DNA of 64,000 nt from positions 17,992-81,991 of IMG/VR virus record IMGVR_UViG_3300046534_001193; one strand, written 5' to 3'. The DNA is from a virus. Under the pieces are notes generated by a model. It ran no database searches. It was not told where the DNA came from and saw only the letters and a list, made by a program, of their open reading frames with translations. A program made the translations under genes and the position numbers. Of the stretch, positions 1-64,000 are shown piece by piece; position 1 is the first letter of the stretch; each line of letters starts with the position of its first letter.

Positions 1-245
1 TCAATGCCATACAGCAGCATTACTTTTTACCTAGCGGTAAGCCTAAGGAGACGACCGATGCGTCAGCTATCAGCAGCTATATGCGCACGAACTTGCAGCT
101 TTTAGGTATGTTGCAGAAATTTGAAGACGCATTATCCACCGATGCGGATGTCCGTAAGATTGAAATAGCCTTAGAAATGACCTTTGAGGACATGCAAGTG
201 CCCGATTTTCAAGAAACTTTTAAAAAATACTTAGAGCAGCAGTAA
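1..245 (+). CDS. partial CDS, C-terminal 80 residues, function unknown (next to terminase)
   Basis: Open from the left edge in the frame beginning at base 3 and closed by a TAA at 243-245. The visible 80 residues are mostly helical and polar, ending in FKKYLEQQ. The stop overlaps the next start (TAATG), so the two genes are translationally coupled, and the large terminase follows immediately. By position it could be the end of a small terminase subunit, but I see no diagnostic motif because the N-terminus, where the DNA-binding domain would be, is outside the window. Confidence 0.55.
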   Translation, partial: NAIQQHYFLPSGKPKETTDASAISSYMRTNLQLLGMLQKFEDALSTDADVRKIEIALEMTFEDMQVPDFQETFKKYLEQQ

Positions 246-460
246 TGAAGAATTACAAAATAGGATCTGAGATTTTATCGCTGTCTGGTTGGGCTGATAA
301 AATGGGTGTTTCCCGAGCCGGAATGTCGAAGCGGATAGCCAAACTTGAAAGAGATACGTCCCTGTCTGAGCGAGAAAAGGAACGCCAAATAAATAAAGAG
401 CTGCAGCGGCCTAAGAGTCAGGGCAGACGGGCGGATACTAACGCCTCAAGTGCTAAATAG
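245..460 (+). CDS. small helix-turn-helix protein, possible small-terminase-like DNA binder
   Basis: A 71-residue protein coupled at both ends: its ATG overlaps the upstream stop and its TAG abuts the ATG of the large terminase. Residues about 15-35 (GWADKMGVSRAGMSKRI) look like a helix-turn-helix, followed by a highly charged helix and a basic, disordered tail. A DNA-binding protein directly before a GpA-type terminase suggests a Nu1-like role in recognising packaging DNA, but it is much shorter than lambda Nu1 (181 residues) and the assignment rests on context. A small transcriptional regulator is the alternative. Confidence 0.55.
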   Translation: MKNYKIGSEILSLSGWADKMGVSRAGMSKRIAKLERDTSLSEREKERQINKELQRPKSQGRRADTNASSAK

Positions 461-2209
461 ATGGCCTTATCACCCAAGTTGCAAGGATTCTCTGATCGAG
501 TAGCCGCTATCGCCGACAGATCCACAGCAATGACTCGATTGTCTGAATGGATGCAGAAAAACCTTAGGCTAAACGGCCGGCCGTACAATTTTAACAAGCA
601 CGAGATGCAACGAGCTATTGCGGAAGACCAGCACCCGCACAAAGCGGTTAAGAAGTGCTCACAGGTTGGGCTTACTGAGCTATCGCTTAGAACAGCTGCA
701 GCGTTGGCAGCGGTTACTCGTTCTCGCATAATCTATGTGTTTCCTTCAGCTACTTTCTCTCAAAAAGTGTCAGCTGACCGTTTTTTACCTATTGTTAAGG
801 ATTCTCCAACGCTTTCGGCTATGCAGCACAATGAGGTTAAGTCCTCAGCGATGCGCAAACTAGGCAATAGCACAGTTTACTTCGTAGGTGCCTCAGGCAC
901 GACTCAGGCAATATCAATACCGGCCACTCATCTAATAATTGACGAAGAAGACTTCTGCGATATGGTTGTGCTTGGGCAGTTTAACGCTCGTCTTCGACAT
1001 GCAGAAGAAGACCCAAAAACAGGGCTTAGGGGCGTCCGTCAGCGGTTCTCTACGCCGACTATTCCTAACTACGGCGTCAGCAGGCATTTTAATAACTCTG
1101 ACCAGAAATCGTACACTGTGAAGTGCTCAAAGTGCAATACGACTCAGGTTCCAGATTATTACAACGACTTCGTAGTGCCTGGCTATGATGGTGCCATGGC
1201 TATGTTTGGTAAGGCCGATTTAAATAACCCTAAATTCCAAGTGGATAAGACTTATATCAAGTGCAATAAATGTGGTCAAGACTTGTGGAAAGATTTAATC
1301 GATCCGTCTAGGCGGGCGTGGGTGGCTAAATACCCTGACCGAATAATGATGTCTGGTTACCAAGTATCACCGATCGACGTGCCTGAGTATAACAAGGCTG
1401 CTGCCATAGTTAGGCAGTTGGAAGATTTTACTACTCAAGACCATAGAAACTTTGTCTTAGGCAAAGAGCACGAAGATACCAACAATTCTTTCTTGCAGTC
1501 GGTATTTAAGAACTGCACTGACGCTTTATTTCTATCATTGTCGGAGGCTAAGCAAACTACTTTATCAGGCATAATAATGGGAGTCGACATTGGCAAAGTG
1601 TCTCATTACATGATAGGTAAACGGCCAGAAGTAGGTGGTAAGCGTATTGACATAATTGCTATTGGAACGATATCGATTAATAACGGTACGTTGGCCGAGC
1701 AGCTTCAAGTGCTTATAGATGGCTACAATATTCATTTGACAGTATTGGATGCGGGGCCAGATTTTAGTACGCCTCAGACTTTGATAGCCGATAACTTGCA
1801 TGGCTCTGTGTATGGCTGTGAGTATTACCGTAAGGTGTCGGCTTCTTACAGCAACGTTATGCCAGACCCTGAAACAGGCGTAGTCAAGGCTGACCGCTCA
1901 GGCACCTTAACGGATGCTATGAGGGCGCACAACTCTGGTCATTTTCGTTATCCTGCGGCGCAAGTCGAAGAAGTCAAAGAAGTTAAATTACACTTGGAAG
2001 AGACTAAGAAAGTCACCAAGGTTGGCGAGATGGGTGATTCTTCTAGTTTCCCCAAAACAGGCAAAGCCGACCACTACGCGCATGCGCTTAACTACCTAAA
2101 GATCGCGGATGAAATTGCGCATGAGCACTCTACAAACTTGAAAGGTGTACCCGCCATGCCTAGTATCACTTGCGTAGTGATCGGCAGCGGAAGAGCCAAG
2201 CGCTCTTGA
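461..2209 (+). CDS. terL: terminase large subunit, GpA family
   Basis: A 582-residue packaging motor ATPase and nuclease that would translocate DNA into the prohead and cut concatemers. Visible motifs: an adenine/Walker A-like segment CSQVGLTEL (about residues 66-74), Walker B LIIDEEDF (about 158-165), and a four-cysteine zinc ribbon (CSKC near 223, CNKC near 269) typical of GpA proteins. The C-terminal RNase H-like nuclease has acidic residues in MGVDIGK (near 375), VLDAGPD and KADHYAHA (near 550). Length is a little below lambda gpA (641). GpA relatives are usually associated with cos-type packaging, which is an inference here because no cos site was identified. The ORF is coupled to the upstream HTH gene and precedes portal, protease and capsid in the lambda order. 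Confidence 0.93.
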   Translation: MALSPKLQGFSDRVAAIADRSTAMTRLSEWMQKNLRLNGRPYNFNKHEMQRAIAEDQHPHKAVKKCSQVGLTELSLRTAAALAAVTRSRIIYVFPSATFSQKVSADRFLPIVKDSPTLSAMQHNEVKSSAMRKLGNSTVYFVGASGTTQAISIPATHLIIDEEDFCDMVVLGQFNARLRHAEEDPKTGLRGVRQRFSTPTIPNYGVSRHFNNSDQKSYTVKCSKCNTTQVPDYYNDFVVPGYDGAMAMFGKADLNNPKFQVDKTYIKCNKCGQDLWKDLIDPSRRAWVAKYPDRIMMSGYQVSPIDVPEYNKAAAIVRQLEDFTTQDHRNFVLGKEHEDTNNSFLQSVFKNCTDALFLSLSEAKQTTLSGIIMGVDIGKVSHYMIGKRPEVGGKRIDIIAIGTISINNGTLAEQLQVLIDGYNIHLTVLDAGPDFSTPQTLIADNLHGSVYGCEYYRKVSASYSNVMPDPETGVVKADRSGTLTDAMRAHNSGHFRYPAAQVEEVKEVKLHLEETKKVTKVGEMGDSSSFPKTGKADHYAHALNYLKIADEIAHEHSTNLKGVPAMPSITCVVIGSGRAKRS

Positions 2210-2262
2210 CTTTAGGCGCTCAGTAATTGATCATACTAACAATTCGCTTACCTGACAGATAA

Positions 2263-3726
2263 ATGCCTACTAAGCCATCCAAAGCCAATCCGATAGTTCT
2301 CCCGAAGTTGACTAGCACAGTCAAGTCGAGAACTGTCGAGTCGAAAACGCCTAAAGATGCGTTAATCCCTAATCAGCAGAACCATTACTCTACCCGTGAT
2401 CCAAAGACGTTACGCGCGCAAGGGTTAGTTACCGAAGCAATCAGGGTTCTGTCGAAAGAGAACGGCAATTTAAGTACCTCTGTTTACAACATGGTGCAGG
2501 TAGCTGACTCGGGGTGGAAAGTGGCAGCTTACTTGCCTAGCACTTCCGAATTCTCAGAAGAAGGCACGATGCTGGCTAAGAACGTGATAGCTTCGATGGA
2601 TACCCTTCATGACTATACTGAGGGTTTCGGTAGGAAGCGGCCTATCCCTATGGTTGTCCAAACGTTGCTAAGGGAAAACATTCTTACAGCTGGCTGTGCT
2701 ATCGAGTTAGTTTTAGACGAAGGTTTGTATCCTGACCGGCTCCAAGTAGTTGACTATTCAACTTTAAAGTGGGCGTCGGATGGTAAAGGGTCTAGGTATC
2801 CTGTTCAGACAGGGTTTGAGAGCGGCGCATTTGGTGGCGACCCAGGTATCGATATCCCACTTGATATTGCGACTTTCTATGCCGAGACTTTGCACTTGGA
2901 AGCTGACACAGCCTACGGCACATCAATACTTCGGGCTGCCTTAGATTCGTCATTTGCGTCTTCTGAATTTATAGCCGACATGCGCAGAAGCTTGTTTAAG
3001 TCAGGCCACTCGCGGCTAACTGCTACCTTAGACACAGCTCGAATTGCGGCAACGGCTACGGCGGAAGTAAAAAAAGATCCGGTTAAACTGGCGACGTATT
3101 TGAACACAGTCAAAGGTGAAGTGGAAACAGCCTTAGCAGATATGTCGCCGGAAGACTCAGTTGTGGCTTTTGATACTGTCGAGTTCAAGACTGAGGACAT
3201 AGGCGGCACAAAGTCGGATTACACCGGTTTGCTGGCGGCCATAAACAACCAAGAAGCGACGGCTCTTAAGACTCCGCCTTCTATACTTGGCATGCGCTCG
3301 GCGGGCTCACAGAGCTTGTCTAATTCAGAAACCCTCATATTCCTTAAAGGTGCAGCAGCGATACAGACGCCGGTCGAGTCAATACTTAGCCGAGCTTTGA
3401 CGACTGCAGTGAGACTTTACGGTAGTGACGTCTACGTCAAGTTTAAGTTCAATCCAATAGATCTTCGGCCTGAGTCTGAGCTAGAAGCTTTCCACACTAT
3501 GAAGGAAACTCGCTTTCTTACGCGTTTGAGTCTTGGCATTATCACCGATGCACAGTTTTGTTACGAGATGGATATTCCGTATAATCCTGCGGCGCCTAAG
3601 CTGTCAGGAACTAACTTTCAAGCTAGCGGTGGCAGTCAGTCTACGCAGACTACTCGCGGTCCTATGGAAGACAATTTGCAGCCAGGCAGCGACATACCGC
3701 GCAATGGCGGAGGTAGCAGCCAATGA
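2263..3726 (+). CDS. portal protein
   Basis: A 487-residue protein between terminase and protease, the fixed place of the portal in lambda-like head modules. It would form the dodecameric vertex through which DNA enters and leaves. Family-like features include the mid-region segment with TPPSILGM (about residue 346) followed by the long helix SNSETLIFLKGAAAIQTPV, and a hydrophilic Gly/Ser/Gln-rich C-terminal tail. No good Shine-Dalgarno is visible before this ATG, so the exact start is less certain than the product. The stop lies 42 bases before the next gene. Confidence 0.85.
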   Translation: MPTKPSKANPIVLPKLTSTVKSRTVESKTPKDALIPNQQNHYSTRDPKTLRAQGLVTEAIRVLSKENGNLSTSVYNMVQVADSGWKVAAYLPSTSEFSEEGTMLAKNVIASMDTLHDYTEGFGRKRPIPMVVQTLLRENILTAGCAIELVLDEGLYPDRLQVVDYSTLKWASDGKGSRYPVQTGFESGAFGGDPGIDIPLDIATFYAETLHLEADTAYGTSILRAALDSSFASSEFIADMRRSLFKSGHSRLTATLDTARIAATATAEVKKDPVKLATYLNTVKGEVETALADMSPEDSVVAFDTVEFKTEDIGGTKSDYTGLLAAINNQEATALKTPPSILGMRSAGSQSLSNSETLIFLKGAAAIQTPVESILSRALTTAVRLYGSDVYVKFKFNPIDLRPESELEAFHTMKETRFLTRLSLGIITDAQFCYEMDIPYNPAAPKLSGTNFQASGGSQSTQTTRGPMEDNLQPGSDIPRNGGGSSQ

Positions 3727-3768
3727 TAAAAACTTGCAGAAACCACACTAACTTGGTAAATTACCGTT

Positions 3769-5283
3769 ATGCTTAACCAATTTAACCACAATAACGCCTC
3801 TTTCTGGCTTGGCACTCCCGCCAGTTACGAGACAGTTATCTCTGCCCAAGCAAAAATTCAAGAGCATTCAGCGCGAGGCCATTACGACGAAGACGAAGAT
3901 AAAATGTCTTCACCGATCTTGTCTATATCTGAAGGTATAGCAACAGTAATGGTTCACGGCTCTCTGACTTCTGAAGACAGCTTTTACAACCAGATGTTCG
4001 GCATTACTTCTTACAACGAGATTAGAAACGCTATTATAGAAGCCGTTGGCTCTATGGAAGTCAGTCGTATTGTTTTGGACATTGACTCACCTGGCGGATC
4101 AGCCAAAGGTATCGATGACTTAGGCGACTTCATAAAGTTTGCTAGTGCACGCTTACCAATTGTAGCGCACGTATCGGGCGAGGCTTTATCGGCAGCTTGC
4201 TGGATAGCGACTTCTTGTGACAGCATCACTGGTTCACGTATGTCGCAGCATGGCAGCATAGGCGTTATAGCAGTATTGCAAGAAATTACTAAGATGGCGG
4301 AAGACCAAGGTGTTAAATTCCACGTTTTTCGTGCGGGCAAGTACAAGGCGATCGGAAGTCCTTACGAAGAATTGACTGATGAGTTTCGAGAGATTATACA
4401 AGCTCAAGTCGACACTATCGAAGGCTTCTTTTTAGATGCTATTTCAGATAATAGGGGCATCCCTCGCGGTTCGGTCAAAGCCCGAGTCGGCGAAGGTTTA
4501 ACGTTTTTTGCTGCAGAAGCAGTGGACAAGGGGCTATTAGACGAAGTATTATCCATACAGGACTTGCTTACTAGACTAATAAGCCTGTCAAATTCAAACC
4601 CGAGAGGGCTAAATGCATCTACCGAGGAAACATCAATGGCCACTAAAGCCTTAACTGCAAAAGCTTCAGCTGCATTGGCCGCTGGTGCATCCGATGAAGA
4701 AATCAACGCACTTCTTTCCGCTGCTAGCGAAGAAGAACTTACTGCTGAGCAGATCGCCGCTAATCTGGCTGCTGCCAAGTTAGAAGGTGAAGGCGCAGGT
4801 GAAGAACTTACTGCTGAGCAGATCGCCGCTAATCTGGTCGTCGAAGGTAAAGGCGTAGAACTTACCGCTGAAGAGTTGGAAATTAAAGCTGCGGCAGATC
4901 TAGCCGCAGCTCCCACCGCTCCAGTCGTAGATCATTTGGTCACTTATCTTAAAGAAGAAAACCAAACACTCCGGCAAAAAATTACAGGCTTAGAGTCTGA
5001 CAGTTTGAAACTTGCGGAACTAAATACAATGATTCCTCAGCTGAAAGCTGCGCTTGGCGAATACGTCTCAGGCATGTCGGTCCGCTTAGGTGGATCGCAT
5101 TTGGACACTTCTTCGTTGGAACTTCCTTCTCTGATGGCGCAATACACTAGCACTCGAACGGCTATGTTAAAGCGTTATCCTGTCGGTGGACAAGCCAACG
5201 TCGACGATTCAGAGTCAGATAGCTCTGATGCTGACACTGCAACCGTTACTTACATGCGTTCTGTTAAACAGAACACTATCTAA
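3769..5283 (+). CDS. head maturation protease (S49 family) with C-terminal scaffold domain
   Basis: A 504-residue fusion with the layout of lambda gpC. The N-terminal half is an S49 (SppA/ClpP-fold) serine protease: IDSPGGSA marks the oxyanion strand, the nucleophilic serine is expected in LSAACWIA (about residue 142), and the general-base lysine in AGKYKAIGSP (about 194). The C-terminal half (from residue 290) is Ala/Glu-rich and helical, with two copies of EELTAEQIAANL, and ends in a charged coiled-coil-like region as expected of a scaffold. The scaffold would be assembled inside the prohead and digested by the protease. An in-frame internal start (separate entry) probably yields scaffold alone. 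Confidence 0.88.
   Translation: MLNQFNHNNASFWLGTPASYETVISAQAKIQEHSARGHYDEDEDKMSSPILSISEGIATVMVHGSLTSEDSFYNQMFGITSYNEIRNAIIEAVGSMEVSRIVLDIDSPGGSAKGIDDLGDFIKFASARLPIVAHVSGEALSAACWIATSCDSITGSRMSQHGSIGVIAVLQEITKMAEDQGVKFHVFRAGKYKAIGSPYEELTDEFREIIQAQVDTIEGFFLDAISDNRGIPRGSVKARVGEGLTFFAAEAVDKGLLDEVLSIQDLLTRLISLSNSNPRGLNASTEETSMATKALTAKASAALAAGASDEEINALLSAASEEELTAEQIAANLAAAKLEGEGAGEELTAEQIAANLVVEGKGVELTAEELEIKAAADLAAAPTAPVVDHLVTYLKEENQTLRQKITGLESDSLKLAELNTMIPQLKAALGEYVSGMSVRLGGSHLDTSSLELPSLMAQYTSTRTAMLKRYPVGGQANVDDSESDSSDADTATVTYMRSVKQNTI
4636..5283 (+). CDS. nested scaffolding protein (internal start in protease gene)
   Basis: An ATG at 4636 is in frame with the protease (exactly 289 codons downstream) and is preceded by a GAGG Shine-Dalgarno with 8-base spacing. 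It lies at the junction between the S49 domain and the Ala/Glu-rich scaffold domain. Translation from it gives a 215-residue protein identical to the protease C-terminus, which is how lambda makes Nu3 from gene C. The start site is seen in the sequence; expression as a separate product is inferred from the lambda precedent. Confidence 0.6.
   Translation: MATKALTAKASAALAAGASDEEINALLSAASEEELTAEQIAANLAAAKLEGEGAGEELTAEQIAANLVVEGKGVELTAEELEIKAAADLAAAPTAPVVDHLVTYLKEENQTLRQKITGLESDSLKLAELNTMIPQLKAALGEYVSGMSVRLGGSHLDTSSLELPSLMAQYTSTRTAMLKRYPVGGQANVDDSESDSSDADTATVTYMRSVKQNTI
4732..4837 (+). repeat. 37-bp perfect direct repeat in scaffold domain
   Basis: Bases 4732-4768 and 4801-4837 are identical over 37 bp and encode EELTAEQIAANL plus flanks. 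A degenerate third copy (ELTAEELE) follows near 4858. Identity at the DNA level points to recent duplication inside the helical scaffold region. Confidence 0.9.
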
Positions 5284-5315
5284 CCTACTGTTTAATTTAA
5301 CGAGGACACTCTATT

Positions 5316-5780
5316 ATGGGCACTACAATTCAAGAACGGACAATGACAGTCGATACCAAATTTATGGGTATCGTTACTGATAAGCTGGGCACTACTGCGG
5401 GCGATTACACTGATAAAGAGCTAGGCAAAGGCGTCAAGATGGCAGCCAACGCTTACGTACCTGTGGTTGCAGGCGACGAAATCGAAGGCATTGTTAATAC
5501 CGTTGAGCCTGGCACTAAAAATTCTGGTTACAACTGGGGCGGCGTACAAACTACAGGCCGCGCAGAAGCTACTGTTGGTGCCAACCAAGTTACCACTATC
5601 AACATTGGAAATTTTGTCCTCAATGACACTCCTATAGATGCTGGCACTGCCGGCTTAATCCAGGTTTACGACGAGGATGGCGATGGTGCTGCTGCACCGA
5701 CTAAGTTCCTTTGGCGCGTTATTAGAATTCTTACTGGCACGGGTATTGCCGGTGATAAAGTTCTGATCGAACGCGCTTAA
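5316..5780 (+). CDS. head decoration / stabilisation protein candidate
   Basis: A 154-residue protein lying between the protease/scaffold gene and the capsid gene, where lambda has gpD. It is Gly/Thr/Val-rich, predicted to be mostly beta, with a middle segment (about residues 45-80) rich in glycine and asparagine as in capsid-surface proteins. A GAGGA ribosome site lies about 12 bases upstream; an alternative in-frame ATG at 5343 would shorten it by nine residues. Function is assigned from position, composition and size, not from a specific motif. It would bind the three-fold sites of the expanded capsid if it is gpD-like. Confidence 0.65.
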   Translation: MGTTIQERTMTVDTKFMGIVTDKLGTTAGDYTDKELGKGVKMAANAYVPVVAGDEIEGIVNTVEPGTKNSGYNWGGVQTTGRAEATVGANQVTTINIGNFVLNDTPIDAGTAGLIQVYDEDGDGAAAPTKFLWRVIRILTGTGIAGDKVLIERA

Positions 5781-5817
5781 ACCAGCCATTCAACTTTAAT
5801 AATTCTGGAGAACCAAC

Positions 5818-7008
5818 ATGTCATACGATACAAAATTTAAATTTACAGACCTTAACGGCAAACTACAGGAAGGCGGAATTACTGTCCAATCTTACGCAGA
5901 GGCTGCCGCTAAAGGGTTGAGTTTGTCCCAGCACATGGCTCAGAAGTTCCCGACCGACGAAACTAAGTATGGGCCTATTTTGGCACAAGCCATGGCTTCA
6001 ATTGGTTTAAATGTACGTCCTGACAATGTTACCGGTGTTCCTTCCACCAAGTTGTCTAGCGCTTTTTCAATGAATCTGGGTGCAATTACGTCTCCTGACG
6101 GCACCGGAAATGGCACACCTGCGGGGCGTTTGTTCTTTCCTGAGGTAATCCTGCAAAGTATTGCAAAGGAATTGACGGAAGACAAAGGTGACTTTTTTGC
6201 TGGCTACGAAAGTTTGCTGAGTGGCAGCGAGAGCGTTAACGCGCCTGAGTTTAAGCGGGTGCGAATTGACAACACTGCACCTGAAGCTTCGGCGTCTATG
6301 GCAACATCTCAGTTGGCTGAACCTTCCGTCATGGTAAAAGTGACAGCAGCTGATACTACCACACCGATTCCGACCAAAGGTATTGGCTTGCTAGTTTCTG
6401 ACCAGGCTTTACAGCATACCAGCTTCGATCTTGTCAACACGATTATGATGGCTCAAGCTCGAGGCGAGCGAATTCGCATGGTAGAAGACCAGCTTGACGA
6501 CGTGTTCAACGGTAACACTGATTTGGCCGGCATGGCTGCTTTACCTACGTTCAATGCCGACACTTTGGATGCCACTATCGCTGCTGACGGTGTTCTTACC
6601 CAGAAAGCGTGGATTCACTTTCTCCGCCAGAATTATCAGAAGATGACAGTGACAAACATCGTTTGTACGCTTAACACTGCGCTAGCGATTGAAGGCCGTA
6701 CCAATAAGCCTACCAACGTGGTGGATGATCCTAACAGTCCTCGTATTGACAGCTTATTCAACATCGACAATCTCGGCATTACTGCTCCAAGAGTTTTCTT
6801 GGTAGGCACAAACGTTTTACCTGATAACCGAATGGTTGGTTTGGATAACGCTTACGCCTTACGTCGGTACATTAACGTCTCGGCTTCTTACGAAGCAATC
6901 GAGTCGTTCGTAATTCGTCGTGCTACAGCTTTTCGAGTAGACCATGGTGAGGCGTTAACGCGTCTTTTTGACGACGCCTTTACTGTCATGGATTTGACTG
7001 ACACTTAA
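5818..7008 (+). CDS. major capsid protein
   Basis: A 396-residue protein with a good Shine-Dalgarno (CTGGAG), in the capsid position and followed at once by a strong terminator, as expected for the most heavily expressed head gene. It should adopt the HK97 fold. The N-terminal ~90 residues are helix-rich and may act as a delta-like domain. The sequence ends with a compact domain from about residue 345 (ALRRYINVSASYEAIESFVI...). That last ~50-residue segment has a diverged second copy as an independent ORF at 7145-7351. Confidence 0.85.
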   Translation: MSYDTKFKFTDLNGKLQEGGITVQSYAEAAAKGLSLSQHMAQKFPTDETKYGPILAQAMASIGLNVRPDNVTGVPSTKLSSAFSMNLGAITSPDGTGNGTPAGRLFFPEVILQSIAKELTEDKGDFFAGYESLLSGSESVNAPEFKRVRIDNTAPEASASMATSQLAEPSVMVKVTAADTTTPIPTKGIGLLVSDQALQHTSFDLVNTIMMAQARGERIRMVEDQLDDVFNGNTDLAGMAALPTFNADTLDATIAADGVLTQKAWIHFLRQNYQKMTVTNIVCTLNTALAIEGRTNKPTNVVDDPNSPRIDSLFNIDNLGITAPRVFLVGTNVLPDNRMVGLDNAYALRRYINVSASYEAIESFVIRRATAFRVDHGEALTRLFDDAFTVMDLTDT

Positions 7009-7030
7009 TAGAAAGTTTTATTGGTGTTTT

Positions 7031-7056
7031 AAAAAGCCGCCTTCGGGCGGCTTTTT
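7031..7056 (+). terminator. rho-independent terminator after capsid gene
   Basis: GCCGCC-TTCG-GGCGGC stem with a stable UUCG tetraloop, flanked by five A and five T, so it can act in both directions. It lies 22 bases after the capsid stop. The right half (bases 7047-7066, from the second stem arm onward) is repeated perfectly at 7361-7380 after the small capsid-like ORF, but without the left arm. Confidence 0.93.
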
Positions 7057-7088
7057 ATTGTCAACAGCCGATAAAATAAAAAGTATAT

Positions 7089-7098
7089 TTGTAAACAA
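7089..7098. promoter_or_regulatory. TTGTAAACAA palindromic motif upstream of capsid-like ORF
   Basis: A copy of the dispersed TTGTNNACAA motif, followed by GTT, 47 bases before the ATG of the small capsid-like ORF. No convincing -10 box pairs with it on this strand. It could be an operator or the edge of a weak promoter for the gene that follows the terminator. A second copy, TTGTCAACAA, lies at 7372-7381. Confidence 0.45.
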
Positions 7099-7144
7099 GT
7101 TAGGTGTAGAGTAGAGATCTAATCGAGACAACCAAGGTGTATTT

Positions 7145-7351
7145 ATGAAACCAGTTAGCCTAGCAGAAAAATTTTCAGCGGAATCGCCAGATGACCCACG
7201 CTTCTTACGCCGACAAATTAAATCCTCAAGCTCTTATCCAGAGATTGAAAAATTCGTAGTGCGTCCTGCCAAAGTAGTTATGCTTGAACAGGACGAGTCT
7301 TTGAAGGGCGTGTTTGACGCTGCCTTTACTCTCATGCCTTTTAATGACTGA
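7145..7351 (+). CDS. stand-alone paralog of the capsid C-terminal domain
   Basis: A 68-residue ORF with an AAGGTG ribosome site. From residue 19 it aligns without gaps to the last ~50 residues of the major capsid protein: LRR.I..S.SY..IE.FV.R.A, then L...FD.AFT.M...D, about 21 identities in 49. The first 18 residues are unrelated to the capsid. The DNA after the stop repeats the capsid 3' flank (TGACTGACACTTAA, then 20 bp of terminator), so this is a partial tandem duplication that lost the terminator's left arm. It is shifted by four bases at the very end, so it stops at FND. The open frame and conserved core suggest it is kept by selection; its function is unknown. Confidence 0.75.
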   Translation: MKPVSLAEKFSAESPDDPRFLRRQIKSSSSYPEIEKFVVRPAKVVMLEQDESLKGVFDAAFTLMPFND

Positions 7352-7467
7352 CACTTAACAGCGGCTTTTTATTGTCAACAAGTCAATGGACATTAACTTG
7401 TTAAGCGGTTAGTATTAGTGAGCTTATGTTCAAACACAGGCCTAACCAATTAACCAGGATAAATAAT

Positions 7468-7782
7468 ATGTCGCGTTCTAAGCCTAATAAAGGGACTACC
7501 CTTAGCCTAGCCAAGGTGGAAAAAGAAGAAGCCGAAGCAGCTGACGCTAGGGCAGTTTTGGAAAAAGAAGAAGGTGAAGCTGCCGCAGCCAGAGCGGCTT
7601 TTGAAAAAGCTAAAGCAGCCAACACAATAAAAACAGTCACTTTATTGCTCGGCTCGCAAATAACTGACCCAGGCACTGGTGTAATTTTAGTAAAAAACAA
7701 AGCAGTAATAGTTCCAGAAATTTCTAAATGGGTTAGAATGCAAGCTGGATTCACACCTCCTTACTTAACTTTTACGGAGTAA
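7468..7782 (+). CDS. head-tail region protein with charged helical N-terminus, unknown
   Basis: A 104-residue protein starting at an ATG with an AGGAT site; an upstream in-frame ATG at 7426 lacks one. Residues about 14-50 are an Ala/Glu/Lys heptad-like helix with a repeated EKEEAEAADARA pattern. The remainder is a compact domain ending in PPYLTFTE. The second half resembles small capsid- or neck-associated domains in being beta-rich, but I do not recognise a family. It begins the neck gene group. Confidence 0.6.
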   Translation: MSRSKPNKGTTLSLAKVEKEEAEAADARAVLEKEEGEAAAARAAFEKAKAANTIKTVTLLLGSQITDPGTGVILVKNKAVIVPEISKWVRMQAGFTPPYLTFTE

Positions 7783-7788
7783 TTAGAA

Positions 7789-8271
7789 ATGGCCAAATCT
7801 TTTTTAGGGCTAGTGACCGTAGACGAAATTCGCGGATCACTCGGGTTGGACGCAAAAGACATAAGCGATGCCATAATGGCTAGCCAATCACCTGAAAAAG
7901 ATTTGCAAGCTGATCTATTAACATGGGTTTCTACCTATCAGACTATAATTTCTGAAGGGGCCGCCACTACACCGACTACTGCGCAGACTCTGAAATATCT
8001 CAAGTTGCAAAACTATTCCAAATATTTCATTGCTGCCATATTCGCCTCTTCTGGTATGGTCTCAATATTTCAGAGTATGTCTGATGGGAAGAATCAATTT
8101 ACACGATTCTCTAATGGTTCATTGAAAGATCTCCAGCTGGACCTAAAATCAAAGGCTGCATCGGCGAGATCTGAATTAGAGGCCCTAATCGATCCTGATC
8201 AAGTAGCTACTTACACCCAGTTTTCTCGGGTGGTTTCTTCTTACGACCCAGTCACAAACGCAACTACCTAA
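7789..8271 (+). CDS. head-tail connector (adaptor) candidate
   Basis: A 160-residue, mainly helical protein starting six bases after the preceding gene, with its stop overlapping the next start (TAATGG). In siphophages the first genes after the capsid encode the adaptor that docks to the portal, and size and helicity fit that role. No family motif is recognised, so the call is positional. Confidence 0.55.
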   Translation: MAKSFLGLVTVDEIRGSLGLDAKDISDAIMASQSPEKDLQADLLTWVSTYQTIISEGAATTPTTAQTLKYLKLQNYSKYFIAAIFASSGMVSIFQSMSDGKNQFTRFSNGSLKDLQLDLKSKAASARSELEALIDPDQVATYTQFSRVVSSYDPVTNATT

Positions 8272-9161
8272 TGGATCTCCGCAAAGTCGCTGCCTTTTTT
8301 GAAACCACAGAATTCGACGCCTACGACGAAAGCGATAACTCGTGGGACGCGTGTTTTCTGTTAGGCAAGGTTATGCCGATAGAGAGCGAAGTGTCTAATT
8401 CAAATCGAAACACTCGCAGAGCTTTGCTTGGTACAGACCCTTTGGCAGTTTTTCCCGCCTCTAATACTCTCAGAGTTTTAACTTCTGGCGACATCTACAT
8501 AGTAGGTGACCTGCGTAAGGACTATCAAAACTCTGCTGCTTACGATCAATCAGGCTTGCTTCACCGCAGCAGTACGGTAGGCACGATAAATCGTCGTGCG
8601 CCTTCGGGCCCCTCAACAGACCCTGGTTGGTTAGTTGAGACTTTGATTAGCACTCACTACATGGATATAGAGCTACGGGCGGTTAAAGAAGCTGGAGAGC
8701 AAGAGCAGCAATTTGACAAGCAGTATCTTATTATTATGCCTTTGCACGCTGCCCCTCAGCAGTGGGACCGTATCAATGTGGGCAGTTACGACCATATTGT
8801 TGAGGCTGGATATGTTGACAGTGGATTTAAGTTAGCCAGAGTAGCCAACCGACTCGACCCTCGTAAAGATTTTACTTACTATAGCCGTGGCGACACAGCG
8901 TCTTTTAATCCTAGCAATGGCGTAGTCACCTCAGGACTAACGCCTTACAACGTTACAGGTTTTGCGCTTGATGCAAAGTCTGGGCAGGTTGCAAACACTG
9001 CAGCCAAAAGCGGCACATTCACGTTGGTAGTCGATAAAACTCACATCGGCGTTGTGCCGACTTCGAAAGATGAAGTAATTTGGGAATCCCAAAGATCTAA
9101 AGTTATTGAAGTCGAAGAAGATTTTATTGACTTTCAATATAAGATACACTGCTCATTATGA
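8271..9161 (+). CDS. neck / head-closure region protein, unknown
   Basis: A 296-residue protein coupled to both neighbours (start overlaps the upstream stop, stop overlaps the downstream start). The composition is beta-rich with many aromatic residues, and the C-terminal third (TFTLVVDKTHIGVVPTS) looks like a small beta domain. It lies between the adaptor-like gene and the tail-completion genes, so a head-closure or stopper role is plausible. It is larger than typical stoppers (about 110 residues), so it may carry an additional domain. Confidence 0.55.
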   Translation: MDLRKVAAFFETTEFDAYDESDNSWDACFLLGKVMPIESEVSNSNRNTRRALLGTDPLAVFPASNTLRVLTSGDIYIVGDLRKDYQNSAAYDQSGLLHRSSTVGTINRRAPSGPSTDPGWLVETLISTHYMDIELRAVKEAGEQEQQFDKQYLIIMPLHAAPQQWDRINVGSYDHIVEAGYVDSGFKLARVANRLDPRKDFTYYSRGDTASFNPSNGVVTSGLTPYNVTGFALDAKSGQVANTAAKSGTFTLVVDKTHIGVVPTSKDEVIWESQRSKVIEVEEDFIDFQYKIHCSL

Positions 9162-9613
9162 GTAAAAATTCAATTGAAGCTGCACGAATTATAGCACTAC
9201 TTGCTCCGTTGCCGTCTAAAATGTTGGCTGCGGTCAGTACGGAAGTCTATGAAAAAGTTTTGAATCTTACTATACAAGATTCGGGGGAAGCTGCTTTTAA
9301 CTGGAGAGCTGGAGTAAATGATGAGAGCGAAATTGGTTTTACTTTTTCTGTCGGTAAAGACCCTGTAGGATTTAAAGGAGAAAAACGCTCTTTGACTGGC
9401 GGAGCCGAAGTAGTGGTTGGGTTTAGGATGCAAGAGTTTTTGTCAAAAATTTCTACCGATAATTTAACTAATGTGCATATTTACAACCCTATTACAGACG
9501 CCGATCACGCTGGAAACGCGCGACTTTTAATATCAAGGGCTGCCGCCACTAACCAAGATTTTATGGACGACATCGCAGAGAAAGCATTAAATGCCAACTT
9601 ACCAAAGCGCTGA
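9158..9613 (+). CDS. tail completion / neck protein candidate
   Basis: A 151-residue protein overlapping its neighbours by 4 and 23 bases, consistent with a tightly packed neck operon. The pattern of an N-terminal helix followed by alternating strands and a C-terminal helix resembles tail-completion proteins of the gpZ/HK97 gp10 group, which are often about 150 residues. I see no unequivocal motif, so the assignment depends on gene order (before the tail terminator and tube). Confidence 0.5.
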   Translation: MSKNSIEAARIIALLAPLPSKMLAAVSTEVYEKVLNLTIQDSGEAAFNWRAGVNDESEIGFTFSVGKDPVGFKGEKRSLTGGAEVVVGFRMQEFLSKISTDNLTNVHIYNPITDADHAGNARLLISRAAATNQDFMDDIAEKALNANLPKR

Positions 9614-10010
9614 GGACACGATAACTTCGCAGTTTGGAAATAATTGGAGTTACACTCCGGTTGCCTACCCCAATGCGCCGGCTATTAACGAAACGGTGTC
9701 TGGTCGACCTGAATTAGGTATTGGCCAAGATCCGTTTATAGCCGTTGAAATTATTTACAGCACTTCCCCAGCTATTGAGGTTGGGGCTAGCCCCTTGAAG
9801 AGAACCTTTGGAAACATCCTAGTAGAATTCTATACTAAAGAAGACACCGGTTCACTTCAAAACAGAATTAACCTTGACCGACTTGCAGCAATGTTTGAAT
9901 ACAAAACTATCGAAGACATCTCTTTTAGAGACATTACTGTAATGCAATCTGGCACCCAAAACGGCTGGTACATTACCCCCGCCATGGTCAGGTTTTACTT
10001 TTACAGGTAA
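9591..10010 (+). CDS. tail terminator protein candidate
   Basis: A 139-residue protein whose start lies inside the preceding gene. The segment YTPVAYPNAPAINETV (about residues 19-34) is the 'P-x-A/W-P-N' pattern of tail-terminator proteins in the DUF4128/gpU-like group. This is followed by IAVEIIYST, the alternating beta-strand core, and a short helix. Terminators cap the end of tube polymerisation and join tail to head. Position directly before the tube gene supports this. Confidence 0.65.
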   Translation: MPTYQSAEDTITSQFGNNWSYTPVAYPNAPAINETVSGRPELGIGQDPFIAVEIIYSTSPAIEVGASPLKRTFGNILVEFYTKEDTGSLQNRINLDRLAAMFEYKTIEDISFRDITVMQSGTQNGWYITPAMVRFYFYR

Positions 10011-10044
10011 AAATTCTAACTCGCCAAAAATACTAAGTTTTAGG

Positions 10045-10077
10045 AAAGTATTGAAATACTTTACACCCTGCTATAAT
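10045..10077 (+). promoter_or_regulatory. extended -10 promoter with overlapping inverted repeat, before tail tube gene
   Basis: TGCTATAAT at 10069-10077 is a perfect extended -10 element. TTGAAA sits 15 bases upstream as a short-spaced -35. The -35 lies inside an inverted repeat AAAGTATT-GA-AATACTTT (10045-10062), a plausible operator. The tube gene starts 41 bases downstream of the -10. Confidence 0.7.
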
Positions 10078-10117
10078 ATGAACCCATATTTCCAAAAATT
10101 GCCACAGGAATACCACT

Positions 10118-11308
10118 ATGTCATTATTCGCTGATACCGCCAATACCTCTTTAGCCTACGCCGTGGAGTCCACTTTTGACGTAGCTCCTACTGCGGGGTA
10201 TGCACTACTTAGAAATACCAGTGAGAGTTTTAACACCTCTATAGAGAGGGCCGACAGTGATGAAATTACCACTACTCGCCAGTATTCGGGCAGCAGCCAA
10301 GTATCCGGCTCTTCAGCTGGTTCTGTCGGTTTTCAATTGTCGTATGGTGAATACGACCCTTTTCTAGAAGCTGTTTTGCAGTCTTCTGGTTTTAGCACAG
10401 CTTACTCTGATACCGTTGTAGATATCTCTTCTAAGGTCTGCGAAGTAACTTCTACCGCCAATTTAAAAGTCGGTATGCTGGTTAAGCTAACAGGGCTTAC
10501 AGTATCTACTCAAGACGGTGTTTTTACTATTGGGGCAATCCCCGACGCCACTCATTTTACTGTAGTAGAAACCCTCACTGACGAAGGCAGTTCTACAGTA
10601 GCAGCCACTCACGGCGGTTCAGCTTTCAATGAGAAAACGGATCGCAGTTTTACTTTTGAGAAAAATTTAGCAGCAGACGGCGACGATCACTTTTTTATAT
10701 TCAGTGGTCAGAAAGCGTCATCTCTATCTTTAAGTATGACCACTGGTTCCATTATCAGTGGAGACATAGGTTTCATGGGTGCTACGCCAGCAGCCTCTGC
10801 AACGTCTAAAGACGGTGATGGATATACAGCTGCGTCCAGTAACCAGCTGATGAATTCAGTATCAAACGTAAGAGGCTTGTCTTTGCATTCAATTGCTTCC
10901 AATGGTACTGCCACTCTAATAACCGACACTACTTTTCAAGAGCTGTCTTTGTCAATTGATAACAACATGCGAGAGCAGCCAGGTATTGGTTCTTTGTTTT
11001 CCCAAGGTATTGGATCAGGACGATTTAAAGTAGAAGCTTCTGCTACCATGTATTTTACCAACCGAGAAGTTTACGATAAGTTCCTTTCAAACGGGTCAAT
11101 GCAATTGCGTTTTCAGGTTACTGACTCTAAAGACGTGTATGGCAACCGTTATGGTTTTGTTCTGCCGGAACTTAAAATAACCACTTACGAAGCGGCGGCG
11201 ACCGGAGCGGATACTGACATTATGGCTACAATTGGTTTTACTGGCCAAGCAGACACTTTATCAGGCACCGGCAGCAGCCTCATTATTACTCGCATACCTT
11301 CAGCTTAA
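10118..11308 (+). CDS. major tail tube protein
   Basis: A 396-residue protein with a CAGGA ribosome site and its own promoter, followed by a strong terminator: the arrangement of a highly expressed structural gene. Motifs of tail-tube proteins include the N-terminal loop with DEITTTRQYSG and the repeated long beta-strands. Residues about 100-170 look like an inserted small beta domain (VDISSKVCEVTSTANLKVG). The protein polymerises as hexameric rings around the tape measure. It is longer than minimal tube proteins (about 200-250), consistent with the inserted domain and Ser/Thr-rich loops. Confidence 0.8.
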   Translation: MSLFADTANTSLAYAVESTFDVAPTAGYALLRNTSESFNTSIERADSDEITTTRQYSGSSQVSGSSAGSVGFQLSYGEYDPFLEAVLQSSGFSTAYSDTVVDISSKVCEVTSTANLKVGMLVKLTGLTVSTQDGVFTIGAIPDATHFTVVETLTDEGSSTVAATHGGSAFNEKTDRSFTFEKNLAADGDDHFFIFSGQKASSLSLSMTTGSIISGDIGFMGATPAASATSKDGDGYTAASSNQLMNSVSNVRGLSLHSIASNGTATLITDTTFQELSLSIDNNMREQPGIGSLFSQGIGSGRFKVEASATMYFTNREVYDKFLSNGSMQLRFQVTDSKDVYGNRYGFVLPELKITTYEAAATGADTDIMATIGFTGQADTLSGTGSSLIITRIPSA

Positions 11309-11326
11309 TCCTCCTCCCCTGGACTT

Positions 11327-11366
11327 CGCCGAGTTAAAAGCTTGTTCTTTTGCTCGGCGCTTTTTT
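11327..11366 (+). terminator. rho-independent terminator after tail tube gene
   Basis: CGCCGAG pairs with CTCGGCG, with an inner AAAAG/CTTTT stem and a six-base loop. The hairpin is followed, after one C, by six T. It separates the tube gene from the chaperone/tape-measure transcript. Confidence 0.88.
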
Positions 11367-11377
11367 GCCTGCACACT

Positions 11378-11422
11378 AAACAAAACGTCAATAAGTTGCT
11401 TGAACTTATTGACGTTTTGTTT
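11378..11422. other. 20-bp perfect inverted repeat (hairpin) in the tube-chaperone intergenic region
   Basis: Arms at 11378-11397 and 11403-11422 are perfectly complementary over 20 bp with a 5-base loop (GCTTG). The outer part is A/T-rich, the core is ACGTCAATAAG. It lies 12 bases after the T-run of the tube terminator. It could be a second, bidirectional terminator (T-rich right arm), an RNase III site that processes the transcript, or a protein-binding site. Confidence 0.9.
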
Positions 11423-11461
11423 TAGACTAATTTTTCAATACTACACCAGAGGATTTTAATT

Positions 11462-11863
11462 ATGGCATTTAATATGTCAAAAGATAAGCGCGACAGAGTT
11501 AGCGAACAAAAAGGTAGTTGGATGCCTTACGACGAAGACTGCGCGTTTCTTGTAGCTCGAAACAACAACAGTGACTACAGTAAATTTATTAGTAAGTGCC
11601 TCCGTGAAAACGCATCCAATAAAGGTGAGGATGAAGGCCGTCTTACTGATGAGCAGCTTTTAGAAGGCGCTTCAAATTTTATTTTGTTAGGATGGCGAGG
11701 TGTTGTTGACGGCAAAAAAGAAGTTCCTTATTCAGTTGAACTTGCTAAATCTTTGTTGGATGAACACGATGACTTGTATCGGGACGTGTCTGTTTATGCC
11801 ACCGAGCGTTCAAACTATCTTGTAAAGCGCGACAACAAAGACGCTAAAAACTTAAAAAAGTAA
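11462..11863 (+). CDS. tail assembly chaperone (gpG-like, zero-frame product)
   Basis: A 133-residue protein directly upstream of the tape-measure gene, read in the zero frame through AAA AAG and stopping at TAA. It ends in a basic tail (NKDAKNLKK). Lambda gpG-type chaperones coat the tape measure during assembly and are made in excess over the frameshift product. A GAGGA ribosome site precedes the ATG. The slippery site is in its last two sense codons. Confidence 0.78.
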   Translation: MAFNMSKDKRDRVSEQKGSWMPYDEDCAFLVARNNNSDYSKFISKCLRENASNKGEDEGRLTDEQLLEGASNFILLGWRGVVDGKKEVPYSVELAKSLLDEHDDLYRDVSVYATERSNYLVKRDNKDAKNLKK

Positions 11864-12222
11864 CCGAGTGGTTGATCCAATGGGGATCTCCTGAGAAGCA
11901 AAAACTACTCAAAGAGCACGAAGAGAACTGGGGTGTAAAGCCCCCAGCTCTTTTAAATAAGCCCGAGCTGTACTCTCAAAATGCAGTATACAACACGGCT
12001 TTTAATATCCTAGCTTCTGGACGCCAAAACACCGACAATGTTATAAACCCTATAACGTTTTTAGATGTTTTAGGTTACTGTGATTGCATTGAAGAGTTCG
12101 ATGGCTACGAACGCCTTAGATACTGGCAAATGGTAAACGCCTGTGACGTTGCTTGGATGGCTAAAGTCTTAGAGATGTCGTCTGTAAAGACCCAAACTAA
12201 AAAACCTAATATCCCTACATAG
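11462..12222 (+). CDS. tail assembly chaperone fusion (gpGT-like) by -1 frameshift
   Basis: The downstream open frame (to 12222) has no ATG and no ribosome site at its start, and is in the -1 frame relative to the first chaperone. Slippage on A AAA AAG (11854-11860) followed by GTA ACC GAG TGG joins the two frames to a 253-residue protein: the first 133 residues plus 120. The C-terminal part includes LLKEHEENWGVKPPALL and the WQMVNACDVAWM helix, consistent with the T domain that binds the tape measure or tail tube subunits. The mechanism is known for most siphophages; the signal is visible here, its efficiency is not. Confidence 0.82.
11854..11860 (+). promoter_or_regulatory. programmed -1 frameshift site A AAA AAG
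   Basis: The heptamer is in the correct phase (tta aaa aag), with a zero-frame stop immediately after it. A small GATCC/GGATC stem could form at 11874-11888. A AAA AAG is one of the most slippery heptamers known in Escherichia coli. Confidence 0.85.
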
Positions 12223-12282
12223 CTAAGAGACGGCAAATGCCGTAAACTTAACGGCTAATTCTCCACCAAGAGTTAATTCCTC

Positions 12283-15200
12283 ATGGCTTTTGACATTAAT
12301 CTTAATACCCGCATTGCACGGGCGCAAGTTATAGGACTTAACAGGTCTATAGTCAATCTTGCCCGTGCAGCCGATAAATCTTCTGTCAAAATGCAAGCAG
12401 CTTTAGGTGGAGGTTTTGGCGGCACCGCGCAGCTCAAGGGTATTGAGACCGCAGTATATAGCGTTAAGAACAGCTTGATATCTATGGCTGCTTCACAGCG
12501 TATGACTGCCAATGCCGCTGTCTCTGGACAAACTCGGACACGTATTGCTGTTGAAGAGACTCTTTTGTCTACAGCCAAGGCTGCCACTGAGACAATAAAA
12601 GGTAAAAACTTAATTAGCAATGCCTACATAAAAGAAGGCGCTATAATAGAAGCCAGCAATAACGCAAAAAAATTGTCTGAGGCTAGAGTTCAAACTGAGC
12701 AAGCAAAAACTGCGGCTGAAACTATAAAAGGTAAAAACTTAACTACTGGGGCCTACATAAGAGAAGGCTCTATAATAGAAGCTAGCAATAACGCAAAAAG
12801 ATTGTCTGAGGCTAGAGTAGGGACCCAGGAGGCAAAAACTGCTACTGAAACTATAAAAGGTAAAAACTTAACTACTGGAGCCTACATAAAAGAAGGCGCT
12901 ATAATAGAAGCCAGCAATAACGCAAAAAGATTGTCTGAGGCTAGGGTGCAAACTCAGCAAGCAAAAACTGCTACTGAAACTGTCAGAGCTAAACGTATAG
13001 AGACAGCTGCAGCAGCAGCTAATGCTGCTGCAGCACAAGCCGCCGCCGCTAGGATAATAGCCGCTCAAAGAAGAACTGACGCCGCACTTTTGTCTAGTCA
13101 AACAAGATCTATGGCTGCCACTACAGTTGCCGGATTTAACAGCGCCAACCAAGGTGCGGCAGCTCTACGCTCTACCTTAGGCGCCCTAGGTGCCAGCTTT
13201 GGTATATTCTCAGCAAGCACTCTGCTTGTAGCGACTAGCACATTTATGCTGGTTAGAGCATTTAAAAGCACTGTCACTGTCGGCGCCGAACTTGAAAACT
13301 CTATGCAAAGAGTTTATGCGGTTACCGGATCTCTTGGCCAAATAGCAGGAGAAGTTACACCTGCAATGCAGATGCTTAGTTCTGCTGTTAGAGACGTTGC
13401 TAAAGGCACCATATTTACTTCTACAGAAGTTGCGCAAGGTGCGATCAGATTTGCCCAAGCAGGTTTTAGTGCGGCTAACACCGCTAGTGCTTTGAATGCT
13501 ACTGCCGCGCTTGCCACTATCGGTATGACTGATATGGGGCAAGCCGCCAATACGGTTACCAGCATACTTAACTCTTTTGGATTAGAGGCTACAGCACTGC
13601 AAGGTGTGGTCGATACGATGGCCGTAGCAGTAACAGGCTCTATGTTAAACATAACTCAGCTGAGCAGTGCCTTGAGCTACATAGGCCCCCTGGCTAAGGA
13701 GACCAACACCAGCTTTACAGAAACCGTTATCATACTCGAGCTTATGGCGGATGCAGGCGTGAAGGCGTCCAAAGCGGGTACGTCATTAAGACGCGGCATG
13801 GTCAACTTGCTAAACCCTACCAGTCGTCAGATGGGTGTTCTTAGAGAACTTAACGTTAGCACCAATAAAGCGTCAGGCGAAATGCGGTCAATGCTAGACA
13901 TAGCCAAAGACTTGGCTACCGAAGGTATTACCCCTGCCCAGCTTTCTCTGCTATTCGGAGCCCGAGCAGTTGCCGCATGGACCCAAGTTATTAATGAAGC
14001 CAATGGCAAAATGATAACTTTTATCGATGCACAAAAAGACATAGCAGGGACATCTTTGGTTCTGCGTAGACAGCTAGAGCAAAACTTGACCGATCAATTC
14101 AAGCTGCTAGTTTCCGCTGTACAAGAAGTTCAGCAAGTTCTTTTTGAACAGTTTGGACCTAGGCTGACTGAGTTAGTTGTGGGCTTTAAAGACTGGGTTA
14201 CCGAAATAGGTAATAGCAGGGAAGAGCTAGTTGCTATGGCAACTGCGGCTTATGACACTGCAAGGACTTTAGCTGCAGGAGGTGCAATAGTTGCAGCCGC
14301 CGCTTTTGCTTTCAGTAAATATAAACTAGCCGTAGGCACTGCCGCAGTAACTGCCGCCGTTGGCGGGCTTAATAAAGCACTGTTGGTTACAAAAATTCTT
14401 TTACTCGGAATTGTTAAGAATCCGATTATAGCCACTTTGTTGACAGCATCCGCTGTGTTTGCTTACTTCCGAAGGTCAGTCGAGGATTCCTCAGGCGCCA
14501 CTCAAGAGCAGATAGAGGCTACTAAAGAGCTAGTTCAATCTCAAAAAGATTTAGCTGATGCTTCTGAAAAAGCTGGGCTGGCAGTAACTCGTATAGGGTA
14601 TCTGGAAGCTGCCGAAGGTTTACGTTTAGCTACCCAAGCTACGGTAGCTAAAAAGAGGGCTGTCAATGATTTAGCCGAGGCTCAAGTGGTAGCCGCCAAT
14701 AAAGAGAGTAAAGCAATTGCTGACCTAACTGCTAGAGCTATGAGGGGTGGGATGCCTTTAGGCATGGTACAGCCTAGAGTATTTACGCCTGCTGACGACT
14801 TTGTTGTCACCCAGCAAACAGTCAGGCAGCAAGCCATCGCCGAAACTAACTTAGCCCTAGAGAAACAACTAGAGCTTACTTTCGGCGGGCGTGAAGCAAC
14901 ACTAGCTGGAAGAATGCAAAACCTTCAATCGGGCCGCCAAAGAAATCTTCCTAATGCTGCAAACGCACAACGTTTTCAGCAAATGGCTCAAGATTCGGTT
15001 CCCGACGGTGGAATGCCACAGCAAAGGGCAGCCAGAATCGCGGCCGAAGTTAACGCTCTAACTAAAGACGCCGCAAGCAATCTTATTTTGTTTGACCGTG
15101 AAATAAAGAAAGTTACAGAATCTACTTACAATTTGCGAGTAGAGAGAATGAAAGTTTCTGGTGTTTACTTAGACTCTCCAGAACAGCGGAAGGCCCACAC

Positions 15201-16596
15201 TAAAGCGATAGTAGCAGAAGAATTGGCACTAAAAACTTTGTTAGCCACTTTTAAAGTTAAACCGCCTGTCGACGTTATAAAAGGCACTGCTGAAGCTTTT
15301 AAATCCGCCACAGCAGATATAGAAGCCACGACTCAGGCAGCAATACTGACTCAGCAACACCTACAAAAGATGGGGCAGTCTACGCCTACAGAGACTTTGC
15401 TGGCTGGCATTGCTACGACTAGAGACGGTTTGCGTGAAATGAATGCCGAGTTTGAGAGTCAGCGCGAAATCTTGCTGGCTGCTCAAGCTGCAAAGCAGAA
15501 AATATTAGATACTGTAACAGTAGATCAGGGTAAAGCTGAGTCCACTACGGGTGCAAAGCTGCTCACAGACGCTAACGACGAAATTAATAAAATTAAAGCA
15601 GCTATAATCGAGCTAGAGCAGAAATCGACTGAACAGACTAACTCTTATAATCGGGACCTTTTATCTCAAATTAGGTCGGTCGATCAATTGGCTGATGCTA
15701 AAGCCAAAGCGGCTGCTGCAGATGCCGCAGCATCTGTCGACGAAAGCGCTAAACGCGAAGCCGAAAGGAAAAAAGGAGTTGCCAGTGCAGGAGGTAGCCT
15801 GCTAAACGATCTTTCTTCTCCATCTGCAAGGCTCCAAGCTGAGGAAGTAGAAAAACTTAAAATACTTGAACAATTTCGCGTATTAGAAATGCAGGCAGTT
15901 TCAGGCCAGCACAAGCAGGAGATGGCTATTGAAGCCGAGTTTTCTTCCTTAAAGTTGCAAATTAGACAGCAAACTTTAGATGCCCTAGCGGCAATAGAAA
16001 GCGAAGCTATAAACAAGTCCATTTCTGCTTACGAGGACGAGGCGAAGGCTAAAGAATCTATAGAGCTACGAAAAACTCGTGCTGCGTTAAACGGATTTTC
16101 TTCGCTCACTTCTGAAGGCGCTAAATCTAGCAGAAAGATGTTTGAGTTAAATAAAGCGATCAACGTGGCCAGCATCATAGCCGATACACCTGCAGCTATC
16201 TCTGGTGCGGCTAAATGGGGTTACTCTTTAGGCGGCACACCTGGGGGCATCGCGGCAGGTCTTGCAGCTGCAGCCAACCAAGCTGCATTGCTAAGGCAGG
16301 CTAGCTCGGCTTCTTTCGGCGCGTCTTCGTCAGTTTCTGCGCCTGCTACTGCCACTGCCGCCACACCTGAGACGCCAGAGATAGTCGTACCGCTCGCTAG
16401 CGACTCACTTGTAAACCAATCTACTTCAGCTAGATCTCAAGCGTCCGCACTTCAGCAGCGACCGCAAGGCGACGTAAACATAACTTTAAGCGCTAGTTCA
16501 GTTGATACAGAAGGCATGAGTGAACTCTTACTTAGGCAAGCACCGGTAATTGCGAGTATAGTAAGAGAATCTCAAGCAGAACAAGGTATCTCATAA
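12283..16596 (+). CDS. tail tape measure protein
   Basis: A 1437-residue protein with the TP901-type tape-measure core at about residues 330-640 (AELENSMQRVYAVTG, then TEVAQGAIRFAQAG, GTSLRRGMVNLLNPT). It has a hydrophobic stretch near 660-730 and long coiled-coil segments to the C-terminus. At the usual ~1.5 angstrom per residue the tail would be roughly 200 nm long. Residues 98-226 contain three tandem 43-residue repeats (separate entry). The C-terminal part (about 1270-1345) contains a Gly/Ala-rich hydrophobic segment. It follows the G/GT chaperone genes, which fixes the identification. Confidence 0.92.
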   Translation: MAFDINLNTRIARAQVIGLNRSIVNLARAADKSSVKMQAALGGGFGGTAQLKGIETAVYSVKNSLISMAASQRMTANAAVSGQTRTRIAVEETLLSTAKAATETIKGKNLISNAYIKEGAIIEASNNAKKLSEARVQTEQAKTAAETIKGKNLTTGAYIREGSIIEASNNAKRLSEARVGTQEAKTATETIKGKNLTTGAYIKEGAIIEASNNAKRLSEARVQTQQAKTATETVRAKRIETAAAAANAAAAQAAAARIIAAQRRTDAALLSSQTRSMAATTVAGFNSANQGAAALRSTLGALGASFGIFSASTLLVATSTFMLVRAFKSTVTVGAELENSMQRVYAVTGSLGQIAGEVTPAMQMLSSAVRDVAKGTIFTSTEVAQGAIRFAQAGFSAANTASALNATAALATIGMTDMGQAANTVTSILNSFGLEATALQGVVDTMAVAVTGSMLNITQLSSALSYIGPLAKETNTSFTETVIILELMADAGVKASKAGTSLRRGMVNLLNPTSRQMGVLRELNVSTNKASGEMRSMLDIAKDLATEGITPAQLSLLFGARAVAAWTQVINEANGKMITFIDAQKDIAGTSLVLRRQLEQNLTDQFKLLVSAVQEVQQVLFEQFGPRLTELVVGFKDWVTEIGNSREELVAMATAAYDTARTLAAGGAIVAAAAFAFSKYKLAVGTAAVTAAVGGLNKALLVTKILLLGIVKNPIIATLLTASAVFAYFRRSVEDSSGATQEQIEATKELVQSQKDLADASEKAGLAVTRIGYLEAAEGLRLATQATVAKKRAVNDLAEAQVVAANKESKAIADLTARAMRGGMPLGMVQPRVFTPADDFVVTQQTVRQQAIAETNLALEKQLELTFGGREATLAGRMQNLQSGRQRNLPNAANAQRFQQMAQDSVPDGGMPQQRAARIAAEVNALTKDAASNLILFDREIKKVTESTYNLRVERMKVSGVYLDSPEQRKAHTKAIVAEELALKTLLATFKVKPPVDVIKGTAEAFKSATADIEATTQAAILTQQHLQKMGQSTPTETLLAGIATTRDGLREMNAEFESQREILLAAQAAKQKILDTVTVDQGKAESTTGAKLLTDANDEINKIKAAIIELEQKSTEQTNSYNRDLLSQIRSVDQLADAKAKAAAADAAASVDESAKREAERKKGVASAGGSLLNDLSSPSARLQAEEVEKLKILEQFRVLEMQAVSGQHKQEMAIEAEFSSLKLQIRQQTLDALAAIESEAINKSISAYEDEAKAKESIELRKTRAALNGFSSLTSEGAKSSRKMFELNKAINVASIIADTPAAISGAAKWGYSLGGTPGGIAAGLAAAANQAALLRQASSASFGASSSVSAPATATAATPETPEIVVPLASDSLVNQSTSARSQASALQQRPQGDVNITLSASSVDTEGMSELLLRQAPVIASIVRESQAEQGIS
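12574..12960 (+). repeat. three tandem 129-bp repeats in tape measure gene
   Basis: Units start at 12574, 12703 and 12832 and encode 43 residues each, containing ETIKGKNL, AYIKEGAIIEASNNAK and LSEARVQT. A partial fourth start (AKTATETV) follows at 12961. The high nucleotide identity indicates recent unequal duplication that would change tail length in about 43-residue steps. Confidence 0.93.
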
Positions 16597-16598
16597 CC

Positions 16599-17198
16599 AT
16601 GTCTGGAACTTTCCCAACTAGTCCCATACCTACAGCAGTCGAGGTGACCTCAGCGTCACCTACGCTTTTGGATATGACTCACTCAGGTCGACGTAACGTT
16701 AGACAGCTGGGCGCTCAAAAGTGGGCGCTAGATTGCTCTTTCCCTAGCACTATGAGCCGTGCCCAGTTCATGCCGTTGTTTGCCTTCGCGCTTAGCCAAG
16801 CAGGGCGGTTTGGAACTTTTTCTTTTGTGTCTCCTGACTTGGCTACGCCCCAAGGGGGCGCTGGCGGAACACCTCGAGTAGCCGGAGCAAGCCAAACCGG
16901 CACTAGTGTAACCACCGACGGCTGGACTCCTAGCACTAATGTTTTAAAAGCCGGTGACATATTAAAATACTCCGGTCACAACAAAGTTTATATGGTGACA
17001 GCAGATGCAGATGCAGACGGATCAGGTGACGCCACTTTAGTCCATTACCCGCCACTGATGGCAGCTATCGCAAACGACGAACTTATAACTGTTATAGACG
17101 TCCCGTTTACTGTTCAGCTTTCAGAAGACGTTTCTAAATATACGGTCACAGGGCCTTTGCTTTATAATTTTAAAATGTCAATGCTGGAAGTCGTCTAA
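16599..17198 (+). CDS. minor (distal) tail protein candidate
   Basis: A 199-residue beta-rich protein between the tape measure and the next tail-tip gene. Its stop overlaps the next start. The N-terminal half (RNVRQLGAQKWALDC, FPSTMSRAQFMPLFAF) resembles minor tail proteins encoded after the tape measure in lambda-like phages. The C-terminal half carries a small inserted beta domain (LKAGDILKYSGHNKVYMV). It would form part of the tail tip that joins tube and hub. Exact family unrecognised. Confidence 0.6.
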   Translation: MSGTFPTSPIPTAVEVTSASPTLLDMTHSGRRNVRQLGAQKWALDCSFPSTMSRAQFMPLFAFALSQAGRFGTFSFVSPDLATPQGGAGGTPRVAGASQTGTSVTTDGWTPSTNVLKAGDILKYSGHNKVYMVTADADADGSGDATLVHYPPLMAAIANDELITVIDVPFTVQLSEDVSKYTVTGPLLYNFKMSMLEVV

Positions 17199-17839
17199 TG
17201 CCTAGAAAACTGGAATCTGAATCGATAACCGAGTTAGACAAAGACGGCCAATATGTTTTTCACATGGTCGAAATAATACTGGATGACGAAACACTTAGAT
17301 ATACCAATTCACATTCCGAAGTCTCGTATGAGAGTGAAACGTACACACCGTCTGGCAACCTGATAAGTTTTGGCGACGTTACTGAGACTGAGGCTTTAGT
17401 ATTAAACTCGATGGTCTTTAAACTGTCGGGCGTAGACTTGACGCTCTTTGCTCTAACCTTGCAGCAAGACATTGTGAATCGGAAAATAAACCTGTATCAA
17501 GGTCTTATCGATCCTGACACTTACGTAATTGTGCCGTCTCCAATTCGCGTCTATAGCGGCAAAGTTAAATCGATTAGTCTCCAAGAATCGCCTGGCGATA
17601 AGAGCGTGCTAACAGTCAACACTGCGTCAGTCTTGTCGGACTTTGATAAGACTACAGGCCGCAGGGCCAACTCCCAAGATCAAGAAATGTATTTAATTAT
17701 AAAAGGTCAGACAGATGCTGCCGATGCAGTCAGTCGCGGGATGGGTACTTTGGCAGGCGACGTCTTTACTCCAACTGTGGACAAAGGGTTTGACGAAGCC
17801 CACAAAAGCAACGTAGACGTTAAATGGGGCAGAGCTTAG
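17198..17839 (+). CDS. minor tail protein, gpL-like tail tip component
   Basis: A 213-residue protein whose N-terminus (YVFHMVEIILDDETLRYTNS) and pattern of alternating strands (SYESETYTPSGNLISFGDV) resemble gpL/DUF1833-type tail-tip proteins. It overlaps the next gene by 16 bases. In lambda, gpL and the hub gpJ assemble the tip at the end of the tube; gene order here (L-like, small gene, J-like) is the same. I see no iron-sulfur cysteines like those of lambda gpL. Confidence 0.65.
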   Translation: MPRKLESESITELDKDGQYVFHMVEIILDDETLRYTNSHSEVSYESETYTPSGNLISFGDVTETEALVLNSMVFKLSGVDLTLFALTLQQDIVNRKINLYQGLIDPDTYVIVPSPIRVYSGKVKSISLQESPGDKSVLTVNTASVLSDFDKTTGRRANSQDQEMYLIIKGQTDAADAVSRGMGTLAGDVFTPTVDKGFDEAHKSNVDVKWGRA

Positions 17840-18261
17840 CCGTGCTAAGATTTCAAACCATAACACCTAAATGTGCCAGTAGGCTGTATAAAGATCCGTC
17901 TATGTTTAACAAGATAGCGGCGGATAATTACGCTACTTTAGAAGGCTTAGAAATGCCTAGGGCTGAGTACGTAGGATTTTATTACGGAAGAGCCCTAGCT
18001 GCTATTTTGGTGCTTACAGCTTACAAAGATGGTTACTTAGGGCACGCACAAATACTGCCACAGTACCGGATGAAATTTATAGGATTTGGCAGGGCCTATT
18101 TAGAATCTAAAGCTTTCCGCATTTATGCCACTATCCCAAATAAATATAGAAGCTATCAAAAAATATGTAAAAGGTTAGGCTTTACTAAAGTTTCTGACTT
18201 GCCTAAAATGTATTTAAAAGAAGGCGTTATTTACGATGGAGAAGAACTTGTTCACGGGTAA
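17824..18261 (+). CDS. GNAT-like fold protein in tail-tip operon
   Basis: A 145-residue protein starting inside the preceding gene; a GTG at 17842 is an alternative start. The pattern EYVGFYYGRALAAILVLTAY, then LGHAQILPQYRMKFIGFGRAYL, then YRSYQKICKRLGFTKV follows the beta-strand/helix order of GNAT acetyltransferases and of phage DUF2824-like proteins. The last segment corresponds to the 'N-x-x-S-x-x-x-x-x-x-x-LGF' end of that fold. The acetyl-CoA loop is not convincing, so it may be a structural derivative. It sits between two hub genes, suggesting a role in the tip or in assembly. Confidence 0.5.
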   Translation: MGQSLAVLRFQTITPKCASRLYKDPSMFNKIAADNYATLEGLEMPRAEYVGFYYGRALAAILVLTAYKDGYLGHAQILPQYRMKFIGFGRAYLESKAFRIYATIPNKYRSYQKICKRLGFTKVSDLPKMYLKEGVIYDGEELVHG

Positions 18262-18267
18262 ATCGAT

Positions 18268-21200
18268 ATGTTAGGACTAATAGCTTTAGGTGGCTACGCG
18301 GGCGCAACGGCAGCTGTAGGATTAGGTGCTTTGACATTTGGTGCTGTAGCAGGAGCCTTGCTTGGTGCTGCCTTCGTCGTGAGCTTTGTAGACCTTATAA
18401 CGCCAGAAGCCGAAGCTGAAATAAAAGGCGTACTGACTACCCGAAAAGGCGCAGTCCAACCATTGCAAGTGATTTACGGCAGAAGGGAAGTGGCGGGCGG
18501 TCAAATATTTTTAGCTTCTTCTGATAGAGAAATCGCTGCAGATCCTCCTGTTTATGAAATTAGGACAGTAATCCGAGAGGGTGGAGATAGCGTCAGCCAA
18601 GAAAGCGTCAATGTGTTCGCTGGCACCGCAGCCTACACTTTACCCAATGCTTTCCGGTGGGTAGTCTACCAATTAGCTGATGGCGATGTGCCGATCGAAG
18701 GCCTTGAAAGCATATACATCAACGACGAATTGCTAGTAGGTTCCAAATATGAAGATTGGGTAAGTTACCGCTTCACTGACGGCAGCCATACCAGCCAACC
18801 TTTCACCGACCTAGCTGCCGCCGTGCCAGGGTGGACATCTGACCACCTAATATTAGGCACGGTTGGTATAGCCATAAGAATGGAATGGAATAAAGACATA
18901 TTTGAAGGTGTGCCTAAGTTCACTTTTGTTTTGAAGGGGACTAAGCTGTTGGACTTGGACGCGCTACCTACGCAGACCAGACGCTATTCAAACAATCCTG
19001 CTGAAGCTCAATTTGACTATTTAATAAATCCTATTTACGGCAAAGGTCTTAGCCCTGTAGACGGTGTAGACCTAAGCGTGGCTTCATTTATAGCTGCGAG
19101 AGATTACGCCAACGATCCTGTTATTGCTTATTCAGGCGGGCCCCAGCACACTCGCATGTCGTCCAATGCAGTTCTGACCGCAGGGTCGACAGTTATGGAC
19201 AACATGCGACAGCTTCTAGTCGGCTGCCGAGGTACTTTGCCTTATATCAACGGCGTATTTAACTTAATGATTGAGCGCGACTACGCTTTTACCGAATACA
19301 AAGATGGCGAAGGCGCAGATTATTCAGAATTTTTTGATTTCAATGAAGATAACATTATCGGTAGTTGGAAAATAAAAGCTGGTGACATTGCTACTCGGTA
19401 TAACCAAGTCAAAGTTATTTTTCCTAATGAAGCGAAGCACTTTGAATCTGATTTTGTCACAGTTTACTCCAACACGTTTAGAGCCGAAGACGGCAGGCTC
19501 TTAGAGAAGACGTTTACATTGACAGGCGTAACCAATGCTTACCAAGCTACGGATACCGCCAATGTCATAATGCGTAAATCTCGACAGCAAATAGACGCCT
19601 CGTTTATGTCAACTCCGCGAGCTAGAAATGTAACTGCAGGTGAGATTGTAACTATCACTCACGCCACGCCTAGTTGGAGCCTAAAGAAGTTCCGGGTATC
19701 TAGTATTGTGCTACTCGCAACAGGGAATTGCAGCGTTACCGTGGCCGAGCACGAGCCGACGGTATACGATTTAACGGTGCCTAATGAGATAGCAACTAGT
19801 CCAGACACTGATTTTCCAGACCCGACTATAGTGGCCAGCTTAGCTGCGCCTACTCTAGTCAGTGACGAGACGGTATTAAAGACAGGCAAAGACGGAACTT
19901 TGACTCCACAACTTAAAATAACTTGGGTAGCGCCGATCGATCCTTTTGTTGTGGGATATGACGTCCAAATAAAAGACATGTCTTCGACAGATTTGGTTTG
20001 GCAAACTGTCGCCTCACCCAACTCGATAGACTCTGTAACTGTAACCATATCCGGCGTAGAAGAAGGCATTGCTTACGATGTTCGTGTTCGGGCTAGAAAC
20101 TCAGGTGGATGGGTCGGAGCGTGGGCCACAACTGAAAATCATACAATTATAGGGCAAACTTCTTTGCCGAGTAACGTCCCTAATTTCTATATCAGTGGCA
20201 GTATTCTGTCTTGGGAAGCCATCACAGACTCAGACAGAGCAGGCTACGTAATCAGGTTCCAGCCAGGTGTTAATCGATCGTGGGGAGACGCTAACCCAGC
20301 TCACGATGGCATTGTTACTGAGTCACCTCACGATTTGTCCATAGATATTTTTGGTCAAAATACACTTATGATTAAGGCAGTTGATCGAACTGGCAACTAC
20401 AGCGAGACGCCTGCGAGCATTATTACCGACTTCGGCAATCCCCTTATTAGCAACGTGTTTGAAGAAGTTGATGATCACGCACTAGGCTTTACGGGAACAA
20501 TAACAGGAGCTGCCGTAGTGTCTGGCGATCTTAAAGCAGACAGTCAAACACCTGTAATCTGGGGTAATGCTTTATCCAATATGTACACTAGCAGCTCTGC
20601 GGCTATGTATGTGGCTGTTCAATACGCTAAGCTGACTTACCTAAGAACTATTACGCCTTCTTTCTCGGCTAGCGGCAACGACTTAGTGATAGAGTCGACT
20701 ATCGCAGGCACCAACTCACAGATTACTTACAGGCCTGAGGCACCAGATTTGATGTGGGAAAGTCTAGATACTCAGCCGATGTGGCAAGATGAGCCTATCA
20801 GCATAGTTGTGAATGGTGATTTTGCTATTGACCATGGTTGGACTCAGCAGAGCGGTTGGACTATTGCAGATGGAAAAGCAAGCAGGAGCAGTGGCGAGTC
20901 TAGTAACACTAGCATTCAACAAACAATAAACATAGTCTCAGGAACTGCTTATACAGTTAGCTATGACAGAACTTATATTTCAGGCAACGGCCAAACACTT
21001 TTTTTCTCTGAATTCTTGACTGATGGTTCATCTTCTACATTGGCACCATATACCAGCACCACCCAAGAGACAGTTACAGTGACTGGAACTTTTACGCCTA
21101 CTTACTCTGGGGCTATGGTTTTAAAATTGTTTGGGATTGGGGATTTCGAGGGCTCAGTAGACAATGTAGTAGTTAAGACGGCTACAGGCAGCACGATAGT

Positions 21201-21960
21201 CGATAACGGAGACTTTTCTAGAGACGTTAGTTGGGATGAAGGTAGTGGCTGGAGCATAGGCGGTGGAGACGCAGACCGAGGCAGTGGTGAAAGCACCAAC
21301 GGCATTCTTATTCAAACAATAGATATAGTTGCGGGAACACCTTACATAATTAGCTATGACAGAACTTATATTTCAGGGGACGGCAGAACAACTTTCTACT
21401 CTGAGTTTGTAACTGATGGGAGTTTTATTAACTTAGGAGATTATGACGACACTACGGAAGAAACAGTTACTGTTACAGATGTTTTTACGCCCGCTTATTC
21501 AGGTTCTATGCTTTTAAGGCTTAGTGCTATTTCTGACTTCACAGGTTCAATAGACAACATAGAAGTAATACCGCAGTACCTAAGTTACGCAACCCCACCG
21601 CCTTACGCCCAGTGGCCAGGCCGGTTTAAAGTGACTGCTCAGCCTTATAATTTTAAGTTTGGGATAGCCCAAGGTTTTACTCGAGGCGTGATATCTGAGT
21701 TAAATTTTAAAGTGGATGCGCTCGACATCACCGAAACATTGGCGGATGTAGCGATAGACTCTGGCGGCACTCGGCTGTCTTTGACTAAAACTTACTCTGT
21801 GATAAAATCAGTTAATTTAACTTTACAAGATGACGGCGGCACAGCAGCTACTGTCAAGGTCATGGATAAAAACGCCACTACAGGCCCATTAATCCAAGGC
21901 TACGATTCATCAGACTCCGCGACCGGCTGCAATGTCGACGCTACTATAATAGGCTACTAA
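18268..21960 (+). CDS. tail tip hub / host specificity protein, gpJ-like
   Basis: A 1230-residue protein. Residues 1-40 are Gly/Ala-rich and hydrophobic, like a fused gpI-type segment. The central region to about 515 is the tail-hub core (NPIYGKGLSPVDGVDL, DNMRQLLVGCRGTLPYINGVF, ATRYNQVKVIFPNE). Two fibronectin-III-like domains follow (about 520-627 and 631-720). Two tandem beta-sandwich domains with the carbohydrate-binding pattern 'NGDF...W.....W' follow at about 845-974 and 976-1101, then a C-terminal domain. It would close the tube and bind the host surface. It is longer than lambda gpJ's usual core because of the extra domains. Confidence 0.85.
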   Translation: MLGLIALGGYAGATAAVGLGALTFGAVAGALLGAAFVVSFVDLITPEAEAEIKGVLTTRKGAVQPLQVIYGRREVAGGQIFLASSDREIAADPPVYEIRTVIREGGDSVSQESVNVFAGTAAYTLPNAFRWVVYQLADGDVPIEGLESIYINDELLVGSKYEDWVSYRFTDGSHTSQPFTDLAAAVPGWTSDHLILGTVGIAIRMEWNKDIFEGVPKFTFVLKGTKLLDLDALPTQTRRYSNNPAEAQFDYLINPIYGKGLSPVDGVDLSVASFIAARDYANDPVIAYSGGPQHTRMSSNAVLTAGSTVMDNMRQLLVGCRGTLPYINGVFNLMIERDYAFTEYKDGEGADYSEFFDFNEDNIIGSWKIKAGDIATRYNQVKVIFPNEAKHFESDFVTVYSNTFRAEDGRLLEKTFTLTGVTNAYQATDTANVIMRKSRQQIDASFMSTPRARNVTAGEIVTITHATPSWSLKKFRVSSIVLLATGNCSVTVAEHEPTVYDLTVPNEIATSPDTDFPDPTIVASLAAPTLVSDETVLKTGKDGTLTPQLKITWVAPIDPFVVGYDVQIKDMSSTDLVWQTVASPNSIDSVTVTISGVEEGIAYDVRVRARNSGGWVGAWATTENHTIIGQTSLPSNVPNFYISGSILSWEAITDSDRAGYVIRFQPGVNRSWGDANPAHDGIVTESPHDLSIDIFGQNTLMIKAVDRTGNYSETPASIITDFGNPLISNVFEEVDDHALGFTGTITGAAVVSGDLKADSQTPVIWGNALSNMYTSSSAAMYVAVQYAKLTYLRTITPSFSASGNDLVIESTIAGTNSQITYRPEAPDLMWESLDTQPMWQDEPISIVVNGDFAIDHGWTQQSGWTIADGKASRSSGESSNTSIQQTINIVSGTAYTVSYDRTYISGNGQTLFFSEFLTDGSSSTLAPYTSTTQETVTVTGTFTPTYSGAMVLKLFGIGDFEGSVDNVVVKTATGSTIVDNGDFSRDVSWDEGSGWSIGGGDADRGSGESTNGILIQTIDIVAGTPYIISYDRTYISGDGRTTFYSEFVTDGSFINLGDYDDTTEETVTVTDVFTPAYSGSMLLRLSAISDFTGSIDNIEVIPQYLSYATPPPYAQWPGRFKVTAQPYNFKFGIAQGFTRGVISELNFKVDALDITETLADVAIDSGGTRLSLTKTYSVIKSVNLTLQDDGGTAATVKVMDKNATTGPLIQGYDSSDSATGCNVDATIIGY
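20806..21572 (+). repeat. tandem duplication of a carbohydrate-binding-like domain within the hub gene
   Basis: The two units share NGDF, SGWxI, YDRTYISG, the acidic 'SEF.TDGS' segment and a closing 'GS.DN..V' strand. Short stretches are nearly identical in DNA (for example agctatgacagaacttatat in both copies). The spacing is about 127 codons. The fold resembles CBM4/9-type jelly rolls by pattern only. Confidence 0.8.
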
Positions 21961-21961
21961 G

Positions 21962-22738
21962 ATGACAGCTCTACCAGCAAAAACAGCATTTACAGCTGAA
22001 AACCTGACTGAGGGTGATTTCAGGGCCGCGATGGATAACCTTCGAGATTACTTGTCTGAGCGAGTGCAAGGCCTTAAATCTAATACGGCATTGTCTGATG
22101 CAGCCGCAACATTAACAGCTGCTCAACTAGTTGGTGGGGAGTTCACTATAACTCCAACAGTAGCGAGGACTCAGACAACAGACACGGCAGTCAATATCAT
22201 AGCAGCGATGGCAGGTAGCGCGGATGGCAGTAGCTTTGAGTTTACAGTTGTTAATCTAGCTGATTTTGCTGTGACTATTGCACTGGGAACCGGTGTAACT
22301 TTAGTTGGGGATATGGCTATTAATATTGGTGCGGCTACTTTTAGAGTACGTAGGCTAACTTCTACAACAGTTAGTGTTACGCGTCTTGAAAGTCAATTTA
22401 CTGCAGCTGATAACACTAAGCTGGATAGTTTAGGTTCCCAAAACGTCAAACTCAATACCAAGCTTATTGATATAGGTGATTGGAACATGAACACAACATA
22501 CGAGTTTGAGGTTACTCACGGACTAACGCTAAATAAAATAAGAGGGATGTCTGTACTAATTAGAAATGACGCTGATACCAACTACACTCTTCTTGCTATT
22601 AACGGGGTTACAGCATGCTACGCAGATGCCACAGAGATTACTCTTAACAGAGTTAATTCAGGAGCGTTTGACACTTCATTCTATGAAAGCCCGCCATCAG
22701 GAAATAGAGGCTGGATAACCATCCAATACGTAGATTAA
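21962..22738 (+). CDS. short tail fibre / tip accessory protein A
   Basis: A 258-residue protein following the hub gene by one base. Its first 33 residues (MTALPAKTAFT... to NLRDYLSE) are shared with the next gene and look like a virion-attachment segment. The middle (FEFTVVNLADFAVTIALGTG) is a beta-domain common in fibre shafts, and the C-terminus ends in WITIQYVD, typical of a beta-sheet head. No enzymatic motif is seen. Confidence 0.6.
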   Translation: MTALPAKTAFTAENLTEGDFRAAMDNLRDYLSERVQGLKSNTALSDAAATLTAAQLVGGEFTITPTVARTQTTDTAVNIIAAMAGSADGSSFEFTVVNLADFAVTIALGTGVTLVGDMAINIGAATFRVRRLTSTTVSVTRLESQFTAADNTKLDSLGSQNVKLNTKLIDIGDWNMNTTYEFEVTHGLTLNKIRGMSVLIRNDADTNYTLLAINGVTACYADATEITLNRVNSGAFDTSFYESPPSGNRGWITIQYVD

Positions 22739-22764
22739 AACCCAATTATAAATAGGCCATTAGA

Positions 22765-23637
22765 ATGACAGCTCTACCAGCAAAAACATCATTTACAGAC
22801 GCAGGCGTAACCGAAGGCACGTTTAAAACCGCGATGAATAACCTTCGAGATTATTTGTCTGAGTCTATAGGGACTTCGGGAGGAGCGATTACGCCGAGTG
22901 TTGTTAGAACCGCATTGGCAGCAGCGACAGACGCTAACGTACTGACCGACTACCAAAGTTCTAAACTAGGATCTCTTACAGGCCGAAATTTACTGATAGG
23001 TAATTTCTTTGTAAATCAAGAAGAGGTATCAGGATCGGTTGTTTTAAGCGCAGGCGATTACGGGCACGATATGTTTAAGGGCGGAGCAAGCGGTTGCTCT
23101 TACACTTTTTCCACGACCAACGGTGTTCCCATGACGACAATATCAGCAGGGTCACTGGTTCAAGTCGTCGAAGCGGTAAACATTGCGGCTGGCGATTACA
23201 TTTTAAGTCACGTAGGCACAGCCCAAGTCCGAATCGACGGCGGTAGCTACGACGATTCTGGTGAGGTTACGGCTACGTTAGACGGTTCAGCAAACGCTAC
23301 TGTTGAGTGGGGCACTGGCACGTTGTCGTTGCCTCAACTAGAGCTAGGCACTGTAGTTACCGCATTCGATAGGCGGAACATCGGTGTGGAGCTGACACTC
23401 TGTAAGCGGTATTTTCAAGACTATTCTGGGGCCTTTACACTTTCAGCGACTTCTAGCGCCGCAAACATTAATAAGCCTATTCTAGAAGTCGAAATGAGAT
23501 CAACGCCTAGCATAACACAGACAACTTCGGGGTCAGGCGGGTCTTGGGTGGTAACGACAAATAAATCTTTAAGGCAGTCGGGCGTCCATTCAGCAGACTC
23601 AACAACAACTGTATTGAAATTAGACGCGAGGTTATAA
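22765..23637 (+). CDS. short tail fibre / tip accessory protein B
   Basis: A 290-residue protein with the same N-terminal segment as its neighbour (MTALPAKTSFT, then TAMNNLRDYLSES) and a different body: GRNLLIGNFFVNQEEVSG, a Gly-rich beta-region and a typical phage-fibre segment QLELGTVVTAFDRRNIGVELTLCKRYF (residues about 190-215). The latter is common to receptor-binding proteins that carry a carbohydrate-binding domain. It is the last + strand gene before the minus-strand moron. Confidence 0.68.
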   Translation: MTALPAKTSFTDAGVTEGTFKTAMNNLRDYLSESIGTSGGAITPSVVRTALAAATDANVLTDYQSSKLGSLTGRNLLIGNFFVNQEEVSGSVVLSAGDYGHDMFKGGASGCSYTFSTTNGVPMTTISAGSLVQVVEAVNIAAGDYILSHVGTAQVRIDGGSYDDSGEVTATLDGSANATVEWGTGTLSLPQLELGTVVTAFDRRNIGVELTLCKRYFQDYSGAFTLSATSSAANINKPILEVEMRSTPSITQTTSGSGGSWVVTTNKSLRQSGVHSADSTTTVLKLDARL

Positions 23638-23662
23638 ATTATTGTCGATTCAAAGATTTGGT

Positions 23663-23995
23663 TTACCTAATCCTCCACCTCATGCCAGCCCCAACATGGT
23701 CCAGAGTTGACTCAGGCTCAAAGTTAAAAGGCTCACCCACATTGTATTGCGAAAAGTGGGTGAGCTGAATAAAAAATCCGTTGTCCCATTCGTTTCTTAT
23801 TGAAATATAAGCGCCAATGCCACCGCCGTCATTCCAACAAATACTGCAAGCTGTAAGATTGCCGTTCTTGCCAGCGCCGATTTCAAAGTAAGTTTCTGAG
23901 TCAACTATTGATTTGATGAATCTGTCCTTGGCAGTTTCTGCCACCGCCGGCCCTGCAAACATTGTCAACAAAGCTGCTAATATTAATACTTTCAT
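23663..23995 (-). CDS. secreted / outer-membrane-like small protein (moron candidate)
   Basis: A 110-residue protein on the opposite strand to all genes around it. It has a clear Sec signal peptide (MKVLILAALLTMFAGPAVAE, cut expected after AVA or AEA-like site). The mature part (about 90 residues) has alternating strands (GGIGAYISIRNEWDNGFFIQLTHFSQYNVG, in pieces) ending with HVGAGMRWRIR, and two cysteines. The HFS.YN..G pattern is reminiscent of phage-encoded outer-membrane beta-barrel fragments of the acyloxyacyl-hydrolase/PagL type, but it is too short to be a full barrel. Surrounding intergenic DNA carries its own leader. Likely a host-altering accessory gene, for example receptor masking; this is inference. 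Confidence 0.7.
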   Translation of the reverse strand: MKVLILAALLTMFAGPAVAETAKDRFIKSIVDSETYFEIGAGKNGNLTACSICWNDGGGIGAYISIRNEWDNGFFIQLTHFSQYNVGEPFNFEPESTLDHVGAGMRWRIR

Positions 23996-24088
23996 AAATT
24001 ACTCCATTTAAAATTACTTAGATTTATTTGTCGGCAAATCTGATAGACTGCAAGCCTATTGAAAACCCAACAACTGCAACTTTAGCAC

Positions 24089-24130
24089 TTGTTTACAAAA
24101 TGTTCAAACCTAATCTTTAGATTAAAGATT
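24089..24130 (+). promoter_or_regulatory. lysis-cassette regulatory region: TTGTTTACAA motif and inverted repeat
   Basis: ACTTGTTTACAA (24087-24098) is a + strand copy of the dispersed motif and provides a TTTACA -35. AATCTTTA-GAT-TAAAGATT (24112-24130) is a perfect 8-bp inverted repeat covering the expected -10 area. The first lysis gene starts 23 bases later. This suggests a controlled promoter for lysis timing. Confidence 0.55.
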
Positions 24131-24153
24131 ATTCTTAAAATAAGGACTGATTA

Positions 24154-24303
24154 ATGCTTATTGAGATACTGAATCAATTTTGGCCTATTATATTAAGTTG
24201 TATCAGTTTAATTGTTGTACTTGCAAAGATGTATAATAATATTGAAAGCTTAAAAGAAAAGGTTCGTATTTTATTTGACTTCCATAACAACAGGGATAAA
24301 TGA
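24154..24303 (+). CDS. small membrane protein in lysis cassette (49 aa)
   Basis: ATG at 24154 with AAGGA eight bases upstream; the TGA overlaps the next start (ATGATG). The protein has one transmembrane helix (about residues 10-25, WPIILSCISLIVVLAK) followed by a charged helix ending KVRILFDFHNNRDK. A short single-TM protein coupled to the endolysin gene could be an antiholin, pinholin-like or spanin-type accessory. Confidence 0.7.
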   Translation: MLIEILNQFWPIILSCISLIVVLAKMYNNIESLKEKVRILFDFHNNRDK

Positions 24304-24674
24304 TGGGCGACTTAACTAAAAACTTTTCAGCTTGGGAATTCGAATGCCCTTGTGGTTGTGGCGAATCGAAGATGAACGCGAATACGATGGTCAAGATTCA
24401 GCTTTTCAGAGACGCCTACGGTAAAGCGTTCTCTCCCGTAGAAGGTGGCGGTTATCGCTGCAAGGCGTATGAAAAAGGCATAGGCGTTCACAATATGGGA
24501 CTTGCCATTGATCCCGGCATTCCTCGCGCAGACATGTTTCCGGCACTGAAAATAGCTATCGAAGTAGGCTTTACTGGCTACGGGTTAAAACAGAAAGGCG
24601 GTAGATGGCAGATGCACCTTGACGATTACGAAGGCGATGCTAAGCGTCCTCGCCCTTGGCTTTGGACGTACTAA
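24300..24674 (+). CDS. endolysin, M15 family peptidase
   Basis: A 124-residue cell-wall peptidase of the M15 (VanY / L-Ala-D-Glu or D-Ala peptidase) group. Zinc-binding signature HxxxxxxD is seen as H64-N-M-G-L-A-I-D71, and the third ligand is H106 in WQMHLDD. GYRC before it is the usual 'SGYR' turn. An N-terminal CPCGCGE segment (residues 16-22) is a family feature. No signal peptide is present, so export depends on the downstream holin. Two ATGs in tandem (24300 and 24303) are possible starts. It would cleave peptide bonds in peptidoglycan during lysis. Confidence 0.85.
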   Translation: MMGDLTKNFSAWEFECPCGCGESKMNANTMVKIQLFRDAYGKAFSPVEGGGYRCKAYEKGIGVHNMGLAIDPGIPRADMFPALKIAIEVGFTGYGLKQKGGRWQMHLDDYEGDAKRPRPWLWTY

Positions 24675-24675
24675 T

Positions 24676-25146
24676 ATGAATTGGTTTAGCAAAATGATTA
24701 GCGGCGGTATTGATAAAACCGTTGACTCAGTAGGAACGGCATTAGACGGGTTGTTCACATCTGATGAAGAGAGACTGCAAGCAAAGCAGATCATAACATC
24801 AGAAATGAACAAGTTTAAAACAAGTGTAATGGACGCTCAGTCTAAGTACGATGCTGAGATAACAGCTAGGTGGAAGTCCGACAATGAACATGGTGTTACT
24901 AGGTTAGTCAGGCCAATAGCTTATGCTGCTGTTTTATTTGCCTTCTTTCTGATTACTTTTGCCGATGGCAATATTGGTGCTACTTGTTCGATAGTCAAGG
25001 GTGTTGAAACCTGTGTGGGGGGCTTCGTTATCAATCCAGTTTATATACCAGTTTATGAATCTTTGCTAGTTACAATGACAATTGCTTACTTTGGTAGTCG
25101 TGGTATAGAGAAGGTAACAAAGTTACTAGGTAAAAGTAAGTCGTGA
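24676..25146 (+). CDS. holin, GTA 3-TM type
   Basis: A 156-residue protein starting two bases after the endolysin stop. The pattern matches the three-TM holin family of gene-transfer agents: a charged N-terminal coiled helix (DEERLQAKQIITSEMNKFKT), the conserved R..KSD..H...RLVRPIAY (about residues 75-92), a TM segment, a second hydrophobic loop, and a final TM with YFGSRGIEKVTKLLGK. It would form the membrane lesion that releases the M15 endolysin. An ATG further upstream in the same frame (24619) overlaps the endolysin gene and lacks support. Confidence 0.83.
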   Translation: MNWFSKMISGGIDKTVDSVGTALDGLFTSDEERLQAKQIITSEMNKFKTSVMDAQSKYDAEITARWKSDNEHGVTRLVRPIAYAAVLFAFFLITFADGNIGATCSIVKGVETCVGGFVINPVYIPVYESLLVTMTIAYFGSRGIEKVTKLLGKSKS

Positions 25147-25481
25147 ATACTCCGCATATTCCTGATGTGCCAAATACAACGAGCGATAGAAGAGTTATGG
25201 TACAACAGTCAGCTTTTGAAAAGAGTGCACAAACAGTTTTAGCCTCTTTAATAGTGTTAGCACTCAGCGGGTCTGCAGTAGCCTTAGTAAAAATAAGTGA
25301 CACTCAAACTAAGCAATTAGTTGAGATGAATCTATTGAAATACCAAATATCAGAACTTATAGCGAGTACCAAAGCTTTTTCTTCTGATCGAGTAGGTAAA
25401 GAAGATTATTTAATATTTAAAAACAGGACAGAAGATAGGCTGTTTAATCTTGAGCAGTTGAAAAATAAGGTAGGCGAGTAA
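25143..25481 (+). CDS. single-TM coiled-coil protein, spanin-like candidate
   Basis: A 112-residue protein starting with GTG inside the last codons of the holin gene (GTGA overlap). After a polar 28-residue N-terminus there is one TM helix (about 29-50, TVLASLIVLALSGSAVALVKI), then a charged helical region with heptads (TEDRLFNLEQLKNKV). It is in the position of an inner-membrane spanin after holin and endolysin, but no outer-membrane lipoprotein partner (lipobox) is visible nearby. Confidence 0.6.
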   Translation: MNTPHIPDVPNTTSDRRVMVQQSAFEKSAQTVLASLIVLALSGSAVALVKISDTQTKQLVEMNLLKYQISELIASTKAFSSDRVGKEDYLIFKNRTEDRLFNLEQLKNKVGE

Positions 25482-25516
25482 TGGTGCTATTGAAGCAGTT
25501 GCGGAGGCTAGGCTAG

Positions 25517-28500
25517 ATGGCTTACATAGTAGACACAAAGATTTCCAGTGGTGCCAGTGGTTCTACAACCGTTAAGCTGCCAGCACATTTAGAAAATGAT
25601 GTAGTTTTTGTTTTTTGGAACAGCTTGAATCCCGGAACAATTACTGGCCCTGGTGGAAGTTGGCAGGAAACAACTATAGCTAACCCCGGAGCGGCAGACT
25701 CTAAAGCGTATTTTCAGCGTGTAGGCGGAAGTTCATTGGCTGACCCAGTAATCACAAATACTACAACTAGCAGACAGCCTGGTGCTATGTCTGCAGTTGT
25801 ACGTGGGGCAGACGTTTCGACAGCGACTTCTTGCGTAGATGATGAGGATTCTGTGGGTAGTTCAAGTGCTTTAACTCTTACGACTAGTGCTATGACTTTA
25901 AGTGGTACAAGTTCGTTAATTCTTTTGTTTGGTAGTGGAGAAAGAGGCGATGAGGTTCCGGTCTTAGCGTCAGGTTCAGGTATTGAAGTTTTGTATTTTG
26001 CTCCTGGTGATGACGCAAATATGTTTTTGGCATACAACTATGCAACAGGTTCAGCAAGTGATACTCACACTATTTACCAACTCAATACTGACTCAGAAGG
26101 TATGGCTCTTGCCGCAATAGCTATAAAAGATGATGGTAATTATGTTAATAAAGGATATGTGTCTACCAGCAACGCTGCTGAATTAGTTTTTCTGAATGTA
26201 GGAAATCACGTACATACTATTACTGAAGAAGACGTGACGAATGTAGGTTTTACACCTCAAATATCATCTATCACTCATGCTATCAGTGGTATTACTAAAA
26301 ACACAATTGACGACTCAACTAGTCTTGGGTCTTCTGGCCCTTTACACAGAATTGACACTCACGCCCAATACGGCATAACCATTATATTTAACACCGGACA
26401 AGGTGAATCAACAGATTTAATTTTAACTAAAGGTATGACTTTTGCTACAGCCATTGATTTAAGTGGTCAGATTTTAGCGTTTAGTGGACTTACCCTTTCA
26501 AAATTTACAGAGTCAATTGACAATTTAGGGAGATTGATTGGGTTTAGTGATGGCACTAACGCTTCTGTATTTTTGTTTGACGGATCTGATGCTCTAGTAA
26601 CTTCGCAAAATGGATTAACGGCATTTTTATTAGAAACTGCGCCTTCAGGCTCACCCACTACTTTGACTGGTTATGAAATAGATACTTTCGGGGCTGGTAA
26701 TTTAGATTGGTCAGCTATCGAAACAATATTTGTTGGTGCAAGCTCGACCAATTCCACAGGCATTGAGTACCACACAGGCCCAATGTACAAATTAAAAACC
26801 TTTCCTATGTTAGGAGGAACAGAAACTTTCCCACTCTCTTTTGATGATGTAGTTAAAGCATCAACGGCGGGAGCATTAAACGTAGCAACAGCACAAAGCG
26901 GACAGACTACCGGCCAATTCTATTTAATGGGTAATGTAACTATCGGCGATGGGGTTGAAGATGTTTACTGGGAAAGCAAGAACCAATCTGTAGAATTTCC
27001 AAGAAGTTATAACTATTCAGAAAAATCATTGCAATGCCAAATAAGCGCGGGAGCATTGTCACTGACAATAAATGCTGCAAGCGTAGACAGTGTAATAAGC
27101 CCTATCACCACTACAATCAACTTCGGTAATTTCCATAATTTTGTAGAACATGCAGACACTTTTGATGGCGATATTTATGATTATACAAACCTTACACTTC
27201 TAAACTCCAGCACAACACTGCAAGGCTCAAAAACAAACATAGATAGGTCGGGCGCTATTTGGAGTGGCGGTAAGCAAATAACTCACAATGCGCCAACTAC
27301 TGCAAGCACAGCCAGAGTGTTTAAAGACACAGTTGTTAGTAATGTTGCAGTGGGTGAAACAGCAGCTATTGAAGCTATCACTACTCAAGAGCAGTTTAAA
27401 AATGCTGTGACAGGCGCAACTTTTAAAAATAATACTAACGCTCCAGCAATCTTAATCACTGGTAATCAGACAGGCACATGGGCAGATGACCCTGGATTAA
27501 CAGTTTCTGGGAATACTTTTGATATAAAGTACACAGGAACTACGGATTTCAGTATTCCCTCTTCCGTGTCATTGACAGTTCAGAACACAGAAGCAGAAGC
27601 GGCGGGTAATACAGGTCTAACGATTGTTTTACCTGCTAACACATTGTCGATCAACTCTGACCTAAGCGCTTTGATCCGTTACTTTGTAGATGACGAACAA
27701 ACAGTGGCTGACAGTGACACCAATACAACTTTAGGCTATGACTATGCCAATACCAATCCTATTGATATTGAAGTGTTGCTACAAGGCTACGTACTAGTTA
27801 ACCGACAAAATGTCACACCTGTTAATGGCCCTTTTGACATTGAGCTTGACCCAGACGAGGCTTACAACTCTGGTCACGCCTTAAACATCGACACTGAATA
27901 CGCTTATGTTCGAGGAACAAAAGTATTAACATTCAATTCTGACCAGCAAGCTAGGAATGTTTATTCCTCACTATCAGATGAAATAAGGCTGGATAGCGCT
28001 TACTTTAATACTAAGTTGTTGATGACAGCTATAGGCCCAACTCGGTTTGATTTAACCGTGGGAATGACCGTCGCAGACATGCAGTATTGGAAGGGTGCTG
28101 GATCTCAAGTCTATAACGCACTAGATGCGGTAAACCCTACTGAAAAATGGTGTTTTGTAAAATCAGGCGGTAACATCACAGGATCGACCACCCACTTTAG
28201 GCAAACAGATTCAGGCGCTTCAACAGCTTTGACATTGACTAATAATGTTGTGGATGAGGCTTTCCAATACTATCGAGATGATAATCACGATGGAGATACT
28301 AGTGATACAGACGAGTATAATTATAATGACTACATGCTTATCAAATCATTCTTGGCTGGTAGCAAGCAATCGCGGGTTGATGTTTTAGTAAGCCAAGGCA
28401 TATCAGAAATTGAAAGCTATCAATATGCGGTCAGTCTAGCCAATGCTTCACATGGTTACTCTGGCACTGACCCAGGCATCAGCGCTCAAATAACAATGGT

Positions 28501-29935
28501 TGCTGGTGATACCTTTGGCGGCAAAGTTTTTGCGTATGAGATAATTGATGGTGGCACTAACTCTGGTTCTGATATTGCTGATCAGCTTAATTACGATGCT
28601 GCTGCTAATCCCAACACTGTTATCCCTGGAGGTACTGGTTTACGTTATTTTGAAATGCCTGACGGTATTATTTACAACGCTACTGGGCAAGAGACTGAGC
28701 GTGGTTATAAAGAAGGCACAACCCCTGCTTTGGTCGGATTTTATGTGAGCCGCAGCAGCGCCGACCACCCCGACTTCACGCAGTTTCAAGCTGACGATGG
28801 GACGTATTATATTCCAGCAGTAAACTCCAACATTAGCGGTTCAAATCTTGAGAATACAGCTGGTGGAACTGTCGAGCGCAGAATGCAAATCATCAACTCG
28901 ACAGCTAAAGCAGCGTCAGCATGGCAAGCGAGTACCGCATACAGTGTGGGCGATGTAAGGTTGCGTTCAACAGGCGCAGGCACCGAGCAAATTGGCGGAC
29001 TGTTTATACGGTGTACTACGCCAGGCACTTCAAACGACACAGAGCCAACTTGGAATACAACATTAGCAAACACCACCGCTGACACTAATGGTTCGGGCGA
29101 TGGTGATGTTGTCTGGACTATTTACGGAATTGTTTACTACGATGATGACCCTGCCGCTACGGGTTACGCTGCCACCTATATTGATGGCCAAGAGTTTGCA
29201 TCCAGTGAGTCTTTTGAAGTCAGATTTGCAGAAGAAGATCCTGAAACCAGATTTGTGTTTGGTAGTGTGTCAGGCATTACCTCAAGCTCTGGCTTTTCTT
29301 TTGCGATGTCCGTCGAGGTAGTTTCTCCTTACGCAGAATGGCAATCGGGTGGCTCATTCTACGGAACACAACAGGACTCTACCTATTCACCAAATTTTGA
29401 TTATGACTATATCGTTTTAGATACCAACACTAATTACTATGGCGCAGGTGCGGGAGTGTACTATTGCTATATTCTGACGACTTCTCAGGGGATGTACGAA
29501 TTTTGGGGAGGCGTTACAATTGTTGACGCTGGAAGTATTCGGATTAACAACGGAACTGTTAATCTATACTTTGACGAGACTAATGGTTTTGTTAGGCAAT
29601 TAGACAACGTTAGAATATGGAGAGTTGATGGCGCTAGGCCAGCGCTTGACCCGACAACGGGCGGCTCAGGCATAGAAATCAAATGGGAAGTTCCTGTTCA
29701 AGTTATTGAAATAAATACAGGCTCAGCAGTCAATCAAGCAACTGTTCAATCAGCGCTAACCGCCCAAGGCTATACATCAGGTAGAGCGCCAGAGCTTGAC
29801 AAGATCAATGCTGTCAAAGTTAAAACTGATGATATGACGTACACTATCGGTAACCAGCTCGATGTAAACGTCCAATCAGTCAATGATGTTCTATTGGCGG
29901 GCGATGGCGATGCTACTCCAATGGGCCCTACCTAA
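25517..29935 (+). CDS. large tail fibre / adhesin-like structural protein
   Basis: A 1472-residue protein with GGAGG upstream. It is rich in Thr, Ser, Gly, Asn and Asp and poor in Lys, as in extended beta adhesins. The N-terminal 200 residues resemble a jelly-roll (TKISSGASGSTTVKLPAHL). The region about 500-700 suggests a right-handed beta-solenoid (DTVVSNVAVG..., GATFKNNTNAPAILI). The C-terminal 70 residues (VQSALTAQGYTSGRAPELD, then KTDDMTYTIGNQ) form a motif found at the ends of other phage and prophage surface proteins. It is likely a virion adhesin in addition to the gpJ-like hub. Confidence 0.7.
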   Translation: MAYIVDTKISSGASGSTTVKLPAHLENDVVFVFWNSLNPGTITGPGGSWQETTIANPGAADSKAYFQRVGGSSLADPVITNTTTSRQPGAMSAVVRGADVSTATSCVDDEDSVGSSSALTLTTSAMTLSGTSSLILLFGSGERGDEVPVLASGSGIEVLYFAPGDDANMFLAYNYATGSASDTHTIYQLNTDSEGMALAAIAIKDDGNYVNKGYVSTSNAAELVFLNVGNHVHTITEEDVTNVGFTPQISSITHAISGITKNTIDDSTSLGSSGPLHRIDTHAQYGITIIFNTGQGESTDLILTKGMTFATAIDLSGQILAFSGLTLSKFTESIDNLGRLIGFSDGTNASVFLFDGSDALVTSQNGLTAFLLETAPSGSPTTLTGYEIDTFGAGNLDWSAIETIFVGASSTNSTGIEYHTGPMYKLKTFPMLGGTETFPLSFDDVVKASTAGALNVATAQSGQTTGQFYLMGNVTIGDGVEDVYWESKNQSVEFPRSYNYSEKSLQCQISAGALSLTINAASVDSVISPITTTINFGNFHNFVEHADTFDGDIYDYTNLTLLNSSTTLQGSKTNIDRSGAIWSGGKQITHNAPTTASTARVFKDTVVSNVAVGETAAIEAITTQEQFKNAVTGATFKNNTNAPAILITGNQTGTWADDPGLTVSGNTFDIKYTGTTDFSIPSSVSLTVQNTEAEAAGNTGLTIVLPANTLSINSDLSALIRYFVDDEQTVADSDTNTTLGYDYANTNPIDIEVLLQGYVLVNRQNVTPVNGPFDIELDPDEAYNSGHALNIDTEYAYVRGTKVLTFNSDQQARNVYSSLSDEIRLDSAYFNTKLLMTAIGPTRFDLTVGMTVADMQYWKGAGSQVYNALDAVNPTEKWCFVKSGGNITGSTTHFRQTDSGASTALTLTNNVVDEAFQYYRDDNHDGDTSDTDEYNYNDYMLIKSFLAGSKQSRVDVLVSQGISEIESYQYAVSLANASHGYSGTDPGISAQITMVAGDTFGGKVFAYEIIDGGTNSGSDIADQLNYDAAANPNTVIPGGTGLRYFEMPDGIIYNATGQETERGYKEGTTPALVGFYVSRSSADHPDFTQFQADDGTYYIPAVNSNISGSNLENTAGGTVERRMQIINSTAKAASAWQASTAYSVGDVRLRSTGAGTEQIGGLFIRCTTPGTSNDTEPTWNTTLANTTADTNGSGDGDVVWTIYGIVYYDDDPAATGYAATYIDGQEFASSESFEVRFAEEDPETRFVFGSVSGITSSSGFSFAMSVEVVSPYAEWQSGGSFYGTQQDSTYSPNFDYDYIVLDTNTNYYGAGAGVYYCYILTTSQGMYEFWGGVTIVDAGSIRINNGTVNLYFDETNGFVRQLDNVRIWRVDGARPALDPTTGGSGIEIKWEVPVQVIEINTGSAVNQATVQSALTAQGYTSGRAPELDKINAVKVKTDDMTYTIGNQLDVNVQSVNDVLLAGDGDATPMGPT

Positions 29936-29955
29936 AATGATACAGATAATCGATC

Positions 29956-30870
29956 GTGGTATCGAAGGTGGCGAGTGAACCTGTAAATAATTTTTGGGCT
30001 GACGGCTTCTGGGCTACTGGATTTTGGGCCGAAGGTTTTTGGGCAGGCGACGGGCTAGGTACTGATGTTACTGTTGGTCAGATAACTGAGTCTGAGACTT
30101 TATTTGGCTTAGCAGTTATACAAGGCACTACCGCTGTTACTGTTGGTCAGATAACTGAGTCTGAGACTTTATTTGTTTTAACGCCTGTACAAGGAGTAGC
30201 CAGTCTCGCTGTTGGGCAGGTAACTGAGTCTGAGGCTTTATTCGGCCTGACCGTTGCACAAGGTTTAGTCAGTGTTGATGTCGGACAATTAACTGAGTCC
30301 GAATTATTATTTAACTCCGCCGTTGTAACCGGAACTGCTAGTCTCGCAGTTGCACAGCTAACTGAGTCCGAGTTATTATTCGATTCTCAAGTTTTAAGCG
30401 GCTCGGTCAGTCTCAGTGTTGGACAAGTAACTGAGTCCGAGTCCTTATTCAGCTTAGCTGCGCAACTTGTAATTAGTGTTGATGTCGGACAGCTAACCGA
30501 GTCAGAGTCTATATTTGACTCGGCAATTGTGCCAGGCGCAACCAGTGTCACCGTTAGTCGGATAAACGAGTCTGAATTATTATTTGACTCCACTGTAAGC
30601 GGTTTGGTTATTGTCTCTGCTGGACAGCTAATTGAGTCCGAGTCTATATCAGGCTTAGCAGTTATAATAGGAGTCTCTAGCCCTGCTGCCGTACAAATAT
30701 CTGAGTCCGAGTTCATATTTGATTTAGTAGTTATAAAGGACTCGATTGACCCAAATGCCTTTAGGCCTTTCAGAACACTGTCTTTGGGCCTGACTCAAGA
30801 GGTTCTTTTCACTTGCAGCACTTTAGACGCACAATCGGGCAGCTGCAATATACTTAAGCGCTGTAGTTGA
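29956..30870 (+). CDS. repeat protein with Trp-rich N-terminus and ~10 'TESE' repeats
   Basis: A 304-residue protein beginning at GTG. Residues about 13-35 contain a W-repeat (FWADGF, FWATGF, FWAEGF, WAG). Then about ten 23-residue units follow, each with the consensus V.VGQ[IVL]TESE.LF...V..G. The end of the protein departs from the pattern. The spacing and alternation suggest stacked beta-strand pairs, a thin fibre or spacer. A smaller paralog lies at 33895-34356. Several GTG codons near the start leave the first residue uncertain. Not assigned to a family. Confidence 0.7.
   Translation: MVSKVASEPVNNFWADGFWATGFWAEGFWAGDGLGTDVTVGQITESETLFGLAVIQGTTAVTVGQITESETLFVLTPVQGVASLAVGQVTESEALFGLTVAQGLVSVDVGQLTESELLFNSAVVTGTASLAVAQLTESELLFDSQVLSGSVSLSVGQVTESESLFSLAAQLVISVDVGQLTESESIFDSAIVPGATSVTVSRINESELLFDSTVSGLVIVSAGQLIESESISGLAVIIGVSSPAAVQISESEFIFDLVVIKDSIDPNAFRPFRTLSLGLTQEVLFTCSTLDAQSGSCNILKRCS
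30061..30741 (+). repeat. tandem ~69-bp repeats coding for TESE units
   Basis: About ten units, with the shared coding core actgagtctgagactttatt in the first two copies and its variants in later ones. The first two units are nearly identical, the later ones diverge, which is the usual mark of recent end expansion. Confidence 0.85.
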
Positions 30871-30942
30871 TCTGATGGTACTATTGCACATAGAAGCCTA
30901 ACGGTTGATCCGCCCTGCACAAATTATCAACAGGAGAACAAG

Positions 30943-31323
30943 ATGAAAGTACAAATATTAGCTAGGCCATCATCCGGCGGCAATAGAGCTTACGGGATGA
31001 AAATGTTGTCACCACCTAATACTGGCAAACACAACTTCCGAAAAGACTGGCTGGAAGAACATCGCCAGTTTATCACTAAAACTGACGAGCGAATTACCCT
31101 TCACACTGTTGATGGGGATATTAATTTTAAGGTAGATCATCTGCCTGGTCGTTACTGCCTGACCACAAACGAAAGATTGCCGGACGTGTCGAAAGACCCT
31201 AAAGCGGAAGCCTGTCGTGCGCATGTAGCGGCTCAAGAAAATGCCGTAAAAACTGAGCGATGGCCTCACGGCTACATGGTTGTTGCACCTAAAATGATCA
31301 ACACTACGATGGAACAAGTCTAA
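30943..31323 (+). CDS. hypothetical protein, adhesin cluster
   Basis: A 126-residue protein with a strong AGGAGA site nine bases before the ATG; its last codons overlap the next start. Composition is mixed alpha/beta and basic (RKDWLEEHRQF, RYCLTTNERLPD), without signal peptide or membrane segment. Lying between fibre-type genes it might be a chaperone or structural adaptor for them; no family recognised. Confidence 0.6.
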   Translation: MKVQILARPSSGGNRAYGMKMLSPPNTGKHNFRKDWLEEHRQFITKTDERITLHTVDGDINFKVDHLPGRYCLTTNERLPDVSKDPKAEACRAHVAAQENAVKTERWPHGYMVVAPKMINTTMEQV

Positions 31324-31796
31324 TGGCCAACATAATCCCTAATGAGTCGCTAGGACTTACGCGCCGTTACCTTCAAAATGTTGAAGATAATTCTCCAGCA
31401 GCAGCTCTTGTGCGTGTCCATGCATGGGTAATAACTGCGGCTGATACTAATATTATAGACATGACGGGTAACACTGTCCAAGCACTCGCGGCCTTAGCTG
31501 ACATAGCCGAGGCGACAAACACTGACTATACCAATCAATCCTTTGACGATGCTGATATAACAATTGATGTCAATGACGCCAACAACCGGATAGACATCAG
31601 TTACTCTGACTTGACTTTTACGAGTGTCGACGGCGGTGACGATTGGACACATATAACAGTGAGCTACGACGCTAGCGGGTCAGACACGGACGCCAATACG
31701 GAAGTGTTGCATGTGCTAGATTTTGTTGTGTCTCCTAATGGTGGCGATATTACTGTCGACTTCCCAGCGGTTTGCTACAGAATTGCGCAAGCTTAA
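31323..31796 (+). CDS. hypothetical beta-rich protein, adhesin cluster
   Basis: A 157-residue acidic protein starting at the ATG that overlaps the previous stop. After a short N-terminal linker (NIIPNESLGLTRRYLQNVEDN) it forms alternating strands rich in Asp, Asn, Ile and Thr, ending VDFPAVCYRIAQA. The architecture looks like a single beta-sandwich virion domain. Function unknown. Confidence 0.6.
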   Translation: MANIIPNESLGLTRRYLQNVEDNSPAAALVRVHAWVITAADTNIIDMTGNTVQALAALADIAEATNTDYTNQSFDDADITIDVNDANNRIDISYSDLTFTSVDGGDDWTHITVSYDASGSDTDANTEVLHVLDFVVSPNGGDITVDFPAVCYRIAQA

Positions 31797-31830
31797 CTGC
31801 GGGTTATGATAATTATAGGTTGGGTATTAG

Positions 31831-33681
31831 ATGGGCACATTAGCAGATAGAGTTAAGGAAACGTTTACCACTACGGGCGACGGCGATATTACGTTGGGTA
31901 ATCCGGTGGCTAACCATCAATCTATATATGAAGCCCAAGGCCTCAATGATCCTATCGAATATTTCTGGCAGGATGACGACAATGAAGCATGGGAGTCTGG
32001 GGTAGGGCAGCATACCACCACTACAAATTTCGAGCGCACAACAATAAAGAGCAATTCAAGCGGGACAACTGATCCGTTGGTCATTGGGTCTGGTACAAAA
32101 AGTATAATCTGCTCTCGAAGTGCAGTTACCATTGCTGAACTTTTCGACCAGAGCGTAGCAAGTGGCGCAAGCCCGAACTTTAATATTGCTAACATGACGT
32201 TAGACGATACTGATTTAGAGGTTGTTAACACTACCAACTTGCAAACATTTGCAGAAGAAGTAGATGATGCTTTGCGCAGGGCGAGAGGGACAGGAATCTC
32301 AACGACTTATGTCTCTACTGCCACAGCAGGGGGAACAACGTTTGACCAGCCAGCCGTAAAAGGTGAAATAACTAGTGATGAAGGTTATTTTAGAATTGTT
32401 TACGCAGGTGCTACAGGTGTACCAGTTGCGAACTTATCTGCTACTTCTACTTGGGTTTACATTGACAAAAACAGTGCATTGCAGCAACAAACTACTGCCC
32501 CAACTAGGCAAGACAGAACCAGAAAAGCATTTGTGATGCGTATTGGTGTTAACGTGTCTTCTAATGAGATAATTGGTTTTGAGTATGAGAATAACCCCAT
32601 AGGTCATTATGCTAACAGCCTGAGAGATTTGTACGAGTTTTTGCTGGTGCAAGGTGTGCCGTTCAAAAGAGACCAGATTGTAACGGGTAGGACAGACAAC
32701 CTTGGATTTGATGTGTCAGCAGGGAGTCTCTTAGAGTTCGGCGGTACAGGCGATATCAACAACCCAAACATTAAGAGTTTTGACTTAGTATCAAATGCAA
32801 GCTACAACTTGCTGTCAAGAACAGCACTTATATCATCCGAGACAAACCTCCCGACAGTTTGGGACAACGCTGGTTCTGTAATCGCATTAGGCTCTACAAC
32901 TTTTGCAGGTCATAGATTGTACAGATTTAGTTCTGGTAACTTCGCTATTCAGTACGGGCAAGGAAACTATGCAAACATAAATCTTGCAAGAACTGGAGTA
33001 AGGTTAGAAGATTACGTTTTAAACCCAGTGCTTAAAGACGCAACATTTTTTGGTTGGTGGCTTGTCGCTTTAGAGACGACAGCTACATCAGGAGTAGCAA
33101 ACGCAGAATTTGTTGAGTATACGATAGGAATACAGGGCGGCAGCTCCAGCGGTTTATCGGGTGCCGCGCTTAGGGGTAATAATCTTTCTGACTTGACGGA
33201 TGTAGACGCAGCAAAAACAAACATAGGACTTGGAACTGGCGACACTCCTGAGCTTGCAGGTGCGAATTTTACAGGTGATGTCAGTATAGAGGCTACAGGC
33301 ATAGTCGACATCCTAGGCGGCACCGTCAAGCTAAACAACGCTACCATGTCGGCAATACAAGTTACAATTGCTGATGATGGTGTTGCTACATTGACTTTTC
33401 CTAATCGCTCGTTTGGGGTGCTTAATATGACCGTGGGAAGCAATGCGACTAACGCCAGTAATTCAGACGTTTGTTTTATTGGCTACGTTTCTTTTGGCAC
33501 CAGCTCTAGTGTGAACGCTGCACTTACAGGGGCCGACGTTGAGACAAACATTGTAGACACTCTTGCAGGAGCAACCGGAACAGATGGGGCTGTCACTATA
33601 GGTTTGGCAGGGGTAAGCCGAACCTTATACATTGAAAACCGCCAAGGCTACGGTATAACCCTTAACATAACTCTACTCTAA
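31831..33681 (+). CDS. tail fibre protein
   Basis: A 616-residue fibre. The first ~100 residues (LADRVKETFTTTGDGDITLG, then EYFWQDDDNEAWESGVGQ) match a widespread phage N-terminal domain used to attach fibres. The middle is a globular beta-rich region, and about residue 445 contains the classical fibre segment ALRGNNLSDLTDVDAAKTNIGLG. The C-terminus ends with hydrophobic strands (YGITLNITLL). It probably binds host surface polysaccharide or protein. Confidence 0.8.
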   Translation: MGTLADRVKETFTTTGDGDITLGNPVANHQSIYEAQGLNDPIEYFWQDDDNEAWESGVGQHTTTTNFERTTIKSNSSGTTDPLVIGSGTKSIICSRSAVTIAELFDQSVASGASPNFNIANMTLDDTDLEVVNTTNLQTFAEEVDDALRRARGTGISTTYVSTATAGGTTFDQPAVKGEITSDEGYFRIVYAGATGVPVANLSATSTWVYIDKNSALQQQTTAPTRQDRTRKAFVMRIGVNVSSNEIIGFEYENNPIGHYANSLRDLYEFLLVQGVPFKRDQIVTGRTDNLGFDVSAGSLLEFGGTGDINNPNIKSFDLVSNASYNLLSRTALISSETNLPTVWDNAGSVIALGSTTFAGHRLYRFSSGNFAIQYGQGNYANINLARTGVRLEDYVLNPVLKDATFFGWWLVALETTATSGVANAEFVEYTIGIQGGSSSGLSGAALRGNNLSDLTDVDAAKTNIGLGTGDTPELAGANFTGDVSIEATGIVDILGGTVKLNNATMSAIQVTIADDGVATLTFPNRSFGVLNMTVGSNATNASNSDVCFIGYVSFGTSSSVNAALTGADVETNIVDTLAGATGTDGAVTIGLAGVSRTLYIENRQGYGITLNITLL

Positions 33682-33690
33682 GGAAATAAA

Positions 33691-33861
33691 ATGCAACCTA
33701 AATACACAGCACAACGGCTCGCCGACACCACCAATGGTTGGGTAGTTACAGAAATAGAAAATGAAAAAAAGAGTGTTGTATTCTGTAACACGTTGTCAAA
33801 TACAGCTGAAGATGCCGTGGAACTTATCGAAGAAAGCCTAAATACTGATGAACCCACTTAA
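33691..33861 (+). CDS. small protein, 56 aa, downstream of tail fibre
   Basis: ATG at 33691 has AAGGAA seven bases upstream and directly follows the fibre stop. The product is acidic with a CxNT strand and a C-terminal helix (AEDAVELIEESL). Small genes after fibres are often fibre-assembly chaperones; here that is only a suggestion. Confidence 0.65.
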   Translation: MQPKYTAQRLADTTNGWVVTEIENEKKSVVFCNTLSNTAEDAVELIEESLNTDEPT

Positions 33862-33894
33862 CCAAAGCCTAAGCGCTACAGGCAATAATACGCT

Positions 33895-34356
33895 ATGAGT
33901 TTAGGCTTCGCCCCTTTAGGCACCTTGCCCCTTGGCGGTCAAGTTGTTGACCCTAGCCCACAATCGGTTGCTGTATACCAGCTAACCGAAAGCGAAGCGC
34001 TATTTAGTTCTTCTGCTGTCCCAGGTGTCACCAGCATAGCGGCATCATTAGCCAGCGAACAAGAAACTTTATTTGACTTGGCAGTAGCTACAGCGATATC
34101 AATTAGCTCAGTCCAAGTAGACGAAAATGAATCTTTATTTGACTTGGCAGTATCTCATGGAGCCTTTAGTGTAGCTACTTCTCAAATAACTGAGTCAGAA
34201 TCCTTATTTGATTTGTCAGTATCTGAGGGTGGCTTCGGTAAAGCTGCCTCACAGATTACCGAAAGTGAGTCATTGCTGGCAGCAACAGCGCGAATATCTT
34301 TCCTAGGAAAAACAGTTTACGCGACTTTAAGTATATCCAGACACATCTCATTTTAA
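33895..34356 (+). CDS. second TESE-repeat protein, with Leu/Gly-rich N-terminus
   Basis: A 153-residue protein. The first 16 residues (SLGFAPLGTLPLGGQ) are of the 'LG..PLG' type found at the N-terminus of small phage virion proteins. Then there are about five copies of the same 23-residue unit as in the 30-kb protein (Q[IL]TESE.LFDLAV). It ends with a non-repeat tail (GKTVYATLSISRHISF). A paralog that shares unit sequence but not the N-terminal anchor suggests the repeats serve as a common module. Confidence 0.68.
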   Translation: MSLGFAPLGTLPLGGQVVDPSPQSVAVYQLTESEALFSSSAVPGVTSIAASLASEQETLFDLAVATAISISSVQVDENESLFDLAVSHGAFSVATSQITESESLFDLSVSEGGFGKAASQITESESLLAATARISFLGKTVYATLSISRHISF

Positions 34357-34458
34357 GTGAGAATGTTCCAGTGATAAGCGACTCGCCTATAGAGACTAAG
34401 TTGCTAGACTGAAGGAATTAAAGTATCCTTGTTTTTAACGCTAATCTAGCAGGGCCAA

Positions 34459-34773
34459 ATGTCGACAATAACTGGTGAGATACACGTCAACTCCGTAGGC
34501 ACAGTCTTCGAAATAACCTTAATCGAAAACGGCACAGCAGTACCTATAGCCACTGCCACGACCTTAACGATAACTTTTAAGAAGGCTACAGGCGCTACTA
34601 TTAGTCGTGCGGCCGCATTGTCTACGGACGGATTTGACGGCAAGATGAGTTACGCTACTATCAGCGGAGACTTAGACGTTGACGGTTCATGGATGTTACA
34701 AGCGTACATAGCCATGCCCAGCTGGCAGGGTTACTCCAGTATTGGGGAATTTGAAGTTTTGGGAAATCTTTAG
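34459..34773 (+). CDS. Ig-like phage structural protein (BppU-like N-domain)
   Basis: A 104-residue protein with the pattern VNSVGTVFEITLIENGTAVPI..ATTLTITFKKATG, then FDGKMSYATISGDLDVDGSW, recognised as the small Ig-like domain found in baseplate or fibre accessory proteins (BppU N-terminal type). A possible promoter (TTGCTA, 17 bases, TATCCT) lies between 34410 and 34440. It would be a virion component or fibre-associated protein. Confidence 0.65.
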   Translation: MSTITGEIHVNSVGTVFEITLIENGTAVPIATATTLTITFKKATGATISRAAALSTDGFDGKMSYATISGDLDVDGSWMLQAYIAMPSWQGYSSIGEFEVLGNL

Positions 34774-34783
34774 GAGAAAAATC

Positions 34784-35014
34784 ATGTTAGAACAAATAAA
34801 AGAAAGCTTGGCGCAGTTTCAAAAAGAGAAAGGCACTGAGCTGTCGCTTCGAGACAATCAAGGCATTGCCAAGATAAACTCGGAGTTAGGATTGTTAGCT
34901 GAGCGTCACGAAAAAGAGCCGGTTAAAGTAAGTTCTGAGCTGGAGCTACTAACCGGTGAAGGCAAAAAACAGCCCGCTAAAAGTCTGCGGGCTAATAAGC
35001 ACGGGGTTATTTAA
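34784..35014 (+). CDS. hypothetical 76-aa charged protein, last rightward gene
   Basis: ATG at 34784 has a perfect AGGAG site, whereas the in-frame upstream ATG does not. The product is helical and highly charged (KESLAQFQKEKG, NSELGLLAERHEKE) without recognisable family. Its 3' end contains the hairpin that terminates the opposing transcripts, so coding and terminator share sequence. Confidence 0.6.
   Translation: MLEQIKESLAQFQKEKGTELSLRDNQGIAKINSELGLLAERHEKEPVKVSSELELLTGEGKKQPAKSLRANKHGVI
34964..34993 (-). terminator. leftward rho-independent terminator inside the last rightward gene
   Basis: Read on the minus strand: AGCCCGC, 9-base loop, GCGGGCT, G and six T. It closes the replication module transcript at the point where the two modules converge. 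There is no T-run on the + side. Confidence 0.88.
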
Positions 35015-35275
35015 TTACAGTTCTACCGCCCCAACTGCATTCCACTGGCTAGGCATGTCGTCTACATACTGCTCTAGCACGTCACTGCCCACCGTCTGAT
35101 CGTAGTAGCAAGCTGTGGCTGGGGCAGTAGGTGTTCCGACCATGGCCGCCAATTCCCTGCCTCTGTCTTCGGCTATTGATTCTGTGTCATATACGCAATC
35201 GATTATTGCATGCCTGTTTATGACTGGCAGCCACCCAAAACAGCGTATTTTACCTTCGCTTGTAAATTCAATCAT
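35015..35275 (-). CDS. hypothetical protein, 86 aa
   Basis: Starts with an ATG behind GGAGAG and abuts the convergent gene: its coding ends one base after the opposite stop. The protein is acidic with an N-terminal beta pattern (IEFTSEGKIRCFGWLP) and a helix. It follows the SbcC-like gene and ends the leftward operon. No family recognised. Confidence 0.6.
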   Translation of the reverse strand: MIEFTSEGKIRCFGWLPVINRHAIIDCVYDTESIAEDRGRELAAMVGTPTAPATACYYDQTVGSDVLEQYVDDMPSQWNAVGAVEL

Positions 35276-35289
35276 TACTACTCTCCATT

Positions 35290-37428
35290 TTAAAGTTCGA
35301 CTATATTGGTGGCAACGCCTTTGTCGGACTCTCTGTGAGTTACCATAAGTACCTGTTCATTGCCGAGAAGGGCGCCTGACAATCTCATGGCGGGCTCTTC
35401 TCGCATTGCCTCTGTAGGTTCATCCAGCACCACAAGGGCACAGGAGCTGCGCAAAGACTTCGCCAATGCTAATCTGACAGCTACGCCTATGAAGCCTCTC
35501 TGCATGCCAGACGCACTCTCTACCGGTGCAAATACACCATCTTCACAATACATAAAGCCTTCTTTTTCCGATCGCATCAGTGCAGTGATACTGTTATTAG
35601 TCGATTGCATCAGAAATCCTGAAGCCGCACCGAGTATGTTAGCCCATACTGAGGTCAGGAACCTAGAACGAGAGTCTTTCAAGTATTGTACAAAGTCTGA
35701 CAAAGTTTTGACTTTACCTAGCTTTTCTTGGAATTCCAGTTCATCAGCCAAAGCCTTGCCTAGCTCTTTGATTTCCGTAGCCATCTCAGACAGCTGAATC
35801 TTCGCACCGTTTATAAGGTCTCTCGATTGGTTGAAATCAACTTCAAATTGCTTTATCTCATCCCGCAAGGTTTGAAGGGCAAGTTGACCTACGACTGGTA
35901 AAGACAATCCGTGTAGCTGCGCCAAGTCGGCATTGGCTGCTTTGATGCCTTCCTCCGCACTTGCCAGCTTAGCCGCATTATCATTTATCTGCTTTTGCAG
36001 GGAGGTTGCTAAAGTTTGAGACTTTCTGTCGTTCTGCAATAGCTTAGACTCGGCACCGGTATCAGTCCAAATAGCAGTTTCTAAGTAGGCATCATTTTCT
36101 GCAATACGCTCTTCCCAATCCAATTGCCGCTTGTGCCAGCCTTTGTAGTACGTGTCGTAATCCTGCTCTTCGGCGTCAAATATAGGCTTGGCGATAGCTG
36201 CCTTATCTTCTATCTCTGCCAGCTTGGCCAGCAATGGTTTTAGAGAGTCTTTAGCTGATTGCAGCTCTTCTACGTGCGCAGCCTTTGACTCTTCACTGAC
36301 AATGCTCTGCTTACAGGCTGAGCAAACGCCTGAGGCTAAGGCTTGTTCGGTTGCAGTTACAAGGGATTGGGCACTTTTAGCTTCAGGGGATATTTTTGCG
36401 TAATCCTCGCGCAATTGGTCTACAACTGCTTTAGCTTTGGTAACTTTGTTGGATAGCTCATTGTCATTGATAATTCCAGCTTTGCAATTTCCTAAGACCT
36501 CCTTAAACTTCTCAGAGCTTTCCTTTACTCGGGCTATCTCTGTATTGGTTGCAATAGCTTTATTGTTATTTCGCTCACGTTGATCAAGATCTTCTTCGCT
36601 TGCTATTTCGCCTAGTTCAGCCAGCTCAGCAGCCAGACTTTTAGCAGTTGCACTGTACAATGCTTCTGAGGCTATAGCGCTTCCTAAAGTATTTTCAGCT
36701 ACCGCAATGTCCCGAGTATTCTGCTCAGCCTTCTGGTTGCCTTGTTCACCGGCTTCTAAATGTCGCTGCGATATAGCCTTGGAAGCTGTCGTTTTAGCAG
36801 AGTCGTCTTCCTCTTCTGCGATGTTTTTAGCTAATTCAGCATGTTCAGCTGTGACTTCTTTTGTTCGGGACTCGATTTCGGCTGCGCTGCTAGTAACTCG
36901 ACTCTCCGAAAACGAATCAGTATCGCGCTTCAAATCTCGCAAGTCGGTGCCAGCCAGCTTAATCATTTCGTCAATGAACTCGACGCCCGAGAACCTCTCT
37001 ACGTCGCGCTGCAGCTGAGTTGAACCGATAGTTAGCAACGCTGATGTCTCGCCTTGTGCTGACCAGTTCAGCATTCTGAAACCTTTCAGGTCGGTGCCTG
37101 TTATATTTTCTTCAATGTAGGCTGAGCAGACGGAGTTACCAGTGGCAACCGGTGTGTTATCGACTAACACTTTGCAATTCTTCAAGGTGCGAATGATTGT
37201 ATATTGAGCCATAACTACTATTACTTCACAGTCTTTCTCTCCCCAAGTCGGAATCTTGTCGGCGCTACCTGGTACAGCTTTGACGCCAAACAAGGCAAAC
37301 ATCAGCGCTTGGGTAACCGTAGTCTTACCCTTGGCGTTGTCACCGCAGATAATGTTCAAGTCTGGCGTGAAGTCGAAGTGTCCACTAGCCAGCTTCTTAA
37401 AGTTTTTAGTTGTGATAGATTTTAACAT
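35290..37428 (-). CDS. SbcC-like recombination nuclease ATPase subunit (gp46-like)
   Basis: A 712-residue SMC-family protein. Walker A is GDNAKGKTT (residues 29-37), the zinc hook CxxC is seen as CSACK near residue 366, the ABC signature is SASGMQRGF near 640 and Walker B is LVVLDEPTEAM near 675. Long coiled coils on either side of the hook complete the Rad50/SbcC layout. It would work with the nuclease encoded next (overlap of 7 bases) to process DNA ends for recombination-dependent replication, as T4 gp46/47 does. It is smaller than bacterial SbcC (about 1050), like phage relatives. Confidence 0.9.
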   Translation of the reverse strand: MLKSITTKNFKKLASGHFDFTPDLNIICGDNAKGKTTVTQALMFALFGVKAVPGSADKIPTWGEKDCEVIVVMAQYTIIRTLKNCKVLVDNTPVATGNSVCSAYIEENITGTDLKGFRMLNWSAQGETSALLTIGSTQLQRDVERFSGVEFIDEMIKLAGTDLRDLKRDTDSFSESRVTSSAAEIESRTKEVTAEHAELAKNIAEEEDDSAKTTASKAISQRHLEAGEQGNQKAEQNTRDIAVAENTLGSAIASEALYSATAKSLAAELAELGEIASEEDLDQRERNNNKAIATNTEIARVKESSEKFKEVLGNCKAGIINDNELSNKVTKAKAVVDQLREDYAKISPEAKSAQSLVTATEQALASGVCSACKQSIVSEESKAAHVEELQSAKDSLKPLLAKLAEIEDKAAIAKPIFDAEEQDYDTYYKGWHKRQLDWEERIAENDAYLETAIWTDTGAESKLLQNDRKSQTLATSLQKQINDNAAKLASAEEGIKAANADLAQLHGLSLPVVGQLALQTLRDEIKQFEVDFNQSRDLINGAKIQLSEMATEIKELGKALADELEFQEKLGKVKTLSDFVQYLKDSRSRFLTSVWANILGAASGFLMQSTNNSITALMRSEKEGFMYCEDGVFAPVESASGMQRGFIGVAVRLALAKSLRSSCALVVLDEPTEAMREEPAMRLSGALLGNEQVLMVTHRESDKGVATNIVEL

Positions 37429-38459
37429 TGCACTAGCCCTCTGTAATATTCATAAGTTTCTTCCAGATCCCCGCCCTTAAGCTGTTCGGCAATAACCTCT
37501 GGCAGCTTGTCAAAGTCGACCGTCTCAATTACTTGGTGGTCTTCACTGACAATGCGAACACTGTTGCGAATCATTAATACGCCTGGGTGCTGCCAATAGT
37601 GCTTAATAGCCTCAGCTAATTGCACACCTTTGTCAGCTGTTATTTCACCTTTGATATCGACGATTGTAGTCGTAGCATTTAGCTCTGGCAGCAAGTCTTC
37701 TGCGTTAAAGTCGATCTCTTGGTAGCAGGTCTCCATAGACCAAATCAAAGTCTTGTCTAGACTGGTAGGCGTCAAATCGTAGTAATACTTATCAGAGATG
37801 TCTGAAAAGCTGGTAGGGTGAGTGCAACCACAGATGACTAGTCTGCCGCCGAGCAATTGCCGAGGCTGATGCTCGTGCCCGAGAAAGATGTAGTCGCAGA
37901 TTGTTAGCAACTTCTCTGCTTGCACCTTAGTCAGATTAAGGCTGGTGTCGAGGCCTTGTGTGTGGCCATTCTCATAGTTGCAATGTAAGAAGACTGCGCG
38001 AAAGGTTGACTCGTCATGTGCATAATCCATCGACTCTAAGGCTGCGTCAAATAGCTCCTGCGAGCCGTGGTGAGGTACAAAGGCCAAAGACATGCCTTCA
38101 AGTTCACCGTACTCGACGTGATGGCTGGCGAAGTCAGGATTGATAAGAAAGCTAGTTTCGGGCAACATCTCTGCCAATAGATCCAGAGAACTAACACTTT
38201 CAGCTACATTTAAGCTGTCGTGGTTGCCCGCCAGTACAACATCGTAGTGCTTAGCCACCTTGGCAGCTTTTAATATATCGGCTTCTGAATTGGAGTAAGT
38301 GTCGAAAAGATCGCCTACGCAAACTTTCGCTTTCGGCTTGCCTGCGGTTACTGAGTGTAAGGCATTGTAGTGGATAGCCTCGGCCAATGCGGCTCGGGAG
38401 GCTTTGGTTGTATGTGACTTACGTTGCAGAGCCAAGTGTGGATCAGTGGATATTCTCAT
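37422..38459 (-). CDS. SbcD-like Mre11 nuclease subunit (gp47-like)
   Basis: A 345-residue calcineurin-type nuclease. Metal-binding motifs: DPH at residues 6-8, GDLFD at 49-53, GNHD at 78-81, LHCNY near 174 and GHEH near 196. It overlaps the SbcC-like gene by seven bases and the upstream DUF2528-like gene by four, so the complex is translated as a coupled pair. The product would give the 3'-5' exonuclease and endonuclease activity of the complex. Confidence 0.9.
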   Translation of the reverse strand: MRISTDPHLALQRKSHTTKASRAALAEAIHYNALHSVTAGKPKAKVCVGDLFDTYSNSEADILKAAKVAKHYDVVLAGNHDSLNVAESVSSLDLLAEMLPETSFLINPDFASHHVEYGELEGMSLAFVPHHGSQELFDAALESMDYAHDESTFRAVFLHCNYENGHTQGLDTSLNLTKVQAEKLLTICDYIFLGHEHQPRQLLGGRLVICGCTHPTSFSDISDKYYYDLTPTSLDKTLIWSMETCYQEIDFNAEDLLPELNATTTIVDIKGEITADKGVQLAEAIKHYWQHPGVLMIRNSVRIVSEDHQVIETVDFDKLPEVIAEQLKGGDLEETYEYYRGLVQC

Positions 38460-38818
38460 TTTATTTCCTTAGTCGGTAGTTGTACGGATTTCAGAAGGAT
38501 ATCCCCTGCGTCAAAACTCCAAGTGTCTACGCTGACCAGCCTAACTCCGAAATCGTCATTCAGAGCAGCCCACCCCTCAGCTTCTGCGAAATACGCAACA
38601 ATGCCAGATAGGCTGCGACTTTGAGACAGAGGTAGGATTTCTTGAGCTAGTGACCTCAAGTATGCCTTTTCAATGTCTCCGCCAAGTTCGTCCTCAATTC
38701 TTTCAGTGCCGCCAGCCCAGAACAAAAGCTGGTCTTTCATCCACTGCAAAGTATTTTCGTTGTAATTTATTTCTACAACTGCATCCCACCATTCGTAGTT
38801 AAGTGACACTCTTTTCAT
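38456..38818 (-). CDS. DUF2528-like phage protein
   Basis: A 120-residue protein, first gene of the operon driven by the promoter at 38.88 kb and coupled to the nuclease gene (4-base overlap). The pattern of EINYNENTLQWMKDQLLFW, then EGWAALNDDFGVRLVSVD with the closing 'F DAGDI' suits the DUF2528 family of phage proteins of unknown role. An unusual Trp-rich N-terminus (YEWWDAV) is noted. Family call moderate. Confidence 0.6.
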   Translation of the reverse strand: MKRVSLNYEWWDAVVEINYNENTLQWMKDQLLFWAGGTERIEDELGGDIEKAYLRSLAQEILPLSQSRSLSGIVAYFAEAEGWAALNDDFGVRLVSVDTWSFDAGDILLKSVQLPTKEIK

Positions 38819-38863
38819 TTTTATTTCCTAGTTAATCTTAGTTAATCGTCAATTTCAGACGGG

Positions 38864-38899
38864 ATAGTAGCCTAGCGGTTAAGTGTTTGTCAACAAGTT
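38864..38899 (-). promoter_or_regulatory. leftward promoter with AACTTGTTGACA -35 block
   Basis: Minus strand: TTGACA (38893-38888), 18-base spacer, TACTAT (38869-38864). The -35 is part of TTGTCAACAA and of a 19-bp block identical to the one at 54.26 kb. It overlaps the stop codon of the upstream resolvase gene. It would drive DUF2528-like, SbcD and SbcC. Confidence 0.82.
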
Positions 38900-39360
38900 A
38901 TCTCGGACGCGTCTATAATTGTATCTTTAATAGTTTTTATGTCGCCTTGTGCGAGCAAATAAGCATTCTTCGGAAACCTGCCACCTTTTGCTCTGGCTAC
39001 AGCAATGTGGAGCCCGTCCCAAATATCCACCCTTCCAGTATCGTAGTGGCAGAACATGACCCAAGAAGGCAAGCCAGCCCTGTGCCACATACGGTGAAAA
39101 GCGGCTTGGTCCTTGGACCAGAGACTAGAGAAGCCGCTACTCAAAGAGTCATACTTCGCAGAACACTTAGCTTCAATAAGGATTGCAAGACCGTCAATCG
39201 CTAGCAGGAAGTCGCCTGGCTGGGCGGGCAGTATATTTCTGGCCGCCCGCGTGTCGGGATATCTGTGGAAAGTCGATTTTCTTTCCGACTCTGTCTCTTT
39301 CAGTGCGTCTTGGATTTTGCCTTCGAACCATTTACCTATGTCGTTGCTTTGATTAGTCAT
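38890..39360 (-). CDS. PD-(D/E)XK Holliday-junction resolvase-like nuclease (RecU-like)
   Basis: A 156-residue protein. The catalytic core is seen as P-G-D50-FLLAIDGLAILI-E63-A-K65, with a downstream KDQAAFHRM corresponding to the Q-containing helix of RecU-type resolvases. Conserved alternation continues to GLPSWVMFCHYDTG. The start chosen is the ATG at 39360, overlapping the upstream stop (ATGACTAA), rather than the ATG at 39375. Its terminal codons (ATA ACT TGT TGA) coincide with the promoter motif of the next operon. It would resolve branched DNA before packaging. Confidence 0.78.
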   Translation of the reverse strand: MTNQSNDIGKWFEGKIQDALKETESERKSTFHRYPDTRAARNILPAQPGDFLLAIDGLAILIEAKCSAKYDSLSSGFSSLWSKDQAAFHRMWHRAGLPSWVMFCHYDTGRVDIWDGLHIAVARAKGGRFPKNAYLLAQGDIKTIKDTIIDASEITC

Positions 39361-39592
39361 CGGCCTTCCACACAAGTTTTTCCATAAATTTAACAGCGAA
39401 ATAGGCGTAGCGTGTAGGGTTAACCGCCCCTGTAAAAAGCAATACTACCGTGGTGTCGGTTATTTCTACAATCTTACAGAGCTTTGGGCAAGTGTTAATC
39501 GTTATCGGCTCTATCTGTACCAACCAATAATCACCTAACCCTACATCTGCAAATTCGGGCGGGTACTTGTGTATTCTGGTTTTCTTTGTCAT
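39353..39592 (-). CDS. hypothetical 79-aa protein, paralog A
   Basis: Homologous to its upstream neighbour across the full length: GLGDYWLVQIEPITI, KLCKIVEITDTTVVLLFTG, and YFAVKFMEKL align to the corresponding segments of the other protein. Strand-rich with an SH3- or Sm-like pattern, but no family recognised. The leader CATTACTATTCTCCAA is shared too. Stop overlaps the start of the resolvase gene. Confidence 0.7.
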   Translation of the reverse strand: MTKKTRIHKYPPEFADVGLGDYWLVQIEPITINTCPKLCKIVEITDTTVVLLFTGAVNPTRYAYFAVKFMEKLVWKADD

Positions 39593-39637
39593 TACTATTC
39601 TCCAATTTTAATAAAATTAGTAAGGTTGGGCTGCCCA

Positions 39638-39868
39638 CTACATCCTGAGCCTTTCAATAAATCTAAGTGATACAAAAGTGTGCTTAGTATTGTTATTCGA
39701 ACCTGCAAAAAACAAGACTAAAGTGTTGCCAGTTTTTTCTACAATTAAACACTTCTTTGGGGGAGTCTCACTTGTTATCGGTGCTACTGGAATTTCCTGA
39801 ATTATCCAAACCTGTCCAACTTCAATTTCAGATAGCTCTGGCGATTGATCGGGTATTCTAGTTGACAT
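39638..39868 (-). CDS. hypothetical 76-aa protein, paralog B
   Basis: The upstream copy of a tandem pair. Matching segments: EVGQVWIIQEIPVAPIT, KKCLIVEKTGNTLVLFFAG, and FVSLRFIERL. The duplicated ribosome-site leader (ATTGGAGAATAGTAATG on the coding strand) shows the duplication included the 5' region. Located directly after the DNA polymerase gene. Confidence 0.7.
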   Translation of the reverse strand: MSTRIPDQSPELSEIEVGQVWIIQEIPVAPITSETPPKKCLIVEKTGNTLVLFFAGSNNNTKHTFVSLRFIERLRM

Positions 39869-39893
39869 TACTATTCTCCAATCCTAATAAAAG

Positions 39894-42800
39894 TTAAGCC
39901 GCTTTCTTAGCTTCCCATTTAGCTAAGGCATCCACAATTGCCTGATCGATGTCTTCGCGACTCGGTTCCACGCCTATCTCGATTTGATCGTTCCAGTTCT
40001 TACCTAGCGATACATCGGCTGTCATCGGTGCCACATGGTTAGGCGGCGTCAAGGTCATAATCGCTACCAGCCTATCGATGTACTCAGGTATCTTAGAGAT
40101 TGGCACCGAAGCAGTTATCTCGTCGTAGACTGGGCCTAGCAACGTTGCACCGGTATCTGCCCAAAGATGTTTCTTCCAGCATTGCGTCAAAACTACCTTT
40201 AGGATATCTGCTGCAGTACCTTGAATTATCGAGTTGACGCCTTGACGCTCCATTCTTCTGCGCTCGGAATTCTTGTCAGAAAATATGGTTGGACCAATAT
40301 GTCTGCGATTACCGTAAGCTGTTTGGGTGTAGCCATTAGCTTTAGCAAAGGCAATGACTTCTTGCTGCCAAGGCTGTATTCGAGGGTAGGTGCTGTAGGC
40401 TGCGTTCATCATAGCCTCAGCCTCAGTCAAAGGTATTATCAACTGTCGGCTCAAGGTTGGAGCTTCCCCTAAGTAGGTCATTAGAAAGTTGGTACGCTTA
40501 GCTGGGCGTTTTCTAACTTTCAAAAACTTGTCATGGTCAGCATGTTCTTTATCTTTGTAGGCTTCCATGTAGTCTACGTAAGAGACACCTGCTATTCCTG
40601 AGGCTGTCATTGAGTGGACGTCGCGTCGATTGTCGCCTACGTAGCACGATATCAGGTTAGCATCTCCACTTTCAGACGCGGTTATTACCAATTCTTGCTG
40701 AGAGAAATCGATCGATACAATCATCTCGTCATCGGCGTAAGCCTTGTAAACTGATCGCATTATGCCTTCTTCTTGGTGCTTGCTCACGGCCAATATGTTC
40801 GGCGCAGTAGCCGATGGCCTGCGAGTAACCGTACCGCAGTTCTTTATCTGAGGATGAATCCTGCCGTCTGTCGGGTGGGCCCACGCAGGGTAAGGCGTGT
40901 GGTAAAAGCTAATCCTAGTGGTAGCCTCCTTCACCAGCAGCACAGTTTCTAATATCTGCTTGCGCCAAAAGTCCGATGGGTCATCCAACATGTCTTCAGC
41001 CAAAGCTGTTTGTATTGCTAAAGCGTCGGTAGATGGATTTCCGCTCAGCTTATTTATGTCTCTAAACCCACCTTTTTCAGGGAAAGTTTGCAGTCGAACC
41101 GGTAGGCCTAACTTGCAATACATCAATTGCTGCATCTGTTTGTACGATCCAACACTGAGTTCGTCGCCGATGTGGACTACCTTGCCCTCGCTCACCAGCT
41201 GGCCAGAACAAAACTTAGCCAAAGCATCATACTCGACACCTTCTCTGCTCTTCAATTGCTCTACAGCCTCAGCTAGCAAAGTCGTAAATTTGTCTTGGTC
41301 TTTGGTCAGCGCAGGCCTAGCGTCGTGCTCGTCTTCAGCACTAAACTGGCAAACCTCAGTCAACCATTGTGTTATGGCCTTCCTGGCTACACTGGTAAAC
41401 GGCGTACTGAAGCCTAAGTTTTTGACGACTGACTCAAACTTTTTCAAGGTCGGTACGAATTCCACAGGCTCACAAACTTCTTCGTAGGGCACGTACTGGG
41501 ATGCGTCTAAACATTGCTTAGCAAAATTGGCAGCAGCAGAACCCATTGCCTCGGTAACTGCTTTTGAGGCTGCTTCTGAATCTAAGGCAACACCTTCTTT
41601 GTCTAATTTCTTTCGGGCAGCAGCTTTAGCTTTTGCTTTTACAACGTCCAGCTCAGCAGCCAACAAAGGTTTGGCTCTTTCTTTATCGACTTTACTGCAG
41701 TGCACCTCTAAGATCGTTCTTAGCCGCGCCATGCCGTCTGATATTGTAGCAACGTCTTTCTGTCGCAAAGTTTCTAAGACGTCCCAGTCCATCTCACATC
41801 CCACTAGATAAGCGTCTACCAGCGCATGCTGAGTGTAGACTTCGTTCTCCATGAAGAAAGCATGGCTACCTTCAATCTGCATAATGATATTGCGCAGTAC
41901 CCAAATGTGAGCCGTGCAAGTTGCGTCGTCACAGCCATACTTGAATACTTCGTCCAGGCTCAGCTGATCCATTGTTCGCATTTCACCAGTCACAGGGTCG
42001 GTCACAGTATCTTTGTAGCTGGCTTGGTCGTGGCCTAGCAGTCGTTTTGACGAGCTTTTAAGGCCTGCCAGTTCTTCTTCTTCAACGTAAGACGACATTA
42101 TTGCAGTATCGATCACAGGGCCTAGCCAAAAACCTAAATTCTGCTTGGTGACTGCGATCTCAAAGAAAGCATTTTGTACCGACAAGGTTGAGACTTCTTC
42201 TGCTATCCGAAGTAACTTTCCAATGACTTCTTTATCTACGTTGCCTTCCGAGTTGTGTTGCACAGGAAGGTACATAGTCTGCTGCAAGTTCTCTCCGAAA
42301 GTGAATGAAGCACCGGCTATCAATGCTTCTTTGACGTCCACATAGTCTTCGCCCTTAGGGCCATGCAACATTGCGTCTTCTGACGGATAAGTCTCGTAGT
42401 CAAAAGAGACTATCGGGCTTTTAGCACACTCCGATCGGAACTCAGTGTACAAGTCTTCGTCGACATCTTCGGCTGTTATTGCGTATGAAACAGGTAAGTG
42501 TCGCTCGACATCTTCGTGATCAATTAAATCTGAGCAGCCCATTGCGTCAAAAATTCTTTGCACAGTAGCAACGTCAGGCAGGCGCTTGAACCAATGGATA
42601 TTGGTTAGCTTCTTACCTTTAGGCTTCCAACAAAGCTCAGGGTGAAGGATTGCCAGCAAGTAGGACTTTCTCCAATCATGCCTATGATCCGACAGCATTT
42701 GCAATACTTTGTTGGGCTCGTCGGCCAACACTTCTTCGATGACAGAGTAGTCGCTATTCTTGACGCACTCTTCAAGTTCCAGCAATCCGTCGTAGCCGTA

Positions 42801-43412
42801 GGATTCTACTAAGGCTGTCCACTTGGCAGGTCCGAAACCTTTGACGCCGGCATACTTGTCGGATGTATCTCCAACCATCGATTTGCTAAGGCTGGTAAAA
42901 GCGTAAGGTACATCGTGCCAAGTGCCTTCGGTTTGCAGTTCCATTTTCAAGTAAACTTGCACGTCTTCATTAGCTAGTTGCAACAAGTCAGCGTCAACAG
43001 TGTAAATCATGTGCTTACCTGGCATTGTCTGACAAAAATAAGCCAGCAGGTCGTCAGCCTCCACGCCGTCAACTTTCGCTTGGGTACATCCGATCGCGCC
43101 CCAGAAGCGCTTCATCATGTCCATCATAAGAACATTTTGCTCACGTTCTTCAGGGTCTCGGTCTAGGCGGGCTTTTGTTTGCTTGTAATCAGGTAGCAAG
43201 GCGGTACGGTAGTCAGTGCCGCCGTCATGCGCTATCAAGATATCGATAGGCGCGTGGTATTCTAAAATTGGCAGCATGTATCGAGTCATAAACTGATTGA
43301 AGCCGTAGGCCGCCGTGTTTATGTCGTTATCCAGTGCTGTGTTAATAGCTTCTGGGTCGGTGCCGATGTGGTAGCAGTGGTACATTACAGCTTTTGCGTC
43401 GAGTAATATCAT
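39894..43412 (-). CDS. polA: DNA polymerase I family, with 5' nuclease and 3'-5' exonuclease domains
   Basis: A 1172-residue replicative enzyme, about 240 longer than E. coli Pol I. Residues 1-310 are a FEN-type 5' nuclease (VEADDLLAYF, VDADLLQLA, GDTSDKYAGVKGFGPAK). Residues about 330-530 are a 3'-5' exonuclease with FDYETY (Exo I), QNAFFE (Exo II, Glu where Pol I has Asp424) and YGCDDA (Exo III). The polymerase has motif A DFSQQELV (near 901), motif B KRTNFLMTYLG (near 970, Phe at the position of Phe762), and motif C GPVYDE (near 1093), Tyr in place of His881. An Ala/Lys-rich helical insert lies near 545-800. Likely the phage's main replicative polymerase. Confidence 0.92.
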   Translation of the reverse strand: MILLDAKAVMYHCYHIGTDPEAINTALDNDINTAAYGFNQFMTRYMLPILEYHAPIDILIAHDGGTDYRTALLPDYKQTKARLDRDPEEREQNVLMMDMMKRFWGAIGCTQAKVDGVEADDLLAYFCQTMPGKHMIYTVDADLLQLANEDVQVYLKMELQTEGTWHDVPYAFTSLSKSMVGDTSDKYAGVKGFGPAKWTALVESYGYDGLLELEECVKNSDYSVIEEVLADEPNKVLQMLSDHRHDWRKSYLLAILHPELCWKPKGKKLTNIHWFKRLPDVATVQRIFDAMGCSDLIDHEDVERHLPVSYAITAEDVDEDLYTEFRSECAKSPIVSFDYETYPSEDAMLHGPKGEDYVDVKEALIAGASFTFGENLQQTMYLPVQHNSEGNVDKEVIGKLLRIAEEVSTLSVQNAFFEIAVTKQNLGFWLGPVIDTAIMSSYVEEEELAGLKSSSKRLLGHDQASYKDTVTDPVTGEMRTMDQLSLDEVFKYGCDDATCTAHIWVLRNIIMQIEGSHAFFMENEVYTQHALVDAYLVGCEMDWDVLETLRQKDVATISDGMARLRTILEVHCSKVDKERAKPLLAAELDVVKAKAKAAARKKLDKEGVALDSEAASKAVTEAMGSAAANFAKQCLDASQYVPYEEVCEPVEFVPTLKKFESVVKNLGFSTPFTSVARKAITQWLTEVCQFSAEDEHDARPALTKDQDKFTTLLAEAVEQLKSREGVEYDALAKFCSGQLVSEGKVVHIGDELSVGSYKQMQQLMYCKLGLPVRLQTFPEKGGFRDINKLSGNPSTDALAIQTALAEDMLDDPSDFWRKQILETVLLVKEATTRISFYHTPYPAWAHPTDGRIHPQIKNCGTVTRRPSATAPNILAVSKHQEEGIMRSVYKAYADDEMIVSIDFSQQELVITASESGDANLISCYVGDNRRDVHSMTASGIAGVSYVDYMEAYKDKEHADHDKFLKVRKRPAKRTNFLMTYLGEAPTLSRQLIIPLTEAEAMMNAAYSTYPRIQPWQQEVIAFAKANGYTQTAYGNRRHIGPTIFSDKNSERRRMERQGVNSIIQGTAADILKVVLTQCWKKHLWADTGATLLGPVYDEITASVPISKIPEYIDRLVAIMTLTPPNHVAPMTADVSLGKNWNDQIEIGVEPSREDIDQAIVDALAKWEAKKAA

Positions 43413-43446
43413 AATAGTTGTGCCTCGTGTGTTTGTTTGGTGAATC

Positions 43447-44766
43447 TTATCTTCTTAGGAGTAATGCACTCTCTCGTGCTCTGCTTACGCCTACGTAAAG
43501 CAATTGATTGCGCTCTTTCATTCTCGGGTTTTTGAATACGTCATCCACGTCTAAGAATACGTTGCCGTAACTAGAGCCTTGAGAACGGTGGATAGTCATT
43601 GCGTGTGGTGACTGCAGGTTTGCGAAGCTATCTTTAAAATTCCAAAAATCTGACCACTTGCGACCTTCTACCTTGGCTGCAGCTCCAAGCTTTTCGAGCA
43701 TAGCTTTGTAATCCCGCGCACTGTCTTCGTGTAAGATGTAGGCACAAGTTGACACGCCCCGTTCGGAAAGCAGGAGAACTTCCCAGACTGTAAACTGAAT
43801 AGTCATACCAGAGTACAAGGGGTGAAGCGCTTTGGTTATTGATAAGACTTTCAGCTCTTCGTCAGTGTGGGCTACAATCTCGGGCTTAGGGTCGGTTATG
43901 TCGCCCACTAAAGCAGATCGGGTTAGAACCCTCTCACCTTGGATAAAAGGAGTCTTAGTCTCCCCGACTAGCAGGCGCCTAAGACTTTTATTCAGAGAGT
44001 CGACTCTCTTGTTAGTCCATGCCAAGCATCTAAATGAGTCAGGGTCATCGCGGTATTCATCTGATAAGAAGTTCTCTTTAACACAGTTGTACCAATCGAC
44101 TGCGCCTAAGACGTAGATACCTTGATCTAATTTGGAGTTTATTTTGTTTACAAACTTGGTCGTAGATTTTCCTTCAATTATGTCATTGCGCAACGACTCG
44201 GTTAATTCTAGAATAGGGTTTCCAGTAACCTGCCTGCGGTTCTCAGTCAGGTGAAACATCTGGTCAGCCTGCTCAAAAGCCTGCGACTTTACCTCTTTTA
44301 CCGGAGGTATCTGATATTTGTCACCCATTACGATAACTTTAACCCTGTCCAATATGGCAGCCTCTCGAAGGTGTGTAACGACATTCTTATTTAGCATAGA
44401 GCCCTCGTCGACTACAACTAAATCCATGTCACCAAAACCTCCTTGCGACATCTTCTTGGCCATTTTAATTTCGCCGTTGCTATCCAATACCATACCCAAC
44501 AGAGAATAGATTGTTCGGCACTCAACATTGATGCCGTAGTCCTCAGCCATAGTGTTTAAGACTTTTACAGCTTTGTGAGTAGGCGCGGTTAAACAGACCT
44601 TAATGTTCGGGTGAGATTTTTGCAGATTTTTTATGACTCGCTGAATTGTGTAAGTCTTGCCTACACCAGCCCAGCCAGTCAGAACGAAGAAAAGCTCACC
44701 AACAGCCTTGTAGAATTTTATCATAGCGTCAGCAACTTCTTGCTGATCGGGTTTTAAGTCTGACAT
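43447..44766 (-). CDS. Dda/PIF1-like SF1B DNA helicase
   Basis: A 439-residue helicase. Walker A GWAGVGKTYT begins at residue 31; motif Ia is LTAPTHKAVKVL; Walker B is LVVVDEGSML near 115; motif III GDKYQIPPV near 150; the C-terminal motifs end in AMTIHRSQGSSYGNVFLD and LYVGVSRARESALLLRR. This is the layout of T4 Dda, which loads on ssDNA at forks and moves 5'-3'. It sits between the polymerase and the 44.8-kb gene, in a replication operon. Confidence 0.9.
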   Translation of the reverse strand: MSDLKPDQQEVADAMIKFYKAVGELFFVLTGWAGVGKTYTIQRVIKNLQKSHPNIKVCLTAPTHKAVKVLNTMAEDYGINVECRTIYSLLGMVLDSNGEIKMAKKMSQGGFGDMDLVVVDEGSMLNKNVVTHLREAAILDRVKVIVMGDKYQIPPVKEVKSQAFEQADQMFHLTENRRQVTGNPILELTESLRNDIIEGKSTTKFVNKINSKLDQGIYVLGAVDWYNCVKENFLSDEYRDDPDSFRCLAWTNKRVDSLNKSLRRLLVGETKTPFIQGERVLTRSALVGDITDPKPEIVAHTDEELKVLSITKALHPLYSGMTIQFTVWEVLLLSERGVSTCAYILHEDSARDYKAMLEKLGAAAKVEGRKWSDFWNFKDSFANLQSPHAMTIHRSQGSSYGNVFLDVDDVFKNPRMKERNQLLYVGVSRARESALLLRR

Positions 44767-44846
44767 CTTAGTTACTCTTAGGGTTTTAATTGAACTGGGC
44801 GAATCATGTTCGCCCAGTTCCCTACTTATTGTGCTGTGTCTTTATC

Positions 44847-45653
44847 TTAGTCTTTAACTAGTTTAAAGTCCCAAGGATAGAAAGTGTCACCACTGCCTTT
44901 TATGGTTACTTTCTTGCCGACACAAACTTCGGTTGTGACTTCGCGAGGGTTAATACCTGCGTAAGCCAGCCGACCCATGTAGCCAGTTAGACGAGCAATA
45001 GATGAAGGTGATATAGACATAATGACAATGTGCCCTTCTAGCTCGCCAGAAACAACTTCCGCCGTCAGATCTAGATACTTCTTCTCGATCACAAGTTTGT
45101 CCTCAGCTTTCCACTCAGCAAGGATGTCAGCCAGCGGAGTTCCATCTGTAGTCGTCTCTTTATCTAAGCTAAAGACGCAGGTAGCATCGCGCTCTTTGCT
45201 GTCAAGGTATGCCCAGCGTGGCTTGCTTTCCATCAGGTTAGCTTGGAAAGACTTGCCTTCGAGTTCTACGCCTTCCGAAGTTTCAAACACGCCTTTGTCT
45301 AACTTAATGTTAGTAAAGCTGTGGTAGCCGACTTCCAAACCGCCGAAGCCTTCGGATGCCATTTTATCTACAAAACCACCTGAGACACCGGTTGATTTGG
45401 CTACGCCTTTACTGGCTGTCGAAGTGTTAGCTAAGGCAGTTTTAGGGGCATCAACTTCTTTAGCCTCCGGCTCAACCTTCTCAGCTGCCACCTCTTTAAC
45501 TTCAGGTGCAACAGTTTTTTCCGCAACGGTTTCCGCAACAGCAGTTTCTTCAACCACTTTTTCTTCGTGCACAACAGCTTCTTGCTCGACTTCTTGATCG
45601 GCACCTTGCCGAATTTTTGAAGCCGCCGAATTTTTAGGTGTTTTAAGTCCCAT
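44847..45653 (-). CDS. replication-operon protein with disordered Glu/Val-rich N-terminus; possible ssDNA-binding
   Basis: A 268-residue protein starting at ATG 45653 behind AGGAG; an upstream in-frame start gives 24 extra residues without support. Residues 10-95 are a low-complexity Ala/Glu/Val/Lys segment, then a globular domain (about 110-268) including GFGGLEVGYHSFTNIKL and GHIVIMSISPSSIARLTGYMGRL. Proteins of this kind lie next to polymerases in many phages and an ssDNA-binding role is plausible, but there is no OB-fold signature and no acidic C-terminal tip. Its start MGLKTP is also shared with the helicase paralog (MGIKNP). Confidence 0.65.
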   Translation of the reverse strand: MGLKTPKNSAASKIRQGADQEVEQEAVVHEEKVVEETAVAETVAEKTVAPEVKEVAAEKVEPEAKEVDAPKTALANTSTASKGVAKSTGVSGGFVDKMASEGFGGLEVGYHSFTNIKLDKGVFETSEGVELEGKSFQANLMESKPRWAYLDSKERDATCVFSLDKETTTDGTPLADILAEWKAEDKLVIEKKYLDLTAEVVSGELEGHIVIMSISPSSIARLTGYMGRLAYAGINPREVTTEVCVGKKVTIKGSGDTFYPWDFKLVKD

Positions 45654-45701
45654 GGTATTTCTCCTAGTAGTAATTGTAAAAGTAAGTTTTAACAGTAATT
45701 G

Positions 45702-45764
45702 CCCCTTAATCAAGGGGTGACGCAAGTGTAAACAAGTTAAATATGTAATGCAACTTGTTTACAA
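45702..45764 (-). promoter_or_regulatory. promoter, operator motif and 5'-end hairpin of the 44.8-kb gene
   Basis: Minus strand order: palindrome TTGTAAACAA (45764-45755), TTGCAT (45753-45748), 17-base spacer, TACACT (45730-45725), then CCCCTTGATTAAGGGG, a 6-bp stem with a four-base loop, at 45717-45702, about where the mRNA should begin. A second AACTTGTTTACA lies at 45738-45727. The same arrangement lies before the helicase paralog, with a different stem sequence. Confidence 0.6.
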
Positions 45765-45771
45765 ATTCTTT

Positions 45772-46668
45772 TTAATCTGCTGGGTACAATTCGTTCAAGT
45801 TGTCAATGACAGCTCCAAGCATGTAGTTTGTTTTCATATCAATGTAGTCCTGATCTAACCCGATATCCTGCAAAGCCCTGCCAAAATACATTATCCCAGT
45901 CAAGACTGTCGAGTAGCAAATTTGCTGTCGACGCTGAATATCTTTAGGTATAAAGTCGTTGAAAAAAGCCATAGTTTCTTTGACCCACTGAGAACCGGTA
46001 TCGAGGCTGCAAAGGAGTAGGGAGCTGGACAAATGCGTTAGTAAATAGCCCTTGTTGATAACGTCGCTGTAATTTTCAGTTGCGTCTAAGCGCTGTCTCC
46101 CAGACTTAGTAATTTCAAGTGTGACCATACGCTGCCGCAATGCAGGTCGATCTGGTATCTGCTCAGACATTACGCATACAGGCGACGATATCTTAATCTT
46201 CTGAATTGGTTCGTTACGAATTGTGCCTGTATATAAGTCTTGCTGATTCCAAGCCGCTTTAAAAAGACCTGCGAACTCATCAAATATATCATCTGACATG
46301 TCAGATCTATCAAATTGTTCTAGTAATCTAGCTGTAGAGGTCGAAGTGGATAAATATTGAGCTGCCGCCCAAGGCGTAGCCCCCTGCAATGACATGGCTG
46401 GTTGTTCCACCATGGAAAAAATTCCGTGCTTTAAATAAAACCTTCCGTGTAAGCAGGAAAACAAGTTGCTCATTGAAGACTTGCCGCTCTCACGACCACC
46501 CCAAAGATTTAGCAAAGGAAACGGGTACTCGCAATTAGTCAGATGAACTTTTATCATGCAGGCCGAAAACCAGCCAATCATAGTTGAAGTCACTAAGGGG
46601 TCGTTGCACCCGATTAGGCTGTCTATGAGTCGCATTAATTCTGCTTTATTAGGATTTTTAATTCCCAT
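45772..46668 (-). CDS. stand-alone helicase-domain paralog of the PrimPol-helicase
   Basis: A 298-residue AAA+ protein that aligns over its full length to residues about 510-800 of the large PrimPol-helicase: SLIGCNDPLVTSTMIGW vs KLIGSNDPLVTSTLIGW, LLNLWGGRESGKSS (Walker A) vs LLNLWGNAECGKSS, MSEQIPDRPALRQRM vs MSEQSPDRPSLRQRM, IGLDQDYID in both. The primase part is absent. Walker A and the conserved arginines are retained, so it could still hydrolyse ATP. Its first residues (MGIKNPNK) and leader come from the 44.8-kb gene, not from the parent. It might mix into the helicase hexamer or replace it in another role. Confidence 0.85.
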   Translation of the reverse strand: MGIKNPNKAELMRLIDSLIGCNDPLVTSTMIGWFSACMIKVHLTNCEYPFPLLNLWGGRESGKSSMSNLFSCLHGRFYLKHGIFSMVEQPAMSLQGATPWAAAQYLSTSTSTARLLEQFDRSDMSDDIFDEFAGLFKAAWNQQDLYTGTIRNEPIQKIKISSPVCVMSEQIPDRPALRQRMVTLEITKSGRQRLDATENYSDVINKGYLLTHLSSSLLLCSLDTGSQWVKETMAFFNDFIPKDIQRRQQICYSTVLTGIMYFGRALQDIGLDQDYIDMKTNYMLGAVIDNLNELYPAD

Positions 46669-46700
46669 GGTATTTCTCCTGGTAGTTTTAAAAGTAATTA

Positions 46701-46762
46701 CCTTCTATGAAGGGGTGACACAATTCTAATTTAGCTGGCTTCACAATGCAACTTGTTTACAA
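46701..46762 (-). promoter_or_regulatory. promoter, operator motif and 5'-end hairpin of the helicase-paralog gene
   Basis: Minus strand: TTGTAAACAA (46762-46753), TTGCAT (46751-46746), 17-base spacer, TAGAAT (46728-46723), then a CCTTC/GAAGG stem with a TAT-type loop at 46713-46701. This is a diverged copy of the leader at 45.7 kb. Confidence 0.65.
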
Positions 46763-46769
46763 ATTCTTT

Positions 46770-46991
46770 TTAATTTGATTTGGCCCAGTTCTTACAAGCT
46801 CCTGCCACCGCAAGGTTTATCAGTGTTCTCCTCGGGAAAAGCGGCCAATAAATATACGGGTAGCCTAGTTCTTCTCCCTCATAAAAATGCCGCAATGGGT
46901 CTGCGCTTCTTAGGTTTAAAAATCCTGAGTGTGAGAAATGCATTAATTCGGTCAACCCTATTGAGTGTGGCTTGTAAATTGTTTTGTTCAC
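46770..46991 (-). CDS. hypothetical 73-aa protein
   Basis: Begins at GTG (46991) with GGGAGAG six bases before it and is read in the same direction as its neighbours, 15 bases after the upstream helicase gene. It is basic, aromatic-rich (YPYIYWPLFPRR) and has two short helices. No motif recognised. Its stop lies just upstream of the promoter region of the helicase-paralog gene. Confidence 0.55.
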   Translation of the reverse strand: MNKTIYKPHSIGLTELMHFSHSGFLNLRSADPLRHFYEGEELGYPYIYWPLFPRRTLINLAVAGACKNWAKSN

Positions 46992-47006
46992 GCTATCTCT
47001 CCCAAT

Positions 47007-48548
47007 TTAAATAAACAAATCATCCATTAACGCTCTTTGATCTCCCACAACTCTATTAATATCCAGTGCTTTAACTGCCACCTTTTCTATTTTGGTTGCT
47101 GCCCAAGTGCGCTCAGGGCTAAAATAATAAATATTCACTGTAGCGTCGGTTCCGACAATGCGGTGCACGCGCTCACTGGCCTGAGTAATGTCACCAGGGC
47201 TGTCAGGACATTCGTAAAATATAACGTTGCTACAAACCGATTGCAGGTTAAGTCCTGCGCCACCGGATTTCGGATGGGCAATCATTATACGGCAGTCAGG
47301 GTTATGCAGGAAGGCTTCCCTCGAGTGTTCTTTGTTGGCTGTCTGACTGTTCATAGATACCGGATTGTAAACAGCTAAGAATTCCATCAACCTCGCGATC
47401 GTTGTATTGTAATGCGCGAGTATGAATACCTTAGTCAGCTTTAAATCGATCGAGTCTAGCTGCAGGGAAAGCATCTCTTCCATGTTGTTCTTAATCTTAA
47501 CGTCTGAGTAGTTATTTGGGTTGCTTACTAGCTGTAAAGCTATCTGCCGTAACGCATTCTTTTGCAGAGCGTTAATCAATCCACCCTCAAGCTCCAGCAT
47601 TTTCTCGTTCAATAACTTTCGGTAGAGCTTGAAGTGTGCCGGATCTAAAACAACGTTAACGAAGGTGTTGATTTTATCTGGCATGTCCGGCGCCACATCT
47701 TTCTTTTCCACTCTTCTGGCTTGAGAGTACAAATTCATTATTAGCACGTCGAGATTCGAATAGCCTATTACTTCTCGGTACGGGGAGTTCGGATTAAAGT
47801 TAACATGCAACCTCTCGAACTCTGCCTTGGTTCCGTAAGCCTTAGGGCTCTTCAACCGGATTAAACCATAGCATTGCTCAAGCCTGCTGTGACACGAGGT
47901 TGCTGTCGACAGTACCAGAGCGGCCTCAGAATCCGCAGTGTTCTTACCGCCGACAAAGCTGTAAACCTTCTTGTGCACTCGAGATGACGGATTGTTCAGT
48001 GCTTGCGCTTCGTCAGCTATGATCACTGCGTAGCCTTCTTTTTTGAGCCTAGCGTGATAACCGTCTCTACTAACGAGGGTTACCTTGCCATCGACTGTCA
48101 CCTTGCTAGGCTTGGACCCACGAAACAAGTCATAAGTCATTATCAAAAGATCTGGCCACTTCGTTTTTTCATAGCGATCTACCATCTTCTGTCGCTGAGG
48201 TTTAGTGCCTTGAAATACCTCAGCAGATATAAATTTTTCGACACCTACGAACTTGTTATGCAACTCTTCGTAGAATTGCCTGAGCAAAGCAGGAGGCATT
48301 AGTGCAATGACTTTGTTGCCACAACCTATCCGGTACAAGGCGTTCATGTGCAATGACATAGTTTTACCTGTGCCGGCCTCGTCGAACAATCCTGTCCGAT
48401 CAAATTCACATAGCAGGTTAGTCCCATTGTACTGATGCTCGAAGGGTAGGTACTTACCATCCAAAGTTATTATTACTTTGTCAGCCCATTTTATTTGGTG
48501 ATAGACGCCGGACTTAACGAAGGCGTCGGCTAAGGATATTTTGGCCAT
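47007..48548 (-). CDS. SNF2-type SF2 helicase
   Basis: A 513-residue DNA translocase or helicase. Walker A is DEAGTGKT (residues 56-63), motif II DEAQ near 178, and the C-terminal RecA-like domain carries HPKSGGAGLNLQ and QASERVHRIVG (motifs V and VI). In Snf2 fold proteins the 'DEMGLGKT' motif is similar to the first. It overlaps the methyltransferase gene by one base. It may remodel forks or strip proteins from DNA. Similar helicases are found in several phage replication modules. Confidence 0.87.
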   Translation of the reverse strand: MAKISLADAFVKSGVYHQIKWADKVIITLDGKYLPFEHQYNGTNLLCEFDRTGLFDEAGTGKTMSLHMNALYRIGCGNKVIALMPPALLRQFYEELHNKFVGVEKFISAEVFQGTKPQRQKMVDRYEKTKWPDLLIMTYDLFRGSKPSKVTVDGKVTLVSRDGYHARLKKEGYAVIIADEAQALNNPSSRVHKKVYSFVGGKNTADSEAALVLSTATSCHSRLEQCYGLIRLKSPKAYGTKAEFERLHVNFNPNSPYREVIGYSNLDVLIMNLYSQARRVEKKDVAPDMPDKINTFVNVVLDPAHFKLYRKLLNEKMLELEGGLINALQKNALRQIALQLVSNPNNYSDVKIKNNMEEMLSLQLDSIDLKLTKVFILAHYNTTIARLMEFLAVYNPVSMNSQTANKEHSREAFLHNPDCRIMIAHPKSGGAGLNLQSVCSNVIFYECPDSPGDITQASERVHRIVGTDATVNIYYFSPERTWAATKIEKVAVKALDINRVVGDQRALMDDLFI

Positions 48549-49243
48549 TACAAGGATATCCGGTCTTGGGCTATTTTGAAGTAAGTCTCGTCTTTTTCGA
48601 TACCTATGAAGTCACGGTTCAGGTTTTTAGCTGCTACGCCAGTTGTGCCGCTACCCATAAATGGGTCTAGAATTGTGTCCCCTTCATCTGTTGACATCAA
48701 TATACACCTATTAACTAATTCATTAGGATAAGAGCAAACGTGACCATTGTTTTTTGATGGCAGTATCTGCCACACCGTTGTGTAACCCATGTCATTAAAC
48801 TTATTTGGTTTGCCTAGTTGGTAAATCCTCTCATCCGACATTCTGCACCGCCTATTGGCGTGTCCTGTTGTACCCCGTCTATCCCATATAATCTCACACC
48901 ACACAGGAAAATCACAAAGCCATTGCATAGGGTGGTATATTTTTGATTTTTGTTTATATTTATTTCTTGAGTGCCAAGCATACCTAACTTTGTGATTGTA
49001 AAATACAGAGCCTTTAGAGATACGCAACATTTCTCTAATGCATTCTTTTTGCCAAAGTTGGTATTCTTCTTCTGGCATATCGTCTGGATACCACCCTTCA
49101 TAATTACGTTTAGAATTACCCCCTCCAGATGCATTTTTATTTAGGTTGTAAGGGGGAGAGGTAACTACTAAATCAACAGAATTAGCTTCCATTTCCTTCA
49201 TTCTATCAAGGCAATCGCCTTGCATTAGTCTAATATTACTCAT
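48548..49243 (-). CDS. orphan DNA methyltransferase (beta class, N6-adenine or N4-cytosine)
   Basis: A 231-residue enzyme starting at ATG 49243 (the in-frame upstream ATG at 49270 overlaps the primase gene and is less likely). Catalytic motif IV is TSPPYN at residues 28-33, motif I is DPFMGSGTT near 195, with FIGIEKDETYFKIA after it: order IV before I defines the beta class. The region around 48.9 kb is visibly more A/T-rich than its neighbours. No restriction endonuclease is adjacent, so it probably protects phage DNA or marks it. Base specificity cannot be read from this sequence. Confidence 0.85.
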   Translation of the reverse strand: MSNIRLMQGDCLDRMKEMEANSVDLVVTSPPYNLNKNASGGGNSKRNYEGWYPDDMPEEEYQLWQKECIREMLRISKGSVFYNHKVRYAWHSRNKYKQKSKIYHPMQWLCDFPVWCEIIWDRRGTTGHANRRCRMSDERIYQLGKPNKFNDMGYTTVWQILPSKNNGHVCSYPNELVNRCILMSTDEGDTILDPFMGSGTTGVAAKNLNRDFIGIEKDETYFKIAQDRISL

Positions 49244-49256
49244 AATAAGCCTCCCA

Positions 49257-52067
49257 TTACAATGTCTCAATAAACATGCTAGTTTCTATCCCTCGTTTCT
49301 CCATTCCTGCAACGTCAAAGGCCACTAATTTTCTAGCGCCATCGCCCAAATCCACATGAGTACAGATCTCGCGGAAGAATTCCTCCTGCTCTGCCAGAAC
49401 TTTAAATTGCACCATTGATTTTATATACACCGTCTCGCCTGCAATTCTAGCCCATCGAGTGTACTGTCTGTGGCAAACTGCCATGTCTAGGTAGAGTACG
49501 CCACCGGTCATCAGGTAGTTCTTGCCTGGAATCAAAGCAAATGAGATGTCTTGGTCGTAAGCGTTGGCCATCAAGGCCATTTCAGATAGAACAATGACCA
49601 TCTCAGTTCGAGACTTCTCAACTCTGACAGTCTCCAAAGTCTGCTGTAGGTTGTCGATAACTGTCTTGCACATAAAGTCGGTCTTCTCGTCGATGTAATC
49701 TTGGTCTAACCCGATAGTCTTCAATGTTTTACCGAAAAACATTATTCCAGTTAAGACCGTTTGGTAAGAAAATTGTGGTCTAGGGCCAATTTCTTTAGGC
49801 ACCACGTCTTTGAAAGATGCCATCGTGTTGGATACCCATTCAGGGTGAGTACCTAAGCTAGAGAACACCAGCGCTCTGGCCAATTGTGAAAGTAGGTGCT
49901 TGTTATCAATAACGTGATGATAGTTATCGGTAGCACCTTCCCGCTCTCGGCCTGACTTCTTAATGTTAAGTTGTATCATGCGTTGCCGCAACGAAGGTCT
50001 GTCGGGACTCTGCTCAGACATTATGCAAAGAGGCGCCGATATCACATTCTCCATCACTCGCGCACCGGTCATCTGAACACCGCCGACCGAGCCGCTCGCT
50101 ATTCCACCTTTGGCAAATGCTTGCTTGTTCCAAGCCGCCTTAAAGATTCCTACGAACTGGTTAAATTTACTTTCGGGTATCTCTGACTGGTTAAATTCTT
50201 CTATCAATCTCACGACAGAAGTAGAGGTCGAGCAATATTGTGATGCCGCCCAAGGTGTAGTGCCCTGCAATGACATTGGAGATTGTTCCAACATGTAATC
50301 GATTCCATGCAGATAAGCAAACAAGGTGCTGATCGAGGACTTGCCGCATTCAGCATTTCCCCACAAATTCAGCAAAGGGAACTGGTTGTCACGCATTGTC
50401 AGCTGTACTTTTATGTGGCACAGGGATAGCCATCCAATCAATGTCGAGGTAACTAAAGGGTCGTTGGACCCGATTAATTTATCTATGAGTTCCATCAATT
50501 CTTCGCCTGGTTCTGGGTACGCCGCACTCTTAATGTCGGGAGGGGCCGGTATGTCACCCCATATTTCGTGAGTGTTTAGCTCTTTGTTCGATGCCATTGA
50601 GAAGCCTGGCTCTACGTAAACAAATATAGTAGAGTTGGCTACTTTGTAATGGTGTATTCCTACTTTCTTAACGTGAGTTAATTCTGTCATTGCTGATTCA
50701 TCCGCAAATAATTTGTTCTTCAGTTTTTGTAGATCAATTTCGTTACCATAGAACGCATAGTTACTTTTTCCCCGTATTGACTGCTTAAAAGCCCGAGCGC
50801 TATCCCACGTATCTTCAAGAAAAGTTAGCTTTCCTCGTTTGTGTCCGTTCATTTTGACTATCGCGTGTGAGCCTACTCGAGTCTCAGTGTCAGTGCCGTC
50901 TTCGCTGACCTCTGAAAACTTGCTGACTACATCTAAAGTGAAGGTAGTCAGACGTCTACGGTATTTGCCCTCTCCGACAAAGTAACCCTGCGGTGTCTCA
51001 GTTATGTCGCTAATTTCTTCGAAGTTTTCTGGTATCACCTCGCCGTCTTCGACCGTACCGTTGCAGATCACGCAATCTCTACAAGGCTCTATCACTGAAA
51101 ATAGCATCGCTTTAGAGAAGCCGTATTGCTTAGAGCTGGCCACATAATTGACCATCTTCTTTAACTCTGCAAACCGAGCGAATTCACTCTTGTAGCTAGA
51201 AGACTTGACGTTCTTAGCCATAGCTTGAGCATGCTTAACCCAATCTTTTACGCCTGCCCGCACCATGTAAGCTGCGAACTGGATCGACGCCTGATTAAAA
51301 TTAGCGCCGGATTTAGTGTCGCCGTTCTCAATCAACAAGTTGATGCACTGAGGCAGCTTGCCGTCTGCGGTGACAGTCTTGCTTAGTTCATTGTCAGGTA
51401 CAAATACTAAAGCACTGAGCGCCTTTTGCTTTTTCTGCATCTTAATCTTAGCAGTTTCGTACAAGGTCTGAAACCGAGTCGAAGTCACAGGCTGGACAGC
51501 TTGCAACTCTTGACGTGGCGCCTCAGTCAGCTGCGCGTATTTCTCGACAGTCAACTCTTCCAGCTCTTTCAAAGAGATCGGTACTTTGTACTTGCCATTG
51601 TCTTTGCGCTTAACATTAGCAGTGCGCAATAGCCTAGGCTTGCCTTGGTTGTAAACAGCCATGTCAATACCATTGACGTACAATTCTAAAGCCATCTCTT
51701 TGTAGATTAGCGGCAGAGATTTTACTGGCCGGTCTTTGGCAAAGGTAGTCATAGGGATTATGAAGTGAAACCCTTTCTTACCCGACAAGTATATTGCGTA
51801 AGTGTTAACGCCAAGATCTTGCAGCTTGTCAGAGAATTTTCTGGCGCTGTCCATCGCTAACTGAGGCTCTCCATCTAAGTCGATGTCGACGTAGAACGGA
51901 CCTTTGTAGCTGCTGTCGTATTTATCGTCTTCAGAGTCTAAAGGCTCTTTTATCGATATGACTGATTGTAGGCCTACTTTCCTGTCTGCTAAATCTTTTA
52001 AGGCCTCAACGCTTTCTAACACGTAAGACCAAGGGGCATCAGGTCTTTCTTGGTAATATATAAACAC
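49257..52067 (-). CDS. PrimPol-helicase (AEP primase fused to AAA+ helicase)
   Basis: A 936-residue replication enzyme. The AEP catalytic DxD is D61-I-D63 in FYVDIDLDGE, motif II is SGKKGFHFI with H101, motif III includes D135 (NGIDMAVYN) and the basic RTANVKRKDNGKY. A Cys cluster (CRDCVICNG) lies near 335. The C-terminal helicase has Walker A GNAECGKSS (near 568), conserved MSEQSPDRPSLRQRM near 680, and a helical end. Such fusions prime and unwind phage forks, like P4-alpha- or D5-type proteins. The helicase part has a stand-alone paralog at 45772-46668. Confidence 0.85.
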   Translation of the reverse strand: MFIYYQERPDAPWSYVLESVEALKDLADRKVGLQSVISIKEPLDSEDDKYDSSYKGPFYVDIDLDGEPQLAMDSARKFSDKLQDLGVNTYAIYLSGKKGFHFIIPMTTFAKDRPVKSLPLIYKEMALELYVNGIDMAVYNQGKPRLLRTANVKRKDNGKYKVPISLKELEELTVEKYAQLTEAPRQELQAVQPVTSTRFQTLYETAKIKMQKKQKALSALVFVPDNELSKTVTADGKLPQCINLLIENGDTKSGANFNQASIQFAAYMVRAGVKDWVKHAQAMAKNVKSSSYKSEFARFAELKKMVNYVASSKQYGFSKAMLFSVIEPCRDCVICNGTVEDGEVIPENFEEISDITETPQGYFVGEGKYRRRLTTFTLDVVSKFSEVSEDGTDTETRVGSHAIVKMNGHKRGKLTFLEDTWDSARAFKQSIRGKSNYAFYGNEIDLQKLKNKLFADESAMTELTHVKKVGIHHYKVANSTIFVYVEPGFSMASNKELNTHEIWGDIPAPPDIKSAAYPEPGEELMELIDKLIGSNDPLVTSTLIGWLSLCHIKVQLTMRDNQFPLLNLWGNAECGKSSISTLFAYLHGIDYMLEQSPMSLQGTTPWAASQYCSTSTSVVRLIEEFNQSEIPESKFNQFVGIFKAAWNKQAFAKGGIASGSVGGVQMTGARVMENVISAPLCIMSEQSPDRPSLRQRMIQLNIKKSGREREGATDNYHHVIDNKHLLSQLARALVFSSLGTHPEWVSNTMASFKDVVPKEIGPRPQFSYQTVLTGIMFFGKTLKTIGLDQDYIDEKTDFMCKTVIDNLQQTLETVRVEKSRTEMVIVLSEMALMANAYDQDISFALIPGKNYLMTGGVLYLDMAVCHRQYTRWARIAGETVYIKSMVQFKVLAEQEEFFREICTHVDLGDGARKLVAFDVAGMEKRGIETSMFIETL

Positions 52068-52070
52068 GGA

Positions 52071-52466
52071 TTACCCCTTCAAATTAATAGTATGTTTCCT
52101 AGCAGCTTCGTACATTATCTCCTCTCGGGTAGGCTCTGGCTTAGGCACCTCACCGGCTCTGTATTGCTGTATCGTGTAGTCTTTAGGGATTATGTACACA
52201 ATTTTTGGTGAAAATCCGATGCCTGGTACTCGGTGGAATTCTATTGGCACGTAAAGCCTGACAGATAAATTTTTAGTCAATGCGACTGCTGCCACGCCTG
52301 TCTCTATAAGTTCATCAGTGTTGAGCTTGAAGATAAGGCGGGGCGCGCCCTGCACCACTTCACAGTGGTCTAGCATGAATTTAGTTTCTGTCACACCCTC
52401 CGCATTGTAAAGCGAGGTCCATTTGTACATTGGTAACACATTAATCCAAGTCTTCTTATTGATCAT
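52071..52466 (-). CDS. hypothetical 131-aa protein upstream of primase
   Basis: Starts 36 bases after the -10 of the 52.5-kb promoter and ends three bases before the primase start, so it is the first gene of that operon. Mixed beta/alpha (LIFKLNTDELIETG, SVRLYVPIEFHRVPGIGF), with a C-terminal proline- and glutamate-rich tail. No known motif. Partnership with the primase is plausible by operon position. Confidence 0.6.
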   Translation of the reverse strand: MINKKTWINVLPMYKWTSLYNAEGVTETKFMLDHCEVVQGAPRLIFKLNTDELIETGVAAVALTKNLSVRLYVPIEFHRVPGIGFSPKIVYIIPKDYTIQQYRAGEVPKPEPTREEIMYEAARKHTINLKG

Positions 52467-52501
52467 CTTGTTCGCCTTAGTTAATCTTAAAATCGCCGTT
52501 A

Positions 52502-52531
52502 AGTATGGCGGGTATCTTCAGTGCTTGTCAA
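52502..52531 (-). promoter_or_regulatory. leftward promoter for the primase operon
   Basis: TTGACA (52531-52526), 18-base spacer, CATACT (52507-52502) on the minus strand. The -35 lies in AATTGACAAG, a weaker copy of the dispersed motif. Confidence 0.68.
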
Positions 52532-52559
52532 TTGTTTAGGTGGGTAGCGCTTACCTGTA

Positions 52560-53141
52560 TCAGAAAGACTTGCCGTTATCTTTGGCTCTGTTCTCCAATT
52601 TGTGGTCTGCGCGAGTGGCATTGAATCCCATCTTCTCGTGCACGGCTGCCATGATGTCGTAGTTTCTATTGCTAGCAACTATCAGTATGCAGTTGATTAT
52701 TGTAGAGTAGTATTTGCTCAATACAGGTGCAGGAGAGTCCCTGTAGACTTGCACTGCAAATTGTATCAATGCTTTGTTTATGCCTAAATGCTGCATTCCC
52801 ACGCTTTTACTAGAGTCGCACCATTCTGTTTCAATCCAAGATACAACATACCTTAGGTCCATCCTGCCGCCGACGTCTAAAACTCGAATGAATACGTCAG
52901 CCAGCTCGACTTCTTCCATTTTCCTGTGCGGCAGCTTGTCATCCATCAGGTTTTTTCTAGCACCTTCAGTAGCCTCTGCTATCTCAGTGGAGGCCATCTG
53001 GATCTTTTGGAATATGCAAGCTTGCGATCCTTCCCACCAGCCTACTTTCACATTGTTAGCGTGGATGCTTTTTGCTAAGCCATTAAAGTCGGAGTGGTCT
53101 ATAGTAATAATTGTTGATAATTTATCGAAATTTAGGTTCAT
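52560..53141 (-). CDS. MazG-like nucleotide pyrophosphohydrolase
   Basis: A 193-residue all-alpha NTP-PPase. The metal-binding glutamates are in STEIAEATEG (E53, E56) and MEEVELADV (E79, D82), the typical EExxE...ExxD arrangement of the MazG superfamily. The N-terminal ~40 residues and C-terminal ~90 residues are extensions. It would hydrolyse (d)NTPs to monophosphates, adjusting pools. MazZ of 2-aminoadenine phages is a member of this superfamily, but no purZ is seen in the window, so no such role is claimed. Confidence 0.8.
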   Translation of the reverse strand: MNLNFDKLSTIITIDHSDFNGLAKSIHANNVKVGWWEGSQACIFQKIQMASTEIAEATEGARKNLMDDKLPHRKMEEVELADVFIRVLDVGGRMDLRYVVSWIETEWCDSSKSVGMQHLGINKALIQFAVQVYRDSPAPVLSKYYSTIINCILIVASNRNYDIMAAVHEKMGFNATRADHKLENRAKDNGKSF

Positions 53142-53155
53142 AGTATTTTACTCGG

Positions 53156-53431
53156 TTAGTGTAATTTTGGGCCGGTCTTCTTAGCAGGAGGCGCGGATTC
53201 TGTGACTGTAAACTTTACAAGGTTTTCTGACATGCCGCCTTGTAAAGGTACGGCTAGCATAGCGTCAACAATGACCCGTCCTTCGGCTCTGGCTACGTAA
53301 TTGACTATAAGTTTGCAGTCGTGCAGGAAGTCGTTGACTACATAGATAACCTGAGTACCCTCAGGCATCCGCATAAATTCCCGAAGCGGCGGGTACAAGC
53401 TGGCTATTTTAAATGTGCTATTTATCGACAC
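53156..53431 (-). CDS. hypothetical 91-aa protein
   Basis: Overlaps the start of the 53.4-kb gene by 14 bases and precedes the MazG-like gene. Hydrophobic core pattern (VIYVVNDFLHDCKLIVNYVAR) with a basic PPAKKTGPKLH tail. No signal peptide or TM helix is evident. No family recognised. Confidence 0.55.
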   Translation of the reverse strand: MSINSTFKIASLYPPLREFMRMPEGTQVIYVVNDFLHDCKLIVNYVARAEGRVIVDAMLAVPLQGGMSENLVKFTVTESAPPAKKTGPKLH

Positions 53432-53894
53432 TGTGTTTACCTCGTTTTTTCATATTTACCAGAAGATTAGTCGACAGCTTGACAATGTAGACTTGGTAGA
53501 TGTGATTGAATACCGGCAGGCTGTCTATCGTCAAGTGCCGGTTGGATCGCCTAGGTATTGCTTTGTCAGCAGCAAATACCGCGGGATGATTGTCTGGGTC
53601 AGGGTATAAATTACCAGCTAAGCAAGCGTAATCGGTGAACTCAGATTCTATTATTTCTTCCATAGGAAAGCCGGATATCATTGAGAAAGACTTAGGGCTA
53701 AGAACTGGTATTTGAAATACCCTGTAGTCCTGATTAGGTCTTAGCCCTCTGCGTGATAAACCGCTCCTCAATCTATCCGCGCTAGTGGCCGAGGTAGCCA
53801 GAAACGCTATGGTCTCTTCTACGTTTAAGGCATTGTAGTCTTTGGCTATCGCAGGGTAATCGAATTCTGGGGATTTGAATTTTGGGTTAGTCAT
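53418..53894 (-). CDS. hypothetical 158-aa protein
   Basis: A mixed alpha/beta protein (ETIAFLATSATSADRLRSGL, RRGLRPNQDYRVFQIPVL) with a basic lysine-rich C-terminus (NMKKRGKHSVDK). The first 60 residues may contain a helix-turn-helix-like pair, but this is weak. Coupled with its downstream neighbour. Unknown function. Confidence 0.55.
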   Translation of the reverse strand: MTNPKFKSPEFDYPAIAKDYNALNVEETIAFLATSATSADRLRSGLSRRGLRPNQDYRVFQIPVLSPKSFSMISGFPMEEIIESEFTDYACLAGNLYPDPDNHPAVFAADKAIPRRSNRHLTIDSLPVFNHIYQVYIVKLSTNLLVNMKKRGKHSVDK

Positions 53895-53897
53895 TGG

Positions 53898-54191
53898 TTA
53901 AAGACCTAACTTTTCTTTCAGTCGGTTGTACGTGGCAAGGTCTTCACGTTCATATCGAAGTTGAGATTCAGAACACTCCAGTCTAAACGCCTCCTCATCC
54001 TTAGTCTCTGGGCGGGTGTAGGTAATGCTGAAATCTAAGTAACCTTCTCCGAACTCAGAATTAACCTTGGCATTCTGTCTATATTCTTGTGGGATCAATT
54101 CAATCTTTTCTCTCCAAAACTGTAAGAACTCAGCAGGGTTAGAAGGCAATTCACATATTATATTGAAAGTTAAATCTATTACTTTATCCAT
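53898..54191 (-). CDS. hypothetical 97-aa protein
   Basis: The ATG at 54191 is preferred to a GTG at 54203 because of GAG spacing. It is the first gene after the 54.25-kb promoter. The product has a hydrophobic N-terminal strand (DLTFNIICELPSN), a middle beta-hairpin and a charged coiled-helical end. No family recognised. Confidence 0.55.
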   Translation of the reverse strand: MDKVIDLTFNIICELPSNPAEFLQFWREKIELIPQEYRQNAKVNSEFGEGYLDFSITYTRPETKDEEAFRLECSESQLRYEREDLATYNRLKEKLGL

Positions 54192-54238
54192 CTTTAATCT
54201 CACTCTTAGTTAGTCATTTAGGCTTAGCACCTGACTGA

Positions 54239-54274
54239 ATATTACCAGCCAGCGCTCTTCTTTGTCAACAAGTT
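54239..54274 (-). promoter_or_regulatory. leftward promoter with 19-bp conserved block
   Basis: TTGACA (54268-54263), 18-base spacer, TAATAT (54244-54239). The block TTTGTCAACAAGTTATCTC is identical to that at 38.89 kb and covers the stop codon of the upstream gene. Confidence 0.82.
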
Positions 54275-55655
54275 ATCTCAATGTTAGCTCTACTTCCTCA
54301 CGAATAAACTCATCTTCCAGTATTTTTGCCTGTGCTTCGGGTGTGTCTGCGTTGATCTTTGTTGACAAGTGAAGCAAATCTTCTGCACTGAAACCTCTGC
54401 GCATCAGGTCAGGGATTCTACTTATTGGCATAAGCGCAATGTCATCCAGCATACACTCGACTTCCCACTCTTCCAAAGTTTTGCTGACGAAAGCTTTCTC
54501 TACCTCGTCGAATACCGTTATTCTGATTGGCCTGACGGGATCTAAATCGTCCCCACAGTCGAACAAGTAGTCAGTATTAAAGTCACCCTTTCGGCTGGCT
54601 GCGCTTGGTGCGGCGTCTCGAACAACGGTGTCAAAACTGCCTGAGAAAATGAACTTGGTAATAGCAGCAGACTGTTCTTCTGCCTCTGCTTCTTCGGTTT
54701 TCTCAGCCCTGAGTTCTGCTATATCTTCTTCGCTGGTGTGCCTGGCTGAGACGGCATCGGTGTATTGCTCAGGCGATAAGCCTAAGTTGCTAGGCTGTTG
54801 CAGTCCTGCTAGTTGCGTATCGCAAGTACCCGCCAGTATATCATTCGACGTCAGCACTAGGAGGGAGGAATACCACCGCTGGGCGCCTTCTTTAGTGCTT
54901 CTTACGTCTTGCAAGGTTAAGCCTTTTGCGCGTGCCTTGGACGGCTTAGCCTTCTTCTTATTTCGGGGATTAGCGAGGATTTCTGCATCTTCTGCCAAAC
55001 TTTCTGAGTAGAGAATGCCACGAGTCGGCAGGTAGAGCAATTGCACTGTATCTTTGGTGTACCGATAATTAGCGATAAGGTTCAGTCCTATCCACTCTTG
55101 CTCTGCGCTGCCATGTCTGACCAGCTTCGGATTATCAATCAGGTCGACCAGCTCGTCATCGTAGGTTTCCATAGATTTAAAGTAAGTCCCCGAGTCGATA
55201 GAACCGTGCTGCAAGGCTCCCATTCTTTCCCGACTAACACCTCGCCTATTCGACAAAGGTTTGAACCTGCCTGTGTAATTTACAGTTGTAAAGTTAGCGT
55301 CAGGCGACATGTACAACGGCGAGATTCTAGATAGCTTAGGCACTATTACGTAGTCATAATCAATTGCGACATCCGTTGCGAAATTTTGGTACTTAAGCGC
55401 CAAGTATCCTGCGTTCAATTTAGGCACGCTGGCTTTCTTAGACTCACCGATTAGCTCTCCCATCTCCATCAAAAAATAGTCGTAACCGTACTTGCAGTGT
55501 GTCGGCTCAGACTGTTTAAGAGCAACAGCTCTAATTAAATCTGTATCAGAAGTAGGGCAAACATCTAAGTCCAGCCACCTAAAGTCACAACGTTCTGGGC
55601 ATAAGCTTGTCAGGTTGCGCCACTGGAAGTAGAGAGTGTCGGAGTCTATTATCAT
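54273..55655 (-). CDS. hypothetical 460-aa protein
   Basis: The longest unassigned gene of the leftward module; its start overlaps the stop of the 55.7-kb gene. The N-terminal 150 residues are mixed beta/alpha with Cys (SLCPERCDFRWLDLDVCP). The middle has a lysine/arginine-rich patch (NPRNKKKAKPSKARAKG, residues about 232-248), then an acidic coiled segment (EEDIAELRAEKTEEAEAE) and a final acidic domain with DEVEKAFVS. No catalytic motif is recognisable. Possible DNA-transaction role given its neighbours. Confidence 0.6.
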   Translation of the reverse strand: MIIDSDTLYFQWRNLTSLCPERCDFRWLDLDVCPTSDTDLIRAVALKQSEPTHCKYGYDYFLMEMGELIGESKKASVPKLNAGYLALKYQNFATDVAIDYDYVIVPKLSRISPLYMSPDANFTTVNYTGRFKPLSNRRGVSRERMGALQHGSIDSGTYFKSMETYDDELVDLIDNPKLVRHGSAEQEWIGLNLIANYRYTKDTVQLLYLPTRGILYSESLAEDAEILANPRNKKKAKPSKARAKGLTLQDVRSTKEGAQRWYSSLLVLTSNDILAGTCDTQLAGLQQPSNLGLSPEQYTDAVSARHTSEEDIAELRAEKTEEAEAEEQSAAITKFIFSGSFDTVVRDAAPSAASRKGDFNTDYLFDCGDDLDPVRPIRITVFDEVEKAFVSKTLEEWEVECMLDDIALMPISRIPDLMRRGFSAEDLLHLSTKINADTPEAQAKILEDEFIREEVELTLR

Positions 55656-56395
55656 ACTCTCAGCCCGTGCAAAGCCTTGCTGATTTCAGGCTGATCCAAC
55701 ATATCGGCAAAGGTCGGCATTACAATTGTTTGGTCATCCGAAATTTCAGCCGACATCTTAGCAGAGATTGCCACTTCGCCACCTCTTACAAGCTGCACCA
55801 TAACGGTAGCAGTGCTTTTACCCTCCTCCAGCTGTGCCACGCCCGCCCGTACTCTAAGGCTCAGGCCGCGCGCAGCAAAGTAGGCTGCCACAAGGTTTGA
55901 CTCTTTCATGCGTGCTAAGGAAGCCTGCATAAGGCGCTTCACCGGCTCAGTTATGAATGCCGAAGATAGTGCTAATTGCTGACCGTAGAGCTGAGGTGAG
56001 CCATGCAAATACTTACGTAAAAATCCGAAAGCAGTCTCAGGGTGTAAGAAAAATGGCGCGCTGAGGCTCGGGTCAGAACGGGTAGGATAAATAGCTTTGT
56101 CGGATGAATAGGCTAAATATATCTCGCTTGTGCTGTCTAGAAAAACTTCAAAGGTATCGCTAGGGTGCGCCAAATTTTTGCCCGACTTCAAGTAAGTTAG
56201 CAACTGCGAAGGGAAAGTTTTGTAAGCCTTACCGCCTCGACTGGGTAGGCATGAGAACAGGCTAACCACGTCGACCAAGCCACCTTCTAAGCTCGGGTGG
56301 ATCGGGTGGTCATCAGCTATCGCATAGAACCGCTCAGACTGATCGAGGTTGCGTAGTCGATCGGGATGGTTGTGGTAGTATTCTTGTGGGTTCAT
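55652..56395 (-). CDS. hypothetical 247-aa protein
   Basis: ATG 56395 is preferred to the upstream in-frame start. The protein has a Tyr/His-rich N-terminus (NPQEYYHNHPDRLRNL), a middle with PSRGGKAYKTFPSQLLTYL and a C-terminal helix. It appears to be paired with the 460-residue gene (4-base overlap). Family unknown. Confidence 0.58.
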   Translation of the reverse strand: MNPQEYYHNHPDRLRNLDQSERFYAIADDHPIHPSLEGGLVDVVSLFSCLPSRGGKAYKTFPSQLLTYLKSGKNLAHPSDTFEVFLDSTSEIYLAYSSDKAIYPTRSDPSLSAPFFLHPETAFGFLRKYLHGSPQLYGQQLALSSAFITEPVKRLMQASLARMKESNLVAAYFAARGLSLRVRAGVAQLEEGKSTATVMVQLVRGGEVAISAKMSAEISDDQTIVMPTFADMLDQPEISKALHGLRV

Positions 56396-56396
56396 T

Positions 56397-56660
56397 TTAA
56401 ATTTTCTCCGTCTCAGATTGTTCAGCACACGCAAACAATTTATCGAATAAATCTTTGCTCACCATTATTGTGAGGCTGGGCATCATATCGTTTTTCATTA
56501 TTTTCAACCCAGCGCCGAAATTAATCATGCCAACGCCTGGAGGTGCTTGTTTTGGTGCCAATGCTTCAATCAATGCCTTAGCCGCCCTCAAAGTTTCCAT
56601 AGTGAATGGCTCGTCCTTTGTGGTGCTTACGGTGCCAGCGTTTAAGTTTTCTTCGTTCAT
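56397..56660 (-). CDS. hypothetical 87-aa protein
   Basis: Start at ATG 56660 behind GGAG; a longer frame upstream is unlikely. The C-terminal half (MMPSLTIMVSKDLFDKLFACAE) looks like a beta-alpha unit. The stop is one base from the next start. Unknown function. Confidence 0.58.
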   Translation of the reverse strand: MNEENLNAGTVSTTKDEPFTMETLRAAKALIEALAPKQAPPGVGMINFGAGLKIMKNDMMPSLTIMVSKDLFDKLFACAEQSETEKI

Positions 56661-56689
56661 ATTAAATTTGCTCCGTTGTTCGCATGTTA

Positions 56690-56872
56690 TTACCACCAAA
56701 ATAATTGAGTTTCTTCTTGCTCTAATTCTTCTGAGCAATCAATAAAACCAACCTTTCGATTATTTTCATAACTAACCATTATACCAAGTTCAGACTTACC
56801 TTGATAAGCATGAAACTTAGCATCATCAGGGAATTTATTAATTTGTTCTATTAAAGATTTTTTAGTTCGCAT
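56690..56872 (-). CDS. hypothetical 60-aa protein
   Basis: Small acidic protein (SLIEQINKFPDDAKFHAYQG, then SEELEQEETQLFWW), with a GGGTAA-type site. The 'LIEQINKFPDDAKFHAY' pattern is found in short phage proteins of unknown role. It follows the membrane gene by four bases. Confidence 0.6.
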   Translation of the reverse strand: MRTKKSLIEQINKFPDDAKFHAYQGKSELGIMVSYENNRKVGFIDCSEELEQEETQLFWW

Positions 56873-56876
56873 TTTA

Positions 56877-57107
56877 TTACCCTACCCCATACCCTTGCAG
56901 AAAAAAGCAGACGCCAAGCCAACCGCAAAAACCGGAGAAGTGACCAATGGCTAACTCGATTACACTGTGGCGCATTGGAGTCAGCCAGTAATACAAAGAT
57001 AAAACTAAAAACGAGGTCAACAAGGTAGGCCAATAGACGTAGAAGACCCAATCTAGCCAGACAATTATGTGAGGCAAACGTTCTATCGGGATGAAATCAA
57101 TTAACAT
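56877..57107 (-). CDS. small membrane protein, 76 aa
   Basis: Two or three hydrophobic segments (about residues 13-45 and 55-75) with several Trp and Tyr. It ends GYGVG next to the next ATG. No holin-like features beyond hydrophobicity, and it is far from the lysis cassette. Confidence 0.62.
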   Translation of the reverse strand: MLIDFIPIERLPHIIVWLDWVFYVYWPTLLTSFLVLSLYYWLTPMRHSVIELAIGHFSGFCGWLGVCFFLQGYGVG

Positions 57108-57116
57108 TGCTAGCTC

Positions 57117-57521
57117 CTATCCCAATCTACCAACAATCTGACTAGCTGCCCAACCTCTGGCCTTGGCCCATCGCTGACTACAAGTTTCACCAAAAAAGCC
57201 ATATTCGTCATTCATGTAGACAATTTCTCTAGCTAACGAATTAGCGACATCGAATTTACCGGCAATAGTTTCCGAATCCTCAGGGTCAATGTTACTAGTA
57301 TCGATGCCTCTGGCGTTACCGATAACACCTAACATGCAAAATCGCCCCTCTGACTCAAATTTACCTGGGATTAACTCTTTGACTTCCATCGCGTCTAAGG
57401 CTGCTAGAAGTTCTTTTAAAAAGGCTTGACCGCGTTTACCTTTGATCGCTGATTTGACAGCACCTCTGTACATAATGTATTGCCATTGCTCAGTGTCGTC
57501 TTCGTAGCCACTTCTGCTCAT
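57117..57521 (-). CDS. conserved-type hypothetical phage protein, 134 aa
   Basis: Starts behind GGGAGAAG. Mixed helical protein with AVKSAIKGKRGQAFLKELLAAL and GKFESEGRFCMLGVIGNARG. This combination (RG....FL.EL..ALDAM, C.LG..G..RG) is seen in hypothetical proteins of many phages, but I know of no assigned function. Confidence 0.65.
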   Translation of the reverse strand: MSRSGYEDDTEQWQYIMYRGAVKSAIKGKRGQAFLKELLAALDAMEVKELIPGKFESEGRFCMLGVIGNARGIDTSNIDPEDSETIAGKFDVANSLAREIVYMNDEYGFFGETCSQRWAKARGWAASQIVGRLG

Positions 57522-57548
57522 GGTGCTTCTCCCGCTAATATTGAAATT

Positions 57549-57725
57549 TCACTTACCTTCTAAAATGTCGGCTAGCATCCAACTGTTATAGTAGTGTTTA
57601 TCTACCATCCTATCGACTAACCGCTTCTTATCTTGCTCTAGCAGCCTAATTGTTTCGGCCTGCTTCACTTTATCAGCCTCAAGCTGCTTCACTATTTCTA
57701 AGAAGCCTTTCGTTTCTTCGTTCAC
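57549..57725 (-). CDS. small coiled-coil protein, 58 aa
   Basis: GTG start at 57725 behind GGAG-like AGGAGAACC. The product (from NEETKGFLEIVKQ to MLADILEGK) is almost all one helix with heptads of Leu/Ile (residues 8-43). Position in the operon supports translation. Confidence 0.65.
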   Translation of the reverse strand: MNEETKGFLEIVKQLEADKVKQAETIRLLEQDKKRLVDRMVDKHYYNSWMLADILEGK

Positions 57726-57743
57726 TTTGGTTCTCCTAAGATT

Positions 57744-58010
57744 TTAATATCTCCACGGTGCTTCACCAGGGATTACACGTTTAGCCACATAAACCTCTTC
57801 GTGAATGGCGTCATTGCCGTATGTCCCACCGTCGTCTGGCATATTCTCCTCTTGGTTCTCTTTCAGCCCGAACTTAAACACAGACCAAGTGTGCCAATCA
57901 TCATAGTCCTTATTGCAAAAGTCATCACACAGCGTCTTCGCTTCTTCAAAATCTTCACCGATCCAAAAAATACCGTGACCTAACCTTACATGTTTATATA
58001 TAAAATACAT
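57744..58010 (-). CDS. hypothetical 88-aa protein
   Basis: ATG at 58010 has AGGAG spacing, the upstream in-frame start does not. The N-terminal strand (YFIYKHVRLGHGIFWIGED) is followed by a Cys/Asp-rich loop (CDDFCNKDYDDWHTW). Unknown family. Confidence 0.6.
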   Translation of the reverse strand: MYFIYKHVRLGHGIFWIGEDFEEAKTLCDDFCNKDYDDWHTWSVFKFGLKENQEENMPDDGGTYGNDAIHEEVYVAKRVIPGEAPWRY

Positions 58011-58020
58011 TTCTGTTCTC

Positions 58021-58245
58021 CTAGGATTGAAGTCTATCTCTAAACAAATCAAAAGCTATCAACCTGCTGTAATCCGCTACCACCAACTCGTATTTGGCTG
58101 CGAGAGGGCAATGCTTTACTGAGGTTGCGCACTCTTCCTGATACAGCTCACAAATTTGAAACTGCGAGTTCCCGTTCTCAGCTCTGATTACGCCGACGTG
58201 GATGCATTCTTTGCAGGCTGCTGGTGCTGCTCTCATGCCTGCCAT
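58021..58245 (-). CDS. small Cys-rich protein, 74 aa
   Basis: CKEC near residue 11, then C32, C39, C46: a possible zinc site with a CxxC pair and further cysteines. GAGG lies eight bases before the ATG. It is followed by a gene with AGGAG leader, consistent with an operon. Confidence 0.6.
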   Translation of the reverse strand: MAGMRAAPAACKECIHVGVIRAENGNSQFQICELYQEECATSVKHCPLAAKYELVVADYSRLIAFDLFRDRLQS

Positions 58246-58443
58246 ATCGGTTACCTCATCAATTTAAAATTAGGGGTGGTGACCCGTTTCTATCCGTTCG
58301 CTATTCTAATCACGAACGAGAGTGCATTAAACTCATCTACGGGGTCGTATTTTCACCTTTTAAATATATCTCACGACAAATATGCTGGTCGGCAGGCTCG
58401 ATGTTCGCAGCATTCTCAGTAAAGAATTGCTACTGCGATTAGG
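58246..58443. other. 198-bp stretch without a convincing gene
   Basis: No open frame with a ribosome site is seen on the minus strand. One + strand frame crosses the neighbouring gene and is ignored. A minus-strand stretch of about 40 codons looks protein-like but has three stops, so a remnant is possible. Confidence 0.4.
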
Positions 58444-58752
58444 CTAAAACGAATTTTTGTAACTGTTAATTTCAACGTGCATATTAATAATGCATTCAGT
58501 CCACGTTATAAGTAGTAGATTTCTGAGTTTCCCCACTCTAATTTCCTCGTCAGGGATTAGCTTTATTTCTTCCCATTTCTTTGTGAACTCACGATAGTCT
58601 GAGTAGAAATGGCATATAGCCGCAGATACTACCGAAGGTGGCGCACTCTGTATGTCTAGTTGTGGTATTTTTGTACCTTCTGGGTGCCTAGCTTGCGCAG
58701 AAATAGTGAATACCAATGCTGCTGCTAATAGTGCTAATCTAATCTTATTCAT
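58444..58752 (-). CDS. secreted protein with signal peptide, 102 aa
   Basis: ATG 58752 gives a Sec signal peptide (NKIRLALLAAALVFTISAQA, cut after AQA). The mature part is about 80 residues with three cysteines (AICHFYSD, WTECIIN), no TM helix. It is expressed in the early leftward region, so it may act in the periplasm soon after infection, e.g. on host processes or superinfection. Unknown family. Confidence 0.65.
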   Translation of the reverse strand: MNKIRLALLAAALVFTISAQARHPEGTKIPQLDIQSAPPSVVSAAICHFYSDYREFTKKWEEIKLIPDEEIRVGKLRNLLLITWTECIINMHVEINSYKNSF

Positions 58753-58790
58753 TTTATTTATTCCCTTGTGATTAATTGAAGTTGTTATAT

Positions 58791-59525
58791 TCAGGTTTTT
58801 GACTCGCAAGTAAATCCACAGTCTCCTGGTGAATCCCTTTTAAAGTTACCTCTGTCGGGTTCTAAATCGTCTAAAAACACGGGGCCATTTTTATCCTTAC
58901 AAATCGCGTGCCCTACATAGCGTTCGGTTTTTGCCATCTTGTCGAAAGCCTCAGGAAAATCTACGCGAATAGCATTCCAGTACCCCATTCCACCCTTAAT
59001 GCACCCAACACAATTATTATTAGCATACCCTAGCCGGTACATTATCGGCAAGGTGAAACCCATAGAGTTAAACCACGCCATGCAATCTGGCTTGGTGATC
59101 TCTTTGTCCACTAAGATAAAATCTGTGTCAACGTCGTTATTTGAATCTATGAAACGGTCTACGCGGTGCATTTCATCGATAGTGTAGCCAAATATTTGAA
59201 CGTCATTTGCGCGCTGGTAAGCCTTACGAACGTTCTTTTTTAAGACCATAGTGCAGGGTGCGCCAGTCGGACCTTTGATAAATTTTCTAGAGTGAAATAC
59301 TTTAAATATTGAGTAGCCCATTGATTCGTCACCAATAATTTTTACCTTTATTCCTGTCTTGGCTACAAACTCGTTAAGAAATCTAAGGTTATCTTCTGAC
59401 TCTTCTTTAACTCGGCAGTAGACGGCCTCAAGTCTATCCCCGTATTTTTCAGCCGCAAGACATGTTGCGTAAGCGCTTGCCGCCCCACAACTGAACCAGC
59501 TTACTACTCTATTTTCTGTTTTCAT
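58791..59525 (-). CDS. PAPS reductase / ATP pyrophosphatase-like enzyme
   Basis: A 244-residue adenine nucleotide alpha-hydrolase-fold protein. PP-loop motif is SWFSCGAASAYA (residues 9-20), followed by the conserved LEAVYCRVKEESEDNLRFL. Cys motifs: GAPCTMVLK near 89 and CVGCIKGGMGYW near 166-177, then RVDFPEAFDKM. Such phage proteins are annotated as PAPS-reductase-like, but the substrate is unknown: sulfur transfer to nucleic acid or nucleotide is possible. The stop overlaps the preceding operon gene (4 bases). Confidence 0.8.
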   Translation of the reverse strand: MKTENRVVSWFSCGAASAYATCLAAEKYGDRLEAVYCRVKEESEDNLRFLNEFVAKTGIKVKIIGDESMGYSIFKVFHSRKFIKGPTGAPCTMVLKKNVRKAYQRANDVQIFGYTIDEMHRVDRFIDSNNDVDTDFILVDKEITKPDCMAWFNSMGFTLPIMYRLGYANNNCVGCIKGGMGYWNAIRVDFPEAFDKMAKTERYVGHAICKDKNGPVFLDDLEPDRGNFKRDSPGDCGFTCESKT

Positions 59526-59806
59526 AGTCCACCTAAATTAAACCTAGTTTTAAGATCGCCAATATGATCACACAAAATACTTAATTTTGACTGTGAATTA
59601 TCAAGATTTTGTTTAAACCGTACCTCAGCTTCTGCTTTTTCTTTTCTGAGGCTTACTGTCATGCTTTTCCAGTAGAATATTTCACCATTTAATAGTGAAT
59701 ACATGCTTTTACTCTCGGCTTTACTTACTTTAAGATCATCCTCAAGATGTTTGATACGAATTTCCATCCCATTGATCTGTGCATCTTTTTCTTTCATTTC
59801 ATTCAC
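59522..59806 (-). CDS. coiled-coil protein, 94 aa
   Basis: Almost wholly helical with heptads (residues 5-60: MEIRIKHLEDDLKVSKAESK). Coupled by TCATAG overlap to the PAPS-reductase-like gene. Could be a small scaffold or partner. Unknown. Confidence 0.6.
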   Translation of the reverse strand: MNEMKEKDAQINGMEIRIKHLEDDLKVSKAESKSMYSLLNGEIFYWKSMTVSLRKEKAEAEVRFKQNLDNSQSKLSILCDHIGDLKTRFNLGGL

Positions 59807-59837
59807 TTTTATTAGTTAATTTTAAAGTTTGTTTTAC

Positions 59838-60107
59838 CTACGTAACTGCGCCTATAACTTTTTCTATTGCTATAGAAACCTTTGCACCAAATATAGAACC
59901 GCTGACAGTACCGATGATGTAGGGAAGTAATAACCAATAAGTTAAATCTGCGGTTACTAATTCATGCATAGTTAAAAACCAAATTCCATTACTAAAAACA
60001 GAACATATTGCGTGATAAGTCATGTTATTCCTGTTTCTAGACCTGGAAACCATCGTAAAAGAAACGTTCTGGACAAAAGCTAATAAAAGTATTGTTAAAA
60101 TAGACAT
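59838..60107 (-). CDS. conserved phage membrane protein, 89 aa
   Basis: Three hydrophobic segments (residues 2-18, 33-52, 55-80) around the sequence TMVSRSRNRNNMTYHAICSV, which is found in small membrane proteins of many phages. The start has GGAGA. Unknown role; membrane protein in early region. Confidence 0.68.
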   Translation of the reverse strand: MSILTILLLAFVQNVSFTMVSRSRNRNNMTYHAICSVFSNGIWFLTMHELVTADLTYWLLLPYIIGTVSGSIFGAKVSIAIEKVIGAVT

Positions 60108-60147
60108 TTCTAATTCTCCGCTGTACCCTTATTTTTGATACTGGTAG

Positions 60148-60306
60148 TTACTTGACACTAACACACATGTACCAACCTGGCAGATGTGACTTGTCATCGA
60201 AAGATACCCAACCATTAACAATGAGAATAGCCATTACAAACACTATCAGCACCACCGACTCGGTAATCTTGGTTCGAATGCTGCGTGTCTTAATTGGGTT
60301 ATCCAT
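60148..60306 (-). CDS. small single-TM protein, 52 aa
   Basis: ATG 60306 with GAGAGGG seven bases before it. Residues about 17-32 (SVVLIVFVMAILIVNG) are one TM helix, the rest is polar and ends CVSVK. In the first position after the 60.37-kb promoter. Confidence 0.65.
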   Translation of the reverse strand: MDNPIKTRSIRTKITESVVLIVFVMAILIVNGWVSFDDKSHLPGWYMCVSVK

Positions 60307-60345
60307 GGTCATTCCCTCTCAATTCTTAGTTGGTCTTGAGCTGAC

Positions 60346-60377
60346 ATAATCAGCCTTGGGGGCTGACATGTCAACAA
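60346..60377 (-). promoter_or_regulatory. leftward promoter with AACTTGTTGACA -35 block
   Basis: TTGACA (60374-60369), 17-base spacer, GATTAT (60351-60346) on the minus strand. The block continues ATAACTTG at the upstream side. Confidence 0.68.
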
Positions 60378-60398
60378 GTTATTTAATTATTTTTAAGT

Positions 60399-60719
60399 TC
60401 AGTGCAATCCGCTTGGGCGGTGTAATTTTATTTTCAATTCATTCTGCATTTCAAGTCTCAGCTCGAGCATTTGAACTTCTGGCTGGTCGCGTAGATCTCT
60501 CAGTTGCTCTTTAAGGTCTGCTATTTCAGCCTCTTGCTGGACTCCTGTCGACGTTAACAAAGTTATGTGGTCTTCCAGCTTCAGTATTTGAAACTTATGA
60601 AGATCCTCAATCGAGTGGTGGGACTGGGACCCACCCTCCAGTTCAATCAGCTGCGGTTTATGGGAACAATTAACCCTTAACCACACTAATACATCTAGAA
60701 AATTCACTCGGGCTTCCAA
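60399..60719 (-). CDS. coiled-coil protein, 106 aa
   Basis: N-terminal hydrophobic helix (NFLDVLVWLRVNC) then long coiled coil (QQEAEIADLKEQLRDLRDQ). Overlaps its upstream neighbour by 16 bases. No signal for export. Unknown role. Confidence 0.58.
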   Translation of the reverse strand: MEARVNFLDVLVWLRVNCSHKPQLIELEGGSQSHHSIEDLHKFQILKLEDHITLLTSTGVQQEAEIADLKEQLRDLRDQPEVQMLELRLEMQNELKIKLHRPSGLH

Positions 60720-60949
60720 CCCTTCGGCATCTTTGCAGTGGCACTGCCTGCTAAATCCTCAGCGTCTTTAACAGGTCTCACCCTAGCTGACTCGAGTGCT
60801 GCCGCAGTTAAGGCTAAGGAGGCTGCAAACTCACGTACCTTAGGTGCGTCGTCAGGGTGACACCAAATCTTCGGGTGCCTCAACCCTGCGGCGACGCGTC
60901 TATTTTTGTATGCTTCAGTCGTTAAAGCAGTTTTTGATCTCTCGGTCAT
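60704..60949 (-). CDS. small basic protein, 81 aa, possible DNA binder
   Basis: ATG 60949 is chosen over an ATG 72 bases upstream, because the latter overlaps the terminator-promoter element. The pattern NRRVAAGLRHPKIWCHPDDAPKVREFAASL resembles short ribbon-helix-helix-type proteins of phages and plasmids. Could be the regulator of the motif promoters, but this is a guess. Confidence 0.55.
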   Translation of the reverse strand: MTERSKTALTTEAYKNRRVAAGLRHPKIWCHPDDAPKVREFAASLALTAAALESARVRPVKDAEDLAGSATAKMPKGWKPE

Positions 60950-60973
60950 AATCAGGTTCTCTTTTATTAGTTT

Positions 60974-61021
60974 TAAAAAATGGGGCTTGAGTTTAAGCCC
61001 CTGACTTATTTTTGTCAACAA
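60974..61021 (-). terminator. terminator nested with promoter
   Basis: Minus strand: GGGGCTT, 6-base loop, AAGCCCC, A and six T (61001-60974). The AACTTG-like motif TTGTCAACAA (61012-61021) provides TTGACA, and 17 bases later TAAACT (60995-60990) lies in the terminator loop. Upstream transcripts would be terminated while a new transcript starts just inside. Confidence 0.75.
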
Positions 61022-61045
61022 GTCCTTGTAGTTAAAGATAAAATG

Positions 61046-61438
61046 CTAAGCACTTGCACCAGAAAATAATGGGTCGGGCTCTTCGCCTAATGCTTCACCA
61101 GAAAATAATGGGTCGGGCTCTTCGCCTAATGCTTCACCAGAAAATAATGGGTCGGGCTCTTCGCCTAAAGCTTCCATCCTGTCTTCGTACAAGTGCATCG
61201 CTGACAGGTCTCTACGCTCTTTGACTGAGCGACGATGTTCTCGGTGGTACGCCATATCGCAAAGGACGCACTTTTTACTGCTAGCGTAGCGCACTGTGAC
61301 TCCAGAAGCGTGGTGAGAGTCATCTTCGCAGAGTTCGCCTAGCAAATATCTTGAGGGTAGCGGCGTAACACCGGTTGCCCACCTGGTAATTCTTTTACGC
61401 ATATCTGTCACGGGATAATCAAAGTTTACATTTTCCAT
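61046..61438 (-). CDS. hypothetical protein with three C-terminal EALGEEPDPLFSG repeats
   Basis: A 130-residue protein. The first 85 residues have CVLCDMAYHREHRR (a possible zinc pair with C37) and a basic patch. Then three identical 13-residue acidic repeats close the protein. The repeats are identical at the DNA level. Unknown function. Confidence 0.68.
   Translation of the reverse strand: MENVNFDYPVTDMRKRITRWATGVTPLPSRYLLGELCEDDSHHASGVTVRYASSKKCVLCDMAYHREHRRSVKERRDLSAMHLYEDRMEALGEEPDPLFSGEALGEEPDPLFSGEALGEEPDPLFSGASA
61058..61174 (-). repeat. three 39-bp tandem repeats
   Basis: Units 61058-61096, 61097-61135 and 61136-61174; the third differs by one base near its end. They keep the reading frame. 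Confidence 0.95.
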
Positions 61439-61464
61439 TTTTAACCACCTCTTTGCTTGTTAGT

Positions 61465-61626
61465 TTAAAAACACTGGGAATTCTTGCCTTTGCCTCGCTT
61501 CTGCTGACGCCAGTAGGGCCGGTCAACACGTTTTAATATAAGTGCCGGAACCCAACTAGGTTGAGCCTGAATAATCATAACTTGGTTTAGCAATGTGCTG
61601 GCTTTGGACCTTGTTGGGATCGACAT
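61465..61626 (-). CDS. small basic protein, 53 aa
   Basis: ATG at 61626 with CGGAGA six bases before. Residues 1-30 are hydrophobic to amphipathic (LLNQVMIIQAQPSWVPALIL), the rest very basic (RPYWRQQKRGKGKN). It fills a gap between two operon genes. Confidence 0.6.
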   Translation of the reverse strand: MSIPTRSKASTLLNQVMIIQAQPSWVPALILKRVDRPYWRQQKRGKGKNSQCF

Positions 61627-61638
61627 TTTAATCTCCGG

Positions 61639-61968
61639 TTACTTAAATAGTTCTAGGTTTAACATGCGGTTAGAAAAGAAAAATGCTTTTTCGCAGTCGC
61701 GCAATGCGGAGTTATTTGCTTTTACATTACCTTTTCGTTCAGCGGCTTTACGCCATATCGCTTTGAAAATATTAGACTCGTGAACTGTCATGTCCAACGC
61801 TTCCATTATATCTAAGCACTCCGCACTGTATGCCGCGCCTAATGATACAGGGTGTGGAATATGTGTAATGTAGTAAGACGAACTTAAACCTGAGTCTTCA
61901 ATTTTAATTTTTACTTTCTTTTTGGACTGTTTGCCGTGTGAGTTTGCAGTAGTTGCTATAGTTGGCAT
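61639..61968 (-). CDS. hypothetical 109-aa protein
   Basis: Start ATG 61968 with AGGAG. A basic N-terminus (KQSKKKVKIKIED) precedes a helical domain (AYSAECLDIMEALDM, IFKAIWRKAAERKG). No family recognised. It abuts the WYL_2-like gene. Confidence 0.6.
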   Translation of the reverse strand: MPTIATTANSHGKQSKKKVKIKIEDSGLSSSYYITHIPHPVSLGAAYSAECLDIMEALDMTVHESNIFKAIWRKAAERKGNVKANNSALRDCEKAFFFSNRMLNLELFK

Positions 61969-61972
61969 AATT

Positions 61973-62236
61973 TTAGTTCTCCTCAATAGTTGTAACACTA
62001 TCAAGGCGAAAAGATCTCCATCCGCCATCGTCAATAGACCAGACAGCGATAACGTCGGGGTTAGGGGCCTTAGCCTTTACAGGTGACAAAGCCGCTGCAT
62101 CAGCAGGTGGAAGAGGCGGTAGGTGCTTGGCATTCAATGTGCACTTCATCACTCGAAGGTCGCCATTTGCTTTCTTGAACGTGACTACTTTGATGTCAGT
62201 TTGAAGTAGCTCGGTCATTTCTTTTTTATTTAACAT
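61973..62236 (-). CDS. WYL_2 / DUF2693-like SH3-fold protein
   Basis: An 87-residue protein with the pattern KVVTFKKANGDLRVMKCTLN, then PNPDVIAVWSIDDGGWRSFRLDSV, typical for the Sm/SH3-like DUF2693 (WYL_2) family encoded by many phages, often regulators or DNA binders. It is the first gene after the 62.29-kb promoter. Confidence 0.78.
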   Translation of the reverse strand: MLNKKEMTELLQTDIKVVTFKKANGDLRVMKCTLNAKHLPPLPPADAAALSPVKAKAPNPDVIAVWSIDDGGWRSFRLDSVTTIEEN

Positions 62237-62266
62237 TTTGCTTTCCTGGTTGATTAAAGAAACTTG

Positions 62267-62295
62267 ATATTAAGGTGAGGGGCTGAGCTTGTCAA
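62267..62295 (-). promoter_or_regulatory. leftward promoter
   Basis: TTGACA (62295-62290), 17-base spacer, TAATAT (62272-62267) on the minus strand. Its -35 lies in GGTTGACAAG, a shorter form of the dispersed motif. Confidence 0.8.
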
Positions 62296-62313
62296 CCCCT
62301 AATTGAAGTAATT

Positions 62314-62562
62314 TTAAAGTGGTCGCCGGCTTAGGCAACTGAGCTTGATACCCTTCTTTTGATAGCCGCACATGAGAGTTGCTAGCAGCCCGAAGCAACC
62401 GAAGTAAGAGGCTCGTAAGGCGAAAATTCTATGCTCTCTAAACTTTGTCTCAGCGACTCGCCAGTGCACAGATTGCATGTAGGTCAGGATGTAGCAGTAG
62501 GTCAGTAACCCACAGGCTAGCCAGCCTATTGCAATTGCTATCATAATCATTGGTGTGCTCAT
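62314..62562 (-). CDS. small membrane protein, 82 aa
   Basis: Two hydrophobic segments (residues 4-28 and 49-66) with cysteines; basic C-terminus (KKGIKLSCLSRRPL). Starts behind CGGAG. Unknown role. Confidence 0.58.
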   Translation of the reverse strand: MSTPMIMIAIAIGWLACGLLTYCYILTYMQSVHWRVAETKFREHRIFALRASYFGCFGLLATLMCGYQKKGIKLSCLSRRPL

Positions 62563-62582
62563 TTTTATCTCCGGTTGTGAGG

Positions 62583-62822
62583 CTAAACGCCCGCAAGTTT
62601 CATTGCTGCAGAACGAAGCCTAGCATTAAACCAACGCCTGACTACATAACTGCGAACAACGCTGATCAACGTAAACCAAAGCGTTATGCCCAAGTTTGAA
62701 CTGATTGAAATATCGATATCGAACATTGGGAAAATTAGCAGCTGCGAGGACAACGCCACAACAAATCCAATCAGTATGTTAATGGCTGACTCGTACAGGG
62801 AGCCTAGCTTTGATTGTTGCAT
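62583..62822 (-). CDS. DUF7220-like small membrane protein, 79 aa
   Basis: QSKLGSLYESAINILIGFVVALSSQLLIF and SLISVVRSYVVRRWFN-type segments (pieces) are characteristic of a common two-TM phage membrane protein family. The GGAGA site precedes the ATG. Membrane role unknown. Confidence 0.7.
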   Translation of the reverse strand: MQQSKLGSLYESAINILIGFVVALSSQLLIFPMFDIDISISSNLGITLWFTLISVVRSYVVRRWFNARLRSAAMKLAGV

Positions 62823-62837
62823 AATTTTATCTCTCCT

Positions 62838-63185
62838 TTATTGGGCTATCTCAACACGAAAACGTGCACTGCAGTCTTGGCAAATCCGTCTCTCAAATTC
62901 ACCGTCCTCGCTTTCGTAGACGCAAATGCTGTCAGGATGCAAGCAGGGTTCATAGCTCTCCTTTAAATCGGCGTGCTTATAATCGTAGGCACTAACTTCT
63001 GGCTTGTCTTTCCCTGCGACATCGAAGCACCAAAATACAAAATGTTCAGTTTCAATGTGGTCTACTTCCCATCCGCACACCTTCGCTGCCTCTGCTAAGG
63101 TTTTTAAAAACTCATCAGATAAAAGAGGCTTTAACTCGCTTATCTTTAAAGCGGCTCTTTTGTCGAAATTGCTTTCGTTTTGCAT
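62838..63185 (-). CDS. hypothetical 115-aa protein with C-terminal Cys pair
   Basis: Start ATG 63185 with GGAGA. Helical N-terminus (KRAALKISELKPLLSDEFLKTL), central beta and a C-terminal CQDCSARFRVE with C near 80 and 87 that could bind zinc. Unknown family. Confidence 0.58.
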   Translation of the reverse strand: MQNESNFDKRAALKISELKPLLSDEFLKTLAEAAKVCGWEVDHIETEHFVFWCFDVAGKDKPEVSAYDYKHADLKESYEPCLHPDSICVYESEDGEFERRICQDCSARFRVEIAQ

Positions 63186-63208
63186 CCTATCTCTCCGTTG
63201 GGTTACTG

Positions 63209-63391
63209 CTACCAGCAATCGCTGATAATCTCTGAACAGTCATTAGCGACTCTGGAAATAGCGCATGCTAAGTGATAGCCTAAACTTGTAATCAGAACAA
63301 AAGGCACCAAAATTATAGTTGCTGATCTTCTTAGCCACTTTCTTTCTACGTCGGGCAATGGGACATTCATTTCTTGTCTTAATGTTCTCAT
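63209..63391 (-). CDS. small membrane protein, 60 aa
   Basis: One TM helix (residues 25-45, ATIILVPFVLITSLGYHLAC). Its ATG follows the upstream gene directly. Unknown. Confidence 0.55.
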   Translation of the reverse strand: MRTLRQEMNVPLPDVERKWLRRSATIILVPFVLITSLGYHLACAISRVANDCSEIISDCW

Positions 63392-63559
63392 TTAGAATTC
63401 TCCTGCAAGTACAGCTTCAAAGAGCTTTTTAATCACCAAGTAAAGCACGTAAGGTGGCAAGACAATAGCCAAAGTTGTCAGACAGAAGCCTTTGGCCATA
63501 ACAATGAGGGCTATCCATCCAATGATTATCAGTGGTAACCAAGGTCTTAGGTATTTCAT
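63392..63559 (-). CDS. small membrane protein, 55 aa
   Basis: ATG 63559 overlaps the stop of the previous gene (ATGA). The product is almost entirely hydrophobic (LPLIIIGWIALIVMAKGF, then TLAIVLPPYVLYLVI). Ribosome site GAGAGG is embedded in the codons of the upstream gene. Confidence 0.6.
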   Translation of the reverse strand: MKYLRPWLPLIIIGWIALIVMAKGFCLTTLAIVLPPYVLYLVIKKLFEAVLAGEF

Positions 63560-63927
63560 TCTGAATTTCCTCTCTGAGTAGGTGCCACTATCGGCTTTCT
63601 TGTAGAGTTCCACTGGTCTTCATACGCGTCTGCCATGTGGAACGGGTCTTCGTATACCACATCAAAAGAGGGTTCAAATCCTTCCGGCAATCCTTCGTCT
63701 GTTTCTCTTGCGCGGAGAGTCAGCATGCCAGCACATTCTTTTTCTGAACCGTAGATAAACGTATCGCCTTCTTCATCTCTGCACGTTGTTTTGTGGCAAG
63801 GGAACGTCTGCCTTGTATTTCTTGCCACAGATGCTATATCCCAAGCCTTTTCAGGGTGTAGAAAAGGTCGGACATCCAATCTAAACGGACAATGTAAGCA
63901 AGGCTTCTTCATGTAGGTTTTGCCCAT
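63556..63927 (-). CDS. Cys-rich conserved-type phage protein, DUF6283-like
   Basis: A 123-residue protein with CLHCPFR (residues 10-16), PCHKTTC near 44, ECAGML near 64: four or more cysteines and a histidine likely to bind a metal. The pattern fits a family of small phage proteins. It ends in PTQRGNSE, encoded by the ribosome site of the next gene. ATG overlaps the upstream stop (TAATG). Confidence 0.7.
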   Translation of the reverse strand: MGKTYMKKPCLHCPFRLDVRPFLHPEKAWDIASVARNTRQTFPCHKTTCRDEEGDTFIYGSEKECAGMLTLRARETDEGLPEGFEPSFDVVYEDPFHMADAYEDQWNSTRKPIVAPTQRGNSE

Positions 63928-64000
63928 TACGATTCACCTCTCTGAGTAGGTGTTTGTGGGCGTGCGTGTCCCCATGCTCTGACCCTATCAGCGTCCTCGG
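63927..64000 (-). CDS. partial CDS, C-terminal 23 residues
   Basis: Open from the right edge; the visible end is EDADRVRAWGHARPQTPTQRG followed by ES and TAA that overlaps the next ATG. Its last residues repeat PTQRG of the downstream gene, because both genes carry the same 16-bp ribosome-site block (CACCTACTCAGAGAGG). Confidence 0.55.
   Translation of the reverse strand, partial: EDADRVRAWGHARPQTPTQRGES

Follow-up and report, generated by a model that had tools for sequence, protein, structure and literature searches.

Does a short sequence that recurs in the gaps between a phage's genes mark the binding site of one regulator, or is it a favoured spelling of a promoter? The question is raised by a near-palindrome, AACTTGTT(G/T)ACAA, which is dispersed across the gene gaps of a tailed-phage genome of 82 kb and often forms the -35 box of strong early promoters. 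A sequence-only reading of this DNA had interpreted it as the mark of a phage regulon tied to leftward promoters. The window considered here is the whole stretch analysed, 64,000 bases corresponding to bases 17992-81991 of an IMG/VR record of 81,991 bases; positions refer to the window unless given as record positions.

Genome setting and enrichment of the motif

The structural genes of this phage run rightward, while its replication and repair genes run leftward from 64 kb down to 35 kb, in a module that includes SbcCD, a Dda-like helicase, a primase, a DNA helicase and a methyltransferase and that carries on into the first 15.7 kb of the record. No phage record matches the first 25 kb of the window at the DNA level, and a DNA polymerase query yielded no related contig. 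Distant kin are recognizable by terminase (36%) and DNA polymerase (about 39% identity), namely the Vibrio phages SHOU24 and K449, and also Pseudomonas phage Lana. Several other features of the layout were observed. Window 45772-46668 matches the later part of the profile of primase family phrog_16345, of which a full primase lies at 49257-52067, suggesting that gene 45772 is a split primase or a partial primase duplicate. An in-gene tandem repeat of about three copies of ALGEEPDPLFSGE, at about 61050-61150, encodes the C-terminus of protein 61046-61438. A leader, AACTAAGAG (often AACTAAGAGAACTAATATTATG), recurs upstream of several consecutive small early genes (record 4626-5424, window 54203) and is a predicted ribosome-site cassette common to those genes. 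The sequence TTGYGTCACCCC stands at three leftward gene starts (window 45714 and 46712, record 15772) and is possibly a second promoter or leader element; at record 15772 it offers a possible -35, with TATAAT 17 bases on.

Aligned copies give a full motif of AACTTGTTKACAA with a palindromic core, TTGTNNACAA. The 82 kb record contains 13 copies of the core where 2.2 are expected, and the window 11 where 1.6 are expected, a count reached by none of 100 dinucleotide shuffles. On a hand-made map of 123 genes, by which 7.4% of the record is noncoding, 9 of the 13 copies are noncoding (p = 3e-8), where simulated noncoding DNA gives 0.27, and one more copy overlaps gene 38890 at its end. This enrichment is specific to one spacing, since TTGT-N2-ACAA has 13 copies whereas N0, N1 and N3-N11 have 0-4 each, with at most one noncoding. 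Among 4+4-base palindromes with gaps of 0-12 and at least three noncoding copies, TTGTNNACAA shows the most unequal noncoding/coding placement, and in an unbiased test of noncoding words of 7, 8 and 9 bases, CTTGTTGAC, ACTTGTTGA, CTTGTTTAC and their kin rank at the top. One motif thus occupies many separate noncoding places beyond chance, although the copies are not all independent because some were spread by local duplication (45.7/46.7 kb; 7058/7372; three promoters that contain GTCAGTCCC). A C precedes TTGT in 11 of 13 copies and an A follows ACAA in 11 of 13, an asymmetry that is partly built in because the alignment orientation was picked by the left flank.

The eight full copies listed by the earlier reading are all exact, and its list lacked three further exact copies, at 23962, 44144 and 54359, all of which lie in genes and are near the number expected by chance:

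23962..23971, no strand assigned: exact copy inside a signal-peptide coding region, probably chance
44144..44153, no strand assigned: exact copy inside the Dda-like helicase gene, probably chance
54359..54368, no strand assigned: exact copy inside gene 54273-55655, probably chance

The weight-matrix scan that the same reading had called for used a matrix built from ten sites, with a best control score of 12.7. Across the record it returned those ten sites above the control and also detected four others, which score 14.2-18.3 and all lie at gene boundaries. A variant, ACTTGTTGACTT, lies at record ~8625, leftward, with TATAAT downstream; its promoter and those at record 5677 and 11232 have a common core.

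Sites within and beside predicted promoters

The copies form two classes according to the K position of the motif. Class A sites (K = G) have the consensus -35 hexamer TTGACA within the palindrome. A -10 box follows 17-18 bases on at seven of the eight sites (CATAAT twice, TAATAT twice, TACTAT, GATTAT and TAAACT), and when -10 boxes were tested at 16-18 bases for all eight, the combined p was 6e-4. These seven sites have the composition of sigma-70 promoters (TTGACA, 16-18 bases, a TATAAT-like box) and are predicted to be promoters whose elements the motif overlaps. At each, the next start codon lies 56-71 bases downstream of the motif; six point leftward and one rightward. The class A sites are as follows:

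38864..38896, minus strand: AACTTGTTGACAA with -35 TTGACA, 18-base spacer and -10 TACTAT, ahead of 38456-38818 and the SbcD/SbcC genes
54239..54271, minus strand: AACTTGTTGACAA with 18-base spacer and -10 TAATAT, leftward, ahead of 53898
60346..60377, minus strand: one mismatch, AACTTGTTGACAT with spacer 17 and -10 GATTAT, leftward, ahead of 60148
60990..61021, minus strand: GACTTGTTGACAA with spacer 17 and -10 TAAACT, leftward, ahead of 60704-60949
record 5677 and 11232, leftward: copies in the first 18 kb of the record
record 15923, rightward: copy ahead of the gene at 16000
7372..7381, minus strand: eighth copy, TTGTCAACAA, where the 3' end of the capsid gene is partially duplicated; no -10 box found

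The site at 60990..61021 overlaps a terminator-like hairpin at 60982-61001. The duplication around the eighth copy spans 7009-7425, where the 3' end of the major capsid gene recurs in part as gene 7145-7351, together with downstream sequence including the TTGTCAACA site; a one-mismatch copy at 7058-7067 is the sister of the copy at 7372.

Class B (K = T) has the core TTGT(TT/AA)ACAA and comprises record 12113 and window 7089, 24089, 45755 and 46753, with a near copy at 45726. The five exact copies, with their TTTACA core, are not -35 boxes: no -10 box stands in register at 16-18 bases (combined p = 0.81). The presence of the motif where it does not serve as a -35 argues for a protein-binding site rather than a promoter word alone. 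The class B sites in the window are:

45725..45764, minus strand: pair formed by TTGTAAACAA at 45755-45764 and GTGTAAACAA at 45726-45735, the second copy lying over the -10
46723..46762, minus strand: TTGTAAACAA directly upstream of a putative leftward promoter, TTGCAT, spacer 17, -10 TAGAAT, identified by eye
24089..24098, plus strand: TTGTTTACAA between a leftward signal-peptide gene and rightward lysis genes
7089..7098, minus strand: TTGTAAACAA (on the plus strand) after the major capsid terminator

The 45755 copy abuts a weak leftward promoter, likewise proposed by eye (TTGCAT, spacer 17, -10 TACACT), and has about 30 bases in common with the 46753 copy. Given these putative TTGCAT promoters, the palindrome centre would fall near -41.5 at both. 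The site at 24089 falls between the two boxes of a possible leftward promoter, TTGAAC-N17-TAAAGT, again picked out by eye.

Two promoters in the window provide a comparison. Both are sigma-70-like and lack the palindrome, so that its extension beyond the -35 hexamer is not a general promoter need:

62267..62295, minus strand: TTGACA, spacer 17, TAATAT
52502..52531, minus strand: TTGACA, spacer 18, CATACT

These same two had been counted in the sequence-only reading as near matches, at 62289 (gggTTGACAA) and 52525 (caaTTGACAA), and are better described as ordinary TTGACA promoters; its other near matches, at 45726 and 60368, are genuine copies with one mismatch. Consequently, of the six places in the leftward module where it had seen the palindrome fused to TTGACA, four stand (38887, 54262, 60368 and 61012, with spacings of 17-18) and two are plain promoters. 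The 19 bases that it found identical at 38.89 and 54.26 kb, GAGATAACTTGTTGACAAA, were confirmed by reading. The proposed dispersed regulatory site at early promoters is well supported by the intergenic enrichment, the N2 spacing, the position over the -35 and the two relatives described below, but it is not confined to leftward promoters: one copy forms the -35 of a rightward promoter, beside the five exact copies with no -35 role.

Conservation among relatives and the search for a regulator

Two contigs, here G001 and G002, are close relatives of this phage (terminase 64%, capsid 68-69%). In the gap after the G001 capsid gene, the terminator and a 13-base block, TTGTAAACAAGTT, are kept while the surrounding bases align poorly; this block covers the class B site at 7089, which follows the capsid terminator. 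In G002, an exact AACTTGTTGACAAA lies in a gene gap at 1206, with a matrix score of 22.6 against a control of 14.8, and a second copy, AACTTATTGACAAA, lies at 638. Among 49 related virus records scanned, the extended motif occupies a meaningful place only in these two, which are the nearest relatives at 64-69% in terminase and capsid. The motif is not enriched in more distant relatives, whose matches are near the control level. When IMG/VR was scanned for the motif coupled to a -10 box, at least 120 stretches came up, with one match each among the matches listed, which is chance level. Ahead of the terminase operon, both this phage and G002 have a related promoter, AACYTTTTGACAAA, in which the palindrome is broken; the same sequence is also present in a bacterial metagenome assembly contig (L251) encoding a 68% identical capsid protein. 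As a separate observation, a long inverted repeat, AAAACGTCAATAAGTT / AACTTATTGACGTTTT, occupies the same gene gap at about 11380-11430 of the window and at 17772-17806 of G002 (L121), and its arms differ between the two phages by a matched change of T-A to C-G; it may be a bidirectional terminator or paired half-operators.

In the Vibrio relatives SHOU24, K449 and VP505, TTGTNNACAA is not enriched to a comparable degree. Instead, they carry exact copies of a perfect 15-base palindrome, TTGGTCTNAGACCAA: 33 in K449, 12 in SHOU24 and 11 in VP505 (phiVP505_23LXQ). These lie mostly in early-module gene gaps with no fixed promoter around them, and in the leading module of K449, a start codon with ribosome-site-like sequence lies 11-66 bases downstream of 28 of 31 copies. 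Both motifs are thus dispersed palindromes in the early-gene gaps of distantly related phages; TTGGTCTNAGACCAA, however, is different and longer, and its copies sit immediately before ribosome sites instead of covering -35 boxes. It has the look of a dispersed operator, a stoperator or an RNA element not described before. No paper containing either motif was found in the literature searched.

We also looked for a protein that might read the sites. None of 84 small proteins scanned has a clear repressor-type HTH, tblastn revealed no small regulator common with the Vibrio relatives, and neither a GntR domain (PF00392) nor an integrase (PF00589) is present in the record. The sequence-only reading had named three small proteins, at 60704, 61973 and 245, for none of which was a link to the motif found. 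The protein at 61973 is a WYL_2 Sm-like protein. The other two are:

245..460, plus strand: 71-residue HTH-like protein in the terminase operon, adjoining the terminase gene, with homologs in both motif-bearing relatives
60704..60949, minus strand: 81-residue orphan directly downstream of a class A site

The first is a candidate regulator, or else a small terminase or terminase-associated protein. The second is a candidate autoregulated regulator; it has no homologs in phages, IMG/VR, PHROGs or the PDB, and its AlphaFold model (pLDDT 64) is too poor for use.

Interpretation of the dispersed sites

Enrichment, spacing specificity, promoter geometry and conservation are all observed or computed directly. 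A binding site for a single regulator is very probable because the motif is scattered in gene gaps and often forms the -35 of early promoters. More specifically, we consider it rather likely that AACTTGTTKACAA, with its core TTGTNNACAA, is the operator of one dimeric phage regulator that blocks early sigma-70 promoters. One protein of phage origin would then read all of the sites. In class A, the operator would form part of the -35 of strong host sigma-70 promoters, so that a protein bound there would obstruct RNA polymerase and turn off these mostly early, replication-side promoters; repression through covering the -35 is the most likely action there. The class B sites, beside or inside weaker promoters, may be auxiliary operators or, at 45755 and 46753, where the centre would lie near -41.5, activator sites. 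Against this reading, no repressor-like protein was found in the record, and the asymmetric flanks would also fit a directional promoter element.

That last point leads to the possibility that there is no regulator, and that AACTTGTTGACAA is a lengthened -35 signature carried by the strong sigma-70 promoters, multiplied by duplication and only incidentally palindromic. Noncoding TTGACA hexamers are preceded by CTTG in 7 of 13 cases and by CCTG in 1 of 13, the broken-palindrome terminase-operon promoter AACYTTTTGACAAA is conserved in three phages, and the promoters at record 5677, 11232 and ~8625 have a core in common. We nevertheless judge it unlikely, since class B keeps both half-sites without a -35 role and one such site is conserved in G001, N2 is the only enriched spacing, and the plain promoters at 52526 and 62290 do without the extension. 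Chance or composition can hardly be the answer: it would suit the three in-gene copies, but the shuffles, the noncoding p value, the matrix scan and the N2 spacing refute it for the noncoding set.

Two further readings keep a regulator but change its identity. TTGT-NN-ACAA fits the TKGT/ACMA boxes, separated by 2 nt, of FadR-subfamily GntR regulators such as GntR and UxuR (PMC4494728), and the phage motif has such boxes within the 2- or 3-nt spacing range. As the phage has no GntR protein, a reader of this type would be the host's, adopted by the phage. This is distinctly doubtful: such regulators are metabolic, the phage motif has no metabolic gene context, and short palindromes of the same kind are read by other HTH families too. 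We know of no other phage that uses a host GntR-type regulator in this way. Alternatively, the sites may be immunity operators of a temperate or once-temperate phage. P1 C1 operators are known to overlap promoters. The P1 C1 operator, ATTGCTCTAATAAATTT, is short and asymmetric, and its 22 copies control many separate operons (PMC8546580); as here, a single short operator recurs throughout a phage genome of about 90 kb, over -35 boxes and in gene gaps. In cluster A phages, operator-stoperators of 13 bp, also asymmetric and in about 26 copies, are bound by the repressor of early lytic promoters (PMC9283540), and this motif too is asymmetric, 13 bases long and repeated across the genome. Both systems nevertheless differ from this one in sequence. 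P1, a temperate phage, has a known repressor and a known antirepressor, and no repressor was found here; the L5 site is not palindromic, and the L5-type repressor also stops elongation. The record lacks an integrase, as do the annotations examined for its closest named relatives, SHOU24, K449 and Lana, although plasmid-like lysogeny is still compatible, and overall we rate an immunity function as improbable. The architecture thus resembles P1 C1 operators and cluster A stoperators, and dispersed operators of this kind are known from P1 and L5; membership of the P1/L5 class is not claimed because neither a repressor nor a lysogeny function was found.

The single-regulator model can also be extended into a bolder scheme, which we regard as a long shot. 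A lytic lineage would run most of its transcription via one genome-wide operator, and the regulator that binds it, belonging to none of the recognized DNA-binding families, would repress over the -35 and activate near -41.5; its kin would have swapped the operator for TTGGTCTNAGACCAA, with operator and regulator exchanged across the family.

These data provide a concrete and testable regulon, with its sites, promoters and target genes, in a large phage group; for the transcription program of this group we found no description in the literature searched. The binding site also offers a way to seek a phage regulator. Moreover, the contrast with TTGGTCTNAGACCAA of the Vibrio relatives suggests a repeated reliance on dispersed operators in such phages.
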